A DNA stretch of 64,000 nucleotides from a virus. Every line of letters begins with the position of its first letter. Within the stretch, counting starts at the first letter, position 1. The translations under genes and the position numbers were made by a program. The notes beneath the pieces are model-generated. The model had not been told where the DNA came from, did no database searches, and was given only the letters and a program-made list of their open reading frames with translations. Where the stretch lies: IMG/VR virus record IMGVR_UViG_3300020473_000010, positions 224,698 to 288,697 of that record. One strand, given 5' to 3'. Below, in pieces: positions 1-64,000 of this stretch.

Positions 1-1835
1 CTATGAAGACTGTGAAACCCATAAGACCATTTTGTTGAATCGTTACGAAATCTTTTCTTAACAAAATTTGTTGCCGGGGCTGCTGACGGTCCATTGATGT
101 CCGGAAAATGGACTTCTTGCTCAATTTGTTGAGGTATTTGCAAAACCCAACCGTCATTGACGGCGGTGGTGATATTCACCCGATGATCGTGGTAGGTACT
201 CCATGCCGAAAGACCAGCCCAGTCTGGGTATATTATTGCGGGATCAATTCCCGCATTTGAGGCTTTCATAATATCAGCAATTGGATTTGTATCTTTATAC
301 CACTGCGATTCAAGAAACGGTTGGCAATAAGGGTATGTTCCGGCCATCCTTCCAATAACAAATTTATCGTGAAAATATTCCGGTATATCCGCCAATTCTG
401 CTGAAGAGCGATCAACTATTAAGTTATCATTGTTTTGGGTTTGAAGAGACGGCTCTGATAAAATACTCTTAAGAGGTAGTAACCCAAGGGGTTGGTTTGC
501 TAGGTCAGGGGCTCTGTCGACATAATCCTTCGAAGCAATGAGATAAAAATCTGTAGCTCCTTTTGGGTTATATACTGGGTGAAAGGGGAATTGTCGGTGC
601 TTTGATTCCCAATTATTAATATCTGATTCATTAAAATAAACCATTTTTAATTGACCGCCAGAAGGATTTCCAGAAGATGCACCTCTTTTTACTATTATGC
701 CGACATAGGCTCCAGGATATAATTCATCACCCCATTTTGGAGTTGGGGATGCTGCTTTATCAATTGTGTCGTAATATGCATCAGAATTATAAGATCCACT
801 TAAAATTTTCCTTTCTGATTGAAAATACCTCTGTTGATGAACAACATTTCCGGCTTGAGTTTCATATCGATTAGTCCTCCTAAAAGTATCATACGGTATA
901 TTTTTATGATTTTCGCCATTCTCGAAAGCGGCAGTGGGGGCGGAAACATCCGTAATGTTAGAAAGGGAGAATGTAGTGTTTCCTAATTTTCCTCCAACGT
1001 CTTGTACTAAATTAACTTTGGAAGAGGCGCTTGTAGCTGATATTTTTATTGGATTTGTAGATGTTATCGCATCTGCGAAACGAGAGGCAATATCAGCGAC
1101 GGTGCTAGCACCAGATAATCCTATGATTGCAGATTTATTATATCCTTTCGAAAAATTTGTTGATGTTAGACCAGAAACACTTGAAGTATTTAGGGTAGTA
1201 TTTCCGGAAATTCCATTAGTTCCTTGCGTAAGCTTGATTGTAGTAGTTGTTGGTGATTCTGAGGTTATGTTAATATAACCTTGAGCTTGAGCAGATTGAA
1301 GAGCGTTTAAAATTCTTTCTGTAATTGCGGGGTTTCCGGAAGCACCATCTAAACCGATAATAACTTTTGAACCATCCAGTTTTCCATCGACAGTATCAAC
1401 GGCTGATTTAAATATAAATTCTTTTGATATGTTGTTACTATCAATAATTGTAAATGTTGAGTTATTTGCTGGGGTTCCTCCGCCGATAGTTAGGGTTGCG
1501 GTGGCCGGCTGTGTAACCATGGTACCATCTACAGTAGTAGAAGTTTTATCAACATGAAACATCTGAGACGTACGCTCAGAGTCTGTTAAGACAAAATACT
1601 CATCTGTTGCTTGTGAGGTGCCGGTAATATTTAAGACTTGACGCCCTGGAATTGATATCGATTTTGATACCGCTGTGACTTCTTCATATTCTATATAAGA
1701 ATCATGTCTTCCAATTACGTACGGTGTTGCGGTTCGATCCATAAACGGGAGTGATGACTGGGTATATTGATCAATTCCTGGTTGGGTATCATTTAACCTT
1801 CCGTATCTCTCCTGTCTTGATGTGTCTTTTGACAT
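1..1835 (-). CDS. Large virion structural protein, partial (cut by left edge)
   Basis: Open reading frame starting at the ATG complementary to 1833-1835 and still open at the window edge, so at least 611 residues are coded and the C-terminus is missing. The start overlaps the stop of the upstream tail gene by one base (TAATG), which argues for the same operon. I translated it by hand: roughly residues 118-310 hold two diverged Ser/Thr/Gly-rich beta-type modules, each with an 'ISGN' or 'LGNTT'-like turn after an alternating hydrophobic strand, as is common in phage tail and baseplate proteins. It is the last gene visible in the baseplate block, so a tail or baseplate role is inferred from position. 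I do not recognise the family. Confidence 0.8.
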   Translation of the reverse strand, partial: MSKDTSRQERYGRLNDTQPGIDQYTQSSLPFMDRTATPYVIGRHDSYIEYEEVTAVSKSISIPGRQVLNITGTSQATDEYFVLTDSERTSQMFHVDKTSTTVDGTMVTQPATATLTIGGGTPANNSTFTIIDSNNISKEFIFKSAVDTVDGKLDGSKVIIGLDGASGNPAITERILNALQSAQAQGYINITSESPTTTTIKLTQGTNGISGNTTLNTSSVSGLTSTNFSKGYNKSAIIGLSGASTVADIASRFADAITSTNPIKISATSASSKVNLVQDVGGKLGNTTFSLSNITDVSAPTAAFENGENHKNIPYDTFRRTNRYETQAGNVVHQQRYFQSERKILSGSYNSDAYYDTIDKAASPTPKWGDELYPGAYVGIIVKRGASSGNPSGGQLKMVYFNESDINNWESKHRQFPFHPVYNPKGATDFYLIASKDYVDRAPDLANQPLGLLPLKSILSEPSLQTQNNDNLIVDRSSAELADIPEYFHDKFVIGRMAGTYPYCQPFLESQWYKDTNPIADIMKASNAGIDPAIIYPDWAGLSAWSTYHDHRVNITTAVNDGWVLQIPQQIEQEVHFPDINGPSAAPATNFVKKRFRNDSTKWSYGFHSLH

Positions 1836-4800
1836 TATAATACCTCGTTAGTAATAGTGCCTATAATATCAAGAGGCGGTAATTCTGCCGCTCTTCTATC
1901 GTATATATCGACATGTACATCACCTTGTTTGTATTCATATTTGTGACGCTCTAAGAAATGGGATTCAATAACAAAATTTACTCCAAAGAATTGAACCGTG
2001 TTTGGCATCATTCTATCAATTAATGGTCCAAAGTTTAAAGAAAACCATTTAAAAAAATCATATAGAGATTTATAATTTATCTTATCAGTTAATCGATTAA
2101 AATATTTTTCTCTTAAATGTTCTAATTTAGGATAATTTACCGCATATTCGAGCTCCGGGGCGCCTAAATATTCGTTAAAGAGACCTAGATCGCTTATTAT
2201 GTTTACCATATCTTCGTTAACTCGCTGTACAGAAGACATTTCAATTGAAAATCTTCGATCATCAACCGCCGAAAGTTCTGATGGATTATATAATGGTGCT
2301 TGAGCTAAATTGTTTTTATGGGCTTTAATTGGGTCTAAATAAGAATTAACTCTGATTTTATTAGTTGTAATAAATTGATCAAAATCCGGATTAATGATAC
2401 TAAAATAAAACGGCTTTGAACTAATTACTTCCTGTCCATGAACACCGGGTGTAGCACCGCCGGCGGTGGCGCTCAATAAATTTTGGGAAATATCATCAAT
2501 AGTTAGTTTTCCGGAACTAGGATTTGAACCTGTAATTTCTTGATAAAATTCATATTGCCCGCGAAGGCGTTCCCATCCACCCTGAGGGACGGACCCTTCG
2601 TATCTTGTCGACAAGTTTGCTATATTAAACTCTTGAGGTGTTATAAAATTATAATTTGTTATTGGATCGTCTGCCCCTACAGAATATGGGTTTATGGCAT
2701 GTTCTCGTCGTTCTACATCGGTTAGGCTCTTTGTCCAAAACCTTACTGCAGACAATTGTCCATCATATTGCTTTACTGAAGCTGATATTGCAGTTAGGCT
2801 ATTAAGGTGAGACGTTGTATCAACATCATCTTTTCTTACCAGAAATCCATCATCATAATTTCCTGGTGTTTCTTGCCCAACTATAAAATATGGGCCATTT
2901 GGAGTATATAAAGAACTAAAAGCGCCTAAAACATTATCGGTTGAGGTGGCATAATAATAACTTGCAGAATGTGAAGCAAAAATACCATCAACTGTAGGCC
3001 TTGAGAGATGTAAATTAATTTTTGAATAATCTTTTCCTAATTCGTGGTCGACATTAACATACCATCTTGAGCCATCCCATATATTAACTCCCGGGATGGT
3101 TAATTGGGCTGATACATCCGCTATAGGCACCAGTGAAGCCACATCGAAAGTTAAGGGATCACCGCCGGCGTTACCAATTTGAGAATCAGGTACTGACCAA
3201 GATGAGTTAATTTGATAGCCTTTACCTCCATTTGTTACAGAGACCGTAGCAACACCACTAGAATCAATTGTAATACTGCAAACAGCATCTGTTCCATTTG
3301 CTGCAGTTACTCCGGAGATGCCATCAGTTACGGTGTATGTACCAGCTGGCCATTTGGTACCGGTATTGGTACTAATTGTATCTACGGTTGCAATAGCTCC
3401 GTTTATTGAGACCGAAGACGATAAAAATAATTGGACTTTTTGATCTAGATCAGCAAACTGTTTATCTTTTCTGCATGCTACTAAGTTAACATAGATTTCT
3501 TTCTTTCCAACACTGTTTTCCGATTCAATCCTCATTAATGATTGAGACAAAATGTTAGATTCCGGATCTAAATTATAATGACCTTCATAAGACCAGGAAC
3601 CAGATGTGAATTGTGTGAGAGTTGGCGCATCTGCTGGTTGTACTATAACAATATCTCCAGCTTCAAGCAATATTTTACTAGCACCAGGACCAGATGCGTT
3701 ATCTGGGGCCCCGGGGCAATGGCGATAGGCTTTTAAATTCGAAGATTTAAAATAGTTAATATTTTTAAAATTTAAAAATTTATAATTTGAAGATTTTTTA
3801 ACACGGGAATCAGTAAGAGTTAATGTTTTGGATCCACCATATTCCCTCATACGGAAACCAGTTTCTATATCTAGACCAACAGCATTCATCAAACTTTTTA
3901 TTGATTTAATTGTGCCTTTTGACCTGAGTAGATAAGGAAACTGGATTAATAATTGGGCCCATAACTGGGTAATTGTTTGTTTCAGGGTTGAGGTGGTTCT
4001 TCCTTTTTCGAATTTTAAATTTTTCGTGTCGTGATATTGCGCCGGAGAAGCATCAGAAAACGGGTTTGGCAATTCAAATCCGTAAAACCTAGCAAGAAAA
4101 GGCATAAATTGCAGTGGTATCGAATCTTCTGAATCATAATTTGCCAATCTTAAAGTTTTAAAAGTGTCTAGATAAATTTTTAATTCATCAAAATAATTTG
4201 CCCATATAAGAAGAAACATTGTCAAAACTTGAGCTTGCGGTATTTTTCCGCCGGATGGAAAATTTGTTTTTGTATTGTAAACTTTTGCAATATCCCCATC
4301 TTCTGTTTCAAACCCTTCAAAAAACTGAGATTCTAAAAAATAGTGTTTTGGAACTAGTTTCGTAATTAAATTTGGATTATTAATATCATAACGACTAGCT
4401 GAAATTAATAAATTTTCGTTTAGTGATATTACATCCGGGTGGGATGGAAACAAAATTGGGCTCATATTTTCGTTTTCGTTGACAACTGGTACCGAATAAG
4501 ATCCACTTAATCGACATGGGGAATAATTTCCAGATGTTGAATTAATTTGCCCATGCAAACCGTTTCCGCTATAATCTAAAGTAATATTAGCATTTGAATA
4601 AGATCCGGTTGCTTCATTAAATTTAAAATATAGATTTAATTCATCCTGGGCTGTTACTCCGTCATCAGCTATTTCTCTTAATTCAATAGGTGTATGGGAT
4701 TTGCTCCAAATCTTGAAGTCATCCATGGAGCCAGTTAGTGTATCTGCTGGGGACCAGGTTTGGATTGAACCTCCGGAATCGACATAGCGAGCTGGCTTAC

Positions 4801-5683
4801 TAATATCTCCATAACCAATAAGAGCTTTCTTGTTTTTAACAGGTAATTTTTCAAACTCTACTTGATTGCTTGAAGAAACAATATCCGTAGAATTTAAAAT
4901 AAGATACAATTTTTCTGTATCCGTTCTGTCATACTGTATTGCAATATGGTTAAAAACACCTCGAAGGATTTGTTTTTCTACAACCAGTGACTTAAGATCG
5001 CTAGCAGACCCTGAAGATATTATTGCTACCATCTTATAGCTTTTATCTGATGAAGCTGTTGCATCTACCCCAATTGTAACGCCAGAATACCCATCTGTGG
5101 AGATATGCTGAAACAATACTTGACGCTGAGTGGTACCTATTCCTGAGTTGGGAAAAGCATAATGGAAATCTATCTGAAAATGTTTTTCACTTACATCTTT
5201 TATGATAGATGCTTCGTATTTTGAATTGCGTGACAATGCTGGGAAAAGATAACCTGTTCTGTCGTCAAATGTAATATAATTTTTATCAGCAGAATGAAAA
5301 GTGAAATACCCTACTTGTTTTGGGAACTTAGATAAAATATAAGCATCAAACCCAGTTAAATTATCCATATAATCCCAAACTTCTGGGGCTTTGCCATCAA
5401 AAGGGAAGCTGTTAATGATTTTATCAAATGCTAAATTTACTTTTGCTTCTGCACTATTAAAAAAGCAGTGATTAGCAAAGTTGCTCCAATCAGTAAATAT
5501 TTGCTGGGTAGATTTAAGCCCAGTACCTGGTTGATCAGTTCGCCAGCTACTTAGAGATTCAGAAGTCAGAGGCTGTAATTTTTTATCTAGAAAAGAATTT
5601 GTAATACCCCTAAATGCTTTTCCGGCATATTGAATATCCTCCCATTCTGATGTTCCAAATAAATAATTCTTTTTTCTTGTCAT
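1835..5683 (-). CDS. Baseplate/tail protein, gpI-like with LamG lectin-like modules
   Basis: 1,282 residues. Around residues 460-630 a segment including PFLARFYGFELPNPF and, later, LRSKGTIKSIKSLMNAVGL resembles the P2 gpI/tail-protein family, which joins baseplate wedges to fibres. Two concanavalin A/LamG-type segments are visible: residues about 180-390, with the typical GSMDDFKIWSKS and LDYSGNGLHG strings, and about 930-1060, with LSAVRFWTKSLTDVERREHA. Lectin-like folds in tail proteins usually bind carbohydrate. The gene directly follows the gp6-like and DNRLRE-like genes, and its start overlaps the upstream stop by 4 bases. The family assignment of the gpI part is inference; the structural role is well supported by context. 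Confidence 0.78.
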   Translation of the reverse strand: MTRKKNYLFGTSEWEDIQYAGKAFRGITNSFLDKKLQPLTSESLSSWRTDQPGTGLKSTQQIFTDWSNFANHCFFNSAEAKVNLAFDKIINSFPFDGKAPEVWDYMDNLTGFDAYILSKFPKQVGYFTFHSADKNYITFDDRTGYLFPALSRNSKYEASIIKDVSEKHFQIDFHYAFPNSGIGTTQRQVLFQHISTDGYSGVTIGVDATASSDKSYKMVAIISSGSASDLKSLVVEKQILRGVFNHIAIQYDRTDTEKLYLILNSTDIVSSSNQVEFEKLPVKNKKALIGYGDISKPARYVDSGGSIQTWSPADTLTGSMDDFKIWSKSHTPIELREIADDGVTAQDELNLYFKFNEATGSYSNANITLDYSGNGLHGQINSTSGNYSPCRLSGSYSVPVVNENENMSPILFPSHPDVISLNENLLISASRYDINNPNLITKLVPKHYFLESQFFEGFETEDGDIAKVYNTKTNFPSGGKIPQAQVLTMFLLIWANYFDELKIYLDTFKTLRLANYDSEDSIPLQFMPFLARFYGFELPNPFSDASPAQYHDTKNLKFEKGRTTSTLKQTITQLWAQLLIQFPYLLRSKGTIKSIKSLMNAVGLDIETGFRMREYGGSKTLTLTDSRVKKSSNYKFLNFKNINYFKSSNLKAYRHCPGAPDNASGPGASKILLEAGDIVIVQPADAPTLTQFTSGSWSYEGHYNLDPESNILSQSLMRIESENSVGKKEIYVNLVACRKDKQFADLDQKVQLFLSSSVSINGAIATVDTISTNTGTKWPAGTYTVTDGISGVTAANGTDAVCSITIDSSGVATVSVTNGGKGYQINSSWSVPDSQIGNAGGDPLTFDVASLVPIADVSAQLTIPGVNIWDGSRWYVNVDHELGKDYSKINLHLSRPTVDGIFASHSASYYYATSTDNVLGAFSSLYTPNGPYFIVGQETPGNYDDGFLVRKDDVDTTSHLNSLTAISASVKQYDGQLSAVRFWTKSLTDVERREHAINPYSVGADDPITNYNFITPQEFNIANLSTRYEGSVPQGGWERLRGQYEFYQEITGSNPSSGKLTIDDISQNLLSATAGGATPGVHGQEVISSKPFYFSIINPDFDQFITTNKIRVNSYLDPIKAHKNNLAQAPLYNPSELSAVDDRRFSIEMSSVQRVNEDMVNIISDLGLFNEYLGAPELEYAVNYPKLEHLREKYFNRLTDKINYKSLYDFFKWFSLNFGPLIDRMMPNTVQFFGVNFVIESHFLERHKYEYKQGDVHVDIYDRRAAELPPLDIIGTITNEVL

Positions 5684-7248
5684 TTTACTCTAAACCTTGT
5701 ATGTGTTTCATATAAGGAAGTAGCTCCCCGATCATTTACTAATATGTTAATTGTATAAGCTTTACCGGTAGGAAGAAGATTAATTGGTAAATCAAACCAC
5801 ATTCCATTGGAATCTGAATTGATTCGGGTTGCATTAGTAGTATCTGATTTTATAAAATCTACTAAGGTTTCATTATTATCTGCATCTTTTATTTGGTAGT
5901 ATGCTTCTTTTAAAGATATAGATTCTAGTTTTATTGGAGTTCTAGAAGGTTCGTCTGCTAAATTTCTATCTCTGACAAAAACCCTTACTCTAGAAGAATT
6001 ACCTATAGTGTATTCTGATTTTAAATCCAAAATAGAGAATCTAAGATCTCTTCGGCTTTTGGATGTTGATCTTTTCGGTGCAGATATAATAATATCTCTT
6101 TCTAAGTATGTATGGGATTTGTGGGTGGCGTCTTTCCATCTTTCAGTCATTGTAATTGACCCGCTAATTGCCAAATGCTGCTTAAGTGTCAAAGAGTGGG
6201 AGGTCGTTGTTTGATCAAATTGACTTAAGGCAAAGGATGAAGAATATATTCCGGTTTTGTATATTCCATTAATTAGGGCTTGGCCGGCGTCGAACGACGC
6301 TGTAAATGAACCGGTTGCCAATGTTAATTCAAGACATGATGGACCGGTCAAGCTTTCGAGGGCAGATGAATCTGCTGTTTTTGATCCGGATACTAAATTT
6401 GTTAATTGGTTATAATCATATGAATAAAAATATAGAGATCCAGAAGCCCCAAATTCCAATATGTTGTGGTAATCGATTATTGAATCGTCCCATTCAGCTC
6501 TAATTCTTGGTTTTTTATATGGGTTTCTTGTGTGGCGAGAAGCGAACCGCTTTACAAATCTAGATTTAGAATCCCATTCTTCTGAACCAGAATACGCCAA
6601 TAGAAACCCTTCGTCTGGAAGGAATCCACACATAGAAGCGCTAGCAAGAGTTGTTATATCTATTTTTAAATTTTCTCTTCCAGTTTTGAAGTATTGTTCT
6701 CCCGTAAGGTTAATCATAGCTGCGGAGGGGGAGGTTTGATTGGTTAAACTTCCGGAAGAGATAACATCAATATTTGTTGATCCAAGAGATCCAGAAAGTT
6801 TGGCTCCAGGTAGTGTCCATAAAGCATTTGCACCGCTTGAGTAAGAAGAAGTGACCCAATTAACTCTATCCAAATCATTAAAATAAACCACATCTGAACC
6901 TAAGCCTTCATCAAAACTTTTTGAAAGTGGATATACACATATAGTAAAATCTTCCGGGGCGACCTGTGTTCCTTGAACATCGAATAATTCTAGATAAATT
7001 TTAAGAGATGGATCATTAAATAAAACTTTATCTTTCATCGAAGCTGATAAATCCGAGAGTTCAAATTTAATTAATCCTCTAGATAGCTCAATTGGCTCAT
7101 CTTCTCCTTCGATAGATGTTTCATTATACAACTTGAATAAATCAATCGTACTAGCTCGCCCAACGTTTGCATCTGTTGCCCGAGTTTTAGAGTCAATAAT
7201 TTTATTTGTAATATAAGCATCGCTGCTTGCTGTAATTTGTAAAATCAT
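5680..7248 (-). CDS. Baseplate/tail structural protein with DNRLRE/CBM96-like N-terminus
   Basis: 522 residues. The N-terminus (ITASSDAYITNKIIDSKTRA, then a RGLIKFELSDL segment near residue 60) follows the pattern of the beta-sandwich DNRLRE/CBM96-type domain: a 'DAYI' strand, then an 'R..I.FDL' strand. The rest is Ser/Gly-rich beta structure, and the C-terminus ends in an Ig-like segment. It sits between the gp6-like and gpI-like baseplate genes, 12 bases after the former, and overlaps the latter by 4 bases. By position it may replace T4 gp7, gp8 or gp10 type wedge components, but no sequence match to those is evident. Confidence 0.72.
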   Translation of the reverse strand: MILQITASSDAYITNKIIDSKTRATDANVGRASTIDLFKLYNETSIEGEDEPIELSRGLIKFELSDLSASMKDKVLFNDPSLKIYLELFDVQGTQVAPEDFTICVYPLSKSFDEGLGSDVVYFNDLDRVNWVTSSYSSGANALWTLPGAKLSGSLGSTNIDVISSGSLTNQTSPSAAMINLTGEQYFKTGRENLKIDITTLASASMCGFLPDEGFLLAYSGSEEWDSKSRFVKRFASRHTRNPYKKPRIRAEWDDSIIDYHNILEFGASGSLYFYSYDYNQLTNLVSGSKTADSSALESLTGPSCLELTLATGSFTASFDAGQALINGIYKTGIYSSSFALSQFDQTTTSHSLTLKQHLAISGSITMTERWKDATHKSHTYLERDIIISAPKRSTSKSRRDLRFSILDLKSEYTIGNSSRVRVFVRDRNLADEPSRTPIKLESISLKEAYYQIKDADNNETLVDFIKSDTTNATRINSDSNGMWFDLPINLLPTGKAYTINILVNDRGATSLYETHTRFRVK

Positions 7249-7260
7249 ATTTGATGTCCT

Positions 7261-9090
7261 TTATTGGGCATTGATAATAATATCATGATCTGGAAATCTA
7301 CACTCAAAAATATCTCCTGGTTCGGCAAAATAAATTCCTTTAGCCTTAATAGAAGCCATATCTACGAATTCTGAAGAATATGATCTATCCAATATTTTCC
7401 CGTTAACATTTTCTAAACTTAAACTTACAAGAGAAAGAACTCCAGTAATCCCTATAATCGAATATACTAAATCCGATTCATTAATGGGTTGTCCAATTTG
7501 AAAATTCTCTATAGCAACAACTTTCTTTAAATCTGATATTACATTCGAAATAACGTCTAATTTATTAGCATTGGGTGCTGTTACAATATCAGCCCGGATT
7601 CTATAATTAAGTACTCTTGCATCTAATATGTCCAAAGCATCTCCTACTAATCTAAACTGGTTTAAATAAACAGAAAGATTGTCTTTTAAAGCATCGGGAG
7701 ATACTACTAGATTTCCAGAAGAATCTTTAGATACTATATATAAAACGCTGGCAAGGTTATTATTAGGGTTATCAGAAATTCCAGCCCTGAAAATCCTCCC
7801 AAATTCATTTGGCAAAGTATATACGCGTGCCATTAAATCTTCTTTTGTTACAATTCTATTTTGCATTGACCTCGAAGAAGGAATGGCTTGCTTGATATCT
7901 GTAATTGACTGTGGTGGGGCGCCACCAGAAGCTTCTAAAGGATTACTAACAACTATAGAGTTTTTCACAGCCGTCGCTGATGTTGGGTTTGCAGTATCTT
8001 TAAATTTTATATTTAAAGATGAAACAGAATCAATTGATTCTGCTGAGACATTATGGTTAGCTCCTCCGCCATATCGATATGTGATTGTGAGAGTTGTATT
8101 AATCGGAGCGATTCCTAAAGTTTTTGTTCTTAAAAGACTTGACGGATCAATGCTGAATTCACTAAATGTTTTTTTACCGTATAGTGGCAAAGCTAAATCT
8201 GAGGGGTCTGGGACTAATTCATCTTTAAGTGATTTTGCGTCGCCGGCACCAAATGAAAGTGTTGTAGATCTAGTCCTAATATCTGTTGTAACGGTATACC
8301 GGTAAGGTGCAGGAATAACTTCTAATCCAGAAATTTCACCATCCGGATCTTCTATTTTGTTAAAAACAGTGTCTTGACTAAGAGACTCAACTTCATAAAA
8401 ATCATTGCCTTCGGTATCGATAACCCTAATTATAGTTGAAACATTGGGGTATTTTAATTTAATCCTCCGGAATTTTTTAAAGTTCCCTACTGATATTTTT
8501 TCAGTAACAACTTCACCAGAGATACACCTTCCTGGTAGAATCATCGTATAAAGAGAGGGCGCTTCTCCGGGGCGCTGGAAGGGTATAGATGTTGCTAAAT
8601 AATCACCGGAGGGTTTTTTAGCAGAAAAATCTAGATCTTCTGTTAAAAAGAATTTTACACCTGCAGTTGAAATTAATACGGAATTTTCCATTATTACCGG
8701 TAATAAATCCGGATCTGGCTCATAAAGGCCGTCGGCTTTCTGGATGGCTGGGGTTTCTATATAAAAATTAACCATAGAAACGGCTGGAGCTGCACCGACT
8801 ATTTTTACGCCGGCATTAATTGCATGCATTTCAATATTATCTAGCTCGGTTGCTAATAATGGATTCACCTCATGAAATTGATGATCCATATAAAAACTTA
8901 AGTTATCGCCAATCATAGCTGCCATATCCAAAAACAACCCACCTAATGAAGCTTCTGAAAAATCTTGGATTTTTTCTGGAAAATATGTTTGAGCATACCG
9001 GTACAATTCAGAGCGAAAACCATCAAAATCTCGTGCTAAATAATTTCTTTGTACTCGGTTTTTTATTTGTTTTTTGATTTCTTCAGACAT
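7261..9090 (-). CDS. Baseplate wedge protein, gp6/J-like
   Basis: 609 residues, close to T4 gp6 (660). The N-terminus (RNYLARDFDGFRSELYRYAQ, then a segment around FSEASLGGLFLDMAAMIGDNLSFYMD) is the hallmark opening of gp6/gpJ-type baseplate wedge proteins, followed by the conserved acidic 'NIEMHAINAGVKI' helix. In the family this protein forms the ring of wedges around the hub and controls sheath contraction. The C-terminal half keeps the RIVTKEDLMARVYTLP segment that in gpJ homologues precedes the ferredoxin-like domains. Its neighbour is the gp25-like gene, the same order as in many myoviruses. Confidence 0.9.
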   Translation of the reverse strand: MSEEIKKQIKNRVQRNYLARDFDGFRSELYRYAQTYFPEKIQDFSEASLGGLFLDMAAMIGDNLSFYMDHQFHEVNPLLATELDNIEMHAINAGVKIVGAAPAVSMVNFYIETPAIQKADGLYEPDPDLLPVIMENSVLISTAGVKFFLTEDLDFSAKKPSGDYLATSIPFQRPGEAPSLYTMILPGRCISGEVVTEKISVGNFKKFRRIKLKYPNVSTIIRVIDTEGNDFYEVESLSQDTVFNKIEDPDGEISGLEVIPAPYRYTVTTDIRTRSTTLSFGAGDAKSLKDELVPDPSDLALPLYGKKTFSEFSIDPSSLLRTKTLGIAPINTTLTITYRYGGGANHNVSAESIDSVSSLNIKFKDTANPTSATAVKNSIVVSNPLEASGGAPPQSITDIKQAIPSSRSMQNRIVTKEDLMARVYTLPNEFGRIFRAGISDNPNNNLASVLYIVSKDSSGNLVVSPDALKDNLSVYLNQFRLVGDALDILDARVLNYRIRADIVTAPNANKLDVISNVISDLKKVVAIENFQIGQPINESDLVYSIIGITGVLSLVSLSLENVNGKILDRSYSSEFVDMASIKAKGIYFAEPGDIFECRFPDHDIIINAQ

Positions 9091-9099
9091 TTTTAAAAA

Positions 9100-9615
9100 T
9101 TATCCTCCCACATACAACATTATTTCTAAAGATCTAAGGGTATTATCTATTCTCGGAACTTTATATGTAATTTTAAGACCAACTTTTCCTACTTCTTTGT
9201 TTTCATTGCGATCAATAAACGATTGAAATGTTTCCAGATTGACATATGGCATATATTTTGCTGTAGCACGTTTGATTCTAGAAATTGCTTCTACTTCAAA
9301 ATCTTCATCTCCAAACTCAAACACTAATTCGCCTAAATTAGCTCCAAAATCATATAGCCCTAAACGTTCTCCATGGTTAGTTTGAATAAGGTTTCTTAAA
9401 TTATCAGCTATTTGGGGACCGATTTTTGTGTTCATGGAAAATAGTGATGTCAAACCTAATTGCAATGGCGTCTTTATCCCTATAGGCAACTCTACAGGAG
9501 CTATTAAATCCTGTTGTTCTTTTATACTTAAAGCTGTTTCACCAACACTTTTAAAACTATATACTTTTCTATTTCTTAAAGACTGCGCTTTAAAGCGCTG
9601 TTGAATATAACTCAT
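9100..9615 (-). CDS. Baseplate wedge protein, gp25/gpW-like
   Basis: 171 residues. The core around residues 70-130 (IADNLRNLIQTNHGERLGLY and then FGANLGELVFEF) matches the gp25/W family, in which a conserved 'ENRP/ERL...FG' loop contacts the sheath and primes contraction. The protein is somewhat longer than T4 gp25 (132). A good ribosome-binding site (TATGGAG) lies 9 bases before the start, and an ATATTTAT element lies at 9634-9641, exactly 18 bases upstream of the ATG. This is likely the first gene of the baseplate wedge transcript that continues leftwards. Confidence 0.9.
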   Translation of the reverse strand: MSYIQQRFKAQSLRNRKVYSFKSVGETALSIKEQQDLIAPVELPIGIKTPLQLGLTSLFSMNTKIGPQIADNLRNLIQTNHGERLGLYDFGANLGELVFEFGDEDFEVEAISRIKRATAKYMPYVNLETFQSFIDRNENKEVGKVGLKITYKVPRIDNTLRSLEIMLYVGG

Positions 9616-9633
9616 GTTCCCAACTCCATACTC

Positions 9634-9641
9634 ATAAATAT
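9634..9641 (-). promoter_or_regulatory. ATATTTAT leader element upstream of gp25-like gene
   Basis: The minus strand reads ATATTTAT 18 bases before the ATG of the gp25-like gene. The same octamer in the same orientation lies 18-26 bases before five other gene starts in the window (see 29210, 42673, 48841, 61534, 62337). Its position suits a -10-like promoter element with a very short leader. It is the reverse complement of the core of the T4 late promoter (TATAAATA shifted by one base), so calling it a promoter is inference. Confidence 0.4.
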
Positions 9642-9657
9642 ATCGTTGAGAATAATC

Positions 9658-9930
9658 TTAAGTTAAATTACCTGTTCCAGTTCCCGATACAACGGTTGAA
9701 ACTGGGCCACCTGAGTTACCACCGGTACCGCTTGCAGTTACTGACGTCATTACTGACGCTGAGGTAACATAAGCTTTGATTGCATCAGCAATTGCTAGAG
9801 CCAAAAGTGAATTAATCGAATCTGATGGTAAACCTTTCTTTACCGCGTTGTCTCGTGCATCTGCGAAAGCTTTTTCAATATCCGAAATTAGTTGTGGGTA
9901 TGCTGCAGCTAATGACATATTATTCTCCAA
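9658..9930 (-). CDS. Small hypothetical protein, Thr/Gly/Ser-rich tail
   Basis: 90 residues. The N-terminal half is helical (PQLISDIEKAFADARDNAVK) and the C-terminus is a low-complexity Ser/Thr/Gly/Val stretch rich in TSVTASGTGG and VVSGTGTG. It is coded between the OB-fold spike-like gene, whose stop it overlaps by 11 bases, and the gp25-like gene, so it is probably a minor tail or baseplate component. I do not recognise the family. Confidence 0.65.
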   Translation of the reverse strand: MENNMSLAAAYPQLISDIEKAFADARDNAVKKGLPSDSINSLLALAIADAIKAYVTSASVMTSVTASGTGGNSGGPVSTVVSGTGTGNLT

Positions 9931-11410
9931 AAATTCTAGTTGATTTTAATTGAGGTATTTCTGATTTTCTAGAAGCGATTGCAGTTTTTAATGAAGCGGC
10001 CGCTTCTAGAATTTGTGGGGATGGGGCGCCGTACCCAGGTGTAATATGGGTATTCAAAGTGGTTGCAAAAGCATCTAAATCAGACAATATCGCTTTAAAT
10101 AAATCTTCTAATTGTTGATAAAGCACATAAGGTTGGGCTCCATTTTCTCCTGGTCCTCCACCTGCTCCAGAATCCGAGGTTGTTCTTCCTAAATAAATTT
10201 GGTTTCCGGCAATACTAATATTTCCCGATGGTTCTAGAAATATTGAAGCAGCATCATCTTTTGCTGATCCTTCTTTTAATATTCGTATACTTCCGTTAAT
10301 TGATTCTTCATCATCTTTTCGAGAGACTATACGTATATGATCAGACTTTATTACAATTGCTGCTTGATCTTCTATATTATCATATTTCCCTGTGAACGGG
10401 GAGGGGAATGATTCATTTAAAGAAAACTCTTTTTCAGGGGAGGATTTAGATGAAATATAAATCCTTGAAGCATCTTTATAGAAATCCGGGTCTCCTTCGT
10501 GAGGGTTTTGAGCAATGTTGTTTATCTGTCCATTTTTGTCTGCTTCTTGTTTTCCTAATTCGTTTTCTATTACGGATGGAGCTGTCCTATTAGGAGAAGA
10601 ACCAGCCATTGCCGCAGTTGTTGCTGACGGTAAATCTCTAGCACGACCGGCTACTAAATCTATAGACCCGGAAAAGTCCAAGGGCTCTTCTTCAGCGTTT
10701 GTTGTAGAAAAAGAAGTATCAGATTTTGTCCACCCGCGGGCTTCTCCTAAGATTATTGCAGTGTTGTTTGATCCTTGAAGCACTAGATCACCCGGGCGCT
10801 TTGTTAAAGCAGGAACAGGTTCCATTCTAAAATTATTGGATTTACTATTTTCTATTATTGATTGATATGTTTCATCTTCTTTTAATGATTTACCAGAATC
10901 TGTTTCACTACTATCATTAAAAGAAGGAATAACAGGGCCAGTCATTCCAAGTTCAGATTTTTCTTTAGCATTTAACTCAGTAGGTGCAAGGAATTTTCTA
11001 TCAGAATGGGTATAATTCACATCTTCTGAAATAGAATTTCCTGGTATTCGAGCTAACCAATAATAAATGTCTTCGTTTTCTTTAATAAGCCAAACATGTT
11101 CTCCAACCTTAATAGGGAGTTGTAAATGCTGAGGAAACAGTGGTGGACAAACAAGCATTTGACTTTTCCCATCTTCTACCAAGGTAACAAACAGAGTATT
11201 TCTTGACATATTTTGAAGATGGGATGGGTTTCTTACTTCTTCTCCAAAGGAGCTCGAGTCAAATGTTAATGGATTATATATAACTTCCCGTACAATTCCC
11301 CGAGTGAGAACTCCAGAAAGTTGCGAATCTTGGGCACTTTTTGATGCTGCGGCTCTTTGTGCTTGTCCTCGTTGTGACGATGGAATTGCAGATGCATCAA
11401 TTGAAGACAT
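9920..11410 (-). CDS. Baseplate hub/spike protein, gp5-like OB-fold
   Basis: 496 residues. Residues about 65-130 form an OB-fold-like segment (NTLFVTLVEDGKSQMLVCPP, then IKVGEHVWLIKENE and YYWLARIPG), as at the N-terminus of gp5/VgrG-type spike proteins of T4-like marine phages. A 'GDLVLQGSNNTAIILGEARG' segment follows near residue 205. The C-terminus has repetitive short beta strands (AAIVIKSDHIRIVSRKDDEE, SIFLEPSGNISIAGNQIYLG) suggestive of a beta-prism or beta-helix needle. No lysozyme domain is visible. It lies upstream of the gp25-like and gp6-like genes, as expected for a hub component. Confidence 0.72.
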   Translation of the reverse strand: MSSIDASAIPSSQRGQAQRAAASKSAQDSQLSGVLTRGIVREVIYNPLTFDSSSFGEEVRNPSHLQNMSRNTLFVTLVEDGKSQMLVCPPLFPQHLQLPIKVGEHVWLIKENEDIYYWLARIPGNSISEDVNYTHSDRKFLAPTELNAKEKSELGMTGPVIPSFNDSSETDSGKSLKEDETYQSIIENSKSNNFRMEPVPALTKRPGDLVLQGSNNTAIILGEARGWTKSDTSFSTTNAEEEPLDFSGSIDLVAGRARDLPSATTAAMAGSSPNRTAPSVIENELGKQEADKNGQINNIAQNPHEGDPDFYKDASRIYISSKSSPEKEFSLNESFPSPFTGKYDNIEDQAAIVIKSDHIRIVSRKDDEESINGSIRILKEGSAKDDAASIFLEPSGNISIAGNQIYLGRTTSDSGAGGGPGENGAQPYVLYQQLEDLFKAILSDLDAFATTLNTHITPGYGAPSPQILEAAASLKTAIASRKSEIPQLKSTRIFGE

Positions 11411-11767
11411 TTACTTCTCCGATATTTGACTAAATAAGTCATCGGGATCTAATTTGGAATTTTTTTCTTCTTCAGATGCAATAAGATCGGCCAATTTTAT
11501 TAATTGGTCATTAGCTTTATTCATTCTTTCCAAGTATTTTGCCATAATAGAACCGAGTTGTACATGATCTGAAATACCTGCTGACATAGTTGTATATACA
11601 TCGGTAAACATCATATATGCATTCATGCGATCAACGACTGCATTTTCATAGATCTCTTTCCACAGGTATTTCTTTTTCCCTTCTAAATTTTCTATAGAAT
11701 TAAGCAATTCACCAAAGCTGTTAATTTTTTCTTTTAACTCTTCAGGGGACGTTGTTTTATTATTCAT
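11411..11767 (-). CDS. Small helical protein of unknown function
   Basis: 118 residues, largely charged and predicted helical or coiled-coil (LNSIENLEGKKKYLWKEIYE near the middle). The C-terminus ends SKLDPDDLFSQISEK. The start codon overlaps the stop of the late sigma factor gene by 4 bases (ATGA), and the stop abuts the start of the spike-like gene. A position between a late sigma factor and baseplate genes hints at a small tail or assembly protein. No family recognised. Confidence 0.7.
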   Translation of the reverse strand: MNNKTTSPEELKEKINSFGELLNSIENLEGKKKYLWKEIYENAVVDRMNAYMMFTDVYTTMSAGISDHVQLGSIMAKYLERMNKANDQLIKLADLIASEEEKNSKLDPDDLFSQISEK

Positions 11768-12489
11768 AATATATCAAACTCCTTATCTGGGCCGGCTATT
11801 TCTCTATATAGCTTTCTAATATTACTCATACAAACTGATAATTGTTTTGAATTTAGCCCACTTAATTCTCTTACATAAACAAATATTGCTCTTTTGTTTA
11901 AAAAATCTAAATCTTCAACGGTTTCGAAGATTGTTATAATTGCATCCATGCACCTTATTTCTGAGTCTGATCTTACCCTAGAGCGCATTACTTTTAACAT
12001 GTTATGAATTGTTTGCAAATTTTGGGCCTCTATAAGGTCTTGTGATGGGGACGGGACTGTATTTCCAGTAGAAGCTAAGACTGCTTCAGCATTCAAATTA
12101 GACGAATCATCATCTATGAATACCATTCTATCTTTATGTTTTTTTACTTTTCTACTTTGGATAATTAGCCAATTTTTTGCAACAACATTAAAATAGGAAA
12201 ATGCATTTTTTCCGCGGGTATGATCGAACTTATGAAGGGTTTCATATAAATTGATTACACAAGAGTGTTTTAAGCCTGGAACATCTGCGTGTTGTTTATG
12301 AAAACCATAAATAAATATTAAATTTTCAGCAAGTTTATCTAAAGCTGGTTCAATTTCTGTTTTATATAGTTTGTTTCTTAATTCTTGACAGTCTGATTCA
12401 CAAAAATCATGGATTGCCTGTTGGGTTGCCTTGGTGAAATATGGAGCACGACCCGAACGTGGTCTTTTTATTTTTTTACGGCCTTTCAT
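11764..12489 (-). CDS. Late-transcription sigma factor, T4 gp55-like
   Basis: 241 residues. The central segment NLYETLHKFDHTRGKNAFSY followed by FNVVAKNWLIIQSRKVKKHK matches the region-2 core of T4 gp55 (LHNFDETKYKNPHAYITQA, then a QRIKKERKE helix). In T4 this small sigma factor directs RNA polymerase to TATAAATA late promoters together with gp33 and the sliding clamp. The C-terminal LFNEY-like clamp-binding tail of gp55 is not obvious, although the last residues (DKEFDIL) are acidic and hydrophobic. It sits at the head of the baseplate operon, downstream of a one-helix membrane protein it overlaps by 14 bases. Family call is firm; promoter specificity in this phage is not known. Confidence 0.82.
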   Translation of the reverse strand: MKGRKKIKRPRSGRAPYFTKATQQAIHDFCESDCQELRNKLYKTEIEPALDKLAENLIFIYGFHKQHADVPGLKHSCVINLYETLHKFDHTRGKNAFSYFNVVAKNWLIIQSRKVKKHKDRMVFIDDDSSNLNAEAVLASTGNTVPSPSQDLIEAQNLQTIHNMLKVMRSRVRSDSEIRCMDAIITIFETVEDLDFLNKRAIFVYVRELSGLNSKQLSVCMSNIRKLYREIAGPDKEFDIL

Positions 12490-12775
12490 CTATTTGGTTC
12501 TCCTCGTTTTCTATTTTTGCAATTTCGTTTGCGACTCTGAGAATTGAATCTCTTGAATCCTTAATGTCATTTATAACTTGCCTAATTTGTGGAGAATCAT
12601 AAAATATTGGGATTTCTAAAATTTTTGATACACTAGAATAGCGATCATCTAGAATATCTAAACTTGTTTCTAATGAATCTGTAATTTTTAATATTATATT
12701 TGCAAATTTATAATTATAATATAACGAAACTATTAACGCTATAGAAATTATCGCTAATAACCAATTTATTATCAT
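12476..12775 (-). CDS. Small single-pass membrane protein with coiled coil
   Basis: 99 residues. The N-terminus is one clear transmembrane helix (WLLAIISIALIVSLYYNY, residues 5-22), followed by a charged helical region (SLETSLDILDDRYSSVSKIL and later SRDSILRVANEIAKIENEE) that looks like a cytoplasmic coiled coil. Overlaps both neighbours by a few bases, so it is translated with them. No family recognised. Confidence 0.7.
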   Translation of the reverse strand: MIINWLLAIISIALIVSLYYNYKFANIILKITDSLETSLDILDDRYSSVSKILEIPIFYDSPQIRQVINDIKDSRDSILRVANEIAKIENEENQIDERP

Positions 12776-13923
12776 GTATGATCTCTTAAAAATTTATCGT
12801 ATAATTCTGATATAGCTTCCTGGGAATATTTTTGCCTTATTACTTTTCCTAATTTACTAGACCAGGTTTCCGGGATGGATGTTCCTTTTTTATAAAATTT
12901 ATAAATCCTTTCGGATAAATGCCTAAAATCAATCTCTGCCCAAGAGGAACCTTGGATCCAGATATTGTTATCAACTCTTGAATCTGGTATATTTTTTAAA
13001 TTATATGAAACGGACAACCATTTACCTTTGTTTAAAAACTCGCAATGAGCTGACCAGTTAGTCGCAATAACTGGCAAATTACAAGCTGCGGCTTCTAGCA
13101 TGGGGAGACCAAACCCTTCTCCTCTTGTACCGGAAAGTAATGCTTTAACTTTTTTGTTTTTATATAATCCCGAGATTTCACTCTCCGATAAGGCACCGTG
13201 AATTAAATATACTTTTGGATATTGACCGTCTCTTACTTGGTTAATTAAATTAGATAAATTTCTTCTAGTAATCCTCCTATCAATGGCGCAATTTCTTCCG
13301 GAATTTGTTTTTATTATTAAACCAACTTCTTTGTTGTCTTTAAAAGTATTACAGAAAGTTGCTATTGTATTATACGTATTTTTCCTGTCATCTTCCTGAG
13401 ATCCAGTTAATTGTCCTAAAAGTAAAAAATTAAAATCTGTTTTAATTTCCGGCATAGAAAAATCATTATCGTTTAAGCACTCTGAAATAAAACTTTCCGG
13501 AATAACTGAAATATTTTCAGATTCGGCACCTGAATTAACTAATACTTTTTTCGAAAATTCAGATGGAACGATAACATGATCCATGTTTTTGCAATTTTCT
13601 ATCCATCCTGGATTGCATTTTGTTGCTTCTACTACAGCCGTGACTCCAAAATTCCGCTCTGCAAGATTAGGATCCCACTCATTTGGTAGTTGGATTTGAA
13701 AAGAAATATTTGGTTTAATAATTGGAGGAGCTGATCTTTCCATTATTTCTCCAATTAGGCCATTTAGGTCATCCGGGTTGCAATACCACGGAGTAATTCC
13801 CCATGGGGTAACTGAAACTGAAATCAAATATTTTTTTTCTAATGCCCATTTAAAAATCTGTCTGGCATGTACACCATAGCCAGACTGAGTTAAAAGCGGG
13901 CCTCGGATATGAATATGTTTCAT
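12772..13923 (-). CDS. Glycosyltransferase, GT4/GT-B fold
   Basis: 383 residues. The C-terminal domain carries the GT4 signature: LSESEISGLYKNKKVKALLS, then TRGEGFGLPMLEAAACNLPV with the catalytic-site E-x7-E spacing, and IATNWSAHCEFLN. The N-terminus has a glycine-rich acceptor-site loop (LLTQSGYGVHARQ). GT4 enzymes transfer sugars from nucleotide donors with retention. Donor and acceptor cannot be told from sequence. First gene of the glycan island, overlapping the small membrane protein by 4 bases and adjoining another GT4 gene. Confidence 0.88.
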   Translation of the reverse strand: MKHIHIRGPLLTQSGYGVHARQIFKWALEKKYLISVSVTPWGITPWYCNPDDLNGLIGEIMERSAPPIIKPNISFQIQLPNEWDPNLAERNFGVTAVVEATKCNPGWIENCKNMDHVIVPSEFSKKVLVNSGAESENISVIPESFISECLNDNDFSMPEIKTDFNFLLLGQLTGSQEDDRKNTYNTIATFCNTFKDNKEVGLIIKTNSGRNCAIDRRITRRNLSNLINQVRDGQYPKVYLIHGALSESEISGLYKNKKVKALLSGTRGEGFGLPMLEAAACNLPVIATNWSAHCEFLNKGKWLSVSYNLKNIPDSRVDNNIWIQGSSWAEIDFRHLSERIYKFYKKGTSIPETWSSKLGKVIRQKYSQEAISELYDKFLRDHT

Positions 13924-15176
13924 TATATTTCCTCTATTGAGATACGCTTATATTTAGTTTTCCAAGATTCCAAAGTTTCTAACATGGTATTATGCCATGC
14001 ATCAACTGTGTTTTGGTGGTTAAATTCAGATTCAACATAATTTTTTGCCTTTTGACCTAAGGCTTTTCGGCCTTCGGCGCCCAGTTTATACATATCCCAA
14101 ATTTTTTCGCTAATGGTTTCAACCGATGTATAATCTTCATAAATGTATGGAACATTTTGAGAACCAACTAAAGTTTTTAGTTCTATTGGAAGAGCAAAAC
14201 CATTTTCAGTATTATCTCTATGGTCAATAACCTGCCTTGTTTGTCCTCCAGTTTTTGGTGCGATTATGGGAGTTCCTACTTGCATAGCTTCCAATGTGGA
14301 TAAACCGAACCCTTCTGCGTAACTTATATTAATTGTAAAATCAGCAATATTATGCAATGTATTAACTACATCGAAACCTATTCTTTTATTGGAGAACACA
14401 ACATTGTCAATTAACCCAAGCATTTCTATCATAGAAAACAAATTTGGGCCTTCTTTATCTAATGGGTCAGTATGCATTAATAAAGTGGCGTTTTTGTGAC
14501 CTTCTTCTTTTTCTAATCTTTCTAGAAAGATCTTCCAAGCCCACAATAAATCGCCCGGGCGCTTTCTTCTTGCGTTTCTATTGATCCAAAACCCTAAAAA
14601 ATGATCTTTGCGATCGGGTCCTAGAATATTTAATTTTTCTGTTTTAATTTTATCTTCTGATAATTGGAAAAATGTTTTGCCAGGAAGGCTATGGGGAATA
14701 AATTTTGTTTTTTCTGGGTAGTGTTTTACTACTTGTTCGTATGTATGGTAAGAATGACAATTAATTAGGTCTACAGAATCATAGTAACCATTATTAAATT
14801 CCGGGTAAGGGGCATTATCCCAAACATGCCAATATACGATTGGACATATTTGATGGATTTCATCTTCCATTTCAAAAATATGAATATAAAATCTTGGATC
14901 AGTGAAAAGGAAAATGATATCTGGTTTTTCTGTTGCTAAAACAACACGAATCATTTCTCTTGTTCCAAATCCATCAATTGGCTTTATAATAAAATCATCA
15001 TTTACTTTTGCGACGGTATAGTCGTCATGCTTCATAGCGGCGCCAAGTTGGCGCACTGTCCAACAGCCTTTTTCAATTAAACCGTTTATTAAATGTCTAG
15101 ACTGTACTCCAACACCGCTGGTGCTTAGAGCGTGGTCGGAAATCATCACAATCTTCTTTTTACCATCCGTTTCCAC
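13923..15176 (-). CDS. Glycosyltransferase, GT4/GT-B fold
   Basis: 417 residues. N-terminal acceptor-domain loop ALSTSGVGVQSRHLINGL; C-terminal donor domain with AEGFGLSTLEAMQVGTPIIA, the two glutamates of the GT4 E-x7-E motif, and PKTGGQTRQVID. Its paralogue immediately downstream shares the same order of motifs, so the pair probably arose by duplication and acts sequentially. The start overlaps the end of the nuclease gene by 17 bases. Confidence 0.88.
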   Translation of the reverse strand: METDGKKKIVMISDHALSTSGVGVQSRHLINGLIEKGCWTVRQLGAAMKHDDYTVAKVNDDFIIKPIDGFGTREMIRVVLATEKPDIIFLFTDPRFYIHIFEMEDEIHQICPIVYWHVWDNAPYPEFNNGYYDSVDLINCHSYHTYEQVVKHYPEKTKFIPHSLPGKTFFQLSEDKIKTEKLNILGPDRKDHFLGFWINRNARRKRPGDLLWAWKIFLERLEKEEGHKNATLLMHTDPLDKEGPNLFSMIEMLGLIDNVVFSNKRIGFDVVNTLHNIADFTINISYAEGFGLSTLEAMQVGTPIIAPKTGGQTRQVIDHRDNTENGFALPIELKTLVGSQNVPYIYEDYTSVETISEKIWDMYKLGAEGRKALGQKAKNYVESEFNHQNTVDAWHNTMLETLESWKTKYKRISIEEI

Positions 15177-16023
15177 TACAATGCTCCGTATTTTTAAATG
15201 AACAGAATTTACAACTGTTATAATTTTTTAAAGTAAATCCCTTTTTTACGTTTTTAATCATGCTTTCAACTAATTTGTCGGTTTTTTCAAGAAATTTTGG
15301 CCCAGTAGAAACTTTAAAGATTTCACATGTAGAACCTAAAGGAGCTCCGCGTTTTAAGAAAACGAAAGCTGTTTTGATATCTTTTAAGTCAACCTGAGAT
15401 TTTTCAGACCAATATTTTTTGTAGAGCCCAACCTGAGCCAAGGATGAAAATTCTTTTTTCTTTTGATAATACCATCCATTTTTACCGGTAGTTTTCCAAT
15501 CTAAAATCCAAAAGTTTACTTTGTTTGAAGTTTTGGATTTTGGCGTCATTATAACGCAATCTATAAATCCTTTAAATTTTAAATCGAAATTATTTATAGG
15601 CTGATATAAATCGTCTTCTGCTTTTAAAATTTCCCAACCTGGAAATGTTTCATCCATGAACTTTGGAAAGTCTGATAAAATATTTTTAGAAGATTGGATC
15701 CAATCATTTAAATACTCGTGGGTATATTTAGATCCAATTGTAGCTCTTGATTCTGTAATTTTCTTAATATATTCGTGTGAATCGTATTGTTTAAGTTGCC
15801 ACCTTTGAGTAATTTTTTTTCCTACATTTTCAATTGAAATATCATTTCCGTTTAAATATTTCTCTATTTCTTCATGGATGATTGTTCCAAAATCAGCGTA
15901 TGGATTATCTTCATATGTTTCTATTTTGTCAACATACATTAGCTTATGCCTATATGAACACTCTTTCCAGGCTTTTAGTTCGGAATAAGATATATGCGGT
16001 TTACCGGTTGGAAAATTACTCAT
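15160..16023 (-). CDS. PD-(D/E)XK nuclease, RecB/Cas4-like with Fe-S cysteines
   Basis: 287 residues. Motifs of the PDDEXK_1 family are in order: SYSELKAWKECSYRHKLMYV near the N-terminus, FGTIIHEEIEKYL (motif with His), KGFIDCVIM (catalytic Asp) and WILDWKTTG (D-x-K). One cysteine near residue 17 and three near the C-terminus (CKFCSFKNTEHC) match the four-cysteine Fe-S arrangement of AddB/Cas4 nucleases. Such enzymes are 5'-3' or 3'-5' exonucleases; T4-like marine phages often have one for recombination or repair. It is the only DNA-metabolism gene inside the glycan island. Confidence 0.83.
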   Translation of the reverse strand: MSNFPTGKPHISYSELKAWKECSYRHKLMYVDKIETYEDNPYADFGTIIHEEIEKYLNGNDISIENVGKKITQRWQLKQYDSHEYIKKITESRATIGSKYTHEYLNDWIQSSKNILSDFPKFMDETFPGWEILKAEDDLYQPINNFDLKFKGFIDCVIMTPKSKTSNKVNFWILDWKTTGKNGWYYQKKKEFSSLAQVGLYKKYWSEKSQVDLKDIKTAFVFLKRGAPLGSTCEIFKVSTGPKFLEKTDKLVESMIKNVKKGFTLKNYNSCKFCSFKNTEHCSGNGW

Positions 16024-16069
16024 TTTTTGTATACCTCTCTAAATAAAGATACTCCTAAGTTTAAAGAAG

Positions 16070-17092
16070 TTAAATTTCGTTTTTTGTATAGACAGAAGGA
16101 TCAATATTATGGTATTTTCCTCTGGCAATTTTGGTTTGAATATCTAGATCGCTTTGATACATGTCTTTAACCAAATCTTTAATATCGTATTTTGGATACC
16201 ATTTTAATTTAGTTTTGGCTTTTTCAGGATTACCTAAAAGCAAAGGGACTTCATGAGGCCTAAATAGTCTTTTATCTTGCTTTACATATTTTTCAATTGA
16301 TAAGCCAGCGTGTTGGAAAACTAATTCTAAAAATGTTTTCACAGAATAGGTTTTTCCAGTTGCTAAAACATAATCATCCGGGGTATCTTGCTGAAGCATT
16401 AACCACATTCCCTGAACATAATCTTGAGCATGACCCCAATCCCGTTTTGCTTCGAGGTTTCCTAGATACAATTCTTTTTGAAGCCCTAGTTTTATTCTTG
16501 CTGCTGCAATAGTGATCTTTCTAGTTACAAATGTTTCTCCGCGGCGGGGCGACTCATGATTAAACAAGATTCCGGAACAAGCAAAAAGATTATATGCTTC
16601 TCGATAATGCCTAATCATATTATGGCAAAATAGCTTTGCACATGCGTAAGGAGATGCCGGCATAAATTTTGTATTTTCATCTTGTGGGTATACAGGGTTG
16701 TCACCATACATTTCTGAGCTTGAAGCTTGATAAAATTTAGCTTTTGGACAACAGATTCTCCAAGCTTCAAGTAATTTTAGTGTTCCCATAGCAATAGAAT
16801 CTACAGTTTCAACAGGGACTTCAAAACTAACCCTAACATGGCTTTGTGCTGCTAAGTTATATATTTCATCTGGTTTATATTTTAAAAGAAGTCGATGCAT
16901 CCAAGTAGAATCATGCATAGAACCATAATGTAAAATAAAATTAGAATCCTCAAATAGTCTATCGATTCGATCAGTTGAAATAATGCTTGTTCTTCGCTTT
17001 ATTCCTATAACTTTGTATCCTTTAGAAATTAGCAAATCTGCTAAATAACTTCCGTCTTGACCAGTGATCCCTGTAATTAATGCTGTTTTCAT
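16070..17092 (-). CDS. gmd: GDP-mannose 4,6-dehydratase
   Basis: 340 residues, the usual length. Converts GDP-D-mannose to GDP-4-keto-6-deoxy-D-mannose using bound NADP. The sequence starts with the Rossmann loop ITGITGQDGSYLADLL, has the RRTS segment, catalytic SSSEMYG and YACAKLF (Y-x3-K), and the family NHESPRRGETFVTRKIT signature. Product would feed both the ColD-like dehydratase upstream and the GDP-fucose synthase at 19083. A 75-base gap separates it from the dehydratase gene. Confidence 0.95.
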   Translation of the reverse strand: MKTALITGITGQDGSYLADLLISKGYKVIGIKRRTSIISTDRIDRLFEDSNFILHYGSMHDSTWMHRLLLKYKPDEIYNLAAQSHVRVSFEVPVETVDSIAMGTLKLLEAWRICCPKAKFYQASSSEMYGDNPVYPQDENTKFMPASPYACAKLFCHNMIRHYREAYNLFACSGILFNHESPRRGETFVTRKITIAAARIKLGLQKELYLGNLEAKRDWGHAQDYVQGMWLMLQQDTPDDYVLATGKTYSVKTFLELVFQHAGLSIEKYVKQDKRLFRPHEVPLLLGNPEKAKTKLKWYPKYDIKDLVKDMYQSDLDIQTKIARGKYHNIDPSVYTKNEI

Positions 17093-17167
17093 ATTTTATT
17101 TGTAGTGAAAGGTTTGTTGAAGTTTTGCCAATTCTAATTTTATCTAGTCTATACCATTTGTACAAGA

Positions 17168-18316
17168 TTATAAAATATCTAAAATTGCTTGACATATGAA
17201 TTTAATGTCCGAAGGCTTAAGTTTTTGATGACAAGGAAGGTAAAGTCCAAAATCATGAACCTTATCAGCATTAGGCAGGCTACTGAAAGAACCATATTTT
17301 TCTATCCAAAATGGATGGCGAGCTATAGATCCGCAAATTAAAGGTCGGCATTCAACATTTAATCGATTTAGTTCTTTGACAATTTGCTCTTTCTTTTTAT
17401 GTATTAGGCCGAACGCCAAAGGGGATGGATTACAACCGGTTGATTTCTGGGTCCACACGTGGTTATCTAGATAGTCTTGGTATATTTTTAGGTTTTCTCT
17501 TCTTTTTTCAATATTTTTCGAAAGGTTATTTAATTGACGGATGCCTAAAAATGCATTTAAATCTGTTGACCTTATATTAAAACCCGGTTTGATAAAGAAG
17601 TATAAAGAATTAAAATCATCTATGTTGTATTTCTCCGCATATTGTTTCTGAGAATTTGGGTCTAAATCACGTACCCAGCCATGAGAACGTAATATTAGGC
17701 ACAAATCTCTAATTTCGGGATCATTTGTACATACCATTCCACCTTCAATAGTTGACATATGATGCCCATAATAATAACTAAAGGAAGACATTAATCCATA
17801 TGTACCTACTTTTTGATCCTGATAGGTGGCACCATGGGCTTCACAACAGTCCTCTAGCAGTATTACATTGTTATCTTTACAAATCTCGAGAATGGCTGAC
17901 ATATTGTTGGCCCATCCTAAAACATGAACCAATATCACAGCTGCCGGACGATGTTCTTGGACTAGAGAAGAAAAATGGTGAATATTTAATCCCAAATCAT
18001 TAGGGTCACAATCGCAAAGTATAGGTTCGTATCCAAGCTGAATAAAAGGTGCAACAGTTGTTGCCCAACTTACGGCTGGTACTATTATTTTTTTATTCTT
18101 TAACCTCCCGGATTCAAGCAAGGCTGAAGCCATTAATAAATTAGCGCTGGAACCGGAATTAACAAAACAAGAATATAAAACGTTTTGCCATTGCGACCAA
18201 TTTTTTTCAAATTCTTGAGTAAGATGTCCTTTAGTCAGTTTCGGATCTTGGTATAGCCACTCTATTAATGCCATTCGGTCTTTTGTGCCAATTGTATCAT
18301 CAACTAGTTTTATCAT
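17168..18316 (-). CDS. PLP-dependent sugar 3-dehydratase, ColD-like (DegT family)
   Basis: 382 residues from the ATG at 18316, which overlaps the GT11 stop (ATGA); an upstream in-frame start would run into that gene. DegT/DnrJ/EryC1 fold: SAVSW near the cofactor, LLEDCCEAHGATYQ, then FSYYYGHHMSTIEGGMV. Aminotransferases of this fold have Lys at the second His of 'GHH'; His there is the mark of the 3-dehydratases ColD and DdhC, which remove the C3 hydroxyl instead of transaminating. With Gmd next door the likely substrate is GDP-4-keto-6-deoxymannose, giving a 3,6-dideoxy sugar such as colitose after reduction. The His reading is seen; the substrate is inference. Confidence 0.82.
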   Translation of the reverse strand: MIKLVDDTIGTKDRMALIEWLYQDPKLTKGHLTQEFEKNWSQWQNVLYSCFVNSGSSANLLMASALLESGRLKNKKIIVPAVSWATTVAPFIQLGYEPILCDCDPNDLGLNIHHFSSLVQEHRPAAVILVHVLGWANNMSAILEICKDNNVILLEDCCEAHGATYQDQKVGTYGLMSSFSYYYGHHMSTIEGGMVCTNDPEIRDLCLILRSHGWVRDLDPNSQKQYAEKYNIDDFNSLYFFIKPGFNIRSTDLNAFLGIRQLNNLSKNIEKRRENLKIYQDYLDNHVWTQKSTGCNPSPLAFGLIHKKKEQIVKELNRLNVECRPLICGSIARHPFWIEKYGSFSSLPNADKVHDFGLYLPCHQKLKPSDIKFICQAILDIL

Positions 18317-19086
18317 ACTCTCTCCCATCGGTCCGGAATTACATCTTGATCTGGTGTATCGTTTGCAAACCAAATTTTTGGAGCTATAATTTTACTATTA
18401 GATTCCTCTCCAAGCCAAGCTGCCCACCAAGAAAAAGACGAATTAGCAATGATTTTGTTTTTAAACGAAGTCATGAAATAAAGATCTAAAACATCACTAA
18501 TAGAATTCATATATAAGTGGTTATTCCCAAAATGCTCTCGGCACCATTGGACATCATCGCTAAAAAACACAAATTTAGCATTATTGAATTTCCGCATCGC
18601 CAAATCGTAATAATTCGAATCTTCAGCTAAATTTTTATGTATGTCAGCCAATTTAATATAGTCGCCTCTTCTAACATGAACAGCAACCATATTTTCTTCG
18701 AGTTGAAAATTTCCATAGTAATAATTTAATTGCGATTTTACCCAATTAGTGGGGGCAAATAAATTTTTTATTTTTTCAGCATTATGAGCAAAATGTTTTT
18801 CAGATTGAAAGTATCCTTGTAAAAACATATTTTCGGAATATGGAATTTTGTGATAGTTAAAATTGGGTTCAATATATAGTTTTCTTGCCCAACTTAATTC
18901 ATTCATATATTTTATTTTTGAAAATACAGATGAAGCATATAATGTTCTTTCTTCATGAGAAGGACATGCTCCAATGACATTCAAGGGAAACACTGCTATA
19001 TCGGCATTGTCGATTGCTAAAGATTCTACAGTAGCAATAATAAACATTTGATTACCTAACCGACCTCTTATTTCCGCAGATATCAT
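18313..19086 (-). CDS. Alpha-1,2-fucosyltransferase, GT11
   Basis: 257 residues from the ATG at 19086, which overlaps the upstream stop (ATGA). All three GT11 motifs are present: IRGRLGNQMF at the N-terminus, VAVHVRRGDY (the HxRRxD motif that binds GDP-fucose) near residue 135, and NSSFSWWAAWLG near the C-terminus. Family enzymes transfer L-fucose from GDP-fucose to galactose-type acceptors. It lies between the ColD-like dehydratase and the GDP-fucose synthase, which would supply its donor. Confidence 0.92.
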   Translation of the reverse strand: MISAEIRGRLGNQMFIIATVESLAIDNADIAVFPLNVIGACPSHEERTLYASSVFSKIKYMNELSWARKLYIEPNFNYHKIPYSENMFLQGYFQSEKHFAHNAEKIKNLFAPTNWVKSQLNYYYGNFQLEENMVAVHVRRGDYIKLADIHKNLAEDSNYYDLAMRKFNNAKFVFFSDDVQWCREHFGNNHLYMNSISDVLDLYFMTSFKNKIIANSSFSWWAAWLGEESNSKIIAPKIWFANDTPDQDVIPDRWERV

Positions 19087-20012
19087 AAGATACCCCTTAT
19101 GTGGGGGTAACTTTCTATAAACCATTCACATGTTTTTTCAAGACCAGAACGTAAATTAGTATAGGATTTATTATATCCTAATTTTTTTAAAGCTTGAGTT
19201 GATGAGGGCTTTCGGTGCTGGCCTATAGGTTTTGTTGTATCCCAAAAAATCATACCTGGGGGGAACTCAAATATTTCGCAGATTATACTTGCTACGTGTT
19301 TAATTGAATATTCAACACAGTTTCCTATATTGATCGGAAGGGAACCATCATAATTTTCTAAAAGCCAGATTAGTGTTTCAGCAATATCAAGAGAATATGT
19401 AAATTCCCTTAAAGATGAACCATCCCCCCATAAATTTACAATAGAATTATTTTGTTTTCCTTCCCATATTTTCCTTATCAAGGCTGGAATAACATGGCCA
19501 TTTTCTAAGTGAAAATTGTCATTAAACCCATATATGTTATTTGGCACAGCTGTAATATATTTCAACCCGTATTGGCTCCGTAACGCGCGAGAATGAACTT
19601 CTAGCATACGTTTAGCATAAGCATACCCATAGTTGCTTTGGTGAGGTTCTCCGTTGTGTATCTGGTCTTCTGTAAGCGGGTATTTTACTTTGTCTGGATA
19701 TATACATGTTGACAATAAAGAGACGACTTTTTGAATACCTTCTTCTTTTGCGGCATTTAATAAATTTGTATTAATTAAAATATTTTCATGGAAAAAATCA
19801 GCTATGTAATCAGAATTTCCTTTAACGCCACCAACTTTAGCAGCTAAATGGATAACAGCATCCGGATTGTGGTCTACAAACATTTTGTGGGCATAATATA
19901 GTTTTGTTAAGTCATATTCACTTGATCCAACTAAAACTAAATTGTGGGATGTATTTAAATTTCGAAAAGCAGAACCTACCATCCCAGTTCCACCAGTAAT
20001 TAATATTTTCAT
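19083..20012 (-). CDS. GDP-L-fucose synthase (epimerase/reductase)
   Basis: 309 residues. Bifunctional 3,5-epimerase/4-reductase acting on GDP-4-keto-6-deoxymannose. Rossmann start MKILITGGTGMVGSAFRN; AAKVGGVKGN; catalytic STCIYPD with its Cys; and HNGEPHQSNYGYAYAKRM containing Y-x3-K, all typical of WcaG/Fcl/TSTA3 proteins. ColC, which makes GDP-colitose, is a close relative, and a ColD-like gene is two genes away, so the enzyme could act on either intermediate. Confidence 0.92.
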   Translation of the reverse strand: MKILITGGTGMVGSAFRNLNTSHNLVLVGSSEYDLTKLYYAHKMFVDHNPDAVIHLAAKVGGVKGNSDYIADFFHENILINTNLLNAAKEEGIQKVVSLLSTCIYPDKVKYPLTEDQIHNGEPHQSNYGYAYAKRMLEVHSRALRSQYGLKYITAVPNNIYGFNDNFHLENGHVIPALIRKIWEGKQNNSIVNLWGDGSSLREFTYSLDIAETLIWLLENYDGSLPINIGNCVEYSIKHVASIICEIFEFPPGMIFWDTTKPIGQHRKPSSTQALKKLGYNKSYTNLRSGLEKTCEWFIESYPHIRGIL

Positions 20013-20014
20013 TT

Positions 20015-20656
20015 TTACCCCTTATTAAAATATATTTCATCACACCCGGTAGTACAAAATAAATTAAAGTTTTTAGATATCATGAAATCTTGTATTTCAT
20101 TGCCATAATAATTGTTTTCAACGGTTATTACTTTGATAGTGTAATTTTCGAAATTAATACTTTTTAAGATTTCTAATTCGTTGCCTTCAATATCCAGAGA
20201 AAGGATATCGATATTTGAGGGACATAAAGAAAATAACTCTTTTACAGTAACTGTTTCTACATCAATCCATTCTGGGATATTTTTAATCAATCCCTGATGT
20301 TCTTCGAACAGGATTCTTTCAATGTGATTTGGATGATATTTTGATGGAATTCCTGCTAATCCTTGGCCCCAGGCTCCGGTTGGGAATGGTTGGAATTTAG
20401 TTTCGAAACTTAACTCGCTGTTGCTAACTACAGCTTTTTGAATTATTTCCCAATCCCGATTGGTTTTTAGTATGGGGATCTGAGAAGGGTTTGGTTCAAT
20501 TAATAAGCCATCCCAACCCAAGTCTTCAAAAAATTTAGAATTACTACAATGAATTCCATCCATAGCCCCAATATCTAGGAAAAATCCTTTGGTTTGAGAT
20601 TTAAAAAATCTTTCAAATATAATTTCATCTTGCTGGTATTGGCTATAATATTTCAT
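20015..20656 (-). CDS. FkbM-family SAM-dependent methyltransferase
   Basis: 213 residues from the ATG at 20656 (ATGA overlap with the DegT-like stop). SAM-binding motif I is LDIGAMDGIHCSNSKFF; the following WDGLLIEPNPSQIPIL and the C-terminal ILSLDIEGNELEILKS are FkbM hallmarks. Family members O-methylate sugars and other hydroxyls. Three bases separate it from the GDP-fucose synthase. The gene may methylate the glycan made by this island. Confidence 0.87.
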   Translation of the reverse strand: MKYYSQYQQDEIIFERFFKSQTKGFFLDIGAMDGIHCSNSKFFEDLGWDGLLIEPNPSQIPILKTNRDWEIIQKAVVSNSELSFETKFQPFPTGAWGQGLAGIPSKYHPNHIERILFEEHQGLIKNIPEWIDVETVTVKELFSLCPSNIDILSLDIEGNELEILKSINFENYTIKVITVENNYYGNEIQDFMISKNFNLFCTTGCDEIYFNKG

Positions 20657-21315
20657 GAATAATCCTTGAAACAACTAAAATTTCTTACATCCGGATATTT
20701 CCATGAACCTCCACAATCTTCGTTGGTTTCTGGAAGAGAGAGGAAGAGCTTGATACCATATGCAGCTTGTTCCGGAGGCATATACATATTCCACCCAAGC
20801 ATATCGATATTATCATCATCATATTTTACTGTAATATCTCGACCTTCGTATCTTGCCTTTTTAAACCACTGGTATGCACTATAATCATTTGTTAAAATTA
20901 TTCCACCTTTACCTATAGGCAATGTTTTCTTTATATGGAAAGATACACACTGATAAGTACCTTCTATATACATCCCTTTTGTAAACCTGGTTGCTCCATC
21001 GATAATAGGGTATGGATCTAGACGATATGTACCAGACCATTCGATATTATTAAAATTTGGGTTGCAACCTGCGTGAATAATTGCCTGAGGTACTGAAACA
21101 TATGTCTTTGCCGGAATTGTTATTTTGCCTGAAGCATTTAAATATTTCATGCACAAAAATAAACCATTGGTGCAATTATCTACCGCTACAGCATATTTGG
21201 AACCAGCATATTCGGCTATCATTTTTTCAAATATATCGACGATATCCCATGGGTCATTGATTTCATAGCCTAAAGGTTTAATAATTTTTATAATTTCTTC
21301 TATAGAACAATACAT
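20653..21315 (-). CDS. Short DegT-family aminotransferase-like protein
   Basis: 220 residues; normal DegT/DnrJ proteins have about 370. The large PLP domain is recognisable (AVAVDNCTNGLFLCMKYL, TIPAKTYVSVPQAIIHAG, then SFHIKKTLPIGKGGIILT with a candidate Schiff-base Lys), but the C-terminal small domain is absent and the protein ends soon after PEQAAYGIKLF. The reading frame and coupling to both neighbours (ATGA downstream, adjoining upstream) show a maintained gene, not debris. It may be a specialised short form or need a partner. Substrate unknown. Confidence 0.75.
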   Translation of the reverse strand: MYCSIEEIIKIIKPLGYEINDPWDIVDIFEKMIAEYAGSKYAVAVDNCTNGLFLCMKYLNASGKITIPAKTYVSVPQAIIHAGCNPNFNNIEWSGTYRLDPYPIIDGATRFTKGMYIEGTYQCVSFHIKKTLPIGKGGIILTNDYSAYQWFKKARYEGRDITVKYDDDNIDMLGWNMYMPPEQAAYGIKLFLSLPETNEDCGGSWKYPDVRNFSCFKDYS

Positions 21316-21989
21316 TAAATCTCCAACATTCTAGAATAATATTCGCCAATTATGAATTTTTGATTAGTGGTTGCTGTTTGTTTGTCATATAGTGGATTAT
21401 AACATTTGTTTGGCAGAATTCTAAAATCTAAGCTAACTCGAGTTTTTTCTGTTAAATTAGTTTTGTTAAAATGCCGGCAGCGATTTCCGTTCCAAACCAT
21501 AAATTGTGATGGTACCATGTTTACTGGTTTGTAATCACCTAAATTAGGAACGCTTTCTATCCATATTGTGCTAGTATCGAACATTTCGGTTAGAGGTATT
21601 AGGATATTAATTTCTCCCAGTGGGTGTTTATGGTGTTCATCTGAATCACAATGGATTGTTGTTACAGCTTTTGCTTTGGGGTATTGTATCCGAAACGAAG
21701 GTAAGGTTTGATATATTAGACTTTCTTCTTCTAAGAATAATGGGAAAATTTTATTCCTTATAAAGCTATGATAAACATATTCAAAATCTTTCCAGTTATT
21801 ATTTAGTTTTTTATAAAAAATTTCATGAAAAATACTGTGAGTATCATTTCCTAATCCGGCTATACCATCATCGGCTGAATATAGACTTTGCAAATTTTCG
21901 TGTAATAATTCTAATTCGCTAACACCAAACAACTGTTTTAATAAAGCGGAAAAATTATATTGATTTTTATCGAAATAATAATGTTTCAT
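21315..21989 (-). CDS. 2-oxoglutarate/Fe(II) oxygenase-like protein (StrG-like)
   Basis: 224 residues. An H-x-D at residues 113-115 (TIHCDSDEHHKH) and a distal His at 173 followed by Arg at 184 (CRHFNKTNLTEKTRVSLDFR) give the metal and 2-oxoglutarate binding pattern of the double-stranded beta-helix oxygenases. The 'H.NKTN...TRVSLDFR' tail is reminiscent of the streptomycin StrG-type and phytanoyl hydroxylase-like families. Probably hydroxylates or oxidises a sugar or carrier. Set in the glycan operon between the short DegT gene and a sulfotransferase. Function is inferred from motifs only. Confidence 0.66.
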   Translation of the reverse strand: MKHYYFDKNQYNFSALLKQLFGVSELELLHENLQSLYSADDGIAGLGNDTHSIFHEIFYKKLNNNWKDFEYVYHSFIRNKIFPLFLEEESLIYQTLPSFRIQYPKAKAVTTIHCDSDEHHKHPLGEINILIPLTEMFDTSTIWIESVPNLGDYKPVNMVPSQFMVWNGNRCRHFNKTNLTEKTRVSLDFRILPNKCYNPLYDKQTATTNQKFIIGEYYSRMLEI

Positions 21990-21992
21990 AAT

Positions 21993-22706
21993 TTATTTTT
22001 TTACTAATAGAGGATCGAAAGTTTTTTTGATATCTTCTAAAAAGATATTTTTAAAAGCTGATCTTTGAGCAGTGACTAATTCTTTTTTGGTAATTTCCTC
22101 TATGTTTAATGCCGCAGGATCATGAGGCGTTAATCTTTTCGTTAATTTTTTATTACAGTGTTTATAAATTTCATCGAATCTTTTAGGGTTCCATGGACGG
22201 TTTAAAAATTTTATGCAGCTTTGAAATGTTTGGGCACCATTGTCTCTTATTTCTTCATATTTTATGAAATGCAAATTAGTAATATTTGATTGGTTATTAA
22301 GATAAAATTGCAAATGCTTATAATATTCCAACTTATATTTTTCGAAAGCTTCAGCAAGATCTATAGATTTTTGACCATCCCAATTTTCCGGAATATTGCC
22401 TTCATATTTCATTATAGAGAAAATTGTATCAGCTGGATTTCTATAAAGATATATTGCGTTTTTTAACCCAAAAACAGGACCTTCAGATGGATGTGGTTTC
22501 GCGATATAACGGTGGTGAATATGGAAACCCCATATATTTGATGGCCGGGGATTAAAAAATGACTGTACAATCGAGGGTTCATTTAAATAGGCTTCCATCA
22601 AAATCCTAAACCAATGGCTTCCTGTACGAGGATATGATATCAATCTAGGAAAATCTAGGTTATCAAATATTTTTAGTTCTTCTTTTTTGTAGCTTATGTC
22701 AAACAT
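21993..22706 (-). CDS. Sulfotransferase
   Basis: 237 residues. The N-terminal ISYPRTGSHWFRILMEAYL is the 5'-phosphosulfate loop (P-R-T-G-S-x-W) of PAPS sulfotransferases, and YLYRNPADTIFSIMKYEG is the 3'-phosphate motif with Arg and Ser. These enzymes move sulfate from PAPS to hydroxyls of carbohydrates or other acceptors. No PAPS synthesis genes are seen in the window, so donor would come from the host. A second, different sulfotransferase closes the island at 33269. Confidence 0.86.
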   Translation of the reverse strand: MFDISYKKEELKIFDNLDFPRLISYPRTGSHWFRILMEAYLNEPSIVQSFFNPRPSNIWGFHIHHRYIAKPHPSEGPVFGLKNAIYLYRNPADTIFSIMKYEGNIPENWDGQKSIDLAEAFEKYKLEYYKHLQFYLNNQSNITNLHFIKYEEIRDNGAQTFQSCIKFLNRPWNPKRFDEIYKHCNKKLTKRLTPHDPAALNIEEITKKELVTAQRSAFKNIFLEDIKKTFDPLLVKK

Positions 22707-23306
22707 TTACCAGATCTCCCTTGTTACTTTTTTTGAAAGCATGTGGCCTTCAATTGTTTTTTCATCTAAACTCGAGAGATCAAGAAATGCATGGAGTGAT
22801 TCAAATTGAGTATTATAAAACCCTTTTTTCCTTAAGTCTTCTTCTAATGGATATTTAGCTGAATTTAAATTATTTCTGCTTAAGAAATAACCTCCTTCTA
22901 CAATGTTGTTAGCTGCCCAATTTTGAATATTATACTTTAATTCCGGGGTTAGGGGAAATGAACCGATATCGTTGTGAATGAACGCGATTGGAAAATCAGG
23001 TAATTTTAAAATATCTGAACAGTCTTGAACAATAACTCGTGGATGATTTGTAGGGTTAGCAATATCAAAACCAACGCATCTTTCATATCCAAAATGACCA
23101 CAAAGCAAATCAAAACTAATACATCGATTTGTGCCCATTACAACTATAGAACCAAAATCCGGAATATCTCTAATTTTTGTTATTATATGATCAAAAATTT
23201 TATACGCATAATAGTTTTTTCCATAACCATGTACATCTTGATTATGGTTATGTTCATCTGTATTTGAGAACCAGAATTTTTCACTATAGTATTTTTTTTC
23301 AGACAT
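22707..23306 (-). CDS. Methyltransferase-like Rossmann protein
   Basis: 199 residues from the ATG at 23306; this start overlaps the GT10 stop by only 8 bases, whereas a more upstream ATG would overlap it by 56. Residues about 50-110 (GSIVVMGTNRCISFDLLCGH, then CVGFDIANP and IAFIHNDIGS) look like SAM-binding motifs I-IV of class I methyltransferases. No closer family recognised. Set between GT10 and sulfotransferase genes, so a glycan-modifying role is plausible. Confidence 0.68.
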   Translation of the reverse strand: MSEKKYYSEKFWFSNTDEHNHNQDVHGYGKNYYAYKIFDHIITKIRDIPDFGSIVVMGTNRCISFDLLCGHFGYERCVGFDIANPTNHPRVIVQDCSDILKLPDFPIAFIHNDIGSFPLTPELKYNIQNWAANNIVEGGYFLSRNNLNSAKYPLEEDLRKKGFYNTQFESLHAFLDLSSLDEKTIEGHMLSKKVTREIW

Positions 23307-24186
23307 TTGGGTTTCTCTTTTTAATTGCCCGATAAATAAATTCATCAAAATCATAATACTGTAAAGCTTTTTGGTAATTAATTTGAAGAGAAGATGAAAA
23401 CTTTTCGTATAAGTCGTTGTTTAAATTTGGAATAATATTCTCTAATTCCTCTATTGTGTTGAAAATTATTATTGAATCCGGGTCAAAAAATTCTTTAATA
23501 TTTGGGGCGCCCCAATATACCGGGATTGTTCTACATGCAAAGCAGTCTAATATTTTTTCAGTAAAATAATTTTCAGCTCGGTTATTTTCTATCACTATTG
23601 AAAATCTATAATCGTTTAAAGCATCTGATTTATATTCTAGGGGTTTTTTAGTTCCTCTACCATAACAATCAAAACCTTTAAGTTTTGCTGCAATTTCATG
23701 ACGTAATTTATGACCAGCTATATCTTTTTTATCAGAAAAAATGTGAGAAATATTTTTTGTTTTAACAATAGATTTTTGATATATTGATTTTGTGTCGACA
23801 AATAATCCATCGGCTGGAATAAATTCACATTTTTCAGGATAGGTTTCTAACAGGTATTTATCCCAGGTTAAAATTAGATCGAAATTACTAATGTTAGATT
23901 CTAAAACCCTATATATTTCTGGATCATATGCTCTGGGCTCCATGGTCCATGCAATTTTATAAAATTTCGAAGGAAACTGATCAGCATAGCCAAAAAGCTT
24001 GTCTGAAAATATTATTGTTTCATAATTGTCAATTAATTTTATTGCTTCCGGGTCTAGACAGAGAGAACCATCTTCAACAAAAGTTAATTTGTTGTATTTT
24101 ATGTGTTTGGTTTTTCTACCTTTTTCCAGAGCATCTGCCCAACATTCCGCGTGGCTGATGTTTATATCACAAAAATTAACAATCAT
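23299..24186 (-). CDS. Alpha-1,3-fucosyltransferase, GT10
   Basis: 295 residues. The GT10 donor-binding signature is complete: YRFSIVIENNRAENYFTEK followed by ILDCFACRTIPVYWGAPNI. Upstream, KIAWTMEPRAYDPEIY and FDLILTWDKYLLETYPEK match the acceptor half. Family enzymes transfer fucose from GDP-fucose to N-acetylglucosamine or glucose residues, as in Lewis antigens. With the GT11 gene this makes two distinct fucosyltransferase families in one phage island, matched by a GDP-fucose synthase. Confidence 0.93.
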   Translation of the reverse strand: MIVNFCDINISHAECWADALEKGRKTKHIKYNKLTFVEDGSLCLDPEAIKLIDNYETIIFSDKLFGYADQFPSKFYKIAWTMEPRAYDPEIYRVLESNISNFDLILTWDKYLLETYPEKCEFIPADGLFVDTKSIYQKSIVKTKNISHIFSDKKDIAGHKLRHEIAAKLKGFDCYGRGTKKPLEYKSDALNDYRFSIVIENNRAENYFTEKILDCFACRTIPVYWGAPNIKEFFDPDSIIIFNTIEELENIIPNLNNDLYEKFSSSLQINYQKALQYYDFDEFIYRAIKKRNPNV

Positions 24187-25559
24187 TTAATAGCCCAATT
24201 TTCCCAAATAAATGGGAAAAAATAGGTAAGTTCATGGGTTTTCTCCAGATCACCTCTAATTTTTTCATATTTTTGGATTGAATCATCATCAATAGGGTGG
24301 AATTGGACTTGTAGATTTTTAACTTTGTTAATATCACCAGATGATATCATTGCAGGAAGCACTTCATATTCTGATCCTTCAATATTCATTTTTAACAAAT
24401 CGATGGTGTTGAAATTTTCTAGTGCTTTTGTCACAGAAACAAGGCTTATATTTCCATTAGGATCATCGACAACCCGAGTTGCAAGATCATCTTCTATCAT
24501 TTTTACTTTTCTTGTTGTTCCACCAATGCCCAAATTGTATACTTTAATGTTTGGTTTATCATTAAATTTTTCTTTTAGTAAATTTGAGAACTTTTCAAAT
24601 GGTTCATAGACATGAATTTCGCAATTATATTTGTCATTAATTTGTTGGGCCCACTCTCCTTTAAATCCACCGACATCTATTACAGTAGAATCTGAATTTA
24701 AATCATAGTTGAGCCTAAGTGTATTATCGCCATCCTTTTTTACCCATTCTTTGACAGCTGTTCCTTGAATTTCTTTAAGAAATTGAAGTGGGGTTTTTGG
24801 AGGAGGCCCTGGGAACCTTTCGTATTTTTTCCTTTTCCTTACTAGCATTTCAACACGATGCTGATCCTCTTGGCGGATTTGATCATCGCTAATAGGGTTA
24901 AATCTGTTATAACAATAAACTATATTTGGAACAAAAAGAGTTCTTTCCCGAGACATTTCTAACATTGGCAGCATAAAAGCTACATCCCAACCTACGGAAA
25001 AATATTTTCCATCTTCATCTCTAAGATCTTCATCTTTGATTGCATGCCATAATTTTGACCTAAATGTCCTAAGGTGGCTTGTAACAAATTTGTACTCTCG
25101 AAACGCGTTTTTCTGGATAACTTCCGGTGGGAGAGGAAAACAATTTGACATTCCACCAGTGGGGTGGTGAACGTGATTACCATAGGTTAGCATAGGATTA
25201 TGCTTATCATAAACATCGGCGATTATGGCAAGAGAATAGTCTGTAAACAAGAAGTCATCTCCATCAATAACCATTAACACAGCTTCTGGATCGTCTTTTG
25301 TTTTAAGAAAATTAAATCCATCAACAATATTTTTTAATGCTTTTACATTTTTTTCATTATGGATTACCGAAAATCTTGGATCTTTTTCTAGAAACTCAAG
25401 AGAATCTAGAATCTCTTTTGTTTTATCGGTGGAGGCATCATTAATTACAACGCACTCAAAATGATTGTAACGCTGTTTATAAATTGTTGATAAACAACGC
25501 TCAATCCATGCTTCAGTGTTGTATGTTGGTACTACTATTTTCATTTTAGGAAACGACAT
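24183..25559 (-). CDS. GT2 glycosyltransferase fused to FkbM methyltransferase
   Basis: 458 residues. Residues 1-230 are a GT-A/GT2 domain: MKIVVPTYNTEAWIERCLST, CVVINDASTDKT, and VLMVIDGDDFLF with the metal-binding acidic motif. Residues about 260-458 are FkbM: STVIDVGGFKGEWAQQI, IHVYEPFEKF, then IDLLKMNIEGSEYEVLPAM. Fusion implies that the added sugar is methylated at once. Overlaps the GT10 gene by 4 bases. Confidence 0.9.
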   Translation of the reverse strand: MSFPKMKIVVPTYNTEAWIERCLSTIYKQRYNHFECVVINDASTDKTKEILDSLEFLEKDPRFSVIHNEKNVKALKNIVDGFNFLKTKDDPEAVLMVIDGDDFLFTDYSLAIIADVYDKHNPMLTYGNHVHHPTGGMSNCFPLPPEVIQKNAFREYKFVTSHLRTFRSKLWHAIKDEDLRDEDGKYFSVGWDVAFMLPMLEMSRERTLFVPNIVYCYNRFNPISDDQIRQEDQHRVEMLVRKRKKYERFPGPPPKTPLQFLKEIQGTAVKEWVKKDGDNTLRLNYDLNSDSTVIDVGGFKGEWAQQINDKYNCEIHVYEPFEKFSNLLKEKFNDKPNIKVYNLGIGGTTRKVKMIEDDLATRVVDDPNGNISLVSVTKALENFNTIDLLKMNIEGSEYEVLPAMISSGDINKVKNLQVQFHPIDDDSIQKYEKIRGDLEKTHELTYFFPFIWENWAIK

Positions 25560-26484
25560 TTAAACTCCTTAATTTGTTCGCAATCCTTTTAGCCGAAGCT
25601 TGTGGATCTATCCATTTATTATACCAATCTATTGTATAATCTACAATTTTAGAATAGCTTTTTTCGAATGTTTTTATTCTTGAATCAAGAATATTGATTT
25701 TGTGCCTTTTTAAAGAGTCAGAATCCGATTCTTTAATGACAGGGCATATAATACTCGGAAGTGTATTGTAATATTCGGTATTAGGTAAAATACCGCGGAT
25801 AATAATGCACCCAGAGGCGGCAGCTTCGGAGATTCTATAAGTCTCTGGACTAGCTCCACCTGGGCATAATGCAAATTTAGAATGCCCTAAGAGTCTGGCA
25901 TACTCTTCTCTGTTTAAAAAATTTGGATGATCGTTATTATATACTCCGCCAAAACCCTGGTATGTACATATATGATCAGTGGGGCCCCAAGGTTTTTGAA
26001 GCTCAATTGTTTTTAAAAAATCATCTCTAACTTGAGAGTGAATACCTGAAAAACTTCTATCAAGGGTTCTTTTTAACCTATGGGCCGATCTAAAACCATT
26101 GCAATACCCTAAAGGGATATTAATTGTTCTTTCATCTTCTGGGAGAGGATCTACTGCTGGGAAAGTATTTGTTGTATTAACTTCATAAATTACCTCTTCA
26201 GGATCAGAAGCAACGTTTTTTAGATGCGGATAATTTTTAATAATCGCTACTAATCTTTTGTCTTTTTTATATAGATTATCAAAAGATAAATGATGTTCAT
26301 TTCCTTTTATTAATAAAATATATTTTTCACTTTTGATTAAATTTAAATCCGGAATGTCAAAAGAGCTAACCCGGTATACATCTGGAAAATCTCGAAACCA
26401 ATGAGATAGCCACCAAAAAACCCTAGAATCATATTCCCAATCTGTTTCATCAGTGCATTCTCTACGGTCATTGATAATAATCAT
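25546..26484 (-). CDS. Exostosin-like glycosyltransferase (GT47-type)
   Basis: 312 residues from the ATG at 26484, which overlaps the preceding stop (ATGA). The C-terminal half contains the exostosin-type donor segment SKFALCPGGASPETYRISEA followed by AAASGCIIIRG, with TINIPLGYCNGFRSA before it. Exostosin-like enzymes transfer glucuronic acid, galactose or similar sugars. Its paralogue on the plus strand at 30882 has the corresponding 'SKFALLPRANGYALSYRMIE' segment. Confidence 0.75.
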   Translation of the reverse strand: MIIINDRRECTDETDWEYDSRVFWWLSHWFRDFPDVYRVSSFDIPDLNLIKSEKYILLIKGNEHHLSFDNLYKKDKRLVAIIKNYPHLKNVASDPEEVIYEVNTTNTFPAVDPLPEDERTINIPLGYCNGFRSAHRLKRTLDRSFSGIHSQVRDDFLKTIELQKPWGPTDHICTYQGFGGVYNNDHPNFLNREEYARLLGHSKFALCPGGASPETYRISEAAASGCIIIRGILPNTEYYNTLPSIICPVIKESDSDSLKRHKINILDSRIKTFEKSYSKIVDYTIDWYNKWIDPQASAKRIANKLRSLNVVS

Positions 26485-27212
26485 AATTCTTCCTGGTTTG
26501 TCGAAGTGTTCCTCCTGTAACAATAAAGTTTTTCAGCTAATATCGATGTTCTGGAAGTTAAAGCTGTTACTCTGTAATTAAAATCTGAATCTTCTGATAA
26601 TAATGTTCTTAAGCCGAGATTTGGAGGATGAAACCTAATTCCGTGGATCCATATTGTTTGATAAAACATTGCTGATGTTCCAGCTGTTTCAAAATTACCG
26701 GTATAAAAATGGTTTATTCCTGGTAACTGAAAACCTCGAGTTACTGTTTTGGTAACTTCTGGGCATCCGATTAATTTTAATCCATCGTTGACGTCGAGCG
26801 TAAGATCTTTATATTTTTTGACATGACTTTCCTCAAAACAGTGATAAAACCCGCATAGATTATTTACCGCTTTTGATTCAACTAATGCTAAATATTGAGC
26901 CTGAATTCTCTGTTTGAGAGATACATCATCAGCGTCGTGACTTGTACAGATAGTAGCATCAGTAGTACGAATTGCTTCATTCAGACACCACCATTTCCCT
27001 TTGTTCTCGTTGTTTATGTGGTACCTAATTCTTGTATCAGAGAAGCCTTCTAGTATATCTTTAAACTCTTCTAAGTTATCTGACCCATCATCTACCACAC
27101 AAATATCTAAGTTGTCATAGGATTGATTCTGGATTGATTCTATTGACTCTTTAAGATATTGATTATGATTGTAATTGCATATTGTTACTAAAATCTTGTT
27201 TGGTGTTTCCAT
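26481..27212 (-). CDS. Glycosyltransferase, GT2/GT-A fold
   Basis: 243 residues. N-terminal ILVTICNYNHNQYLKESIES and ICVVDDGSDNLEEFKD, then ICTSHDADDVSLKQRIQAQY with the D-x-D-type metal site, are classic GT2. The start lies inside the end of the large upstream gene (50-base overlap), but a later start would remove the first beta strand of the fold, so the long overlap is real. Substrate unknown. Confidence 0.88.
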   Translation of the reverse strand: METPNKILVTICNYNHNQYLKESIESIQNQSYDNLDICVVDDGSDNLEEFKDILEGFSDTRIRYHINNENKGKWWCLNEAIRTTDATICTSHDADDVSLKQRIQAQYLALVESKAVNNLCGFYHCFEESHVKKYKDLTLDVNDGLKLIGCPEVTKTVTRGFQLPGINHFYTGNFETAGTSAMFYQTIWIHGIRFHPPNLGLRTLLSEDSDFNYRVTALTSRTSILAEKLYCYRRNTSTNQEEL

Positions 27213-29130
27213 TCATTACCTCAGGTTGTTTTTTATTAATTTTTAAATGTGGAGTTGGGTTATCAAAATCAACCTTGGAATGGAAAACCCATCCACCCAT
27301 TTGTTCTGCCAATTGTTTTGATAAAGAAGCAATATCCGAATCTGTTACTTCAGACCATTTTTTATCAAAAAACATATTATTTTCTGCCGTGTCTTCTTGT
27401 TTGATATTGTACAAACTTTCCCAATGGTTTTGCCAAAAATCTCGATAGGTTTTGATTTTTCTTTCAATGTTTAACCAACTATAATGGAAAACTGTTGGCA
27501 TAGCATCAACTACCTGGTTAAACCAGAGCTGATATTGTTCTTGGGCACTTTTATTTCCTTGAAGCGCTACTATTCTGGCATTATGGACTTCTTGGGTATA
27601 AAACGAAGCATGAGCTTGAGGTTCTAATGTTTCTTTATGGATATAATCACATCCATCGGTACCCAATTTGGAATAATATGAATCACCATCTTCTACTCTC
27701 AGTTTGCCTGGCACACCGTGGGTTAGATCTTTATTGTTTCTACTAAGTCTCCATTTCCATGGATTAATATCCATTCGAACTTTTTCTAAACTTCCCCAAT
27801 ATTCAACTACCGGTAATGATATGATATCAACAAATTTTGGAAATTGTCGGCAGAGTTTAGATACTTTTTCATAATGGTCTTCGTGTACAATTTCATCACT
27901 ATCCATTTGCCAACAGAAATCTAAAGTACATTTATCTCGAGCTCGAGCTTTTTGAAGGCCGTCTTCGAGCGCGCTTCTGGTTGCTGTCCAATCAACTTTG
28001 TGCTGATAAACTTTTATAACTGGGTTGGATTTAGACATTTCCTGAAGTAGTTCATATGTTCCGTCAGTAGATCCACCGTCCATTACCACAACTTCACTAC
28101 AGAAACCCAACATTGAAGTTATCGATTGGACAAATGGGTAATCTTGAGAAATACAATTATAAGTTGTTGTATATCCAGAAACCCTTGCTTCCCACGACAT
28201 GTCGTTTAGCGTCTGTTGCCAAAATGTTTCTCTTCTCCCGTAAAGATATATTTCTACATCCTCTAAAATTCCTCCTGTAAACGGAAACTCTTTGTGGTGC
28301 TGGACATTACTATTTAATTCTAGTTCACATCCTAATAATTGAGCCTCTAAAACGATTCTGGGACATGTATCAAAGCCACGTGGAAAGAATACAAGGCCTT
28401 CTGCAGAAGCTAATTTTTGAAGAGTTTCAGCATGGGATAACCCCTGGACTACTTCATATTCTTTATTATTTTCTTCGCACCATTTGATCGCTTCTTCAGT
28501 TCCTTTAATCCAGCTTTCTGAACCAACAACAATCCATTTTTTGGTTTTTGGAATATTTTTTAATAGTTTAATTCCGGCAAAGAATTTATCATCGAAAACT
28601 GAACTTAAAACTATTTGGCTGGATCCAGTAGATTGCTCATGAAGAGGATCTAAAAACGGGAAGCGCTCATGGTAAATAGCCATTTGCCCTTCTGACATAT
28701 AAAAAACCGATTGAGCTCCACAGAAGAAAGCTGAAACCATTTTCCCTGTTAGTTGTTCATGGCAGTCGCAATCTTTTTGTTCTGCTGATTTATGTTTTGC
28801 CATGCTGCGATATTTACAAAACTTATAATCATATTCTAAAATTGAATATCTTAAATTAGCAATAATTGAAGGAATTAATTCTGAATTCATAGTAACCGCG
28901 TTACCAAAAACCCAGTATTTATTAGCTCCAGATTCTAAAGTTTTCATAGAAATATTTTTTGCATTTATTCTAAAAACTGATACATCTTGAGGTGCTGATT
29001 CATAAATAGCTTGGGTTGTTAATTCTGCGCCGCCGATATATTGCTCTACAAACATGTCGGCAACAAAAACAACATCACAGTCTCTTGGGATTAAAATTTC
29101 GTTTTCGTTTTCCTCAAATGGGCTTTTCAT
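27163..29130 (-). CDS. Two-domain glycosyltransferase, GT4-like plus GT2
   Basis: 655 residues. Residues about 20-310 form a GT-B-like domain with LASAEGLVFFPRGFDTCPRI and VLEAQLLGCELELNS, the GT4 donor-site segment. Residues about 330-560 are GT2: GYTTTYNCISQDYPFVQSIT, EVVVMDGGSTDGTYELLQ and FCWQMDSDEIVHEDHYEKV. A cysteine- and lysine-rich stretch around residues 105-125 (CKYRSMAKHK, CDCHEQ) may bind metal. It is the first gene of the leftward glycan operon, with a ribosome-binding site (ATAGGAGAT) upstream and a divergent gene 113 bases away. Confidence 0.86.
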   Translation of the reverse strand: MKSPFEENENEILIPRDCDVVFVADMFVEQYIGGAELTTQAIYESAPQDVSVFRINAKNISMKTLESGANKYWVFGNAVTMNSELIPSIIANLRYSILEYDYKFCKYRSMAKHKSAEQKDCDCHEQLTGKMVSAFFCGAQSVFYMSEGQMAIYHERFPFLDPLHEQSTGSSQIVLSSVFDDKFFAGIKLLKNIPKTKKWIVVGSESWIKGTEEAIKWCEENNKEYEVVQGLSHAETLQKLASAEGLVFFPRGFDTCPRIVLEAQLLGCELELNSNVQHHKEFPFTGGILEDVEIYLYGRRETFWQQTLNDMSWEARVSGYTTTYNCISQDYPFVQSITSMLGFCSEVVVMDGGSTDGTYELLQEMSKSNPVIKVYQHKVDWTATRSALEDGLQKARARDKCTLDFCWQMDSDEIVHEDHYEKVSKLCRQFPKFVDIISLPVVEYWGSLEKVRMDINPWKWRLSRNNKDLTHGVPGKLRVEDGDSYYSKLGTDGCDYIHKETLEPQAHASFYTQEVHNARIVALQGNKSAQEQYQLWFNQVVDAMPTVFHYSWLNIERKIKTYRDFWQNHWESLYNIKQEDTAENNMFFDKKWSEVTDSDIASLSKQLAEQMGGWVFHSKVDFDNPTPHLKINKKQPEVMNGNTKQDFSNNMQLQS

Positions 29131-29243
29131 ATTGTATCTCCTATTACAAGAATAAAATAACCTCTATGAGCAGCAGTGTAAAATATTTACCTAAATTATA
29201 GTATGGAATATATTTATTTATAAACCATCTCTGGAATTTGAAT
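29131..29243. promoter_or_regulatory. Divergent promoter region of the glycan island
   Basis: This gap separates the leftward glycan operon from the rightward one. On the minus strand TATAAT occurs in CATACTATAATTTAGG, about 60 bases before the leftward ATG, a candidate sigma-70 -10 box. The minus strand also reads TATAAATA at 29215-29222, the only exact T4-type late motif I found upstream of a gene. The plus strand reads ATATTTAT at 29210-29217, 26 bases before the rightward ATG. The AT-rich stretch can therefore serve either direction. Confidence 0.45.
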
Positions 29244-29963
29244 ATGAAGATTGCGATAGTAACTCTCGGTGATGAAAATGTCTATGACTGGAATAAGATA
29301 TCGTTTCCTAATAAATTAAAGTATTGTAATATTCATGGATATGACTTCATCACTCGAGATAGACTTCTAGATCAGCGGCCGGCTGGGTGGTCGAAAATAG
29401 TTTTGATTCTAGAATATTTAAATAAATATGATTATATTTTTTGGTCTGACACTGATAGTCTTGTGGTTGATCCGGAGAGAAAACTGGAAGATCTAATTGA
29501 TAAAAGTAAAGATATTATTTTCTGCATGACCGGCGTTAAAGGTTCTTACTGGACTTTAAGCAGTGGTCAATTCTTTGTGAAGAATACGGATTGGTCAAGA
29601 AAATTTCTGGAAACTGTATATAATCAGACGTTTTTAGTTAATTCTGGAGATGGAAGCGATAATAAAGCAAAAACAGAAGAAGACGAAATGAAAAGACAAA
29701 ATTGCGGATGTGATGGTTGTAAGTGGTTTAAATATGACCAGAAAGGATTTATCCACGTAACAAACAAGATGGACAAAGAAGAAAAGAAACGCCATATTGG
29801 CTTTTATGAACCGAGCGATTCCCGATATTTTAATAGCTACGGGGAAAACCTAAAAGAGCAATGCTTCATACGGCATTTTCCTGGAAGATATAAAAATTTT
29901 GATGAATTTCGAAATGTCTCAAAAACCGCACTTCAAAGATTGGAAAATTATGTTAAATATTAA
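29244..29963 (+). CDS. Glycosyltransferase, GT34/GMA12-MNN10-like
   Basis: 239 residues from the ATG at 29244 (a TTG two codons earlier is less likely). MKIAIVTLGDENVYDWNKIS, NKYDYIFWSDTDSLVVDPE with its D-x-D, and TLSSGQFFVKNTDWSRKFLE are the successive motifs of the galactosyl/mannosyl transferase GMA12/MNN10 family, best known from fungi and plants. A Cys-rich loop (QNCGCDGCKWF) near residue 155 is unusual. First gene of the rightward glycan block. Confidence 0.8.
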   Translation: MKIAIVTLGDENVYDWNKISFPNKLKYCNIHGYDFITRDRLLDQRPAGWSKIVLILEYLNKYDYIFWSDTDSLVVDPERKLEDLIDKSKDIIFCMTGVKGSYWTLSSGQFFVKNTDWSRKFLETVYNQTFLVNSGDGSDNKAKTEEDEMKRQNCGCDGCKWFKYDQKGFIHVTNKMDKEEKKRHIGFYEPSDSRYFNSYGENLKEQCFIRHFPGRYKNFDEFRNVSKTALQRLENYVKY

Positions 29964-30885
29964 TTCAGATTCACATCCGGAACTTTACCTAGATATAAAT
30001 GAAAGCTTAAAATATTTGAACGCTTTGAATTATGATGATTTTAATTATCCAGAAGAAACTACAATTTTCCATACATATTCCGAAATTAAAAATGTATATG
30101 AGCTTCAATGTATAAGATCGTTTTTAGCTACTCAGAATTTAGAAAAAACAAAATTGATTCTATGGTCTGATTATGATATTTCAAACAATTGTTTAATAGA
30201 TCCCTATAAAGATTATATTGATATGAGGATTTATAATCCTTTTGAGGTTGCACAAGATACAATATTAGAAAATAATCATGATATCCTTGCTGCAAAAGAT
30301 GAAAGACACTGGCTGCAAAGTGATCTTTTAAGATTGGTCGCTCTTCATAAATTTGGAGGAATATGGATTGATATGGACATTGTTCTCTTAAGAGATTTTA
30401 AACCAATCATGGATCAGGAATTTCTTTATTCAAATTTTGCCACAATAGACCACGAAAAAGAGGGGATGTGGGGAACAATAATGGGGCTTAAGCAAAAATC
30501 TAATTTATCTTTGCTTTTCTTAGAAGAGTTAATAAAAATCTCACCGGAGGAAAACACAAAATGTTGGGGACTGAATTTATTTAAAAAAGTATATCAGGAT
30601 AATAAATTTAACGTACTTCCGGCGATGTTTTTTAATCCTGAATATGGAGTTTTAGGATGGCCAAATGTAAGCGTTAAAAACAAAAACTACATATCGGGTA
30701 TTATAGATGGATGGTTTTTTGATAATGTTGTTATTAATTCCTTATATACCGGTACATTTTCTTGGCATTGGCATAACTCCACTGGAAGAACTAAGAAAAA
30801 ACCAAAAACGATACAAGAGGGATCAAAATTTTGGCAGATGGACCAAATTATAGAATCAAAACTAATAGAGAGAGGAATATTATGA
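29950..30885 (+). CDS. Glycosyltransferase, GT32-like (DXD sugar-binding)
   Basis: 311 residues from the ATG at 29950, giving a 14-base overlap with the preceding gene; an earlier ATG exists but lies deep in that gene. TIFHTYSEIKNVYELQCIRS opens the fold, and HWLQSDLLRLVALHKFGGIW then IDMDIVLLRDFKPIM is the Gly_transf_sug/Och1-type D-x-D motif. The C-terminal FSWHWHNSTGR segment resembles the histidine-rich acceptor motif of the family. Sugar unknown. Confidence 0.85.
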   Translation: MLNINSDSHPELYLDINESLKYLNALNYDDFNYPEETTIFHTYSEIKNVYELQCIRSFLATQNLEKTKLILWSDYDISNNCLIDPYKDYIDMRIYNPFEVAQDTILENNHDILAAKDERHWLQSDLLRLVALHKFGGIWIDMDIVLLRDFKPIMDQEFLYSNFATIDHEKEGMWGTIMGLKQKSNLSLLFLEELIKISPEENTKCWGLNLFKKVYQDNKFNVLPAMFFNPEYGVLGWPNVSVKNKNYISGIIDGWFFDNVVINSLYTGTFSWHWHNSTGRTKKKPKTIQEGSKFWQMDQIIESKLIERGIL

Positions 30886-31781
30886 GATTTTATATGTATG
30901 ATTTTGGGGATTTAAACGTATACATAAAATGGGATTATGATCGATTTTTCTATAAACGTTGGTGTGAAGAGAGTTTTAATGCCCTGCATAGACACCCGTA
31001 CAGGGTTGATGATCCAGAGGAAGCTGATTTTTTCATCGTTACACAGACGTTACGTTCTGTTCCGTTTGCTGGATTTAGCTGGAGAGCTTATTTAGATGGT
31101 TTCTTAAGAGGTCAAAAGTTCTGGAATCAAGGGAAACCTCATGTTTTTTTTGATATTAAAGATTCACCTAGACCGATCATAGAGGATCCTAGAGCCATTG
31201 TTTGCAAAACGGCTTTTCATGAAGATTTTTTTAACCCAAAACTACACATACCAATTCCACAATTTCCCAGAGAAAGGTTTGAAGAAGAGATTATACCGGT
31301 TGGCGAAAGAAAGCATTTAGTTGGTTTTAAGGGTCATCCTAGAACAGAATGGACCGATCTAAGATCTAGATTATTTAAACTCAACGATGGGAAAGATATT
31401 ATAATTGTACCCGGGATATATTCCAAAGATACAATAGAAGAGCATAATAATATCTTACGTAATTCAAAATTTGCTTTGTTGCCTCGAGCTAACGGATATG
31501 CTTTATCATATAGAATGATTGAATGCATGAACCTTGGGTGTATACCAGTAATAATTTCCGATGGACATGTTCTTCCATTTCAATCAGAAATTGATTATAA
31601 TTCTTTTTCTGTTCGAATTAAAGAAAATAAAATTAACAATTTAGAAGAAATGCTTAGAAATCGAGAAGATCTTGAAATTTTACAAAGGAAATCTTACGGA
31701 GCTTATTTAAAATATTTTTCTTCTACAGAAACGATTATTAATCATTCGCTAAATTTGATAGAGAAGATGGAATGGGCTTAG
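30882..31781 (+). CDS. Exostosin-like glycosyltransferase (GT47-type)
   Basis: 299 residues from the ATG at 30882, with ribosome-binding site GAGAGAGGA and an ATGA overlap with the upstream stop. MRFYMYDFGDLNVYIKW and EEADFFIVTQTLRSV are the N-terminal exostosin strands; NSKFALLPRANGYALSYRMI and ECMNLGCIPVIISDGHVLPF are the donor-binding C-terminus. Homologous to the gene at 25546 on the other strand, although the two are clearly diverged. Confidence 0.86.
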   Translation: MRFYMYDFGDLNVYIKWDYDRFFYKRWCEESFNALHRHPYRVDDPEEADFFIVTQTLRSVPFAGFSWRAYLDGFLRGQKFWNQGKPHVFFDIKDSPRPIIEDPRAIVCKTAFHEDFFNPKLHIPIPQFPRERFEEEIIPVGERKHLVGFKGHPRTEWTDLRSRLFKLNDGKDIIIVPGIYSKDTIEEHNNILRNSKFALLPRANGYALSYRMIECMNLGCIPVIISDGHVLPFQSEIDYNSFSVRIKENKINNLEEMLRNREDLEILQRKSYGAYLKYFSSTETIINHSLNLIEKMEWA

Positions 31782-32467
31782 AAACAATATATGGCATTAT
31801 GATAACCGGGAAGACCCCGGAGCGTATTCTAATGGCAAATCTTTCAGCCCAAAGCTTTTTTAAACAAACATATAGCAATAAGCATTTGCTAATAATTGAT
31901 GATGGTGATTTTGATTTCAATTTCTCTAACAGTGTTGCAACACATCTAAAAGTTTCCAATGGGCTAACACTTGGAGAACTACGAAATATAGCATTGGACT
32001 ATCTTCCAGTTAATTCTGTCTGGGTTCAATGGGACGATGATGATTGGCATCATCCTAACGTAATCTCGGAGCAATATGAAGAACTTTCTAGGGCAAATGT
32101 TCCTTGTTGTTTTATGAAAAGCCAAATCCGTTATTCATTTAACAAAAATTGTGCCTGGATTTTTGGAGAAAATTTAAATTCTGAATACCGGGGCATTTGT
32201 GGTACCGGAATGTTTCGAAATAGCGAAATTCGATATCCGGCACTTGAAAAGTCTGAAGACAGTGTTTTTTCTAGGTATTATGAAAATAATGATATATTGT
32301 GGGATAATCCTCCGCATTATTATCTAAGATTTATTCACAACAATAATACATGGGATGAGGATCATTTTCTGTGTAGTAGAATGGAAAAAAACACCTGGGA
32401 TATTAATGGATATTCCCGGGAATATTTAGAAAAAATACTAGATTTATACAAGAGTTCAAAGTGTTAA
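31772..32467 (+). CDS. Glycosyltransferase, GT2/GT-A fold
   Basis: 231 residues. YGIMITGKTPERILMANLSA, LLIIDDGDFDFNF and NSVWVQWDDDDWHHPNVISE give a compact GT2 domain with an acidic D-D-D-D metal site. The N-terminal strand is less canonical than in its neighbours. Overlaps both adjacent genes by a few bases. Confidence 0.8.
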   Translation: MGLETIYGIMITGKTPERILMANLSAQSFFKQTYSNKHLLIIDDGDFDFNFSNSVATHLKVSNGLTLGELRNIALDYLPVNSVWVQWDDDDWHHPNVISEQYEELSRANVPCCFMKSQIRYSFNKNCAWIFGENLNSEYRGICGTGMFRNSEIRYPALEKSEDSVFSRYYENNDILWDNPPHYYLRFIHNNNTWDEDHFLCSRMEKNTWDINGYSREYLEKILDLYKSSKC

Positions 32468-33252
32468 ATATAGTCATTACAGGATATAACTCTGTCAAAT
32501 GGCTTCAAAAATGCCTTGAGTCAGTATCAAACCAAAAATATAAAGATTTTTCTTGCATTGTTATTAATGATGCTTCAACTGACTTGGGTTTTGAAGAAGT
32601 TGCATTATCTTATTGTAATTTGCATGGCTGGAGATATATAAAGAATACTAAAAGATCTGGCCCTTTATTTTCAAGAATAAAAGGGATAGAATTTTTAAAC
32701 CTTGATGATAATGATATCATCTTTTTAATAGATGGAGATGATTGGCTATTGCATGAAAATGTTTTCCAGTATATACTTGATATATACAACGTTAACGACA
32801 TATATCTTACGTGGGGATATTGGAAACCGATTGATACCTCTGGGAGACAGGCGAACCGAGAAAGAACTCTTGATGATGTTTATATCCCTAGAATGAAATA
32901 CATTGATGAAAACAGGGATCAACTTTTTATAGAAAATTCCTATCGAGGAGCTCCTTTTTCATTTGCTCATCCCAGAACGTTTAAGTATATTTTATGGAAA
33001 AATATTGATCGATCTGATTTTTTTGACCAAAATGGAACAATGTTCTTGTCCGCTACTGATTATGCCTTCATGTATCCAATGCTGGAAATGTGTGGTGATA
33101 AATTTAAAATAATCTATGAAAGATTAATTGCATATAATTTGCATGACGAAAATATAGTCATGATATCAAAAGAAGATAGAAAGCAAAACAGAATATGGTG
33201 TAATGAGATCAAAAGAAAAAGAAAATATTTGCCAATTATTTTAGATAGCTAA
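32461..33252 (+). CDS. Glycosyltransferase, GT2/GT-A fold
   Basis: 263 residues with a GTG start. NIVITGYNSVKWLQKCLESV, CIVINDASTD and IIFLIDGDDWLLHENVFQYI are the GT2 motifs with the D-G-D-D site. The middle and C-terminus (TDYAFMYPMLEMCGDKFKII) match the same region of the GT2-FkbM fusion at 24183 (GWDVAFMLPMLEMSRERTLF), so the two are paralogues; this one lacks the methyltransferase. Confidence 0.88.
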   Translation: MLNIVITGYNSVKWLQKCLESVSNQKYKDFSCIVINDASTDLGFEEVALSYCNLHGWRYIKNTKRSGPLFSRIKGIEFLNLDDNDIIFLIDGDDWLLHENVFQYILDIYNVNDIYLTWGYWKPIDTSGRQANRERTLDDVYIPRMKYIDENRDQLFIENSYRGAPFSFAHPRTFKYILWKNIDRSDFFDQNGTMFLSATDYAFMYPMLEMCGDKFKIIYERLIAYNLHDENIVMISKEDRKQNRIWCNEIKRKRKYLPIILDS

Positions 33253-33268
33253 TTAGGAGAGAACAGTA

Positions 33269-33997
33269 ATGGGGAAAGAAAATAAAAAAATTTTTATAAT
33301 AGGTTTTAATAAATGTGGAACAAGAACGTTATCTAAATATTTTGAAAGCCAAGGTTTAGGCACTTATCATATAGGAAGAGATTGGTATCCGTTTAGTTGT
33401 CAACTAACAGATAATATGGCAAATAGAAAAAAAATATTAGATTCATATGAACATGATGTTTATGCAGATCATGCTTTTTTAGTAAGATACTATAAAAGAC
33501 TGGACAAAGATTATCCTGGAAGTTTATTTATTCTTAACACTAGAGATGTTGATGATTGGCTTATCAGCAGATTAAATCACCATTGGTGCACAATGGTTCC
33601 CGCATATAATGTACGTACTGGTCACAGAAACCTGAATTGGAAACAGTGGGTTGCTGATTGGCGAGTACAGTGGGCAGAGCACCATAAAGATGTTAAAAAG
33701 TTTTTTTCGAATAGGCCGAGTGACTTATTAATTTTTAATATCAATAATGATGACGTACAAAAGATTATTGATTTCTGTTTACCGGATTATAATTTTAATG
33801 AATCGGGGTGGGGCCACTCCGGAGAAACGCTGAAGCGACAGGAGCTTTATTTTTCAAAAATAAATGGGGAAATAGTTAATATCAAGAAACCACCTGAGCG
33901 AGCTCGTCCGTTTGATCCATGGCATATTGAGCTAAAGATGGTAACAACCAGTATTTCTACTAAACATATGATAACTGATCCAAAAGAAGAATTATAA
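33269..33997 (+). CDS. Sulfotransferase family protein
   Basis: 242 residues, good ribosome-binding site TTAGGAGAG. The N-terminal IFIIGFNKCGTRTLSKYFES is a PAPS-type phosphate loop (G-x-x-K-x-G-T-x-x-L) and FILNTRDVDDWLISRLNHH is the second substrate motif (R-D-x-x-D-W). The overall form fits the sulfotransferase_4-like group. It closes the rightward glycan block and faces the tail-fibre gene tail-to-tail. Probably adds sulfate to the same glycan as the enzyme at 21993. Confidence 0.8.
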   Translation: MGKENKKIFIIGFNKCGTRTLSKYFESQGLGTYHIGRDWYPFSCQLTDNMANRKKILDSYEHDVYADHAFLVRYYKRLDKDYPGSLFILNTRDVDDWLISRLNHHWCTMVPAYNVRTGHRNLNWKQWVADWRVQWAEHHKDVKKFFSNRPSDLLIFNINNDDVQKIIDFCLPDYNFNESGWGHSGETLKRQELYFSKINGEIVNIKKPPERARPFDPWHIELKMVTTSISTKHMITDPKEEL

Positions 33998-34055
33998 CAA
34001 CATTTTTAATTCCTGAACCTTGAGAATATCTTACATATCTTCGATGGTTATTTTA

Positions 34056-37000
34056 TTAAGATAATTTAGTTAACCTAATCCAATTTTCCAATGCTTCACT
34101 ATCAGTATTCCCAATTTCGGTTTTTATAACTTGGTTACTAGCAGTTCCAACTGCCTGTACAGTAAAAATAACCCTTAATTTATCGTTATTGGTTAACGAA
34201 ATTAATCTAGGTTGTTTCATAAGGCTCCAAGTAGCAAATACGTTATCACCTTGTAGTGTAATTTCATTCCCTGTTGCTATAGTTGACCAGGATCCGGTAC
34301 CGCCTGGTTGTTGCTGGAGATCAGCGCGGTATTTCTTTTTCTTATCGCCGCCGCCGTTTTGAGTTTTTGCATAAATCTGAAAAGAAACTTCGTAGGTTCC
34401 AGCTCCACTAGCCGGAAGAGTTATAGTGCCGTTAGTTAAATTCGTACCTCCAGTGGTAACAGTTAAACTATTATTATCTAATAATTCAGAGTCCCAGTTT
34501 ACGATTGTTGCAGTTTGCTGTCCATCAGGGCCGTTGTTATCAACGAGCTGTGTTTGGACGAATAACGATGGGTCCGCGGATTTGTCGATATGTATAATCG
34601 ATTGTGATCCACCAGAAGCGCCAGCTGCGCCCATTTTTGCTTTGGTAATAGTATATTTTTTAGTTATTGTAACACCACTGACAATTGCCCTGACCGTGAA
34701 GGTTTCTGAATCAGTAGTCCAAGAGCCTCCAGTTAAAGCATATACGCCAGTCGATTGAGTAATCGTAAATGTTAGGCCATTTTGAACAGCAGCAACGTTG
34801 GTTCCGGAAGTTCCGGTATAATAAGTGGAGTTTGCGCCGGTCTTATCAACTGCCCCAAGATATCTATGAAAAGTTCCTCCGGCTGAAGTTAGGTTATAAC
34901 CTGTTCCATCATTTGCGGCTGCCACTGTTGGACTTGAATTTGACAACCAACCATAATGTGCATCAGTTCCATTGGTTCCATTTGATCCATTTGATCCGTT
35001 TGACCCATTAGCGCCGTCTGCTCCCGGGATTGTCTTATCTAGAATAATTTTTACGATATGATCTGTAACCGCAGCGCCATTGACGAAAGCGTCGACTTTT
35101 ATTGATAATTCGATATATTTAAGAGGTTTACCTGATGTAAGCTCAGTTGCAAAAGCAACTAGTTTCAGTTTTGCTTCGCCACCCACTAATTCCGGTTCTA
35201 GTTGAGCTAGAATAACACCACTACTATTAGTGTGTTTGAATTTTATTTTATTAGAATTCCAATATGAATAGATAGGAGCGCTAGTCCCATCTGTGGCATA
35301 TGCTGTGCCGGCGACATCTTCGGCTACTGTTACTTTAAGCGCAAATTTGTCCGCAGTTGTTCCTTCTGTTCCGTTATTTGAACTGTTGTATTCAATTGCT
35401 GTATTAGCCCGTTTTCCTGTAATCGCGATGTGGTCTACGGCAGACTGAATTGTAACAGCCCCGGCACTGTCGACGACAGCAGGAGATAAAACACCTCTTT
35501 TGGTAGCGTGAATTACCCATGCATCTTTTCCATCTGCTCCTGGTGACCCAGCTGAACCACCTGCTCCATCTGCTCCACGTTTACCAGATTTTACTATCAC
35601 TAATGGAACTTTATAATCATCAACTGCTTGACTGTTTACGTAAGCATCAACAGGGATTTTTACATGAATAGAATGAAGGTCAACAGCTCCTCCAGCGGTT
35701 CGCTGCGTAACAACATCTTTTACAAGAAGTTTCGCATTGGGAGACACATTTGATGGGTATACTTTTGCGAGTATTTGTCCGGACACGTCTGTATCTCTTA
35801 ATTCTAGATAGGACGCATCGGAGGGAGCACCATCGAACCATTTTGAATATACGTTTCTTGAAACCCCAGTCGTAGAATAACTCGTTCCTATAACTTTCCC
35901 ATTGGTTTCGATATCGAGGGCAAAGCGATCATTTGTAGTACCTTCAGCACCATCTGTTTTATTAAGGTATTGAATTGCTGTTCCTTGTCTATCGCCATAG
36001 ACCTCTACAAAATCTGCGTTGCTATTGGTAACAGCCCAATTAGCAGCAACGTTAGCTAAGGCGACAACACCGTTGTTTGTTGTGTTGATAATAAACCCGT
36101 CTTTACCGTTGGTGCCAGTATCACCTTTTTTACCTTTTCTAACTATTATTCCAACGTTTTGTGTAACTGTATTACTAGAGTCTATTCGGATATGTACTGG
36201 AATTTTCATTACTAATTTAGTATATGGATCGGCATTACTAGCATTCCATCCGGATTGCATTGCAGATACTGTAAGTTGTGCGTTGTTGCCTAAATCGGCT
36301 TCAGTCATTTGCAAGACAATATGGGCAGAATTTTTAAATTGAATATTAGCAGCGTAAGAATCAGAACTGGCCATAGATAATGCGCCAGTCGTATTATCAG
36401 CATCTTTGATCACATATGCGGTGATGTTGGCATAGTCTACATTAAATTGATTAGCTGTACCTGGGGCGGCAGTTCCGTTACCCTGATAGGCTGCTGTTGT
36501 TCCACCGACACGAACGGATATCTCTGCTTTATGACCCGCGCTAACTGCTATAGTTGCAGAATCGTCTGCTGGGTTTTTACCGGCGGCATTGGTACCGACG
36601 ACAATTTCACCTGGTTCGACAGTTGCTATAGCTGCGGAAATAGCGTTGTTGGCGTCAAACTTAATAGCTTTTAATGTGTTATCCGATGAAATAGTAATAT
36701 TATTTCCAGCAACAAAATCGACAGTGCCATCGGTATTAACTACATCATCTGATGGGCTATGGGTCCATGTATATCCAGAATCAGCATTATTACTATCGAT
36801 TATATTAAAATCTGCGCCGGCATCTAATCTAATATCTGTTCCATCTTCTCTGGTAAAATACAGGTGAGTTTCATTTGGATCATCAATCTTTTTAACCCAA
36901 ATTTGCCCATATTCTACTAGGTCTGTATTCGAAGCGGTTTGTTCTTTTAGATAAATACTTTGTTCACCGTGCAGGTTTCCTTCCATGTCGAGTTCGATTG

Positions 37001-39185
37001 CTGGATCACCATCTGGGGTTGTAATTCTTCCGGAAAGTTTTAAGTCTCCACCAAGCACTCTTTTTAAACTGACGTCATCAATAGTGAATGTATTCCCAGC
37101 AGAAGAAGATACAATTTGGATTACAAATCCGGACGAATGGATTCCATCGTCGGCGGCGCTTCCACCAGCGGAGGATCCCTTGGATCTAAAATATACAGTA
37201 TGTGTTCCATTTGATATAGGAAGTGGAGTATTAGTATGAGCAAAGCTAGCATTGGTTATTCTAGCAGTAGGAGAACCACTTACTCCTGAAATCGTATATT
37301 TAAATTTATAAAGCTTTGCTGGAAGTGCTTTTGCTCCGGAGGATACCATGTTGGCTTTGTTTTGGCTTAAGTTCCCTGGGGAAGCGTGGTGTGCATAAGT
37401 CCAGGCGCCGGAGCCATGGGTCCAACCATTTTGAGCACCACCAGTATTCCAATTGTTTGCATTTGGAAACCCGGTATTTTGAAGTATTTCGTTTGAATCT
37501 ACATTTGAACCCTCGAGATTTTCTAATACTAAATTAGAGAATCTTTTACTGGCCCATTTACCATATGTAGTCCCGGTTTTTAAAGATGGAGATGCTGATG
37601 GTGTTGATGCTGCTGAGATCTTCCACCCTTTGGATACATAGCTTCCAGGATCCGTAGAGGTAGTTCCTCCCAAGATAGTAACATAACAATAAGAATGGGA
37701 TTCGACATCTCTAATCCATAATTCTGGTATTCTGTTTGATCCTACAGTGATTACTATATCTGTGTTTGGGGCCCAAGGAGTGGAAGAGGTTGAATCTTTA
37801 ATATCGGTTGCATTAATCATCTCAACCGTTACTTGCGTTCCGTCTGTATCAATATATGGAGATCCTGTTTGTGCCGTATATTTTGCAGAAACGATGAATG
37901 AGCGATCAGCAGCATGGTCTGCATGGTTTTCGTTTCCGACAAAGTTAACTAAAAACTGATTAATGATTGTATCACCATTACCAACAGCGGCTCGACCTTC
38001 TGCTATTTTTAACCAATACCTGTCTGTTGTTACCGGTGTTCCAGTTACTATTGAAGATGCTGCGCCAGTCCCCCAACTTAATACTCCATTACCGTCGGTT
38101 TCAAGCCTGTCTCCAGCGGACCCGTCATCAGTTGGCAAGGTCCAAATAGTACTAGGGTTTGTGGCTACGGTTGGAGCTTGAAACCCTACGTAGTGGGAAT
38201 TATCAACATCATAAAACCTTAGTTGGCCTGTGACAGGGGCTGAAGGATCAGTATTATTATTTTTTATTCCTACGTTTCCGTCATCAACTGTTAATTTATC
38301 AGAAGGTGAAGTTGTTCCAATACCAACTTTTCCATCATGTTGAATTCGTACCTTTTCAGAATTATCTACCTGGAAAGTAATAGTAGAATTATTTGCTACA
38401 CCACCATCATCTGCATAAAATTCTAGATTCCCATCTGATGATTGAACACCTGAATAAGCGTTAGTATCAGAGTCTGTTAATCTAATTTCTGGAACTGGGG
38501 CCTTTAAATGAATAGGAGTGTCCGGAGAATCAATCCCAATACCAACTCTTTTATCGTTTTTTACAACAAAAGCTGGGGAACCTCCAACATTGATATCTAA
38601 AGCATGATAAGTTGTTCCAGATCCATTTTGATTGATTGTTACTGCAGTAGCAGTTCCGTCATTTGTAACTGTCCAACTTTCTGTTGTGCTGGCGTCTGTA
38701 TGAATCTGTGTATAATCACCCGTAACTTTTAAATCACCTTCAATTCTTGTATTTCCTACAATGTCTAATTTATATCCTGAAGTAACAGAGGTTGTTCCAA
38801 TACCAACTTTGTCAGCCGTTGTTGTTAATCTTACAGTTGAACCGTCATCTGTCCATCCTGAATTATAGCTTCCTGCAGGCCCTCCTAAAGAACCTGAAAT
38901 ATAAACATCACCTACAAATAAAGTTGTACCTTCTGTTCCTCCAATTCCTTGAGAGGGAGTTGATCCAGAGACTAATAGCCAAACATCTGAACCAACACAA
39001 TTGGCAGAAGAAGCATCTTTAAGCATGTTAGAATCATAAGCACCATCGGCGTTAGACGCTTTTGAAGCTGAATAAACCAGCATCGATGGTACGTATCCAG
39101 CCGTGTGTGTTGCAACGCCGGCTTTAGTACCAGAGGCAATTAGTTGTGTTGTTCTTATCTGTTTTGAACGAAAATCGCTAGACAT
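34056..39185 (-). CDS. Tail fibre protein with collagen-like linkers
   Basis: 1,709 residues, the longest gene in the window. The N-terminal third has repeated fibre-type 'KVGIGTTS' strings (GIGTTSVTSGYKLDIVGN, KVGIGTTSPSDKLTVDDGN). From about residue 980 onwards related modules of roughly 140-170 residues alternate with collagen-like Gly-x-y linkers: KKGDTGTNGKDG, KRGADGAGGSAGSPGADGKD and PGADGANGSNGSNG. The C-terminus is a beta-rich knob. Such proteins trimerise and bind host receptors. It is set beside the glycan island, and two short tail proteins precede it in the same transcript. Confidence 0.88.
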   Translation of the reverse strand: MSSDFRSKQIRTTQLIASGTKAGVATHTAGYVPSMLVYSASKASNADGAYDSNMLKDASSANCVGSDVWLLVSGSTPSQGIGGTEGTTLFVGDVYISGSLGGPAGSYNSGWTDDGSTVRLTTTADKVGIGTTSVTSGYKLDIVGNTRIEGDLKVTGDYTQIHTDASTTESWTVTNDGTATAVTINQNGSGTTYHALDINVGGSPAFVVKNDKRVGIGIDSPDTPIHLKAPVPEIRLTDSDTNAYSGVQSSDGNLEFYADDGGVANNSTITFQVDNSEKVRIQHDGKVGIGTTSPSDKLTVDDGNVGIKNNNTDPSAPVTGQLRFYDVDNSHYVGFQAPTVATNPSTIWTLPTDDGSAGDRLETDGNGVLSWGTGAASSIVTGTPVTTDRYWLKIAEGRAAVGNGDTIINQFLVNFVGNENHADHAADRSFIVSAKYTAQTGSPYIDTDGTQVTVEMINATDIKDSTSSTPWAPNTDIVITVGSNRIPELWIRDVESHSYCYVTILGGTTSTDPGSYVSKGWKISAASTPSASPSLKTGTTYGKWASKRFSNLVLENLEGSNVDSNEILQNTGFPNANNWNTGGAQNGWTHGSGAWTYAHHASPGNLSQNKANMVSSGAKALPAKLYKFKYTISGVSGSPTARITNASFAHTNTPLPISNGTHTVYFRSKGSSAGGSAADDGIHSSGFVIQIVSSSAGNTFTIDDVSLKRVLGGDLKLSGRITTPDGDPAIELDMEGNLHGEQSIYLKEQTASNTDLVEYGQIWVKKIDDPNETHLYFTREDGTDIRLDAGADFNIIDSNNADSGYTWTHSPSDDVVNTDGTVDFVAGNNITISSDNTLKAIKFDANNAISAAIATVEPGEIVVGTNAAGKNPADDSATIAVSAGHKAEISVRVGGTTAAYQGNGTAAPGTANQFNVDYANITAYVIKDADNTTGALSMASSDSYAANIQFKNSAHIVLQMTEADLGNNAQLTVSAMQSGWNASNADPYTKLVMKIPVHIRIDSSNTVTQNVGIIVRKGKKGDTGTNGKDGFIINTTNNGVVALANVAANWAVTNSNADFVEVYGDRQGTAIQYLNKTDGAEGTTNDRFALDIETNGKVIGTSYSTTGVSRNVYSKWFDGAPSDASYLELRDTDVSGQILAKVYPSNVSPNAKLLVKDVVTQRTAGGAVDLHSIHVKIPVDAYVNSQAVDDYKVPLVIVKSGKRGADGAGGSAGSPGADGKDAWVIHATKRGVLSPAVVDSAGAVTIQSAVDHIAITGKRANTAIEYNSSNNGTEGTTADKFALKVTVAEDVAGTAYATDGTSAPIYSYWNSNKIKFKHTNSSGVILAQLEPELVGGEAKLKLVAFATELTSGKPLKYIELSIKVDAFVNGAAVTDHIVKIILDKTIPGADGANGSNGSNGSNGTNGTDAHYGWLSNSSPTVAAANDGTGYNLTSAGGTFHRYLGAVDKTGANSTYYTGTSGTNVAAVQNGLTFTITQSTGVYALTGGSWTTDSETFTVRAIVSGVTITKKYTITKAKMGAAGASGGSQSIIHIDKSADPSLFVQTQLVDNNGPDGQQTATIVNWDSELLDNNSLTVTTGGTNLTNGTITLPASGAGTYEVSFQIYAKTQNGGGDKKKKYRADLQQQPGGTGSWSTIATGNEITLQGDNVFATWSLMKQPRLISLTNNDKLRVIFTVQAVGTASNQVIKTEIGNTDSEALENWIRLTKLS

Positions 39186-39195
39186 TTATGTTCCC

Positions 39196-39489
39196 TCAAG
39201 TTATTGATATTAGTTTGTACGTCATTTGGCCATTAAATGGAGCTGATGCTGAAATATACAAATAATTATTCTGATAATAAGCATTAACAGCAATATTAGC
39301 GAATGTCTCTTCTACATTTCTTGTAGCTGAAGCAACTTCATTATAATAATTCTCCGGAGAAGCATCCGTTATAGGTATAACTGATAAATAATAATCTTCT
39401 TCATTGTGATTATCGTTCATGGGATATTCTATGCTGGATTGATTCACGAATTGAATAAAACCCTGTGATATATTAACTGTTTCTGCCAT
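39196..39489 (-). CDS. Small tail-associated protein
   Basis: 97 residues from the ATG at 39489, one base after the preceding stop; a more upstream start would overlap that gene. The sequence is beta-rich and ends with the strand YLYISASAPFNGQMTYKLIS. The adjacent upstream gene ends with a related 'ITLKASAPFTGDVFLQILEI' strand, so the two proteins are paralogues. Probably fibre-tip or fibre-chaperone components, by position next to the fibre gene. Confidence 0.68.
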   Translation of the reverse strand: MAETVNISQGFIQFVNQSSIEYPMNDNHNEEDYYLSVIPITDASPENYYNEVASATRNVEETFANIAVNAYYQNNYLYISASAPFNGQMTYKLISIT

Positions 39490-39490
39490 T

Positions 39491-39814
39491 TTATAAAATC
39501 TCCAATATTTGAAGAAAGACATCACCAGTGAAGGGGGCAGAGGCTTTTAATGTTATTGATGTTGTACTAAGAGCGGATATATATACATTGACTAGACCCA
39601 AATTATCACTTGGAACTTTTACGCCAATTGATACTGGAGGTGCTGATGTATAAGAATTTTGAAAAGAATAAGACTTTGTATCTTCATTAACAAAAGAAAT
39701 TGTTGCAACTTCGATTTTAATTTTTTGGTCAGATTCAAGTTTGTATATTGGTTTCCTTCTGGCAAAAGGATATATCTTTTTCTGACGTTGAATATCTTTT
39801 CTTCTATAACCCAT
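39491..39814 (-). CDS. Small tail-associated protein, paralogue of next gene
   Basis: 107 residues. A basic N-terminus (GYRRKDIQRQKKIYPFARRK) precedes a beta domain with TISFVNEDTKSYSFQNSYTS and a C-terminal ASAPFTGDVFLQI strand shared with the neighbour at 39196. The 'SYTSAPPVSIGV' pattern resembles H-type lectin-like fibre domains, but this is a weak match. Located between PhoH and the fibre gene, likely part of the tail tip. Confidence 0.68.
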   Translation of the reverse strand: MGYRRKDIQRQKKIYPFARRKPIYKLESDQKIKIEVATISFVNEDTKSYSFQNSYTSAPPVSIGVKVPSDNLGLVNVYISALSTTSITLKASAPFTGDVFLQILEIL

Positions 39815-39822
39815 TATAATAC

Positions 39823-41145
39823 CTATAAAATTGTTGAAGCTACCGAAGCTAAATCACTTCTTTGGCCCCTGCTTAAATTTACATGTGCAGACAAAGGAGA
39901 TTGTCTGAATTTATCTATAACTATGCTTAAACCTGAACTCTGTCTATCAATATATGGAGTATCAATTTGATCAATATCACCCAACAGAACGATTTTACTG
40001 CCCTGACCGATTCTTGTAATTATAGTTTTCAACTGATGAATGGTAGCATTTTGAGCTTCATCTACTATTACAAACGAATTGTTGAAGGTTCTTCCGCGGA
40101 TATATGGAATTGGAGCAATTTCAACATCACCTTTTTCTATCATGAGCTTAAAATAAGAAATATCTTTAAAAGCATGCCTGACATTGTCGAAAATCGGCAT
40201 GAGCCAGGGTGCCATTTTATCTTCCATTGATCCCGGAAGATATCCTAAATCTCTTCCAACCGGTTGCAGAGTTCTTGTAATAACCAGTCTTTCGAATCCA
40301 AAAGATAATTCTTCCGGAAGTTTACTGGATATACCTCCAGATTTTTCTTTCATTCCGGATAAACCTGCCATCAGCGCCAAAAACGTTTTTCCGCTTCCTG
40401 CTATTCCTGTCAGGGTAACTAGCGGAATTGATGGATCCAAAAGTGCCTCTAGTGCAAATGATTGCTCAGCATTCCTTGGTTCAACGGAAATCAGCCCTTC
40501 TAATTTTCTATTAAGCTTATGAGCAAATCCTTTTTTATGGATCCCTAAGAAGGATTTTTGATCGTTTTTACCAATTACAAACTGATTTTCATCTGTAATA
40601 TTTTCTATTTTTAAAAAACCATCATCATAAAATTGGTCAACCTCTGCAGGGTTTAATAGAATTTCACTCCACCCGCTTAAGGTCGATACATCTGAATCGA
40701 TATGGTCTTTGAAGTAATCTTGCGCTTTTACTCCAACAGCATCACATTTTACTCTTAAGTTTATATCTTTCGTAATTACGATAACTGTTTTTTCTTCATC
40801 TTCCATTTGGATGTATTTTGCACATGCAATAATATGGTTATCAGTAGAATTTGAATCTAGCCCTTCTGGCATATATGGCTTTAAAGGCTTTGTAACGAAT
40901 TTAAACCTTATATCATCCTCTGATATTCTCCACCCCGCTTCATCTTTGGGAGCTTCTCTCATTATATCTAGAAATCTATTAATATATCGAGCTGCTTCAC
41001 CAAGTAATCCTTGTTTTTCTTTGAATTTATCTAATTCTTCTAAAATGCACAGTGGAAGAACAATATCGTTACCAACGAATTGATGGATTGCTTCTTTATC
41101 GTAAAGCATTACGGAAGTGTCAACTACAAATATTTTTCTACTCAT
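39823..41145 (-). CDS. PhoH-like ATPase with N-terminal PIN domain
   Basis: 440 residues. PIN domain in residues 1-150 (FVVDTSVMLYDKEAI, then the acidic residues of NSTDNHIIACAKYI and VIVITKDINLRVK). PhoH ATPase from about 215: LVTLTGIAGSGKTFLALMAG (Walker A), LVITRTLQPVGRDLGYLPGS, and FVIVDEAQNATIHQLKTIIT (Walker B), then IVLLGDIDQIDTPY. The PIN-PhoH order is that of bacterial YlaK/PhoH2 proteins, RNA-unwinding ribonucleases; many phages have only the ATPase half. Ribosome-binding site AAAGGAAA is clear. Confidence 0.92.
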   Translation of the reverse strand: MSRKIFVVDTSVMLYDKEAIHQFVGNDIVLPLCILEELDKFKEKQGLLGEAARYINRFLDIMREAPKDEAGWRISEDDIRFKFVTKPLKPYMPEGLDSNSTDNHIIACAKYIQMEDEEKTVIVITKDINLRVKCDAVGVKAQDYFKDHIDSDVSTLSGWSEILLNPAEVDQFYDDGFLKIENITDENQFVIGKNDQKSFLGIHKKGFAHKLNRKLEGLISVEPRNAEQSFALEALLDPSIPLVTLTGIAGSGKTFLALMAGLSGMKEKSGGISSKLPEELSFGFERLVITRTLQPVGRDLGYLPGSMEDKMAPWLMPIFDNVRHAFKDISYFKLMIEKGDVEIAPIPYIRGRTFNNSFVIVDEAQNATIHQLKTIITRIGQGSKIVLLGDIDQIDTPYIDRQSSGLSIVIDKFRQSPLSAHVNLSRGQRSDLASVASTIL

Positions 41146-41174
41146 TCATATTTCCTTTATGTAAAATCTGTTTA

Positions 41175-41196
41175 TATGTGATAAAATTACCACATA
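41175..41196. promoter_or_regulatory. Operator-like inverted repeat between phoH and HTH gene
   Basis: Two 10-base half-sites, TATGTGATAA and TTACCACATA, separated by two bases, are inverted repeats with one mismatch. The site lies in the 62-base divergent gap between the PhoH start and the GTG of the sigma-like HTH gene, immediately before the latter's ribosome-binding site (AGGAGG). It could be a repressor-binding site or a small hairpin that hides the ribosome-binding site. Confidence 0.45.
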
Positions 41197-41207
41197 GGAG
41201 GTTCAAC

Positions 41208-41447
41208 GTGAACAAAAAAAACGAAACATGTTTTTCAAAACATAAAAATCTTAATAAATCCTGCCAAGACAAAAGTTGTCGACAATGGATGAATTGTGAA
41301 AATAAATTAAATTGTGCAATAATTGCTGCAAAAGATGGCCCGAGGACTTTGCAAGAAATTGGTGATTTACATGGATTGACTAGAATGCGCATATGCCAAA
41401 TTGAAAAAATTGCTCTAAAAAAAATAAAACTTTTGTATCAAGAATAA
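41208..41447 (+). CDS. Small sigma-70 region-4-like HTH protein
   Basis: 79 residues from the GTG at 41208, chosen because AGGAGG ends 6 bases before it; longer in-frame readings run back into the divergent PhoH gene. The C-terminal half (GPRTLQEIGDLHGLTRMRIC then QIEKIALKKIKLL) is a close match to the -35-binding helix-turn-helix of sigma-70 region 4 ('TLEEIG...GVTRERIRQIE..AL.KL'). The N-terminus has four Cys in CQDKSCRQWMNCENKLNC that may bind metal. A short free-standing region 4 could act as an anti-sigma-like co-activator or a repressor. Confidence 0.83.
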   Translation: MNKKNETCFSKHKNLNKSCQDKSCRQWMNCENKLNCAIIAAKDGPRTLQEIGDLHGLTRMRICQIEKIALKKIKLLYQE

Positions 41448-41484
41448 ATATCACCAAAAACAAAAATAGGAGCCAAGTGGCTCC
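41448..41484 (-). terminator. Rho-independent terminator after histone-like gene
   Basis: On the minus strand GGAGCC-ACTT-GGCTCC (41469-41484) is followed by TATTTTTGTTTTT. It ends the leftward transcript coming from the GroEL-like and small-gene region and prevents it running into the opposite HTH gene. Confidence 0.75.
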
Positions 41485-41514
41485 CATAAATTAAGGTTTA
41501 TTAATTTAATTTGC

Positions 41515-41718
41515 CTAATTTTTTGATGCTTTTCGGTGTTTGTCTAGCTCAACTGTTAATTTAACTAATTCAGCCGATTGGGCCTTCAATAGTCTAAGAC
41601 CTTTGCGGGCGCGAATACCTGCGCTAGCATTTCCGGCAGCGTTTTTATGTACGTCTAAATCAATGCTCTCAATTAGAGTCTTGATTTCTGTCCATTTTTC
41701 TGTTACTGGATTACTCAT
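41515..41718 (-). CDS. Histone H1-like (Hc1-type) small protein
   Basis: 67 residues. The pattern IKTLIESIDLDVHKNAAGNA followed by SAGIRARKGLRLLKAQSAEL is close to the N-terminal half of the chlamydial Hc1 histone family ('DLLESIQQNLLKAEKGNKAAAQRVR'), a family also seen as short proteins in other bacteria. The lysine-rich tail of Hc1 is missing. May bind DNA or fold as a helical hairpin. Its transcript ends at the hairpin just downstream. Confidence 0.7.
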   Translation of the reverse strand: MSNPVTEKWTEIKTLIESIDLDVHKNAAGNASAGIRARKGLRLLKAQSAELVKLTVELDKHRKASKN

Positions 41719-41720
41719 CG

Positions 41721-41957
41721 TTATTCTCCTGTTATTATTGAATTTTGTGGCTTATCAGCCTTGTTGAAAGTTTTAATTAAATTTGTTATTTCTTTCATTT
41801 GGATATTGTTTTCTAATTCTAAAGCTAGCAAAAATATCATTTGTAAAATTTGTTGCTGATTAATTCCGTATTCTAGTACTACCTGAACTATTTCACGGGC
41901 TTTTGCGTTGTCTTCAACTGAAATTTCTTCGTTTGATTTACCAAATATTTTTTTCAT
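41721..41957 (-). CDS. Small hypothetical protein
   Basis: 78 residues, helical and acidic, with an amphipathic leucine-rich helix (QQILQMIFLLALELENNIQM). Overlaps the stop of the upstream Cys-containing gene by one base and is 2 bases before the histone-like gene. Family unknown. Confidence 0.65.
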   Translation of the reverse strand: MKKIFGKSNEEISVEDNAKAREIVQVVLEYGINQQQILQMIFLLALELENNIQMKEITNLIKTFNKADKPQNSIITGE

Positions 41958-42415
41958 TAAACTACTCTCTGAATAATATAGGGTTCTATGGCATATTTTC
42001 CACGACCTTTAAAACGTAATAATTTACCTACAGTCTCATCTTTTTCATCTTCACGGTGTAATATAATATGCGAATCCCATTCTTCGTTTTGTAATATGTC
42101 TAAAACATGTTCATAATCTGGTAATTCACAATTATAACTTTCTAAAATAGAGACTAAATTATCTGGTATGAGCATTTTTAAATCAGTTGCTTCTAATACA
42201 GCTCCGACTTCTTTGCCTAATTGAATTTCGGATTTACAAACATCTATAACTTGATGAATTACACCACAGTTATTACATTTAGCGAACTTTGGAATTATTC
42301 CTCCCGAAGTATCAAAAGTAGAATATACTATAAACTTATGATATTTTGGATTCTGTGTTTTTCTAAATTGAGGTAAAACACAGTGACATTCAACTAAATG
42401 CTTGATTCCAGACAC
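41957..42415 (-). CDS. Hypothetical zinc-ribbon-like protein
   Basis: 152 residues. Cysteines at ECHCVLPQ near the start and KCNNCGVIHQVIDVC in the middle make a possible zinc-binding ribbon. The C-terminus has charged segments (HREDEKDETVGKLLRFKGRG). The gene adjoins its neighbours on both sides. No function can be assigned. Confidence 0.68.
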   Translation of the reverse strand: MSGIKHLVECHCVLPQFRKTQNPKYHKFIVYSTFDTSGGIIPKFAKCNNCGVIHQVIDVCKSEIQLGKEVGAVLEATDLKMLIPDNLVSILESYNCELPDYEHVLDILQNEEWDSHIILHREDEKDETVGKLLRFKGRGKYAIEPYIIQRVV

Positions 42416-42654
42416 TATTTTGTCTTACCTCTTCCTCTTGGGGTAGAAGTTTTTACTCTGCTAATAATTGTTTGCTGAAGCACTTCATAACCATTGGCGC
42501 CATGAGTAGCAAAGGCTGATTCAATTACGGCAACTACTTTTGTTTTATCGTGCTGATCAGCGCCTAGTTCGGTTAATACTTCTAAAACATCTCTAATTGC
42601 TGTGTCTTTAATAATAGATGTTATATCTTGATATGTTGATAGTATTTTTTCCAT
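42415..42654 (-). CDS. Small hypothetical protein
   Basis: 79 residues, mainly helical, with a basic C-terminus (TSTPRGRGKTK). Strong ribosome-binding site TAGGAGG 10 bases before the ATG, and an ATATTTAT element 18 bases before the ATG. It is the first gene of a small leftward transcript including the zinc-ribbon-like and histone-like genes. Family unknown. Confidence 0.68.
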   Translation of the reverse strand: MEKILSTYQDITSIIKDTAIRDVLEVLTELGADQHDKTKVVAVIESAFATHGANGYEVLQQTIISRVKTSTPRGRGKTK

Positions 42655-42672
42655 ATGAGGTTACCTCCTATA

Positions 42673-42680
42673 ATAAATAT
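42673..42680 (-). promoter_or_regulatory. ATATTTAT leader element
   Basis: Minus-strand CCATATTTAT lies 18 bases before the ATG of the 79-residue gene, in the 66-base gap behind the GroEL-like gene. Same octamer, orientation and distance as at 9634 and 61534. Confidence 0.42.
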
Positions 42681-42720
42681 GGTCCCTATAGAATAATATG
42701 TTAAATATTTTATTCGTATA

Positions 42721-43920
42721 CTATTCAGGACATAATAAAAATCCGCCTATGGACTCGATTTTGTCCTTGAATGCTTTTGAGTGCTTTAAGGCTGTATTAA
42801 AATGGGAATAGGGGATTTTTCCAATGTTTGTATTTAAAATACCAGATCTTGTATATTCTTGAAATGTCTTAAGTGCGTTATCTAGGTTTTCGAAAATGAT
42901 AGGGTTTTCATTTTTTAAATTTATTTCTATGACCTCAGAGGATAATGAAGAAATTCTTTGTGATAATATTTCTTGTTCATTATGGTCTGTTGAAGATTCT
43001 AATCTAGAACACAACGATCTTAAATGATAATTATCTGTAATATTCGAAGTAATAATTGTTTCCCAATCATCAACAGAAAGATGGGGAGAGAAACCGTGTT
43101 TTTCTGAATCAACAACCGAAAGAGATAGTACATCTCCTAAATTCGAAGAGATAGGGAGAGCACTTGTTATTGAAGCTATATCAATAGAGGTATTAATATT
43201 TTCTACGCTGTTTCCATAAACTACCGGTAATACAGATAAAGATCCTTTAATCCAATTTGCAGCTAAGGTTGAAGAAACCTCTTCGGGGAATGATCTTGCA
43301 ATTAGTAATACATTCCATTTTAGTTCATGTGATTTCGTTAGTAACCTATCAAGTTCCCCTATTGACTGAGGAGCTCCTTCAATTATAATAATTTTGGCAT
43401 CATTTAAATAAAGCGATTTAGATCCAACCGACTTAAAGAAAACAGGATCTAGACCTATAGGAAATTTATTAGCGTTGATTACTTTAATGGTATTACGATT
43501 ATAATTTCCAATTTTTAAATTTATTCTTGCAGTTGAACTTAAAATAGATTTTAATGCTTGAAATATTTTAAGTTCTTCCCCATGCAAAAATTGCGATGAT
43601 AAATTTAATGATGCTTCAGATGTTGCTTTTGAATATGAGATCTTTTTTACATCGTTGTATAAAAATTTTACTAATAATGGCGAAGAACCTGGTGCTTCTT
43701 TTTCCATAGATTGTAGATGATCTAATAATATATTTCTTAATGCTAATTTAGAGCCGGAGCATTGTTGTTCAAAAACCCATCTCATAGTAGAAGGAGGGCG
43801 AATTTTATATATTTTATCTTCGTAATGAATCATTTTATGATGATCCCATATACCGTAACATGAAATCAATAGATTTTTTAACCATGCAGAATTTTGTGCT
43901 GGCTCATAAACTCTTTTCAT
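42721..43920 (-). CDS. Divergent GroEL-like chaperonin, ATPase motif lost
   Basis: 399 residues; GroEL has about 545. Residues 143-260 follow the GroEL apical domain: TIKVINANKFPIGLDPVFF matches the 'GMQFDRGYLSPYF' strand, AKIIIIEGAPQSIGELDRLL matches 'FILLADKKISNIREMLPVL', and VLLIARSFPEEVSSTLAANW matches 'LLIIAEDVEGEALATLVVN'. RSLCSRLESSTDHNEQEILS then QRISSLSSEVIEI matches the following intermediate-domain helix ('[21 protein letters not shown]'). The ATP-site GDGTTT is replaced by PGSSPL around residue 78, and most of the C-terminal equatorial domain is missing. ATP hydrolysis is unlikely. Alignment done by eye against remembered GroEL sequence. Confidence 0.72.
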   Translation of the reverse strand: MKRVYEPAQNSAWLKNLLISCYGIWDHHKMIHYEDKIYKIRPPSTMRWVFEQQCSGSKLALRNILLDHLQSMEKEAPGSSPLLVKFLYNDVKKISYSKATSEASLNLSSQFLHGEELKIFQALKSILSSTARINLKIGNYNRNTIKVINANKFPIGLDPVFFKSVGSKSLYLNDAKIIIIEGAPQSIGELDRLLTKSHELKWNVLLIARSFPEEVSSTLAANWIKGSLSVLPVVYGNSVENINTSIDIASITSALPISSNLGDVLSLSVVDSEKHGFSPHLSVDDWETIITSNITDNYHLRSLCSRLESSTDHNEQEILSQRISSLSSEVIEINLKNENPIIFENLDNALKTFQEYTRSGILNTNIGKIPYSHFNTALKHSKAFKDKIESIGGFLLCPE

Positions 43921-44165
43921 TAATGAAACCCGTTTGGTTTTGCTCCTAAAGTTGCTAAAAAAGCAGTAAATTTATCAGCTGATTGTTCTATAATTTCGCT
44001 TGTCTTCTTTATTTTTTCCTGCTCTTCAGCTCGATCTAGTGCAACAGCACAGAGTCGTGAAATTACACCTATAGAAAAAGCAATTACACTGAACCAAAAA
44101 GATTGACTATACATAAAAAGGCTAAATATTATTAAGATTTCTGGCATGCCTATGTTTATTTTCAC
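43920..44165 (-). CDS. Small membrane protein
   Basis: 81 residues. Two hydrophobic stretches near the N-terminus (MPEILIIFSLFMYSQSFWFS and VIAFSIGVISRLCAVAL) suggest a hairpin or one long membrane segment, then a charged helix (RAEEQEKIKKTSEIIEQ). Overlaps the PrkA stop by 4 bases and the GroEL-like start by 1 base. Family unknown. Confidence 0.7.
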   Translation of the reverse strand: MKINIGMPEILIIFSLFMYSQSFWFSVIAFSIGVISRLCAVALDRAEEQEKIKKTSEIIEQSADKFTAFLATLGAKPNGFH

Positions 44166-46087
44166 GAATCCCTCCAGAGATTATTTGATGCATATGTTAA
44201 AATTTCTTCTGCAGAATCTTCATTATATCCATATTCGTCGACTAGAGTCTGGACCATATCACTATATTTTTTTCTTTGGTCATCATCTCGAGATTTGCTT
44301 TTGGTGACGATTCTTGCCATATCTTTTACCGAATTGATTAAATAAGCTTCAATGGCTTCTTTTAAAGGTTCGTAACTTCTATAATCTACTGTTTCTCCAT
44401 GTCGCATTTTTGCAAACATATATGCAGTAACATCGGATCTAAATCCTTGGCGGGCGGATCCTGAAATTCCTATTACTTCTTCAATTGATTTCATAAATTT
44501 TTCATCGGCGTCGTATTCATCGCCAGTAATTGGATCTTTGATTTTGGATTTAGTTGTATATGCTTCAGCATTATCCAAATACGTATCAAATAAAGATTGA
44601 GCTTGCTCTTCATAGGCTGTAATAAACGCTTTTGCAATTTCGGTTTCTAAGATTCTAAGATATTCTTCTCTAACGGTTTTTTGAATAATTTCTAAACACT
44701 TTTCTCGGAAATCTTCATCTACGATTTGTTCTTTTACCATTTTTGTAAGAGATTTCATAACCCCTATAGGTGTAACACACGCTTTACTCTCATCAGTTAG
44801 TGCATGATCAATTGATTTCATGATAAATCTAGTAGATATTCCTTTCATACCTTCATTTCGTGATTCTTCTTTTAGGTCTTTAATATCAATCTTTTTGACT
44901 CTGCCTTTTTCAATAACTTCTTCTCCGTTGTAAATCTTCATTTTAGTTAAAAGATCACACTTGTTTGAGTGTTTTAATCTACTCATTACAGAAAACATTG
45001 AAGCAACTTTAATAGTATGGGGAGCAATATGCGCATTGAAATCAGATCTACTTAGGATTTTTTCGTAAATTTTAATTTCTTGATCAAGTTCTAAAATGTA
45101 AGGAACATTAATTTTTACAACTCGGTCTAATATAGCTTCGTTAGTATGCTCTGATTTAAATCTATTCCATTCTGATTCGTTACAGTGGGCAAGAATTACT
45201 CCGTCAAAAAAGACCATATCATGTTTTCCAGGGGCAGGTACCCTTTTTTCTTGAGTTGCTGTAATGATTGTATGCAAAAATTCAATTTCGTTTTTGAAGA
45301 CTTCGATTAATTCAACCAATCCTCGATTACCGACGTTGAAAGCACCGGTTAGATTTAATACCCGCGGGTCGTCTTCGGAATATTTATCAAGTTTCGAAAT
45401 ATCTTCTGAACCAATTAAAACTGAAACATCTTGACTATTTGCATCCATGGGTGGGACAGAAGCAATACCTCTACGTCCTCTCTGTGAAAACGAAGCCTGT
45501 ACCACAGGGAAGTTTTCATATTCACCGCTATGCTCATTTAAGAGTTTCCAGCGCGCAATGGGGCTTAAATCACCTTCAATTTTTACACCAAGTAGTTTTT
45601 CGAAATCTTCTCTTAGTGACCTTGGAAGGAGCTGTAAAGGCTCACCACGCTGAGGGTCTCCATCTAAGTGAAAATATTTTTCACCATCTAATGCTTTTTT
45701 AATGTGTTCTGTTAAAGCTGATTTCCCTGCTCCAACTGGGCCCATTAACAGTAGAACTTGTCTAGACTCTTCACCACGTAAAGCTGCTCCTTTAAGAAAC
45801 CTCATTAATTTCTCAATGACATGTTCCATTCCAAAAAATTCTTTGGAAAAATAATCATAAACTCTAATGTTTTCACCATTAAAGATTTTTCTTTTTCTGG
45901 GGTTTTCATCTGACATTATAGAAATACCTTTGGATTCAATGGCATCATATAATCGTTTATGAGCTAGCTTTGCAATCGATGGATTAGATTGAACTAGCTC
46001 TAAATAATCAAGAAAAGTTCCCTCAAATTTCTTTTCCTTTCTCTTGTTTCGTTGTTTTTTAATCAGGTCCAAAAATTTGTTTGACAT
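44162..46087 (-). CDS. prkA: PrkA/YeaG-type serine protein kinase
   Basis: 641 residues from the ATG at 46087 with ribosome-binding site TAGGAG; nearly identical in length to E. coli YeaG (644). FFGMEHVIEKLMRFLKGAAL, then LLLMGPVGAGKSALTEHIKK (Walker A), HLDGDPQRGEPLQLLP and the FDGVILAHCNESEWNRF segment are typical of PrkA. Its AAA+ domain drives proteolytic or kinase activity in stressed or starved bacteria. Directly follows SpoVR and DUF444 homologues, its usual chromosomal partners. Confidence 0.95.
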   Translation of the reverse strand: MSNKFLDLIKKQRNKRKEKKFEGTFLDYLELVQSNPSIAKLAHKRLYDAIESKGISIMSDENPRKRKIFNGENIRVYDYFSKEFFGMEHVIEKLMRFLKGAALRGEESRQVLLLMGPVGAGKSALTEHIKKALDGEKYFHLDGDPQRGEPLQLLPRSLREDFEKLLGVKIEGDLSPIARWKLLNEHSGEYENFPVVQASFSQRGRRGIASVPPMDANSQDVSVLIGSEDISKLDKYSEDDPRVLNLTGAFNVGNRGLVELIEVFKNEIEFLHTIITATQEKRVPAPGKHDMVFFDGVILAHCNESEWNRFKSEHTNEAILDRVVKINVPYILELDQEIKIYEKILSRSDFNAHIAPHTIKVASMFSVMSRLKHSNKCDLLTKMKIYNGEEVIEKGRVKKIDIKDLKEESRNEGMKGISTRFIMKSIDHALTDESKACVTPIGVMKSLTKMVKEQIVDEDFREKCLEIIQKTVREEYLRILETEIAKAFITAYEEQAQSLFDTYLDNAEAYTTKSKIKDPITGDEYDADEKFMKSIEEVIGISGSARQGFRSDVTAYMFAKMRHGETVDYRSYEPLKEAIEAYLINSVKDMARIVTKSKSRDDDQRKKYSDMVQTLVDEYGYNEDSAEEILTYASNNLWRDS

Positions 46088-46100
46088 AATTCGATTGCTC

Positions 46101-47393
46101 CTAAATTTCATATGGTGCATTATCCACCATCGTTATTAACTTTACTTCGCTTCCCCACAAATGTTTACAATGTTGTACAACTTGGTTGGCGTGTTCTATT
46201 TGAATATCTCTTCCGTCATGTTCATGATGCAAAATTAAGATATGGCCTAAATCAATACTTTCTACGTAAATTGACGGAATAGAATTTCCGCCGATTTGTT
46301 TTAGAAGTCTAGTTTTCACTGATTCCCATCCCTCTTCATCGCTGACATCATCTATTATGTAATTATCGTCCGCAGGGGAAAACGAAAATAAATTTAATTC
46401 TTCACAGTCTTCTCGAGTAAGATATTGTCTAATAAAAGATTCATCATTGTGGACTTCACGGGCTAAAAAGCATTCTTCTAAACCATATCTCTCTTCGATT
46501 TTATTAAATAGATGAAAACCTAAATGATAAGGATTTATTCTCCCAATATGTGGGCGAACTACTTGGTTGTGAGATTTCAAAAAAGGTATATGAAATTCTT
46601 GTGGAAGATTTAATTCATGAAGAATTTTATAATGCCACATACATGCCCAGCCTTCATTCATTGTTTTTGTTCTTATTTGGGGCATAAAATAATATGCAGA
46701 ATCTCTTACAATTGAAATAATATCTTTTTGCCAATCTTCTTGGTTTTCCCCATGGGCTTCAATGAAGCCAAGAAGATCATGTTCGGGATAAGGTGGGATC
46801 AATGTTGGGTCGAAATCTTTTTGATCTAATCTTGCATCTGAATATTTTTTATATTCCTCAGCTAAATCTTGGTAATCAACAGGATGACGAGGGACTTGGT
46901 AAGAAACAGCATGACAAGCATCAATATAATTTTCAACTTTTTCAATACCAATTGCTGGATTTTCAATATATTTCTGGATACGTTTTTTAGCATTACGCAT
47001 TCTAGGAACAACCGTGTCAGCTCTAGTATACATAAAATGGCGGTTTTTCTTAAAAAAATCAGAATGGCCTACACAGTGGGCCATAATAAGAATTTGTAAA
47101 TATAGAGGGTTTTCGCGCATCAAATATGATATACAAGGATCTGAATTAATAATTAATTCATAAGGCAAACCTGTGGCGCCGGCATTGTATTGGCTTCGTT
47201 GAATTTCAAACGATTTGCCATAGGACCAATGTCCATAATGGGTTGGCATGCCGTGATATGACATATTCCCAATCATTTCGTAATAATCGCATGTTTCATA
47301 CGTTATTGGATACCAATCAAGGTTATGCTTCTGTGCAATCTCACAGATTTTTTCATCCCACTCTTGCAGATCTAATAAATCCCAATTACTCAT
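46101..47393 (-). CDS. spoVR: SpoVR/YcgB family protein
   Basis: 430 residues from the ATG at 47393, which overlaps the preceding small gene (ATGA). The family signature is intact: PTHYGHWSYGKSFEIQRSQY, LPYELIINSDPCISYLMREN, MAHCVGHSDFFKKNRHF and RTKTMNEGWACMWHYKILHE. SpoVR proteins accompany PrkA and DUF444 in stationary-phase and nitrogen-stress operons; their biochemical role is unsettled. YcgB is longer (about 510). Confidence 0.94.
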   Translation of the reverse strand: MSNWDLLDLQEWDEKICEIAQKHNLDWYPITYETCDYYEMIGNMSYHGMPTHYGHWSYGKSFEIQRSQYNAGATGLPYELIINSDPCISYLMRENPLYLQILIMAHCVGHSDFFKKNRHFMYTRADTVVPRMRNAKKRIQKYIENPAIGIEKVENYIDACHAVSYQVPRHPVDYQDLAEEYKKYSDARLDQKDFDPTLIPPYPEHDLLGFIEAHGENQEDWQKDIISIVRDSAYYFMPQIRTKTMNEGWACMWHYKILHELNLPQEFHIPFLKSHNQVVRPHIGRINPYHLGFHLFNKIEERYGLEECFLAREVHNDESFIRQYLTREDCEELNLFSFSPADDNYIIDDVSDEEGWESVKTRLLKQIGGNSIPSIYVESIDLGHILILHHEHDGRDIQIEHANQVVQHCKHLWGSEVKLITMVDNAPYEI

Positions 47394-47647
47394 AATTTTG
47401 ATACCTCGTATAGGTTTAATATTGGATGATCGGATATTTCTCCAGATGACCATAAAACAGAAACTACATCTGTAAAATCTTCATGATAATCTTGAATCCA
47501 TTTTCCATTTCTTTGTTTGATAGTTTCAACTAACCAAAACGCATTGTATGGTGTAGATGATATTATTATTCCAAAGTCGGTTTTAGTATCTTGGATTTTT
47601 TTATTCCTATAACTCCATCCAGTTCCTACTACGGTTCCTTTTTTCAT
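47390..47647 (-). CDS. Small SH3-like protein between SpoVR and DUF444
   Basis: 85 residues. KKGTVVGTGWSYRNKKIQ, FGIIISSTPYNAFWLVETI and GKWIQDYHEDFTDVVSVLWS form short beta strands in the order seen in other small SH3-barrel-like proteins of this window (52445, 53505, 57215, 59077). Coupled to both neighbours by 4-base overlaps, so it belongs to the kinase operon. No function known; an operon-specific regulator is a guess. Confidence 0.65.
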   Translation of the reverse strand: MKKGTVVGTGWSYRNKKIQDTKTDFGIIISSTPYNAFWLVETIKQRNGKWIQDYHEDFTDVVSVLWSSGEISDHPILNLYEVSKL

Positions 47648-48816
47648 CTTTCACCGCCAAAAAATTTCTTAAAAGCTGGCCAAACATCATTTTTTTCTCT
47701 TATAAAAACTACTTTAAATTTTTCATCTTCTAAAGGTTCATATAATTTTCCTAAAGCTGTTTCATTCATCCACCTAAGACTTTCTTCTTTTGGCTCTATC
47801 TCGCAATATCCGTATAATTGACAGCGTTGTTTAAGTTTTTCAGTATATTGCTTTGTTTTATCATTATCGCTGGGCCAATTATCTCCATCTGAACAATGAA
47901 ATCCGTAGATATTCCAGGAAGCAGAATCGTATCTTTTGTCGATTGCATCACAGACATATTCCAAAGCAGGGGAAACTAAAGTTCCACCACCTGATCCACG
48001 GTGGAAAAATTTATCTTCATCTACTTCGTATGCTTGGGTATCATGGGCTATGAAAACGATTTCTGTTTTCTCATATCTGCTTCTAATAAAATGATACAAC
48101 AAGAAGAAAAAAGACCGAGCTAAATATTTTTTAGTAGTACTCATCGATCCTGAGACATCCATTATGAAAAATATTACTGCATTCGATGCATGTTTTTCGT
48201 CTTTTTTAATATGTTTATATCTCAAATCGGATTCACGGAAAGAAAAATTTTCATCTGATTCTGGATCATAAGTTCCTGAGCGGATTGCTGCTTTTTTTCG
48301 TCGTATACGTCGTTTTGCTGTCTCTTTTTTACTTAATCTAGGGCGGATCCCTTCGTTTCTGTAACCTTTCCTTTTCCACTTCTCAGAAAAGATATATTTT
48401 GCTTGTTTCTTTTCTAGATCGGGAAGATTTAAATCGCGAAATAAATAATCTGCTAATTCTTCTAAAGTAACTTCAACATCATAGTATTCTTGGCCCGGTT
48501 CGTTTCCAGGTTTTCCGGTACCAGGCTTTTGGCTAGTTTGGGGGTTTTGACCAATTTTTTGACCCCGTTTAACATCATGCTCTCCGGCGGCTCCAACTCC
48601 TCCTGAAGAATTTTTTCCATATACAAATTTGTATTCTTTTATTCCTCGCACAGGAATACGGATTTTCTTCTTTCCATCTTGGCCAATAATCGATTCTTCT
48701 GCTACAATATCATGAATTCCTTCGCGGATTGCTTTTTCGATTTTTTGCTTATGGCGACGTCGGTCTGATGCTGAACGATCTGCTGTTGTTTTGTGATGTG
48801 AAAAAACGCTTCCCAT
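47644..48816 (-). CDS. yeaH: DUF444/YeaH family VWA protein
   Basis: 390 residues (YeaH: 427). The N-terminus is strongly basic (DRSASDRRRHKQKIEKAIRE), with IIGQDGKKKIRIPVRGIKEY next, both typical of DUF444. The C-terminal VWA-like domain has VIFFIMDVSGSMSTTKKYLA, a D-x-S-x-S metal (MIDAS) motif, and HRGSGGGTLVSPALEY with its Thr. First gene of the kinase operon, with ATATTTAT 24 bases before the start. In bacteria it acts with PrkA. Confidence 0.94.
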   Translation of the reverse strand: MGSVFSHHKTTADRSASDRRRHKQKIEKAIREGIHDIVAEESIIGQDGKKKIRIPVRGIKEYKFVYGKNSSGGVGAAGEHDVKRGQKIGQNPQTSQKPGTGKPGNEPGQEYYDVEVTLEELADYLFRDLNLPDLEKKQAKYIFSEKWKRKGYRNEGIRPRLSKKETAKRRIRRKKAAIRSGTYDPESDENFSFRESDLRYKHIKKDEKHASNAVIFFIMDVSGSMSTTKKYLARSFFFLLYHFIRSRYEKTEIVFIAHDTQAYEVDEDKFFHRGSGGGTLVSPALEYVCDAIDKRYDSASWNIYGFHCSDGDNWPSDNDKTKQYTEKLKQRCQLYGYCEIEPKEESLRWMNETALGKLYEPLEDEKFKVVFIREKNDVWPAFKKFFGGER

Positions 48817-48840
48817 AAATAAGCTCCAAATTTCCTATTA

Positions 48841-48848
48841 ATAAATAT
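48841..48848 (-). promoter_or_regulatory. ATATTTAT leader element of the kinase operon
   Basis: Minus-strand TCATATTTAT lies 24 bases before the DUF444 ATG, followed by TAATAGGAAATTTGGAGC that carries the ribosome-binding site. The element appears to head the DUF444-SpoVR-PrkA-GroEL-like transcript. Confidence 0.42.
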
Positions 48849-48872
48849 GAATTGCACTCTGAAATTTATAAA

Positions 48873-49283
48873 TCAAATTCCTAAATGTGTTCTTGCCCAA
48901 ATAATTGCGGGCTGTAACCAATAATAACAATCTCCTTCTATTTCACCTGGTGTTAACCATTCATAATCTTCGTGTTCATTAATTCCGGTCATAGGATTCC
49001 GTTGGAGAAATGGGTCTTGATGAGTTTCTACTAGAAAAATTGTTAAGCGCGATAGATTGAGTGGGCCTGACCGTCGGTCGGTAGTATCTATATCAATTCC
49101 AGCCTCTTCCCAACATTCTCTCACTGCACAAGCCCAATCTGATTCTCCTGGTTCTTTAATTCCTTTTGGGATATCCCAAGTTCCTTTTGATCTTTTTCTT
49201 ATAAATTCAGGCCCTTTTAGACCCAAAAAAAGAATTTTATCTTCAAATTTTCTATATACAATAAACCCAGCACCGTCCTTCAT
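48873..49283 (-). CDS. Nudix hydrolase
   Basis: 136 residues. The Nudix box is perfect (G-x5-E-x7-REUxEExGU): GIKEPGESDWACAVRECW followed by EEAGID. The surrounding fold (GAGFIVYRKFEDKILFLGL, WDIPKGI, EHEDYEWLTPGEI) resembles diadenosine-tetraphosphate (MutT/NUDT2) type enzymes, which remove nucleotide signals or cap-like groups. Start follows a GGAGA ribosome-binding site. Substrate not determined. Confidence 0.92.
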   Translation of the reverse strand: MKDGAGFIVYRKFEDKILFLGLKGPEFIRKRSKGTWDIPKGIKEPGESDWACAVRECWEEAGIDIDTTDRRSGPLNLSRLTIFLVETHQDPFLQRNPMTGINEHEDYEWLTPGEIEGDCYYWLQPAIIWARTHLGI

Positions 49284-49293
49284 TCTTTATCTC

Positions 49294-49662
49294 CTAACGT
49301 TTATAATCATCACATAGTCTAATTACATCATTCGGATAATAAGTAGAAACTTCAACTAGCCTTACCAGATTATTATCTTGTGAACAAAATCGATGAATAG
49401 TGCCGGCAGGAATATCATATGAAAAACCAGGTCCAGCTATATAAACTGATGATGGGTTTCCATCTGGATCTTCTCCTATCTCAAGTCTTAGACAACCTTC
49501 TAGAACACAGATTGATTCATCTTTTTTTTCATGATATTGCCTTGATAATCTTTGCCCCGGGTTAATTTGAATAAATTTCCCCGTACATTTTCCAGGAATA
49601 TCTCCCCAAATTTCTTCTTGACCCCATGGTTTTTCGATTATTCTTGGTTTTGATGACACCAT
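49294..49662 (-). CDS. Mannose-6-phosphate isomerase, type II cupin
   Basis: 122 residues, a stand-alone cupin domain of the MannoseP_isomer family that is usually fused to GDP-mannose pyrophosphorylase. EKPWGQEEIWGDI, FIQINPGQRLSRQYHEKKDE with zinc ligands, GPGFSYDIPAGTIHRF and LVEVSTYYPNDVIRLCDDY follow the family pattern in order. It would interconvert fructose-6-phosphate and mannose-6-phosphate and so feed the phosphomannomutase at 54003. The Glu-Asp 'EDDI' of canonical members is altered to NDVI. Confidence 0.86.
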   Translation of the reverse strand: MVSSKPRIIEKPWGQEEIWGDIPGKCTGKFIQINPGQRLSRQYHEKKDESICVLEGCLRLEIGEDPDGNPSSVYIAGPGFSYDIPAGTIHRFCSQDNNLVRLVEVSTYYPNDVIRLCDDYKR

Positions 49663-49663
49663 A

Positions 49664-50236
49664 TTATTCTCCTTTTTTTATTTTCCAATCCCACCTAATA
49701 TTTCCATCTCCAATTAATATTCCAGCACAAGGAATTTTGTATTTTGCACTAACTTCTTCACACTGGGAAATATATGCAGGGCAATCCTCATAAATTATTA
49801 TACTTTTAGGAAGAAGAGTATTTATAAGACTTTCAAAACAAGGTCTTTTATTTGGGTCGCCTGAACACATCAATATCATATTTGATATGTCTAATTTGTG
49901 AGCAGATAACCATTGTCGGGGGCCAAGAAGTTCATCTCTGCCAGTAACCAGGGCAACAATACAAGAATCATCCATTAAATAATCTCTTAAGCTTGATACG
50001 GTATCTAATATTGGTGACCCTTTTTCGGGATATCCTGTAAAATCTGAAAAATCTAAATCCCAAATATTGGGGTTTTTGTCGTATTCTCCCGTTTCGCGCC
50101 AGGCGGAGTATTTGCCAGGAGTAAGGAAATCTTCAACTGATGTTTTTTTATTTATTCTTTTAACAAGACCCTGGGTAGTACAGAGTGTTTCGTCGAAATC
50201 AAAAATAATTAACTGTTTATTTTTTGGTAAATTCAT
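49664..50236 (-). CDS. HAD-superfamily phosphatase-like protein
   Basis: 190 residues. HAD motif I is LIIFDFDETLCT (D-x-D), motif II is VALVTGRDELLG with Thr, and motif IV the acidic IIIYEDCPAYISQ. The cap is short. The gene lies between an isomerase cupin and a sugar-type nucleotidyltransferase and overlaps the latter by 4 bases, so a sugar-phosphate phosphatase role is plausible (inference). It could equally be a polynucleotide-type phosphatase. Confidence 0.8.
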   Translation of the reverse strand: MNLPKNKQLIIFDFDETLCTTQGLVKRINKKTSVEDFLTPGKYSAWRETGEYDKNPNIWDLDFSDFTGYPEKGSPILDTVSSLRDYLMDDSCIVALVTGRDELLGPRQWLSAHKLDISNMILMCSGDPNKRPCFESLINTLLPKSIIIYEDCPAYISQCEEVSAKYKIPCAGILIGDGNIRWDWKIKKGE

Positions 50237-50769
50237 TTGATATTATTCCTTTGGAATTGTTTATTAGCCCTTTGGATTAATTCACTGCTGCTTTGAATTT
50301 TTCCTCCAGATCCAACCCCGGTTATTATTTGACATCCAATTTCTTGGCAAATATTCCACTCTGGAATTGTTGATGCATCAAATCGATCACCGCCTTTGGT
50401 GAAATAATTAGGTTTTAAAGCCCTAATAGCTTCGATTACAGTTTGATCAGGGGGTACCGCTTCCCATGGTACAACATAATCAACACCTTCGAGAGCATTA
50501 ATAATTTCCATCCTTTCGGCTAAGGGCATGAATGCATATCCTTTTTTTCTTTCCAAAAATGAATCAGCATTAACTACAATGACAACGTTTGGCTTTAACG
50601 CTATAGGGTACTTGTATCTATTATTTGCTAGATGAGCTGTCCCTAAAATACATCTTACATGTCCGATGTGTAGAGGATCGAAACCTCCGGATGTCATATA
50701 GATTTCTTTTGTATCACCAATAGCATCTAGATGAATACGTAAATCTTGTATAGATTGAAAAATTGCCAT
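50233..50769 (-). CDS. Nucleotidyltransferase, HldE/RfaE-like
   Basis: 178 residues. TSGGFDPLHIGHVRCILGTA contains the H-x-G-H motif of the cytidylyltransferase superfamily; VVIVVNADSFLERKKGY, MPLAERMEIINALEGVDYVV and ALKPNYFTKGGDRFD match the C-terminal adenylyltransferase domain of HldE (heptose-1-phosphate) in order. The IITGVGSGGKIQSSSELIQR end also fits. May activate a sugar- or polyol-phosphate for the glycan island. Confidence 0.83.
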   Translation of the reverse strand: MAIFQSIQDLRIHLDAIGDTKEIYMTSGGFDPLHIGHVRCILGTAHLANNRYKYPIALKPNVVIVVNADSFLERKKGYAFMPLAERMEIINALEGVDYVVPWEAVPPDQTVIEAIRALKPNYFTKGGDRFDASTIPEWNICQEIGCQIITGVGSGGKIQSSSELIQRANKQFQRNNIK

Positions 50770-50781
50770 GTATTACCTCCT

Positions 50782-52389
50782 TTATTTTAAGCAATTATTA
50801 AAGTCAGGAGGAAATATATTTTTATTTTTGCTCCAGAAATAATTCCATCCGGCATCGAGGATATAAGTTACTGCGTGATCATTTGAACTTCTTACAGATC
50901 TTCCTACAGATTGTACAATAGTTTTAGCTGTCTGTAAAGGATACCACCATTTCCATTTATTCATTCTTTTTGAGACGAGTTTGTCGCCCAAATAAGGATA
51001 CGGGATTTTACATATTATTTGAAACCTGCTGGCATCTCCTTTTAAATCGACTCCTTCAGACATTGAAGGACTTAAAAGAATAGTCGGGCGGGAATCATTG
51101 CAGTGTTTAAAAAGTATTTTATCCCTGTTTGTAGAATCATGAATTAGTAACCTTCTAGAATTAATATTTTCTTTCAAATATCTTGCGATTTTATAAGAGT
51201 GGCAGTGAATAATTCCCTTTTCGTTGCTATGTTCTTCCATGATTGCTTGTACAGCAGCTGCCATTTTTGGAAGCCCTTGATCAATATCTTTTTTACCCAT
51301 TTTTGCTATTGGGGAAACAATAATTGGACGATTAGAAACTGGGAATGGGCTTGGAATAGAGATAAATTCAGCATCTTCAGGAGTTATTCCTAAAATTCTG
51401 CAAAATGCTTCTCTATTCATGACTGTTGCCGACATTAAAAGACAGTGTTCAGACTTATCAAATAGGTACTGACTACAATAAGGAGCAATATCAATTGGCT
51501 TGAATTCAAAACGCCTCCCTTTTCTTTTATCTGTAGTTGCAATATTCATTACCCAATTATCTTTATCATATAATTCTAAAAATCGCGATAGTTTAGAGTG
51601 GTGCGACTCAATCATAGACCATTTTCTTTCAAGGGATATAAAATCGGATAATCTGTTTTTTATCCCTTGTTGTTCTAGCATGTTAGCCATTTTTGTTCGC
51701 ATGGCTGATAGTTTTGGCATATATGTTTTTTTAATCCAATTGGCAACTTGAAATTGTGTTTTTAGTTGTGGCATCTGTATTTTTAATATTGCTTTCGAAA
51801 AATGTTCCGTCACAACAACTTCAACAAATTTACTCATTTCCAATTCTACATTATGGCATTCATCGATAACCGTAATCTGTCTTGGAGGAAGGTGCCCAGA
51901 ATGATTAATTTCTGTCATGAAATATGGAAAATTAGTTACTCCGTGATAACCGTTGATAAAACGGTTTTTTTCTTTAACATAATGACAACCTCCGCCACAA
52001 CAGGCCTTGAACTTTTCATCTTGGCTGGCTTTTAATTCACGTCGAGCTTCTTGGCAGGTTTTCGTTTTATAATATTGGCACCTATAATTTGAGGATGATT
52101 TCAAAGAGAGCATGCCAGAAGGTGAGAAATCATTCATATACTGAGCTTGAAGGATTTTCTGTGTGGTAAGATAGTATGCTGCTGAAGTGTATCCAGAAGA
52201 TACATTCTGATGATCTAAAAGATAACGTGCAATTGTGTATCCAATTGCTGATTTCCCTACTCCGGTCCCAGCTTCGATGATTACGAATTTTTTATTTTTA
52301 TTTATAAAAGCATCTAGAGCAAATTCTATTGCTTTTTCTTGTTCTTTTCTAGTTTTTTTATATGGAAAATAGGAAGTATATTTAAACAT
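50782..52389 (-). CDS. XPD/DinG-family helicase
   Basis: 535 residues. SF2 motifs: FVIIEAGTGVGKSAIGYTIA (Walker A), ITVIDECHNVE (DECH), CLLMSATVMNREAFCRILGI (motif III), ILLSPSMSEGVDLKGDASRF (motif V) and TIVQSVGRSVRSSNDHAVTY (motif VI). Between I and II a Cys-rich insert (CQYYKTKTCQE, CCGGGC) fits the Fe-S cluster of XPD/DinG 5'-3' helicases. Likely acts in phage DNA replication or repair, or unwinds R-loops. Confidence 0.92.
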   Translation of the reverse strand: MFKYTSYFPYKKTRKEQEKAIEFALDAFINKNKKFVIIEAGTGVGKSAIGYTIARYLLDHQNVSSGYTSAAYYLTTQKILQAQYMNDFSPSGMLSLKSSSNYRCQYYKTKTCQEARRELKASQDEKFKACCGGGCHYVKEKNRFINGYHGVTNFPYFMTEINHSGHLPPRQITVIDECHNVELEMSKFVEVVVTEHFSKAILKIQMPQLKTQFQVANWIKKTYMPKLSAMRTKMANMLEQQGIKNRLSDFISLERKWSMIESHHSKLSRFLELYDKDNWVMNIATTDKRKGRRFEFKPIDIAPYCSQYLFDKSEHCLLMSATVMNREAFCRILGITPEDAEFISIPSPFPVSNRPIIVSPIAKMGKKDIDQGLPKMAAAVQAIMEEHSNEKGIIHCHSYKIARYLKENINSRRLLIHDSTNRDKILFKHCNDSRPTILLSPSMSEGVDLKGDASRFQIICKIPYPYLGDKLVSKRMNKWKWWYPLQTAKTIVQSVGRSVRSSNDHAVTYILDAGWNYFWSKNKNIFPPDFNNCLK

Positions 52390-52444
52390 TGTGGTTGAGC
52401 TCCATGGTTATTTAAATAATACAATTTTTATAATTGGTTTACAA

Positions 52445-52660
52445 TCAAACCTTTGAAATTTTCCAACTTTGGAAAATTAATATTTGACCATTAATCCATA
52501 TTTTATATTTCCATTTAGAAAATGATTCTTGATAATTCCAATAATCATAACCCTCTATATCAATAACAATCCCTAATGAGTGGCGAGTACCATTAATTTT
52601 ACACCAAACTAAATCGCCAGGCCTGGCGGTTTCATCCCAGAACGAAGCACTATCTCGCAA
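52445..52660 (-). CDS. Small SH3-like protein
   Basis: 71 residues. RPGDLVWCKINGTRHSLGIV followed by IDIEGYDYWNYQESFSKW and IWINGQILIFQSW is a compact five-strand pattern (G-D-L-V, G-I-V-x-D, W-x-x-G) that recurs in several tiny proteins here. The start lies 52 bases inside the aldolase gene; the first 12 residues may be non-essential. Function unknown. Confidence 0.6.
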   Translation of the reverse strand: MRDSASFWDETARPGDLVWCKINGTRHSLGIVIDIEGYDYWNYQESFSKWKYKIWINGQILIFQSWKISKV

Positions 52661-53223
52661 ATGTGCTCTAGTCTTTCTATATGTTCGTACGCATCCCAGG
52701 GATTATCTCCTATTGCACAGACTCCATGATTGGCTTGCCCAACTATATCATAAATAAGTATGTTTGAATCTGGACTTCTCATTGCGTTGAAGGTTGCTCG
52801 AGCTAATTCAGGACTAGTCACTGGAAGGACTGGAACGCTTGGACCGACTCTTGTATATCGACTTACTTCTGGAAATTCGGCAGATAATTTTTGTAAATCC
52901 CAGCCGGCGTATATGGCTGCAATAATGTTTGTTGGGTGAAGATGAACTACTGAGCGGGTGGGTTTATGATATCTTTGGAGAAGGAGATGCATATCTAGCT
53001 CGCCAGAGGGGGTTGCTTCTGGTTTACCTATAATATTGCAACCAGCGGGAGTTATACGAACTTTCATAATGTGTTCTGGGTGGAGTATGGTTTTGCGCCA
53101 CCCTGATGGGGTTATATATAAAGTCTTAGAATTCCTTCTGCACAGGCTTATGTTCCCATCACGAGTTGTGATCCAGCCTTTTTCGTAAGCACGCCTCATG
53201 ACGTCACCCATTGCTGTTAGCAT
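52609..53223 (-). CDS. Class II aldolase/adducin family protein
   Basis: 204 residues, typical for L-fuculose-1-phosphate aldolase and methylthioribulose dehydratase relatives. TTRDGNISLCRRNSKTLYIT is the substrate-phosphate loop; GELDMHLLLQRYHKPTRSVV then HLHPTNIIAA carries the zinc His pair, and QANHGVCAIGDNPWDAYEHI supplies the third His. The acid near the loop (SGELDMH) is kept. Which aldehyde and ketose it handles is unknown; a deoxy-sugar link is suggestive. Confidence 0.88.
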   Translation of the reverse strand: MLTAMGDVMRRAYEKGWITTRDGNISLCRRNSKTLYITPSGWRKTILHPEHIMKVRITPAGCNIIGKPEATPSGELDMHLLLQRYHKPTRSVVHLHPTNIIAAIYAGWDLQKLSAEFPEVSRYTRVGPSVPVLPVTSPELARATFNAMRSPDSNILIYDIVGQANHGVCAIGDNPWDAYEHIERLEHICEIVLRSGMKPPGLAI

Positions 53224-53429
53224 TATAATCTCCTTAAATTTGGCGATACAACATAAATTAATTCGTTGTTAATTAATAATTCATATTCATTATTTATGAT
53301 TTCATTAATTATTCCAATAGAACCAAATATTTCAATATTTGGTATTTGAACAGTTCCAAACTGTTCTGAGAGTATATAGCAAAACTCAGTCTCTAAAACC
53401 TGAATTAAATCTCCGGTACAATATTGCAT
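53223..53429 (-). CDS. Small hypothetical protein, beta-rich
   Basis: 68 residues: YCTGDLIQVLETEFCYILSE, then IGIINEIINNEYELLINNEL and IYVVSPNLRRL. A G-D-L-I first strand and alternating hydrophobics suggest the same SH3-like fold as neighbours at 52445 and 53505. Overlaps the aldolase ATG by one base. Family unknown. Confidence 0.62.
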   Translation of the reverse strand: MQYCTGDLIQVLETEFCYILSEQFGTVQIPNIEIFGSIGIINEIINNEYELLINNELIYVVSPNLRRL

Positions 53430-53504
53430 AGTACACCCTTGAAGGTTGGTAAGTTATGCATTTATTGTACCGAGTATAGATGTATTGTTCAGCCTTTACT
53501 TTGC

Positions 53505-53738
53505 TTAAACAAATGCTATATTATAATCTATAGTGCTGGAAGTAGATTTTTTCATATATTGTTCTCTGACAAACCAAAAACTGTTTTCACAATAAATTAT
53601 CCACCCATCTTTAATAGGGGGATTATCGGGATGGACATCTGGATCACCTTTGTCCATTATAATTCCTACTCCCTCTAGTAGAGGTACGCCATGTATTTCA
53701 ACCCGTACCTCTACTAAGTCTCCTATTCTTAAATTCAT
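53505..53738 (-). CDS. Small SH3-like protein
   Basis: 77 residues from the ATG at 53738 (ATGA overlap with the upstream stop). MNLRIGDLVEVRVEIHGVPL, then EGVGIIMDKGDPD and DGWIIYCENSFWFVREQYM show the G-D-L-V / G-I-I-M-D / W pattern of the small SH3-like set in this window. Function unknown. Confidence 0.66.
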   Translation of the reverse strand: MNLRIGDLVEVRVEIHGVPLLEGVGIIMDKGDPDVHPDNPPIKDGWIIYCENSFWFVREQYMKKSTSSTIDYNIAFV

Positions 53739-53998
53739 TTTTTGTTTAATGGATGAAAAACTTCCAAATATCCTATAGGGCAAATTAATTTAATTAATCT
53801 CCAACCCATGAACGGAGATTTTATAAGTTCTTTAGATTTTGGGGGGCATATTCCTTCAAACGCAACTACTACATGGTTTCCACCATCGTCAGACTGCCAT
53901 AAAATTCGATATTCTTCGCCAATATCTTCAATGCAAATTTCATGTAAAGCATCTTCAACTTCGGACTTAGGAGCTTTTTGCTTTTGGTCATATTTCAT
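53735..53998 (-). CDS. Small hypothetical protein
   Basis: 87 residues, with a charged N-terminus (MKYDQKQKAPKSEVEDALHE), then beta strands such as YRILWQSDDGGNHVVVAFEG. Adjoins the phosphomannomutase gene (4 bases apart) and overlaps the next gene by 4 bases. No family recognised. Confidence 0.65.
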   Translation of the reverse strand: MKYDQKQKAPKSEVEDALHEICIEDIGEEYRILWQSDDGGNHVVVAFEGICPPKSKELIKSPFMGWRLIKLICPIGYLEVFHPLNKK

Positions 53999-54002
53999 GT
54001 TG

Positions 54003-54776
54003 TTACCTATTAATTATTTCGGATATAATTTCTATTGTTTTTTGGGGCCCTGATGTTTCAAAACCATTTTGTCCTGCCATTTGATAAGCTTCAAAATCAT
54101 TGCCAGAAGGAGAACAACGGTCACCAACAAAATATATTTTTTGGTATTCTTTAAAAACTTTCCAAGCATATGTTTTATCCCAACCCTTAGGATAAATATC
54201 AAAAGAAGTTTCTCCCCCCATTTTGATTGTAATATCTGCAAATGCTGGACTTGATAATAATCTGCGATGCATAGCTTTTCGTATCTTGTATTTATTGTCT
54301 AATTCTATCCAGATTTTTCTTTCGTCATCTGATGCATCTCGTCCAATTGGACACCAGTTAACCATGGATCCTCTATATTGAATAAAAGTACCAGATAAAG
54401 GGATGCTTGAGCCTCCCAAACTATACCTTACAGCTGTTTGCGAATCTAAAAGTGCTTTAATTATATTGCCATATTTAGAAACCCCAATATGGTTTTTCAT
54501 ATCAAGTTCATATTTTTTTTCAAAACCCTTACTTGAAAATTTGTAATATTTTGTTCCATTACAAGGTAAAATATGGAGACTTTCGTAATTAATTAAACAG
54601 ATATCCCACATAATATCACATTGCTCTTTTATGTAATCTAAATCTGACCCGGATACAATTGCGATTTCAAAATTATTGTTCTGTAGCTCTTCTAGAGATC
54701 TTAGAATGTTTCTTTCCATTCTTTTCCTAGGCGGTGTTAGTGTACCATCCATGTCAAGCAAAACTACTTTTTTCAT
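54003..54776 (-). CDS. Phosphomannomutase, eukaryotic (HAD) type
   Basis: 257 residues, matching human/plant PMM (about 250). VLLDMDGTLTPPRKRM is the catalytic D-x-D-x-T, followed by IAIVSGSDLDYIKEQ. The cap holds QYRGSMVNWCPIGRDASDDE, and GGETSFDIYPKGWDKTYAWK and YFVGDRCSPSGNDFEAYQ are signature segments of the alpha-PMM family. Converts mannose-6-phosphate to mannose-1-phosphate. Unusual in a phage; fits the GDP-mannose/fucose route with the cupin isomerase at 49294 and gmd at 16070. Confidence 0.92.
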   Translation of the reverse strand: MKKVVLLDMDGTLTPPRKRMERNILRSLEELQNNNFEIAIVSGSDLDYIKEQCDIMWDICLINYESLHILPCNGTKYYKFSSKGFEKKYELDMKNHIGVSKYGNIIKALLDSQTAVRYSLGGSSIPLSGTFIQYRGSMVNWCPIGRDASDDERKIWIELDNKYKIRKAMHRRLLSSPAFADITIKMGGETSFDIYPKGWDKTYAWKVFKEYQKIYFVGDRCSPSGNDFEAYQMAGQNGFETSGPQKTIEIISEIINR

Positions 54777-54845
54777 TTTTCCCCCAAAATAAAGATAAAA
54801 TTTGTTCTTTCTTTATCATACTTAATTTTATAGAGTTGTGAACCT

Positions 54846-54854
54846 GGAGGGAGG
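54846..54854 (+). promoter_or_regulatory. Ribosome-binding site deciding the protease start
   Basis: GGAGGGAGG lies 7 bases before the GTG at 54862. An in-frame GTG at 54838 lies before this site and is therefore not the start. Confidence 0.7.
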
Positions 54855-54861
54855 ATATGGT

Positions 54862-55605
54862 GTGGAGAAAAAGAATTTAATAAGATTTCTAATCTTAACA
54901 TTGATGTTATGTTTTGTTGTTTCTTGTTGTGGTAGAAAAGTTCCAAAAATTAGTGTATCGATGCATGCAGACCATCCTATTGATCAGGAGTCTGCATTTT
55001 TTATTCTAAGAGAATTCAAAGTACCTGGAGATGAACCAGAGATTGGTGGCGAAGTATTAGCTGCAATGTCTGGCACTGGAGGAGCTATTAGAGGAGGCAA
55101 AGGCTGGACAGATGTTTTGACTGCTGGGCATGTTTGTATGCCAAATCCTGAAATGGTTTTTTTAGATGAAGAATTTACAGTCTACGATGTAAATGGAAAT
55201 TTTTACCCGGGTGATGTAATAGCTATTCAACACTGGGGTGATTTGTGTTTAATCAGAATTCAATTTGAGAAAAACTTAATTCCTTTAGCTTCTAAAAACC
55301 CGACAAGAGGAGACAAGGTTTATTATGCTGGATATCCAGCTGGAATGTATAAGCCTGGTTTTTTGCATTTTTACGATGGTTATTATTCGGGTGTAGATGG
55401 CTCAAGAAACGGGATCTGGAGTATACCCGCTGTTGGAGGAAGCAGTGGTGGATTTGTAGTTAACAGAAGAGGAGAATTGGTCGGTGTTGTTTCTGCAGTG
55501 TTAACAGAATTTCACCATATGACTTTTGGCGCGACTGTTGAACAAATTGATAGCTTCTTGAAAAATACGACAACATGTACACCGGCAGACCCGTGTGAAT
55601 TATAA
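54862..55605 (+). CDS. Secreted trypsin-like serine protease, lipoprotein
   Basis: 247 residues from the GTG. The N-terminus is a lipoprotein signal: basic (EKKNLIRF), then hydrophobic (LILTLMLCFVVS) and a Cys (VVSC lipobox). The chymotrypsin-fold catalytic triad is visible: His in VLTAGHVCM, Asp in HWGDLCLIRI and Ser in VGGSSGGFVVN. VSAVLTEFHHMTFGATVEQI is the C-terminal strand. It would act in the periplasm or outer membrane of a Gram-negative host. It is the only rightward gene between 41.5 and 64 kb. Confidence 0.88.
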   Translation: MEKKNLIRFLILTLMLCFVVSCCGRKVPKISVSMHADHPIDQESAFFILREFKVPGDEPEIGGEVLAAMSGTGGAIRGGKGWTDVLTAGHVCMPNPEMVFLDEEFTVYDVNGNFYPGDVIAIQHWGDLCLIRIQFEKNLIPLASKNPTRGDKVYYAGYPAGMYKPGFLHFYDGYYSGVDGSRNGIWSIPAVGGSSGGFVVNRRGELVGVVSAVLTEFHHMTFGATVEQIDSFLKNTTTCTPADPCEL

Positions 55606-55643
55606 AAAAATGAGCGCAGGAGAGAAACAAAACCTGCGCTCAT
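55604..55643 (-). terminator. Rho-independent terminator after VWA protein gene
   Basis: A perfect 11-base-pair stem (ATGAGCGCAGG with CCTGCGCTCAT) and a 12-base loop, followed on the minus strand by seven T. Ends the leftward VWA transcript and sits right at the stop of the opposite protease gene. Confidence 0.85.
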
Positions 55644-55722
55644 AAATCAATCAACAACCAAGAAGCTGTTTCTCTTTTTTATCTAATTTATTATATAGCA
55701 ATAAAACTTATTTTACAAAGTT

Positions 55723-57141
55723 TTATCTTTTTCCTGGTTTCTCTTTCATTTTGATATGAAAATCTCGAGAAGATTTTGAGAACTGAAGTTGGCCGGTTGG
55801 AACTATTACCCAACCTCTTTTAAGTTTGTTAAATCCGCCGGGATCCGGAGCATATCCATCTGTTAGTACCAAGTAGCCATCAAATCGACCTGAATGTTTA
55901 TTAGCATGATCTTGGACACATCTAAAATCAGTACCACCACAGCGGGTTCTTGTAAGGTTAACTTGGCGACCTTTCCGGAGAACACGCTCACTATTTTCAT
56001 CGACTTCAGTGTCAAAATTAAACAATGTAAACTCAACTCTTTTTGCCAAACCATCTAACTCAGAAGCAAGAAGTTCGAGGTCACTATCAGAAACTGACCC
56101 TGATTGGTCGAGATAAACAGCGATATTAGCTTTATAATCTCTAAAAGCACCTGGGTGAATACCCGGATATTTACGGTGCATTCTTCTAATCGAAGAAGCC
56201 CTGTCAGCGCGGCGGGTCATTCCGCAAAACTGTTTAAGAACAGATTGCCACGGGATATCTTTTGATATCATTTTTCTAAGGTTCTTTTGCATTGCGGCGC
56301 CAACAGAGCCCCAACTATTTGAACCATCACATTTCTTAACTGCTTCTTCAAGAGCCTGTTTAATCTGACCTTTAACCAATTCGCGCTGCTCATCTGAAAG
56401 TTGGTCCCAACCTTCATGGCTGTCCATTCCGTCATCACCGGAACCCGGAACAACTGTAACAGCATTGCCATCTTGATCAACAAGATTTCCGTTTTCGTCG
56501 ACTTTAACATCTCCATCGGCAAGGGCTTGTGCAAGAGATTTGCCGTTCATTTTTTCACTAGACTCTATTGCATTTTTTACATCATCGTCATTCATAAGTT
56601 CCGCAAAATACCATTCAGAATGCTTTTCTTTTGGAAATGATGCAATCTTTGCAGATACCATTGCATATCGTTGCGCAGCGTCATCACCCATTTGAGCAAT
56701 CTGTTCTGGTGTAAGAGGAGTAAATGCTTTACCTGGTATCAAACCACCTTCAGGCAATTCTTCTTCAGCAATCAGAGAATTAATCGCCAAATCAGTAGCA
56801 TAATTCCAAATAATGTGGGGGTCGCGTCGGCGGGTTGTAGTATGATCAAAAACCAAGTGATAACACTCATGCTTAAGTAAGCCTTTAACTTGAGCAGGGG
56901 TAAGACCAGCAAGAAACTTAGGGTTCCACCAAAAACGAACTTCACCATCTTTTGCCAAAACACCGGCTGTGGGGATTGCTTCTGTTTTGATTTTTTGAAT
57001 ACCTCGAAGAACTCGGGCGAAAAAAGGTTCATCCCACATTAATCTAATGAGGTGTGGACTTAAGTCAAAGGCGTTAGCTTCAGCTTCCGTGACTTCTCGG
57101 GCGGTCAGGGCGCTGTTGGCGGTTGTTGATTTGTTGGACAT
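55723..57141 (-). CDS. VWA-like protein with putative metallopeptidase N-terminus
   Basis: 472 residues. GLLKHECYHLVFDHTTTRRR near residue 90 contains the H-E-x-x-H zinc motif with a third His; it is the putative metallopeptidase part of the DUF2201/VWA-like family. The C-terminal VWA half has NIAVYLDQSGSVSDSDLELL (D-x-S-x-S) and RCGGTDFRCVQDH with its Thr. The middle is acidic (GSGDDGMDSHEGWDQLSDEQ). In bacteria such proteins pair with MoxR ATPases as chaperone-like complexes, and a MoxR gene lies two genes upstream. Confidence 0.87.
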   Translation of the reverse strand: MSNKSTTANSALTAREVTEAEANAFDLSPHLIRLMWDEPFFARVLRGIQKIKTEAIPTAGVLAKDGEVRFWWNPKFLAGLTPAQVKGLLKHECYHLVFDHTTTRRRDPHIIWNYATDLAINSLIAEEELPEGGLIPGKAFTPLTPEQIAQMGDDAAQRYAMVSAKIASFPKEKHSEWYFAELMNDDDVKNAIESSEKMNGKSLAQALADGDVKVDENGNLVDQDGNAVTVVPGSGDDGMDSHEGWDQLSDEQRELVKGQIKQALEEAVKKCDGSNSWGSVGAAMQKNLRKMISKDIPWQSVLKQFCGMTRRADRASSIRRMHRKYPGIHPGAFRDYKANIAVYLDQSGSVSDSDLELLASELDGLAKRVEFTLFNFDTEVDENSERVLRKGRQVNLTRTRCGGTDFRCVQDHANKHSGRFDGYLVLTDGYAPDPGGFNKLKRGWVIVPTGQLQFSKSSRDFHIKMKEKPGKR

Positions 57142-57173
57142 GTTTACTCCAGATGAACGTTAATGTTTATTAG

Positions 57174-57213
57174 TTACACTAATAATTTAATTCAATTTTA
57201 ATGTTTCTACACA
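57174..57213 (-). promoter_or_regulatory. 40-nt conserved upstream motif (copy 1 of 3)
   Basis: On the minus strand TGTGTAG, 16 bases, TTAAATTA, 4 bases, TGTAA. It ends 32 bases before the VWA protein ATG. Identical spacing occurs at 59010-59049 and 59787-59826. Likely a promoter of a particular temporal class. Confidence 0.6.
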
Positions 57214-57214
57214 A

Positions 57215-57445
57215 TTATTCAGCACTTTTTTTATTTTCTTTTTCAACAGTTTCTAGTGTCCTTGGAGAGAAAGAATCAATCCAGCCATCAATATAAACTA
57301 AAAGTTTATCCCAATCTGAGTTTTGGGTTGAACGTGTAATTACATCAACAACTATTCCAATTGGTTTTTTTACTGATATTGGCGCCTTGTTTCGAAAGAC
57401 ATCTTTCAAGGTAACGAGATCCCCTTTCTCGTATCTATTGTCCAT
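57215..57445 (-). CDS. Small SH3-like protein
   Basis: 76 residues. NRYEKGDLVTLKDVFRNKAP, then IGIVVDVITRSTQN and DKLLVYIDGWIDSFSPRTLE: the G-D-L-V / G-I-V-x-D / W pattern of the small SH3-like family. Overlaps the next gene's stop by 11 bases. Role unknown. Confidence 0.68.
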   Translation of the reverse strand: MDNRYEKGDLVTLKDVFRNKAPISVKKPIGIVVDVITRSTQNSDWDKLLVYIDGWIDSFSPRTLETVEKENKKSAE

Positions 57446-57761
57446 GGACTCTCTCCAAGAGTTTAAATGAGCTTCCCACCAATACTACCTCTTTGCCTTC
57501 GACTAAAAACCAGTGGTGTTTTCTAGTACCGTCAATTAACCAATCATCATGTGTATGTCCTAAATACATCATCACAGGATGTTTATTATCAAGTTTTTGA
57601 TTTTTTGTTAAATATCCTTTCCATAATTTTATATGCGTTATATTGTCGGGGGTTTTTTCTAGTAGGGTTTTAAATCCATAATTTGTGTTTTTTACTTGGT
57701 TCCATATAGCACTACTAATAGGACGGTATAATTCACCAATTTTCATATGCTGTACATACAT
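57435..57761 (-). CDS. Hypothetical protein, possibly SH3-like
   Basis: 108 residues. Start chosen because GAGGTG lies 4 bases before this ATG. KIGELYRPISSAIWNQVKNT opens it; later PVMMYLGHTHDDWLIDGTRK then FLVEGKEVVLVGSSFKLLER give beta strands like the small SH3-like proteins, but longer. Function unknown. Confidence 0.62.
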   Translation of the reverse strand: MYVQHMKIGELYRPISSAIWNQVKNTNYGFKTLLEKTPDNITHIKLWKGYLTKNQKLDNKHPVMMYLGHTHDDWLIDGTRKHHWFLVEGKEVVLVGSSFKLLERVHGQ

Positions 57762-57801
57762 TTATCACCTCAATATAATTATACCTAAATTTCTAGAAAT
57801 G

Positions 57802-57839
57802 AATAAAGGGAAATTCAGAATTCTGAATTTCCCTTTATT
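57802..57839. terminator. 38-base perfect palindrome, probable terminator
   Basis: Two 19-base arms, AATAAAGGGAAATTCAGAA and its exact complement, centred on GAATTC. It sits between the MoxR gene end and the next leftward gene, where a long hairpin would stop or process transcripts. The flank on the minus strand (CATTTCTAG) is not a strong T-run, so a processing or binding site is the alternative. A shorter palindrome, ATTTCTAGAAAT, lies at 57789-57800. Confidence 0.55.
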
Positions 57840-57870
57840 ATTATATAAGATAATAGTGAAGTTAGTAGTT

Positions 57871-58977
57871 TTATTTTCTACCAAGTTCTCTTGAAGCTTG
57901 AACTGCTTTCACAACATCTTGGCCCATAAGTTTATGCATTTTTTGGATATTCTTGATATTGGCAGACTGAGTGATTGAGTTCCAGACTTGAACCATCATC
58001 TCTCCGGGAAGATTGAGAGCGAAGGCTGAGAGATTTTTACACTCTTTTTGGGTCCAAGAATTCTCTTTACAGTGGTGACCGATTTTATCGATGACGCCAT
58101 TCAAGGTAGAGTTTGGAAGATTAGTAATGTCTTTTTTACTGACTTTACCTTTGAGAACATCTTCGGCAGAAACTTGGCGTTCATATTCTTTAATGAACTG
58201 GCAGAAAGAGATAGCAGCTTCAGTGCCGACCATACCCAAAAGAAGGGCATACATGCCGTCTGGGTTTTCTGAACCAGCGACTGAAGATGGTGCCATATCC
58301 ATATGAAGAAGACATTCATTAACGCGGTGCCAAGAAGCTGGATTAGGACAAACTGTGCCGGGTTCGACAGATGAAGGGTCAACTCGCAGATGAGCTGGGT
58401 TTTGATTAATGAAATCAATCAATACTGAGTCGATATCATTATCACGGGCCCAAGAAATCCAATCTTCTGTAGATGGCTCAATGTCAGCAACCCAAAATCG
58501 ACGAAGAAGTGCTGGGTCCATTTCATTAACATCATACTCTGAACCAAAGTTGATGGCGGCGATTACGCGGGTTTCTGGGTGAAGACGATATGGAGTACCA
58601 TTTTTGTCATTACCAAGTTCTCGGTCGAGAACCAACTGGAAGAAAGACTGTTGAACGCCAGGAAGAGAGCGATTAAGCTCATCAAGCATGAGAACAACCG
58701 GCTCATTGCACGCCCGAACGAACCATGAAGGCATGCAAAAAGTCATAACACCGGTTTCTTTCATAGACTCAATGTCCGGATATCCGCCAACATCTCCTTC
58801 AGACATGGTTGAACCGCGAACATCGACGAATGGGATATTGTGATGGTCGGCGATTTGACGAGCAAGGTGAGATTTACCAACACCAGTTGGGCCGCGCATA
58901 AGAACTGCGATATGAGGGGGAAGGACAGGGGCCACTTTGTTGAAGGTGGCGATAGTGATAGGTGTCTTAGCTGACAT
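57871..58977 (-). CDS. MoxR-type AAA+ ATPase
   Basis: 368 residues. AVLMRGPTGVGKSHLARQIA is Walker A; VVLMLDELNRSLPGVQQSFF is Walker B; VIAAINFGSEYDVNEMDPAL then LRRFWVADIEP carries sensors I/II. The DLPFG-like MoxR spacing and length fit AAA_5/MoxR proteins, which remodel partner complexes with VWA proteins. The VWA partner is 730 bases downstream, and both have the same upstream 40-nt motif. Possible use: assembly or activation of a metal-containing or multi-subunit phage complex. Confidence 0.9.
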   Translation of the reverse strand: MSAKTPITIATFNKVAPVLPPHIAVLMRGPTGVGKSHLARQIADHHNIPFVDVRGSTMSEGDVGGYPDIESMKETGVMTFCMPSWFVRACNEPVVLMLDELNRSLPGVQQSFFQLVLDRELGNDKNGTPYRLHPETRVIAAINFGSEYDVNEMDPALLRRFWVADIEPSTEDWISWARDNDIDSVLIDFINQNPAHLRVDPSSVEPGTVCPNPASWHRVNECLLHMDMAPSSVAGSENPDGMYALLLGMVGTEAAISFCQFIKEYERQVSAEDVLKGKVSKKDITNLPNSTLNGVIDKIGHHCKENSWTQKECKNLSAFALNLPGEMMVQVWNSITQSANIKNIQKMHKLMGQDVVKAVQASRELGRK

Positions 58978-59009
58978 GGAAACTCCGTTTTTGGGTGATT
59001 GTTTTTTTC

Positions 59010-59049
59010 TTACATATGTAATTTAATCTATCTAGATGACTTCTACACA
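59010..59049 (-). promoter_or_regulatory. 40-nt conserved upstream motif (copy 2 of 3)
   Basis: Minus-strand TGTGTAG, 16 bases, TTAAATTA, 4 bases, TGTAA, ending 32 bases before the MoxR ATG, the same distance as at the VWA gene. Confidence 0.6.
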
Positions 59050-59076
59050 GGTTATTAGATTTTTTTTTAATAAAAT

Positions 59077-59298
59077 TCATAATTTAATTCCAAAATTTGT
59101 TTTTACTTTTTTAACCGGCGGGACTTGCAAATCAGAAAGATGGACTGAAATGATTTTCCCATCAGCCAAGATATCAGCAATCCCATAGGGATCATCATGG
59201 ATTTTAACGATTACTACACTTTCTGGGGTTTTTGGGGTTGAATTAATCTTTACCCAAATCGCCAGGTCTCCTTTTTTCCACGGGTATTTATTCGTCAT
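59077..59298 (-). CDS. Small SH3-like protein
   Basis: 73 residues. YPWKKGDLAIWVKINSTPKT, VVIVKIHDDPYGIADILADG and KIISVHLSDLQVP show the G-D-L-x / small beta-barrel pattern. The start overlaps the stop of the longer SH3-containing gene upstream by 11 bases. Role unknown. Confidence 0.66.
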   Translation of the reverse strand: MTNKYPWKKGDLAIWVKINSTPKTPESVVIVKIHDDPYGIADILADGKIISVHLSDLQVPPVKKVKTNFGIKL

Positions 59299-59758
59299 CG
59301 CAAGCCTCTACCCAAGAAGCATCCCAAGCTTGTAAACCCATGGGACCCATTACATGTAAAACCCTATTGGCTGCTGACCGCCACTTATCATCTTCTGGCT
59401 CTACAATAACCCCAATGGCTCCTGCGTAAAGACCCATATTTTCAAGGTAGACTGAATGTCGGCGAAAAGCTGAGTTTTTAATCTTTACCAATTCACCAGG
59501 CTCAAAAGACCATTCTATTCTCAGTTTTCCGGCTGAGATATTCTCGCGGCGAGTATTTCTTGCCAGTTTTCGTCGGGTGGTCTTGAAATTATCTCCAGCT
59601 TCTCGGCGTTTCTTTTTAAGTTCTGCAAGAGCTTCTGTATCGTATTCACGACTTGTTTCTGGTTTTTGAGGGCCTTCCCAATTTTCGCCGGCTTCTTCAG
59701 CTTTGCGGCGTGCAGCTCTTATTTGCTGGGCTGCAGATTTAAGTATCATTCTGTTCAT
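59288..59758 (-). CDS. Hypothetical protein with C-terminal SH3-like domain
   Basis: 156 residues. The N-terminal two thirds is highly basic and helical (QQIRAARRKAEEAG, LAELKKKRREAGDNFKTTRR), which may bind nucleic acid. The C-terminal third (SFEPGELVKIKNSAFRRHSV, GAIGVIVEPEDDKWRSAANR) is SH3-like, matching the tiny proteins nearby. First gene of its unit, preceded by the third copy of the 40-nt motif. Confidence 0.7.
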   Translation of the reverse strand: MNRMILKSAAQQIRAARRKAEEAGENWEGPQKPETSREYDTEALAELKKKRREAGDNFKTTRRKLARNTRRENISAGKLRIEWSFEPGELVKIKNSAFRRHSVYLENMGLYAGAIGVIVEPEDDKWRSAANRVLHVMGPMGLQAWDASWVEACDDE

Positions 59759-59786
59759 GGGAACAACTCCTTATTACTAATTAAGA

Positions 59787-59826
59787 TTACATACTTAATT
59801 TAACCTGTAATTTAAGAAGCTGCACA
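59787..59826 (-). promoter_or_regulatory. 40-nt conserved upstream motif (copy 3 of 3)
   Basis: Minus-strand TGTGCAG, 16 bases, TTAAATTA, 4 bases, TGTAA, ending 28 bases before the ATG of the gene at 59288-59758. A TATGTAAT reading of the last part looks like a -10 box. Confidence 0.6.
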
Positions 59827-59838
59827 GTTTTTTAGTTT

Positions 59839-60354
59839 TTAAATCCAGTCAAAGCTCGAATCATCTGATTTTTTCGGTGGGTTTTCTTCTGTTTCTTTTT
59901 TATCGCCTTCAATGATTTTTAGTTTTGGCTCACCTTTTTTTGTTGGTTTGGTTGGTGGCCTGGGCGGTACTGGGGCATCCCAGTTTTTCTCGGTGGGCAT
60001 GCCAGTAGTAAATGACTGAAACATTTCGTTAAGATCTGCTTCAATCTCCTTGTTGGTTGATGTAGGGCTTCCTAACCAATCTAGACACTGAAGCCACCCT
60101 TTGTCAGTCCATTTTTCAAGCTGACCTTGTAAAGAATAACCGTCCGGGTCTGCATCTGATGGGTCACCACCCATCATCATGATGAATTCTGCGGCGGTCA
60201 TGCGCGTAATTCTAATTCTATAACGCCCGGGTGTAGAATATTCTGCATGGGGATACTTTACAGAATAAGCCCACATAGACTCATACGATTCTGGGTCGTC
60301 AGTCTCTCCGCTTGCTCCAATTTGATATAGTTTTCTAGATCTATAGTCAGCCAT
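59839..60354 (-). CDS. Hypothetical protein with Pro/Lys-rich tail
   Basis: 171 residues. A folded N-terminal part (YSTPGRYRIRITRMTAAEFI, LQGQLEKWTDKGWLQCLDWL) and a low-complexity C-terminus rich in Pro, Lys and Glu (VPPRPPTKPTKKGEPKLK), ending DDSSFDWI. Acidic, hydrophobic phage C-termini of this kind often bind partner proteins such as clamps (inference). Not recognised. Confidence 0.65.
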   Translation of the reverse strand: MADYRSRKLYQIGASGETDDPESYESMWAYSVKYPHAEYSTPGRYRIRITRMTAAEFIMMMGGDPSDADPDGYSLQGQLEKWTDKGWLQCLDWLGSPTSTNKEIEADLNEMFQSFTTGMPTEKNWDAPVPPRPPTKPTKKGEPKLKIIEGDKKETEENPPKKSDDSSFDWI

Positions 60355-60405
60355 TTTCTCTCCATGTATAAATTTAAATTACATGAGAAAGAGAAAATGT
60401 ACAAA

Positions 60406-61515
60406 TTATGAAAGTATTAAATCTCTAATTAACTTTCTTAATGCTGCTTCACCAACAATAGGGTTCTCACCCAGTTTTCTATCATCTTCTCGAGGAGAAT
60501 TAAGAGTTTTTCGGAATATTCTTTCTGATTGTTGGCGAGCCCAATGGGAAGCGGATTGCTCATCGGGGAATTTTCTTTCTGGGGTTGATAAGTTTGGTTG
60601 AGAAATGCAGCTTACCTTTGATGAATATGTTCCATCTTCTGCATTTGCATACACTTCTACGTCGACATCAGAATAATCTTTCCAAGTATAGGGATCTGTA
60701 TCTAGTGTATGATAATTTCTTCCAATTTCTTCTTTTAAAATTGTTTCTCGGATTGTATATCTTAACAACCCATACCTTAATGCTGATTCTTGTACACCTT
60801 CGACATCTTTCATTAATTCAGCTACTTTTTCGCCAAAATCTTTTGTCGACTGGATTGCGGTCCGGGCGGCATTGGTGGCTTCATCGGCGATTGTGAGCAT
60901 TTTACTTGAATCAAAGGATCCTTCGCTTTCTTTGTTTGCGGCGTCGATAGCGTCGGCATATTCGCCTGGAAACATATTCATAGCCTGTTCTAGATTTTTT
61001 ATGATTGCTTCGCAGGCAGAAGCTGGATCATCTGGAGCATCTTTTTCAAATCCGCCGCCAAGTTCGACTTTTAATTTCATTCTTTTTATATAGAAATTAA
61101 GAATCCCTTTTACAGCAACCCATGCGTCGACGTGTTTCTGAAAGTTAGCCCAGTTATCATCGTTTTCGTCTGCTGGGATAGCATCAATTTGGACTGCTTC
61201 TTTCATTGCAGTATCAATCTGTTCAGATGAATCTTTTAAAAGACTTAATGCCGCATTCAAAATTATAACTTTATCTCGGGGTTTCGATGGGTCTAATTTG
61301 TCAAAATCTAATGCTTCTGGTTCTGCACCGACTGTTTTTTCAAATTCGCGGCGCCATTTATTTTCACCATCTTTTAGAAACCCCTCAACAGCACCCATAG
61401 CTTTGTTAACAGCACCGGTGACGGATTTTGACAAAGCTCCAAAAGCCTTGCCAAATACACCTTTGATTGTATCTAGAAGGCCGGCTTCAATTAACATTTC
61501 TTCGGTTAATCTCAT
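60406..61515 (-). CDS. Hypothetical protein with repeated LIR-type motifs
   Basis: 369 residues from the ATG at 61515 (ribosome-binding site TTGGAG). Mostly alpha-helical, Lys/Asp-rich. Three short motifs of one type are present: MRLTEEMLIEAGLL at the N-terminus, LLRYTIRETILKEE about residue 240, and LRKLIRDLILS at the extreme C-terminus. This 'L-R-x-x-I-R-x-x-I/L' pattern recurs at protein ends in T4-like marine phages and may be a capsid- or scaffold-targeting signal. The rest is not recognised; an internal virion protein is a reasonable guess. Confidence 0.68.
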   Translation of the reverse strand: MRLTEEMLIEAGLLDTIKGVFGKAFGALSKSVTGAVNKAMGAVEGFLKDGENKWRREFEKTVGAEPEALDFDKLDPSKPRDKVIILNAALSLLKDSSEQIDTAMKEAVQIDAIPADENDDNWANFQKHVDAWVAVKGILNFYIKRMKLKVELGGGFEKDAPDDPASACEAIIKNLEQAMNMFPGEYADAIDAANKESEGSFDSSKMLTIADEATNAARTAIQSTKDFGEKVAELMKDVEGVQESALRYGLLRYTIRETILKEEIGRNYHTLDTDPYTWKDYSDVDVEVYANAEDGTYSSKVSCISQPNLSTPERKFPDEQSASHWARQQSERIFRKTLNSPREDDRKLGENPIVGEAALRKLIRDLILS

Positions 61516-61533
61516 ATAAAACTCCAACTGGAT

Positions 61534-61541
61534 ATAAATAT
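61534..61541 (-). promoter_or_regulatory. ATATTTAT leader element
   Basis: Minus-strand CCATATTTAT lies 18 bases before the ATG of the LIR-motif gene, with TTGGAG in between. Confidence 0.42.
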
Positions 61542-61560
61542 GGTTTATTTAGTTTAGGTT

Positions 61561-62313
61561 CTAATATAAATCAATTTTGACACCAGACCATAATCTTAAA
61601 CTGACTTGCTGGAAATGTTTTTCCAGCAATCTCACAGGGATTTCAATTTTTTCTGGAGGGAGGTCTTCAGTGATTGTTTGGTTTCCGGTTTGCATAGGGC
61701 CTGAATAGCTTCCACCTGGGGCGGCTGTACAAGAGCCATTATTTTGATTACAATTTGTTGGAGATTGAGAAACTGAAACCATAGAATTTTGTTGCGATTG
61801 TGTAACTTTTTGTCTCTGAACATACGTTATTTGGTGTGTGTTAGTTACTGTACTTTTTCCTAAGATTTGTAATCTTTCATCATATAAATGAGAACTGATA
61901 ACAATTTGTTCATCAGTAATAGTAACGTTTGTTTCAAGTACCCAATGATTATTATCAAATGCGCATTTCATATAATCTAATTTATAATTGCAATTTTCCC
62001 ATGAATACTGTATTGTATCTTGGTTGTATATAAGAAATCTACCTTTGTGATTTAGGTTAAAAGGTTCATGACCACCATGGCCATTGTCTATTTTCATCAT
62101 ATGATAATGAGTTGCGGCATACCCAAAAACAATATCTTTTGGGATTGTATCGATGATTGCTTCTGAATGGTTAACTATATTGGGTGGGGCTACATATAAT
62201 TCAAAATCTTTGTTAGCTTCTACGATAATTGCAAGATCAGTTGGCATTGGTTCTTCGGCATACGTTGGGTTACATGCAAAAAAATTCATTATAAATAAAA
62301 AGTGGGAAAGCAT
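61561..62313 (-). CDS. Secreted protein of unknown function
   Basis: 250 residues from the ATG at 62313 with AAGGAG before it; longer in-frame starts fall in the Hsp20 terminator. The N-terminus (MLSHFLFIMNFFACNPTYAE) is a signal peptide with an A-x-A-like cleavage region or a lipobox-like N-F-F-A-C. The mature part is beta-rich (DLAIIVEANKDFELYVAPPN, YAATHYHMMKIDNGHGGHEP). A Ser/Asn-rich linker near residue 190 precedes EKIEIPVRLLEKHFQQVSLR. Exported, so probably acts in the host envelope. Confidence 0.72.
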   Translation of the reverse strand: MLSHFLFIMNFFACNPTYAEEPMPTDLAIIVEANKDFELYVAPPNIVNHSEAIIDTIPKDIVFGYAATHYHMMKIDNGHGGHEPFNLNHKGRFLIYNQDTIQYSWENCNYKLDYMKCAFDNNHWVLETNVTITDEQIVISSHLYDERLQILGKSTVTNTHQITYVQRQKVTQSQQNSMVSVSQSPTNCNQNNGSCTAAPGGSYSGPMQTGNQTITEDLPPEKIEIPVRLLEKHFQQVSLRLWSGVKIDLY

Positions 62314-62336
62314 ATTAATTCTCCTTGTACTTAAGG

Positions 62337-62344
62337 ATAAATAT
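62337..62344 (-). promoter_or_regulatory. ATATTTAT leader element
   Basis: Minus-strand GCATATTTAT lies 23 bases before the ATG of the secreted-protein gene, just downstream of the Hsp20 terminator, where a fresh start of transcription is expected. Confidence 0.45.
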
Positions 62345-62352
62345 GCCTCCCC

Positions 62353-62395
62353 TAATAAAAGTGGGGGCGAGCCCCAACCACAAAGCTCGCCCCCA
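62353..62395 (-). terminator. Rho-independent terminator of hsp20
   Basis: An 11-base-pair G+C-rich stem (TGGGGGCGAGC with GCTCGCCCCCA, 12-base loop), then ACTTTTATT on the minus strand. Ends the Hsp20 transcript. Confidence 0.85.
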
Positions 62396-62427
62396 AGCAA
62401 CCCTCAACCATGGTTGCCTACACGGAG

Positions 62428-62877
62428 TTAATCTACTGTAATAACTCTACGTGTCTCCTTTACACCCGACGTCGGTACATCAATATGAAGAATGCCTGCT
62501 TCGTATCTTGCAGTAACACTGTCCACATTTGTTGCATCCGGAAGGGTCCAGCTACGAGTGAATGAGCTATAGCTCCACTCTCGGGCCACAACAGAACTCT
62601 CATAATTCTTTCCATCTTCAGTGTTAACTGTAATAGAAAGTACATTATTATCGATACTCATTTCGAAATCATCCCGGGAATACCCAGGCGCCGCGAGCTC
62701 GATTTGATAGCCTCCGTCTTTTTTCACAATATTCGCACGAGGAGTCATCTCAGAGATGCTCCGACGAGAATTGCGAGTAGATGTAGAAGGAAGAAAAATA
62801 TCGTCAAAATTTGTTAATAGATCAAATGGATTGTTGAAAAAAGAATTTTTAATTGTTGGATAAAGTCTTGTACTCAT
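62428..62877 (-). CDS. Small heat shock protein, Hsp20/alpha-crystallin
   Basis: 149 residues. The alpha-crystallin domain (residues about 48-140) has ANIVKKDGGYQIELAAPGYS, RDDFEMSIDNNVLSITV and the YEAGILHIDVPT strand with the G-x-L motif, with an EWSYSSFTRSWTLPDA segment in between. The N-terminus (FFNNPFDLLTNFDDIF) is short and aromatic, as usual. Acts as a holdase chaperone; common in cyanophages and other T4-like phages. A short palindrome upstream may regulate it. Confidence 0.93.
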   Translation of the reverse strand: MSTRLYPTIKNSFFNNPFDLLTNFDDIFLPSTSTRNSRRSISEMTPRANIVKKDGGYQIELAAPGYSRDDFEMSIDNNVLSITVNTEDGKNYESSVVAREWSYSSFTRSWTLPDATNVDSVTARYEAGILHIDVPTSGVKETRRVITVD

Positions 62878-62910
62878 TAATGTTTTCTCCTGTTGTATGA
62901 CTTAATTTAT

Positions 62911-62926
62911 ATCCGTTATAACGGAT
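62911..62926. promoter_or_regulatory. 16-base palindrome upstream of hsp20
   Basis: ATCCGTTATAACGGAT is a perfect inverted repeat 34 bases before the Hsp20 ATG, a typical operator position. Confidence 0.45.
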
Positions 62927-62974
62927 GATATTATCTTACAAGGTTAATCAAATGTTTACAAAAAAATTTTTATT

Positions 62975-63139
62975 TTATTTTTTATTTGTATATGAGCGGT
63001 TTTTTAATTCTAGTTTTATAATTTTTTGGATTAGGGAGACGCGTTTCTTGGCATTGTATGCATCTTCCCTGTTTATGTACTTATCTAAATCATTTAAGTG
63101 CTTTAGTATGTGTTTAAGATCTACTTCTGTTAATGCCAT
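62975..63139 (-). CDS. 54-residue hypothetical protein
   Basis: Hand-translated from the ATG at 63139 with AAAGAGAGA before it. MALTEVDLKHILKHLNDLDK starts a helical protein; it ends LIQKIIKLELKNRSYTNKK. Its position between the NfuA-like and Hsp20 genes on the same strand supports it. The plus-strand reading here is low-complexity and not convincing. Family unknown. Confidence 0.65.
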   Translation of the reverse strand: MALTEVDLKHILKHLNDLDKYINREDAYNAKKRVSLIQKIIKLELKNRSYTNKK

Positions 63140-63189
63140 GGTAAGATTCTCTCTTTGTAGGATGGTGAAGGGTGGGAGTCGAATAGAGC

Positions 63190-63477
63190 CTAAATATAAT
63201 AAGGGTTTTCTCCAGTCGAGTGATCTGTAAGATCTACGATTCCTGTTATTTCCGGGAATTCTTCAGTAAGATACGCACCCACTTGTCCTTGTAATGTTTG
63301 TTTAGAAGCAGAACAGCCCTGACAGCCTCCACTTAATCTGACATGGAGTATACCTTCATCATCAAAATCCTCGATATTGAGATGGCCATCATGCCCTGCC
63401 AAAGCTGGATTGATGTATTCATCAACAAATTCTTTGATTTTTTCTTTAACTTCTTGCGGATTGAAAGATTCGGTCAT
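63190..63477 (-). CDS. NfuA/NifU C-terminal-domain Fe-S carrier
   Basis: 95 residues. YINPALAGHDGHLNIEDFDD, LSGGCQGCSASKQTLQGQVG (C-x-x-C cluster-binding loop) and EEFPEITGIVDLTDHSTGEN match the C-terminal NFU domain of E. coli NfuA almost segment by segment, including the final PYY. The A-type N-terminal domain of NfuA is absent. Carries and hands over 4Fe-4S clusters; might serve phage or host Fe-S enzymes such as the helicase at 50782 or the nuclease at 15160. Confidence 0.93.
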   Translation of the reverse strand: MTESFNPQEVKEKIKEFVDEYINPALAGHDGHLNIEDFDDEGILHVRLSGGCQGCSASKQTLQGQVGAYLTEEFPEITGIVDLTDHSTGENPYYI

Positions 63478-63478
63478 A

Positions 63479-63895
63479 CTAAATTCCTGTATCTTCTAGC
63501 ACTACATCAATTTTTTCTGCCTCAAATGACCACAGACCTTGACACTCATATCCGTAGATGTCTAGCATGTAAGCTTGCAATCTACCAGAAAGATCTCCGG
63601 ATCCGATGACTTCCCATCTCATATTCATTGTCCATACACCATCGTCGCAGTCTTGTACTGAGTGTGTTGTGCAAGTATCCTGTTCCCACCTCTCGCTGGT
63701 TAAGCTGCAACCAATTGATTCGTCAACCTGAACGACACCGTTGATCACCTCTGCTTCAAGATCACCGATCGAGCCACAGTTGCCATCAACTGTTTTAGTC
63801 TCTATCTGATACAAGCCTGTTTGACCCTCTTGAGAACTGGTGCACGGTTCAATTTTTTCTGCCTCACAACCTAATAACACTAATAGAAAAAACAT
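63479..63895 (-). CDS. Cys-rich lipoprotein
   Basis: 138 residues. MFFLLVLLGCEAEK is a very short lipoprotein signal with an L-L-G-C lipobox. The mature protein has paired Cys (CTSSQ, GNCGSIGDLEAEV, CTTHSVQDC, YECQ) suited to disulfides in the periplasm or outer membrane. No family recognised. A sigma-70-like promoter lies just upstream, directly behind the tmRNA. Confidence 0.78.
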   Translation of the reverse strand: MFFLLVLLGCEAEKIEPCTSSQEGQTGLYQIETKTVDGNCGSIGDLEAEVINGVVQVDESIGCSLTSERWEQDTCTTHSVQDCDDGVWTMNMRWEVIGSGDLSGRLQAYMLDIYGYECQGLWSFEAEKIDVVLEDTGI

Positions 63896-63915
63896 AAAAC
63901 CTCCTGTTCTTATTA

Positions 63916-63944
63916 ATTATACACTAAAAAAACAGAAGGTTTAA
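63916..63944 (-). promoter_or_regulatory. Sigma-70-like promoter of the lipoprotein gene
   Basis: Minus-strand TTAAAC (63939-63944), 17-base spacer and TATAAT (63916-63921). The -10 is perfect; the -35 matches weakly. The ribosome-binding site AGGAGG lies between it and the ATG. Confidence 0.6.
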
Positions 63945-63952
63945 AAAAATAG

Positions 63953-64000
63953 TGGAGGCGGCGGGAGTCGAACCCGCGTCCGCAATAGTCTAAGTTTGAG
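63953..64000 (-). ncRNA. ssrA: tmRNA (ssrA), 3' end only, cut by right edge
   Basis: The minus strand ends with GCGGACGCGGGTTCGACTC followed by CCGCCGCCTCCA. GGACGCGGGTTCGACTCCCG is the highly conserved T-arm and acceptor 3' strand of tmRNA, with a 5-base-pair T stem (GCGGG/CCCGC) and TTCGACT loop. In the CCA position the DNA reads CTA, so CCA must be added after transcription if the molecule is functional. A T-run follows immediately (TATTTTTTT). The tag-coding and 5' parts lie outside the window. Confidence 0.85.

Follow-up and report, generated by a model that had tools for sequence, protein, structure and literature searches.

Large clusters of sugar genes are already known in phages. In T4-like cyanophages with genomes of >200 kb, such as P-SSM2 and S-SSM7, passages of two reports (PMC3037559; PMC7824862) describe LPS/capsule-type clusters rich in epimerases and glycosyltransferases, some of them near phoH and polymorphic between relatives; the cluster of P-SSM2 comprises 15 genes (PMC7824862, in part). 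Moraphages are aquatic jumbo phages of up to 307 kb that carry PhoH, gp25, and gp6 as well as variable islands; the relevant passages of PMC12619734 give four core orthogroups of putative glycosyltransferases and predict Bacteroidota as hosts, and these same passages do not describe the contents of the islands or the positions of the transferases. In Flavobacterium phage vB_FspM_immuto and Microcystis phage Mel-JY01, a PD-(D/E)XK nuclease gene is followed by two GT4-like genes, with sugar genes close by. Among giant viruses, the autonomous virion glycosylation of chloroviruses employs mostly soluble, virus-encoded transferases, which produce a conserved core with virus-specific decorations (PMC9614988, in part).

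This work concerns a sugar-gene island in a 64,000-nt stretch of virus record IMGVR_UViG_3300020473_000010 (the window). An initial annotation of the window had held that phages seldom carry more than one or two such genes and that the scale of the island looked new; the clusters above show the first view to be wrong, and the second is not supported. What is new is a fixed frame with exchangeable cassettes, which that annotation had missed and which is described in no title among the open-licence papers listed.

Enzymes of the island

The island and its landmarks are as follows (window coordinates).

39823-41145, minus: PhoH-like gene that marks the upstream side of the locus (PHROG 2765, E 6.7e-89)
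34056-39185, minus: 1709-aa fibre-like ORF, its fibre nature inferred from sequence; candidate acceptor
33269-33997, plus: sulfotransferase (PF17784, E 3.8e-9, passes cut-off)
32461-33252, plus: GT2 glycosyltransferase (PF00535, E 5.5e-17)
31772-32467, plus: GT2-like glycosyltransferase, weak (PF00535, E 7e-4, below cut-off)
30831-31781, plus: GT47 (exostosin-like) glycosyltransferase (PF03016, E 8.9e-30; Exostosin-1 in PDB, E 7e-15)
29899-30885, plus: GT32-like glycosyltransferase (PF04488, E 7e-9)
29238-29963, plus: GT34-like glycosyltransferase (PF05637, E 4e-15)
27163-29130, minus: frame gene, bifunctional "anchor" glycosyltransferase with a GT-B-like half and a GT2 half (PF00535, E 4e-10; model pLDDT 89)
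26481-27212, minus: cassette, GT2 glycosyltransferase (PF00535, E 5.6e-21)
25546-26523, minus: cassette, GT47-like protein, weak (PF24785/PF03016, below cut-off)
24183-25559, minus: cassette, GT2-FkbM methyltransferase fusion (PF00535, E 1e-22; PF05050, E 6.6e-8)
23299-24186, minus: cassette, GT10 fucosyl/colitosyltransferase-like (PF00852, E 6.9e-10)
22707-23354, minus: cassette, SAM-methyltransferase-like, tentative (low-confidence model)
21993-22706, minus: cassette, sulfotransferase (PF00685, E 2.5e-15)
21315-21989, minus: cassette, 2OG-Fe(II) oxygenase-like (TIGR04324, E 2.4e-7, below cut-off; HxD...H pattern)
20653-21315, minus: cassette, short DegT-like protein with lysine motif (PF01041, E 6e-22)
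20015-20674, minus: cassette, FkbM methyltransferase (PF05050, E 7e-14)
19083-20012, minus: cassette, GDP-L-fucose synthase/ColC-like epimerase-reductase
18313-19125, minus: cassette, GT11 fucosyl/colitosyltransferase-like (PF01531, E 8e-27)
17168-18373, minus: cassette, ColD-type 3-dehydratase (ColD/WbdK 2gms, E 1.8e-62; histidine replaces the PLP lysine)
16070-17092, minus: cassette, GDP-mannose 4,6-dehydratase (TIGR01472, 454.7 bits, passes cut-off)
15160-16023, minus: frame gene, PD-(D/E)XK nuclease (PF12705, E 3e-19)
13923-15176, minus: frame gene, GT4 glycosyltransferase, the inner GT4 (PF00534, E 1e-12)
12772-13923, minus: frame gene, GT4 glycosyltransferase (PF00534, E 2e-11)
11764-12489, minus: sigma-factor-like gene, downstream landmark (PHROG 234, E 9e-4, weak)
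7261-9615, minus: baseplate wedge genes, downstream landmark (gp6-like 7261-9090, PHROG 219; gp25-like 9100-9615, PHROG 43)

The initial annotation placed the island between baseplate and tail fibre: the baseplate genes bear this out, while the fibre-like ORF lacks a Pfam or PHROG match. Pfam supports 13 glycosyltransferase ORFs in 12772-33252 (two GT4, five GT2, one each of GT10, GT11, GT32-like, and GT34, and two GT47, the GT2 count taking in the GT2 half of the fusion protein at 27163-29130), and eleven pass the cut-off; those below it are 25546-26523 and 31772-32467. Every family named at first reading was recovered, some weakly. The GDP-mannose dehydratase passes its NCBIfam cut-off. The GDP-fucose synthase matches solved GDP-L-fucose synthases (E 1e-77) but falls below the NCBIfam equivalog cut-off. 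Both sulfotransferases pass Pfam cut-offs, as do the FkbM domains in two of three supposed methyltransferases (20015-20674 and the C terminus of 24183-25559); the third, 22707-23354, has no Pfam match, but its predicted model (pLDDT 63) resembles SAM methyltransferases. The 2-oxoglutarate oxygenase assignment comes from a TIGR04324 match of 30.6 bits against a cut-off of 150. Overlooked at first were the nuclease (detected with Pfam), the 220-aa DegT-like protein, and 17168-18373, whose nearest relative is ColD.

A motif scan found active-site motifs in the island enzymes with one exception: the sulfotransferase at 21993-22706 lacks one of the two motifs looked for. Among phage records, this sulfotransferase has no match, GT47 matches occur in two records (both from one phage), and the 78 matches to the ColD query are DegT-family proteins of <60% identity that are not proven ColD; a single viral locus matched that query. 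PDB searches with the GT11 protein and with the anchor profile returned no matches. The N-terminal half of the anchor has no Pfam glycosyltransferase match, and its predicted model displays a second glycosyltransferase-like domain.

Enzymes for a decorated deoxyhexose glycan are thus present, as had been proposed, although "fucose-centred" alone is not a supported description given the ColD-type enzyme. Among the features tested from the E. coli O-antigen colitose pathway (gmd, ColD, ColC), the island holds both GMD and a ColD-type enzyme with the catalytic histidine, so a colitose route is indicated beside fucose. In contrast to that pathway, the reductase at 19083-20012 groups in a clade whose members come mostly from cassettes that lack ColD. 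The enzyme may be either Fcl or ColC, so the product could be fucose, colitose, or both.

A conserved frame around variable cassettes

A search for related islands in other phage contigs, proposed earlier as a check, retrieved dozens of related viruses in which this position of a shared frame is occupied by other sets of sugar genes, which suggests that these viruses swap the sugar structure they make. The frame runs in the order anchor (a GT4-GT2 fusion), variable sugar cassette, nuclease, GT4, GT4, sigma-like gene, and baseplate. From 85 anchor relatives, 80 were kept, representing 78 distinct loci in viral contigs. In a second contig group of 19 loci, the frame is arranged differently. The other 59 comprise 47 that were searched for the inner GT4, nine further loci with the frame (seven empty or nearly empty of cassette, with approximate tblastn starts), and three examined at the locus only (L084, L089, and L108). 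With L049 added to the 47, the inner GT4 was detected in 39 of 48 records, the remaining nine being contigs of 17-71 kb. The anchor and the inner GT4 keep the same order and strand in all 39 contigs holding both, with gaps of 8,975-28,890 nt; four contigs (G012, G027, G028, and G034) are probably duplicates, as their gaps equal those of others, and without them 35 distinct cassettes remained.

These cassettes, seven of which were taken in two pieces and three slightly shortened, yielded 792 mechanically called ORFs (M start by rule, ends of flanking genes included), only 6 of which oppose the frame direction. Sugar enzymes of many kinds are encoded (296 of 362 representatives scanned, among the top 25 families per scan), and cassette content does not track anchor kinship, close relatives excepted.

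A profile search for the flippase PF01943 and the lipid-linked initiating transferase PF02397 gave no hits in 36 records; in 14 control genomes, these profiles were positive in 13 and 9, respectively. By hydropathy, a single cassette ORF of the 792 has four or more hydrophobic segments, on a scale where K-12 flippases, polymerases, and WcaJ score 5 to 9. Given that neither flippase nor initiating transferase was detected in these 36 records, a lack that the initial annotation did not remark on, a newly exported polysaccharide or newly built host capsule is unlikely from these sequences.

The claim that the island is phage-encoded is supported. The baseplate-side junction recurs in dozens of contigs, which rules out a host capsule locus joined by misassembly for the minus-strand part. 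On the fibre side, 33 loci with upstream sequence, including two on MAG contigs, were selected; 21 of them have PhoH, then a large co-directional ORF, then the anchor, and in 27 a PhoH homologue lies upstream of the anchor. The plus-strand block (29238-33997) lacks such support, as no homologue of any of its six genes occurs on the upstream side of the anchor at these loci. Anchor-bearing contigs in MAGs give no evidence of the host, since binning may have placed phage contigs with cells. A strong AGGAGAA signal precedes genes, which would not fit Bacteroidota as hosts.

Possible acceptors of the glycan

We put at roughly 50% the probability that this is the phage's swappable "serotype" locus, at which a strain-specific glycan is built in the cytoplasm on virion proteins. 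The frame, with the anchor on one side and nuclease, GT4, and GT4 on the other, would enclose a replaceable cassette that encodes sugar-nucleotide enzymes, transferases, and decorating enzymes. We infer a joint pathway divided into core and cap: the three frame glycosyltransferases would assemble a short core glycan on an acceptor in the cytoplasm, and cassette enzymes would extend and cap this core. In this phage, host GDP-mannose would be converted to GDP-L-fucose and/or GDP-L-colitose, GT10 and GT11 would add the fucose or colitose, and GT2/32/34/47 enzymes would add further sugars before methylation, sulfation, and perhaps oxidation. The acceptor would most likely be a virion protein, perhaps the neighbouring fibre, and the resulting particle glycan could benefit the phage by altering adsorption or shielding virions.

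In favor of a virion glycan, the transferases are soluble, a core set with variable decorating genes is present, and the locus sits inside a run of virion genes. The best structural matches of the anchor model, at low TM-scores, are SunS and ThuS, which glycosylate peptides, with RmlT, TarP, and TarS close behind. The chloroviruses offer a possible parallel in their soluble transferases and virus-specific decorations. The fibre-like ORF has three collagen-like Gly-X-Y stretches and relatives at 18 loci by tblastn. Several observations count against a virion glycan: phmmer finds a relative of this ORF in no more than 6 of the 33 upstream regions; in L066, L090, and L095, PhoH is immediately next to the anchor on its upstream side, without an intervening large ORF; the upstream block is on the opposite strand in L064, L072, and L085; the second contig group arranges the frame differently; and the nuclease-GT4-GT4 genes of immuto and Mel-JY01 lie away from baseplate genes. 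The late-promoter-like motif CATA[ACT]TTA[AT] matches 21 times in 134 upstream gaps, with a strand count of 41 against 10; in the window, no match directly precedes an island operon, and the two on the minus strand, at 29430 and 29736, are located within genes of the plus strand.

The initial annotation offered virion and host surface as acceptors, and both are kept as candidates, the latter being rather unlikely. Here, the enzymes would act at the cytoplasmic face, extending or capping the host's existing lipid-linked core glycans; host machinery would export the product, making a flippase of the phage's own unnecessary, and the changed surface would block rival phages. Passages of PMC7824862 and PMC3037559 interpret cyanophage clusters as LPS-modifying systems that block superinfection. 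The family mix is of surface-glycan type (GT10, GT11, and, among the matches listed for the cassettes, NeuB, cytidylyltransferases, and GT29 sialyltransferases), and the immuto locus comes after lysis genes. However, the 36 records gave no flippase or initiating transferase and the 792 ORFs no multi-pass protein of comparable size, so this scheme would depend wholly on a compatible host glycan, and a position among virion genes argues against it.

Hypermodified DNA is an improbable acceptor: the frame glycosyltransferases would glycosylate 5-hydroxymethylcytosine, cassettes would vary the sugar against restriction, and the frame nuclease, a fixed member, may attack unmodified DNA. Pyle 2024 is said to provide a precedent. 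DNA merits consideration because this phage encodes a T4-type dCMP hydroxymethylase (118643-119524 of the record), which matches the T4 enzyme in the PDB at E 9e-21, compared to 3e-6 for the best thymidylate synthase, and conserves the Cys and Asp that differ in deposited variants. Relatives, of hydroxymethylase or synthase type without distinction, occur in G025 and G002, that is, in two of four other frame-bearing contigs of >250 kb and two of 50 records in all, but not in frame-bearing G010 (257 kb) or G017 (322 kb). Nor does tblastn find a match in immuto, which has normal-type thymidylate synthase and 7-deazaguanine genes in addition to its nuclease-GT4-GT4 genes, or in the part of the Mel-JY01 genome examined. 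It would also seem hard to package DNA in which many cytosines bear a glycan made by a dozen transferases.

A small secreted or intracellular glycoconjugate, or passive "stuffer" genes without one joint pathway, is very unlikely: stuffer DNA has been proposed for cyanophage clusters (PMC3037559, in part), and content is very mixed (295 of 410 protein clusters, the window's 32 proteins included, are singletons, 21 of them window-only), but motifs are intact, the genes of the frame are conserved, and L074 and L171 share much of the gene set of the window at ∼38-73% identity.

Returning to the virion glycan, we tentatively propose a marine jumbo phage lineage with true serotypes, in which strains would exchange whole glycan cassettes at a fixed locus flanked by fibre-like and baseplate genes. 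The sugar coat of the virion (with fucose or colitose, sialic-acid-like sugars, methyl groups, and sulfate) would thereby diversify much as bacterial O-antigens do, with soluble enzymes only and host GDP-mannose. If virions do carry glycans, host range, shielding, and phage competition could depend on exchangeable sugar genes no less than on fibre sequence. In that case, the cassettes would also be a natural source of matched enzyme sets for colitose, sulfated, and sialylated sugars, and phages with full and empty cassettes would permit a clean comparison.

Comparison with described systems

Compared to a Wzx/Wzy O-antigen or capsule locus, the island differs in that the flippase and initiating-transferase profiles found no match and the hydropathy screen, on which polymerases also score, gave a single ORF with four or more segments. 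Relative to immuto and Mel-JY01, it has an anchor, which finds no match there, and its frame genes share 23-32% identity with theirs. Freeman 2023 reportedly describes glycans on mycobacteriophage capsid and tail-tube proteins, a system with fewer transferases and no sugar-nucleotide cassette. Chloroviruses have a proven glycoprotein and a eukaryotic host, whereas the virion acceptor proposed here is a candidate.

Genes widespread in moraphages (PhoH, gp25, gp6, terminase, and portal) are present here and common to many T4-like phages. The frame has three glycosyltransferase genes, and moraphages have the four core orthogroups of putative glycosyltransferases named above. Lysine-tRNA ligase (PF00152) was not detected in this possibly incomplete record; Table 2 of PMC12619734 gives 24 for this enzyme, and passages of its text report no tRNA synthetases. 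Should the serotype proposal hold, it would say what one or more kinds of the variable islands left open in the moraphage study contain.

Like the clusters of P-SSM2 and S-SSM7, the island gathers many sugar-nucleotide and glycosyltransferase genes in a T4-like genome of >200 kb. The frame genes set it apart from P-SSM2-type clusters: the anchor has no tblastn match among 50,697 phage records, and the inner GT4 matches nine, none from a Synechococcus or Prochlorococcus phage. The cassette described here is set in a conserved frame between PhoH and the baseplate genes.

Gene content and sugar nucleotides

The window forms the final 64 kb of a 288,697-base virus record. The record contains terminase, portal and DnaB-type helicase genes, and baseplate genes resembling gp25 and gp6, plus PhoH, lie within the window itself. 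The initial annotation had described a fucose-centred glycan island here. Its gene list stands for the glycosyltransferases (13 ORFs in 12772-33252, 11 of them exceeding Pfam cut-offs), a GDP-mannose dehydratase, a GDP-fucose-synthase-like epimerase/reductase, two FkbM domains and two sulfotransferases; the match to a 2OG oxygenase is weak, and three genes (the nuclease, the ColD-type protein and the short DegT-like protein listed below) had been missed or misread. Checked against known active-site patterns, the island proteins have intact motifs, except for one sulfotransferase (21993-22706), in which one of the two motifs sought was not found.

Features of the island and its flank
13923-15176, minus: inner GT4 gene
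15160-16023: PD-(D/E)XK nuclease
17168-18373: ColD-type protein (best PDB match ColD/WbdK, E 1.8e-62)
20653-21315: short DegT-like protein, usual lysine motif present
27163-29130, minus: anchor, a GT4-GT2 fusion glycosyltransferase
29238-33997, plus: six-gene block between the anchor and the fibre-like ORF (GT34, GT32, GT47, GT2, GT2, sulfotransferase)
34056-39185, minus: fibre-like ORF, 1709 aa

The product of ColD is GDP-4-keto-3,6-dideoxymannose, and the island glycan may therefore include colitose as well as fucose. The ColD-type protein has a histidine where two deposited ColD/WbdK variants have Asn or Lys, and this residue is kept in relatives from two viral contigs (G001, G025) and a further locus (L049). 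A profile search of the window's record gave no match to NTP_transferase (PF00483), the family that includes GDP-mannose pyrophosphorylase; GDP-mannose is thus probably supplied by the host.

The record also carries a tmRNA gene (L002:3-355, minus; predicted tag ANNNYFYDSERLAA) and three tRNA genes (L005). The motif CATA[ACT]TTA[AT] recurs in upstream gaps across the whole record, often ~27-33 nt 5' of the start codons of large ORFs, and is a possible late promoter.

A conserved frame around variable cassettes

The anchor occurs at no fewer than 78 distinct loci among viral contigs, and it had no matches among 50,697 phage records. Window proteins were mapped onto 127 loci, 13 of which come from the window's own record. 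The recurrent order is anchor, variable genes (the cassette), nuclease, GT4, GT4, 99-aa ORF, sigma-like gene, 118-aa ORF, 496-aa ORF, gp25 and gp6. The inner GT4 is present in 39 of 48 records searched, all 39 having the order and strand of the window, with anchor-to-inner-GT4 gaps of 8,975-28,890 nt (11,987 in the window); equal gaps suggest that four of these contigs are duplicates. The mapping made the frame visible in nine additional loci; the anchor-nuclease distance is ~6 and ~5 kb in L077 and L081, ~0.8 kb in L092, ~0.2 kb in L093, L094 and L098, and ~50 nt in L088, L091 and L105. In a second arrangement (19 loci within L106-L127), nuclease-GT4-GT4 lead; next come a gene resembling the first half of the anchor and then a GT2 or different sugar genes.

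The region upstream of the anchor was compared across 33 loci. PhoH is present there in 27, directly adjoining the anchor in L066, L090 and L095, and the upstream block is on the opposite strand in L064, L072 and L085. A co-directional ORF of at least about 400 aa stands between PhoH and the anchor in 21 of the 33. We infer that these large ORFs are fibres; phmmer found a relative of the window's fibre-like ORF in only six of the 33 loci. Homologues of the plus-strand block were found upstream of the anchor in none of the 33.

From 35 cassettes we called 792 mechanical ORFs, six of them opposite to the frame direction. Clustered with the window's 32 proteins, they gave 410 clusters, including 295 singletons (21 window-only). 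The median share of cassette genes was 0.09 (630 pairs, 36 contigs), and the five pairs with anchor identity of at least 70% shared a mean of 66%. The anchors of G006 and G015 are 72% identical, yet their cassettes have one gene in common (of 19 and 15); those of G016 and G040 are 63% identical, with 21 genes in common (of 28 and 29). The contig that best matches the window is G025, which shares 9 of 13 genes at an anchor identity of 53%. Judged from these comparisons, cassettes appear to be swapped between relatives. Much of the window's gene set is also on a 305,838-base contig, L171 (NHDW01000006.1), filed under a Methylococcaceae MAG. The anchor and cassette genes are present on this contig and on L172 (PBIO01000006.1), likewise filed in a bacterial MAG; both contigs may derive from phages and have been binned together with cellular sequence.

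Profile scans covered 296 of the 362 representatives of these clusters, and the leading families include glycosyltransferases, epimerases, methyltransferases, NeuB, cytidylyltransferases, GT29 sialyltransferases, DegT and radical SAM proteins. The NeuB, cytidylyltransferase and GT29 sialyltransferase-like proteins of other cassettes suggest nonulosonic acid glycans encoded by phages. Genes resembling 2OG oxygenase, short DegT and SAM-methyltransferase adjoin repeatedly (window 20653-21989 and 22707-23354; L131:9694-11617; L154:3074-5050), as if they were a module.

The glycan acceptor

A hydropathy screen found one of the 792 cassette ORFs, of 138 aa, with four or more segments; among K-12 controls, the flippases scored 9 and 9, the polymerases 6 and 8, and WcaJ 5. 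Pfam profiles for flippase (PF01943) and lipid-linked initiating transferase (PF02397) matched none of 36 records and were positive in 13 and 9 of 14 control genomes, respectively. With no export genes found by these searches, a freshly made, exported polysaccharide is unlikely, and a cytoplasmic acceptor remains, which would be a virion protein, DNA, or a lipid-linked glycan of the host that has yet to be exported.

We favour the virion, with a probability of roughly 0.5. The locus is embedded among virion genes that all run on one strand, a position that speaks for the virion. The fibre-like ORF next door, with three collagen-like stretches, is a possible glycosylation substrate. The anchor's structure model (pLDDT 89) has secondary structure consistent with two glycosyltransferase domains; its top structural matches are SunS and ThuS, which are peptide glycosyltransferases (TM-scores ~0.25 on query), with RmlT, TarP and TarS near behind.

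That the enzymes instead alter the host surface is rather unlikely, since the locus position points to the virion; in its favour, the loci of two isolates, Flavobacterium phage vB_FspM_immuto (immuto) and Microcystis phage Mel-JY01, lie apart from baseplate genes, and cyanophage clusters have been interpreted in print as changing the host surface (PMC7824862, PMC3037559).

DNA is an improbable acceptor but a serious rival, as this phage encodes a T4-type dCMP hydroxymethylase (L007:18643-19524, i.e., record 118643-119524, minus), nearer the T4 enzyme than thymidylate synthases, which suggests that its DNA contains hydroxymethylcytosine. By eye, dUTPase-like and sugar-epimerase-like ORFs lie nearby. 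Hydroxymethylase matches came from 2 of 50 records searched (G025 and G002), those besides the large ones (>250 kb) being fragments of <200 kb. Against DNA, no match was found in G010 or G017 (each >250 kb), in immuto, which has nuclease-GT4-GT4, a normal-type thymidylate synthase and 7-deazaguanine genes, or within 20,000-190,001 of the genome of Mel-JY01, which has ThyX; the frame thus does not depend on the hydroxymethylase. The remaining explanations, even together, are very improbable.

Relation to known systems

Large sugar clusters are already documented for cyanophages >200 kb (PMC3037559, PMC7824862). Moraphages are described as having four core orthogroups of putative glycosyltransferases, plus variable islands whose content is deferred to later work (PMC12619734), and PMC12906663 reports an algal-virus hypervariable region flanked by capsid genes. 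As far as our searches show, what is new relative to this literature is a conserved frame that occurs both empty and filled, the exchange measured between cassettes, the lack of export genes and the presence of a ColD-type enzyme. As in the window, immuto (NC_055915, 48008-59988) combines a nuclease with two GT4-like genes, and its sugar cassette has a short DegT-like relative (44%); unlike the window, it and Mel-JY01 carry the locus away from baseplate genes. Being cultivated, immuto is usable as a test system for the nuclease-GT4-GT4 sugar locus.

Follow-up and report, generated by a model that had tools for sequence, protein, structure and literature searches.

Do the three copies of a 40-nt motif on the minus strand of this phage DNA mark a promoter class that extends across the genome, or a site particular to the genes they precede? 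The stretch analysed (64 kb; hereafter, the window) is the last part of a 288,697-b virus record. Inspection confirmed the copies at exactly 57174-57213, 59010-59049 and 59787-59826, the ATG following 28, 32 and 32 nt after the 40-mer, as an earlier note had claimed; every other place in the window differs from the motif by at least five mismatches. The first copy lies upstream of a gene for a 472-aa metallopeptidase (DUF2201_N) fused to a VWA-like domain (55723..57141, minus strand; Pfam PF13203, 2.5e-18, and PF09967, 7e-9), the second upstream of a gene for a 368-aa MoxR-type AAA+ ATPase (57871..58977, minus strand; Pfam AAA_5, 2.2e-16, and tblastn matches to phage MoxR-like ATPases). The first gene behind the third copy encodes a 156-aa protein with no assigned function (59288..59758, minus strand) and is followed by a 73-aa ORF (59077-59298). 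The note had read the motif as either an early or middle promoter class or an activator site for the MoxR/VWA group.

Copies across the record

The earlier note had made further copies in the genome the test of its claim, and a motif scan of the whole record found them: besides three exact sites, it gave 14 that differ by no more than 3 mismatches. All of them lie on the minus strand, and the reversed-pattern control of the same search gave 0 matches. Site-by-site curation of looser scans yielded 21 minus-strand sites, at record positions (given for the low end of each 40-mer) 14400, 26524, 30145, 30415, 46778, 47457, 49927, 59786, 68219, 71237, 84968, 86554, 94884, 102618, 107129, 123390, 155073, 156044, 281871, 283707 and 284484, and one probable plus-strand site near record 100151. 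About 18 copies are thus present in the 288,697-b record beyond the three in the window, essentially on one strand; the genome-wide statements made here refer to pattern searches of the record and to the sequence stretches around the matches.

Each of the 21 sites is followed by a translation start after ~17-55 nt, usually with a Shine-Dalgarno sequence. Fifteen of them fall outside any ORF of at least 100 aa, as against 81% of the examined bases lying inside such ORFs, and several of the remaining overlaps arise where the downstream frame is extended at its 5' end. The submotif TTACA-N4-TAATTTAA alone (up to 3 mismatches) was not commoner than chance, implying that the -35-like box is also required for the signal. 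A search 17-19 nt before TTAMATTA, a wrong spacing that serves as a spacing control, returned no exact match.

Promoter anatomy and its conservation in related phages

Across the 21 sites, the elements follow one another in the order CTaAAAaCC, GTGYAR (-35 to -30), 17 bp and TA(a/c)ATT (-12 to -7), and by the same counts the -10 box is followed by ATATAT, a purine at the predicted +1 and TAA. In the promoter of the metallopeptidase-VWA gene (57174..57213, minus strand), the -35 box GTGTAG occupies 57212-57207, the -10 box TAAATT 57189-57184, and the predicted +1 is 57177. The corresponding positions for the MoxR ATPase gene (59010..59049, minus strand) are 59048-59043 (GTGTAG), 59025-59020 (TAAATT) and 59013, and for the 156-aa gene (59787..59826, minus strand) 59825-59820 (GTGCAG), 59802-59797 (TAAATT) and 59790. 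The A-rich upstream block, of the conserved form ~CTaAAAaCC and spanning ~-45 to -37, lies at 57214..57225 (minus strand) for the first copy, its A-tract falling at about -45/-39.

G, T, G and A of the -35 box are each present in 21/21 sites, as are T-12, A-11, A-9, T-8 and T-7 of the -10 box; because the sites were picked by their boxes, these counts are partly built in, while the upstream block (C in 17/21, T in 18/21 and A in 20/21 at three positions) and the downstream starts are independent. Position 37 of the 40-mer, corresponding to the purine of 'TGTAA' ~7 nt past the -10 box, is a purine in 19/21 sites, and taking it as the predicted +1 would place the boxes exactly at -35/-30 and -12/-7. 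The spacer measures 17 in all 21 sites. Searching the phage's own sequence for GTGYAR-N-TAHATT gave 24 matches at spacer 17 (with overlapping stretches counted twice) and 0-1 at the other spacers from 12 to 22.

Two boxes 16-18 bp apart and conserved T-12, A-11 and T-7 are features expected of sigma70-type promoters, and both were found here, the spacer peaking only at 17; a TTGACA-like -35 box is absent, with GTGYAR in its place across the 21 sites. A sigma70-type promoter class recognisable from sequence is a well-supported reading of the motif, and it is from this sequence pattern that we infer promoter activity. The sites and the strict spacing of the original description stand. Its left box is better given as GTGYAR, since the preceding T occurs in 14/21 sites only; the conserved upstream block was absent from it and has to be added, and its '-4-TGTAA' part coincides with the predicted transcription start.

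The right half of the motif, which reads TTACAT-N5-ATGTAA in several copies, might instead be an operator that overlaps a promoter and binds a repressor or activator dimer, and at 30415, 107129 and 156044, as in most copies of the close relative G034, it is indeed a perfect inverted repeat. However, in most of the phage's own sites the left arm is TTAAAT and the right arm has not changed to match, and the symmetry is lost in more distant relatives that keep the -35 and -10 boxes; we regard an operator as highly improbable. The conservation of RTAA at the start site exceeds what sigma70 needs, and counts against the split-sigma reading proposed below.

A position matrix built from the 21 sites detected the motif upstream of orthologous MoxR, VWA and neighbour genes in L066 and L067, and a diverged form upstream of orthologous genes in L063 and L064; shuffled and reversed controls of the relatives' 1.19 Mb of sequence contained 0 matches above 16 bits. 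The MoxR orthologs in L063, L064, L066, L067 and L133 have kept the upstream promoter, in part diverged, and the metallopeptidase-VWA ortholog in G034 (L156) has identical boxes around a different spacer. The 156-aa gene has an ortholog in L136. Over seven orthologous promoters, box identity amounts to 89%, compared with 44% for the 16-nt spacer.

In the close relative (L103/G034), ~20 promoter sites were found. Its contig (L103/G034:C5; NHDW01000006.1) is of phage origin, 305,838 b long and binned in the MAG 'Methylococcaceae bacterium TMED69'. In two cases it has a pair of identical promoter sequences separated by 280,180 b, a distance that suggests a genome of ~280 kb that is circular or terminally redundant.

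More distant marine relatives carry the form GTGYAR-N17-TATAAT, with 142 exact matches in 28 records and 0 for the reversed pattern. Independent spacer spectra in the relatives' loci showed a GTGYAR peak at 17 (and 18) and no spacer peak for TTGACA. Stretches taken from Atu_ph07, from SCTP-2 and from a 427-kb contig whose sigma is canonical and fused gave no GTGYAR peak, and GTGYAR-N17-TATAAT was not found in G001, G002, G011 and G015, in which the sigma-adjacent protein described below is present. A chance origin of the motif is ruled out by its count across the genome, by the controls with reversed pattern or shuffled sequence and by the spacer spectrum.

Two variations were observed in passing. 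In L063 (5419 and 5879, upstream of 7184), the -10/+1 part (TACATTATATATGTAA) is kept and a -35 TTAAGA replaces GTGTAG. The leaders behind the promoters in L138, L144, L146 and L152 (G023) have GGAGAAACCTTGCARGT in common, a possible 5' hairpin.

Genes behind the promoters

Directly downstream of the sites, or within the same gene run, lie genes for a SprT-like protein, an IMP dehydrogenase/GMP reductase, a RecA/KaiC-like ATPase, a poly(A) polymerase-type nucleotidyltransferase, UvdE, the sigma factor, DnaE (PHP domain), a phosphoesterase, MoxR and VWA. The class marks replication, repair, nucleotide-metabolism and takeover genes, not MoxR/VWA alone. An activator site for the MoxR/VWA group, one of the two roles first suggested, does not fit this distribution, in which the same element precedes the sigma factor, DnaE, RecA-like ATPase, UvdE, SprT and other genes; nor does it fit the position of the element at -35 with a 17-bp spacer, like the site of a sigma region-4-type reader.

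No promoter site was found from record 156 kb to 281 kb, a 125-kb late-type stretch whose part in the window encodes baseplate, glycosyltransferase and other late-type functions plus a helicase. This absence, together with the many genome-wide copies, the sigma70 geometry, the placement before translation starts and the conservation at orthologous genes, bears out the other suggested role, an early or middle promoter class, and the timing is probably the middle stage.

A different sequence, ATATTTAT, occurs shortly before ribosome-binding sites upstream of window positions 62313, 61515, 48816, 42654 and 9615 (minus strand), and is possibly a second, late promoter class in the window. With respect to DnaE, the gene of one relative (L019, 4884-9182) has two apparent intein-like insertions; this phage's DnaE has no insertion at the first of these places.

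T4 offers two promoter classes for comparison. Its late promoters consist of TATAAATA only, a sequence not found within 80 nt upstream of the window genes, whereas the present class has a strict -35 box and a 17-bp spacer and serves non-structural genes; the earlier statement that the motif does not match the T4 late motif was correct, given the different -10 box and the presence of a strict -35 box. The middle promoters of T4 have a MotA box ~12-14 bp upstream of the -10 box. They resemble the present class in that they form a second class, serve replication genes and have an upstream box other than TTGACA, but differ in that the box of this phage lies at -35, with a 17-bp spacer as opposed to the shorter MotA spacing. 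Sequence and spacing rule out membership in either the T4 late or the MotA class.

One could still suppose that a MotA-like phage activator on the left box recruits the host sigma70 holoenzyme to a plain -10 box, as T4-type phages do for middle genes, the more so as a conserved small predicted helix-turn-helix protein adjoins the sigma. Yet a spacer of exactly 17 is the distance expected of sigma region 4, longer than that of the MotA box, and this phage's -10 box differs from TATAAT in a way that suits a changed sigma better than host sigma70. We find such an activator very unlikely.

The phage sigma factor and candidate readers of the -35 box

One gene with sigma70 region 2 was found in the genome, at record 94111-94848, with a promoter site at 94884. 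The encoded sigma70-family factor comprises regions 1.2 to 4.1 (Pfam regions 1.2, 2 and 3; PF04542, 2e-20; PF04539, 1.8e-8), spans phrog_351 model positions 482-692 and ends ~20 aa past RFGI, soon after region 4.1. Region 4.2 was not found in this polypeptide, PF04545 matching at positions 1-18 only. As the phage gave no match to PF00623, the family of RNA polymerase beta', the host RNA polymerase is the likely enzyme, and the promoter copy carried by the sigma gene itself points to positive feedback.

Alternatively, the motif could represent strong early promoters read by the host housekeeping sigma, the odd -35 box suiting that host or being helped by the A-tract. The exact sigma70 geometry, TATAAT in the relatives and an A-tract where an UP element would lie are all compatible with this. 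However, GTGTAR is far from TTGACA and has nonetheless been kept, with drift, across divergent marine phages, while TTGACA-type promoters lack a spacer peak in the same loci. The class moreover coincides with a lineage-specific sigma, whose own promoter copy fits self-regulation. Reading by the host sigma seems unlikely to us.

The missing region has a good counterpart elsewhere. A 79-aa protein (41208..41447, plus strand; GTG start behind AGGAGG) has a Cys-rich N-terminus and a canonical region-4.2 helix-turn-helix, and is a detached sigma region 4.2. It matched PF04545 at profile positions 18-49 (E 6.6e-10), phrog_351 at model positions 691-726, RpoD/SigA region 4 in the PDB and, by hhalign, region 4 with a P of 1.4e-11. 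Given that the sigma covers phrog_351 positions 482-692, the two proteins together would form one sigma. The recognition helix reads LTRMRICQIE, compared with VTRERIRQIE in RpoD, and the two changed positions are among RpoD's -35 contacts. TRMRICQIE is invariant in 81 relatives of the protein, a biased figure because the peptide itself was among the search patterns. Loci around the 79-aa gene in other phages showed no GTGYAR peak; they may be late regions, where none is expected. The gene is divergent from a PhoH gene, and a minus-strand 84-aa ORF overlying it (41138-41392) is probably spurious.

The second candidate is a 91-aa protein with a predicted helix-turn-helix, encoded next to the sigma (record 93836-94111, L014; relatives in L022-L060). 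Nearly all related loci with this sigma type have a separate 83-108-aa protein directly behind it, and the 91-aa protein was found in 22/33 related records tested; the rest are mostly fragments. Its family has the conserved core Y..IA..MT..G.KMNHST.RN and matched no known family. Three of 34 members match Sigma70_r4_2 weakly, comparison of the family with region 4.2 gained over shuffled columns (3/100 shuffles being equally good), and fold searches with the protein returned nothing significant. As the detached region 4.2, this protein is a possibility only, the 79-aa protein found by the PF04545 scan being far better. Both proteins occur in at least G000, G001, G019 and G023; neither was found at a meaningful E-value by tblastn in 50,697 deposited phage records. 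With the clear region-4 homology of the one and the tight sigma linkage of the other, either is a candidate -35 reader.

We consider it likely, from the sequence evidence assembled here, that these are middle-class promoters read by the host RNA polymerase with a split phage sigma. The motif would be the core promoter of one phage-wide transcription class, bound by the host enzyme together with the phage sigma70-family factor. The sigma core (regions 1.2 to 4.1) would read the -10 box TAAATT/TACATT and direct starts at a purine ~7 nt downstream, and a region 4.2 on a separately encoded small protein would read the -35 box, its detachment perhaps leading to the non-canonical GTGTAG/GTGTAA instead of TTGACA. 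The copy at the sigma gene would provide the feedback, and the class would drive, probably at the middle stage, genes for replication, repair, nucleotide metabolism and takeover, MoxR/VWA among them. Promoter activity, the assignment of proteins to boxes and the timing are all predictions of this scheme; co-occurrence, geometry and self-regulation make a strong but indirect case for the link between sigma and motif. We also entertain, as a doubtful extension, a modular sigma in which a -10-reading, DNA-opening core might have its -35 specificity swapped between middle and late genes by the 79-aa and 91-aa proteins.

Parts of such a system have precedents. In T4 late transcription, the sigma-like gp55 lacks a -35 reader of its own and the small gp33 replaces region 4, and the present sigma is alike in lacking a -35 reader and being aided, in our scheme, by a small protein. 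Bacillus subtilis SigO-RsoA is listed as a two-subunit sigma (PMC10141391); likened by description only, it too is made of two separately encoded proteins, but it is cellular, whereas in the phage the genes for the two pieces lie at a great distance from each other, and a third small protein, also conserved, goes with them. As excerpted, Iyer 2021 (PMC7824862) reports RpoD-like and 'minimal' single-HTH sigmas as well as a MoxR-vWA-metallopeptidase pair in group 2.2 jumbo phages, and a 2026 review (PMC13282480), likewise in excerpt, holds that such jumbo-phage sigmas likely act at phage-specific promoters; the excerpts of PMC7824862 and PMC13282480 give no promoter class or -35 box. Going by the same excerpts of PMC7824862, the RNAP-less group 2 jumbo phages, whose sigma factors redirect the host RNA polymerase, resemble this phage in having no RNAP beta' match, an RpoD-like sigma and the MoxR-vWA-metallopeptidase pair, but the RpoD-like sigma of this phage stops before region 4.2, which is encoded elsewhere. 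We found no description of these promoters or of a split phage sigma in the open-access literature.

For many large phages that lack an RNA polymerase of their own, the promoters targeted by their sigma factors are not known. In the present case, the class is legible from DNA, has been checked over dozens of uncultured marine phages and is tied, indirectly, to one particular sigma whose parts are encoded separately. The outcome is a predicted regulon for a large marine phage of a lineage about which little is known, and a natural setting in which different proteins may recognise the -10 and -35 boxes.

A further feature recalls T4 in another respect. Unrelated proteins encoded at record 57190-58201 (L009), 43679-45264 (L007), 67498 (L010), 69958-71219 (L011) and 104008 (L016) start with a similar basic amphipathic stretch, often ending in L/I-x-E, and these N-terminal stretches resemble the T4 capsid-targeting sequences of packaged internal proteins.
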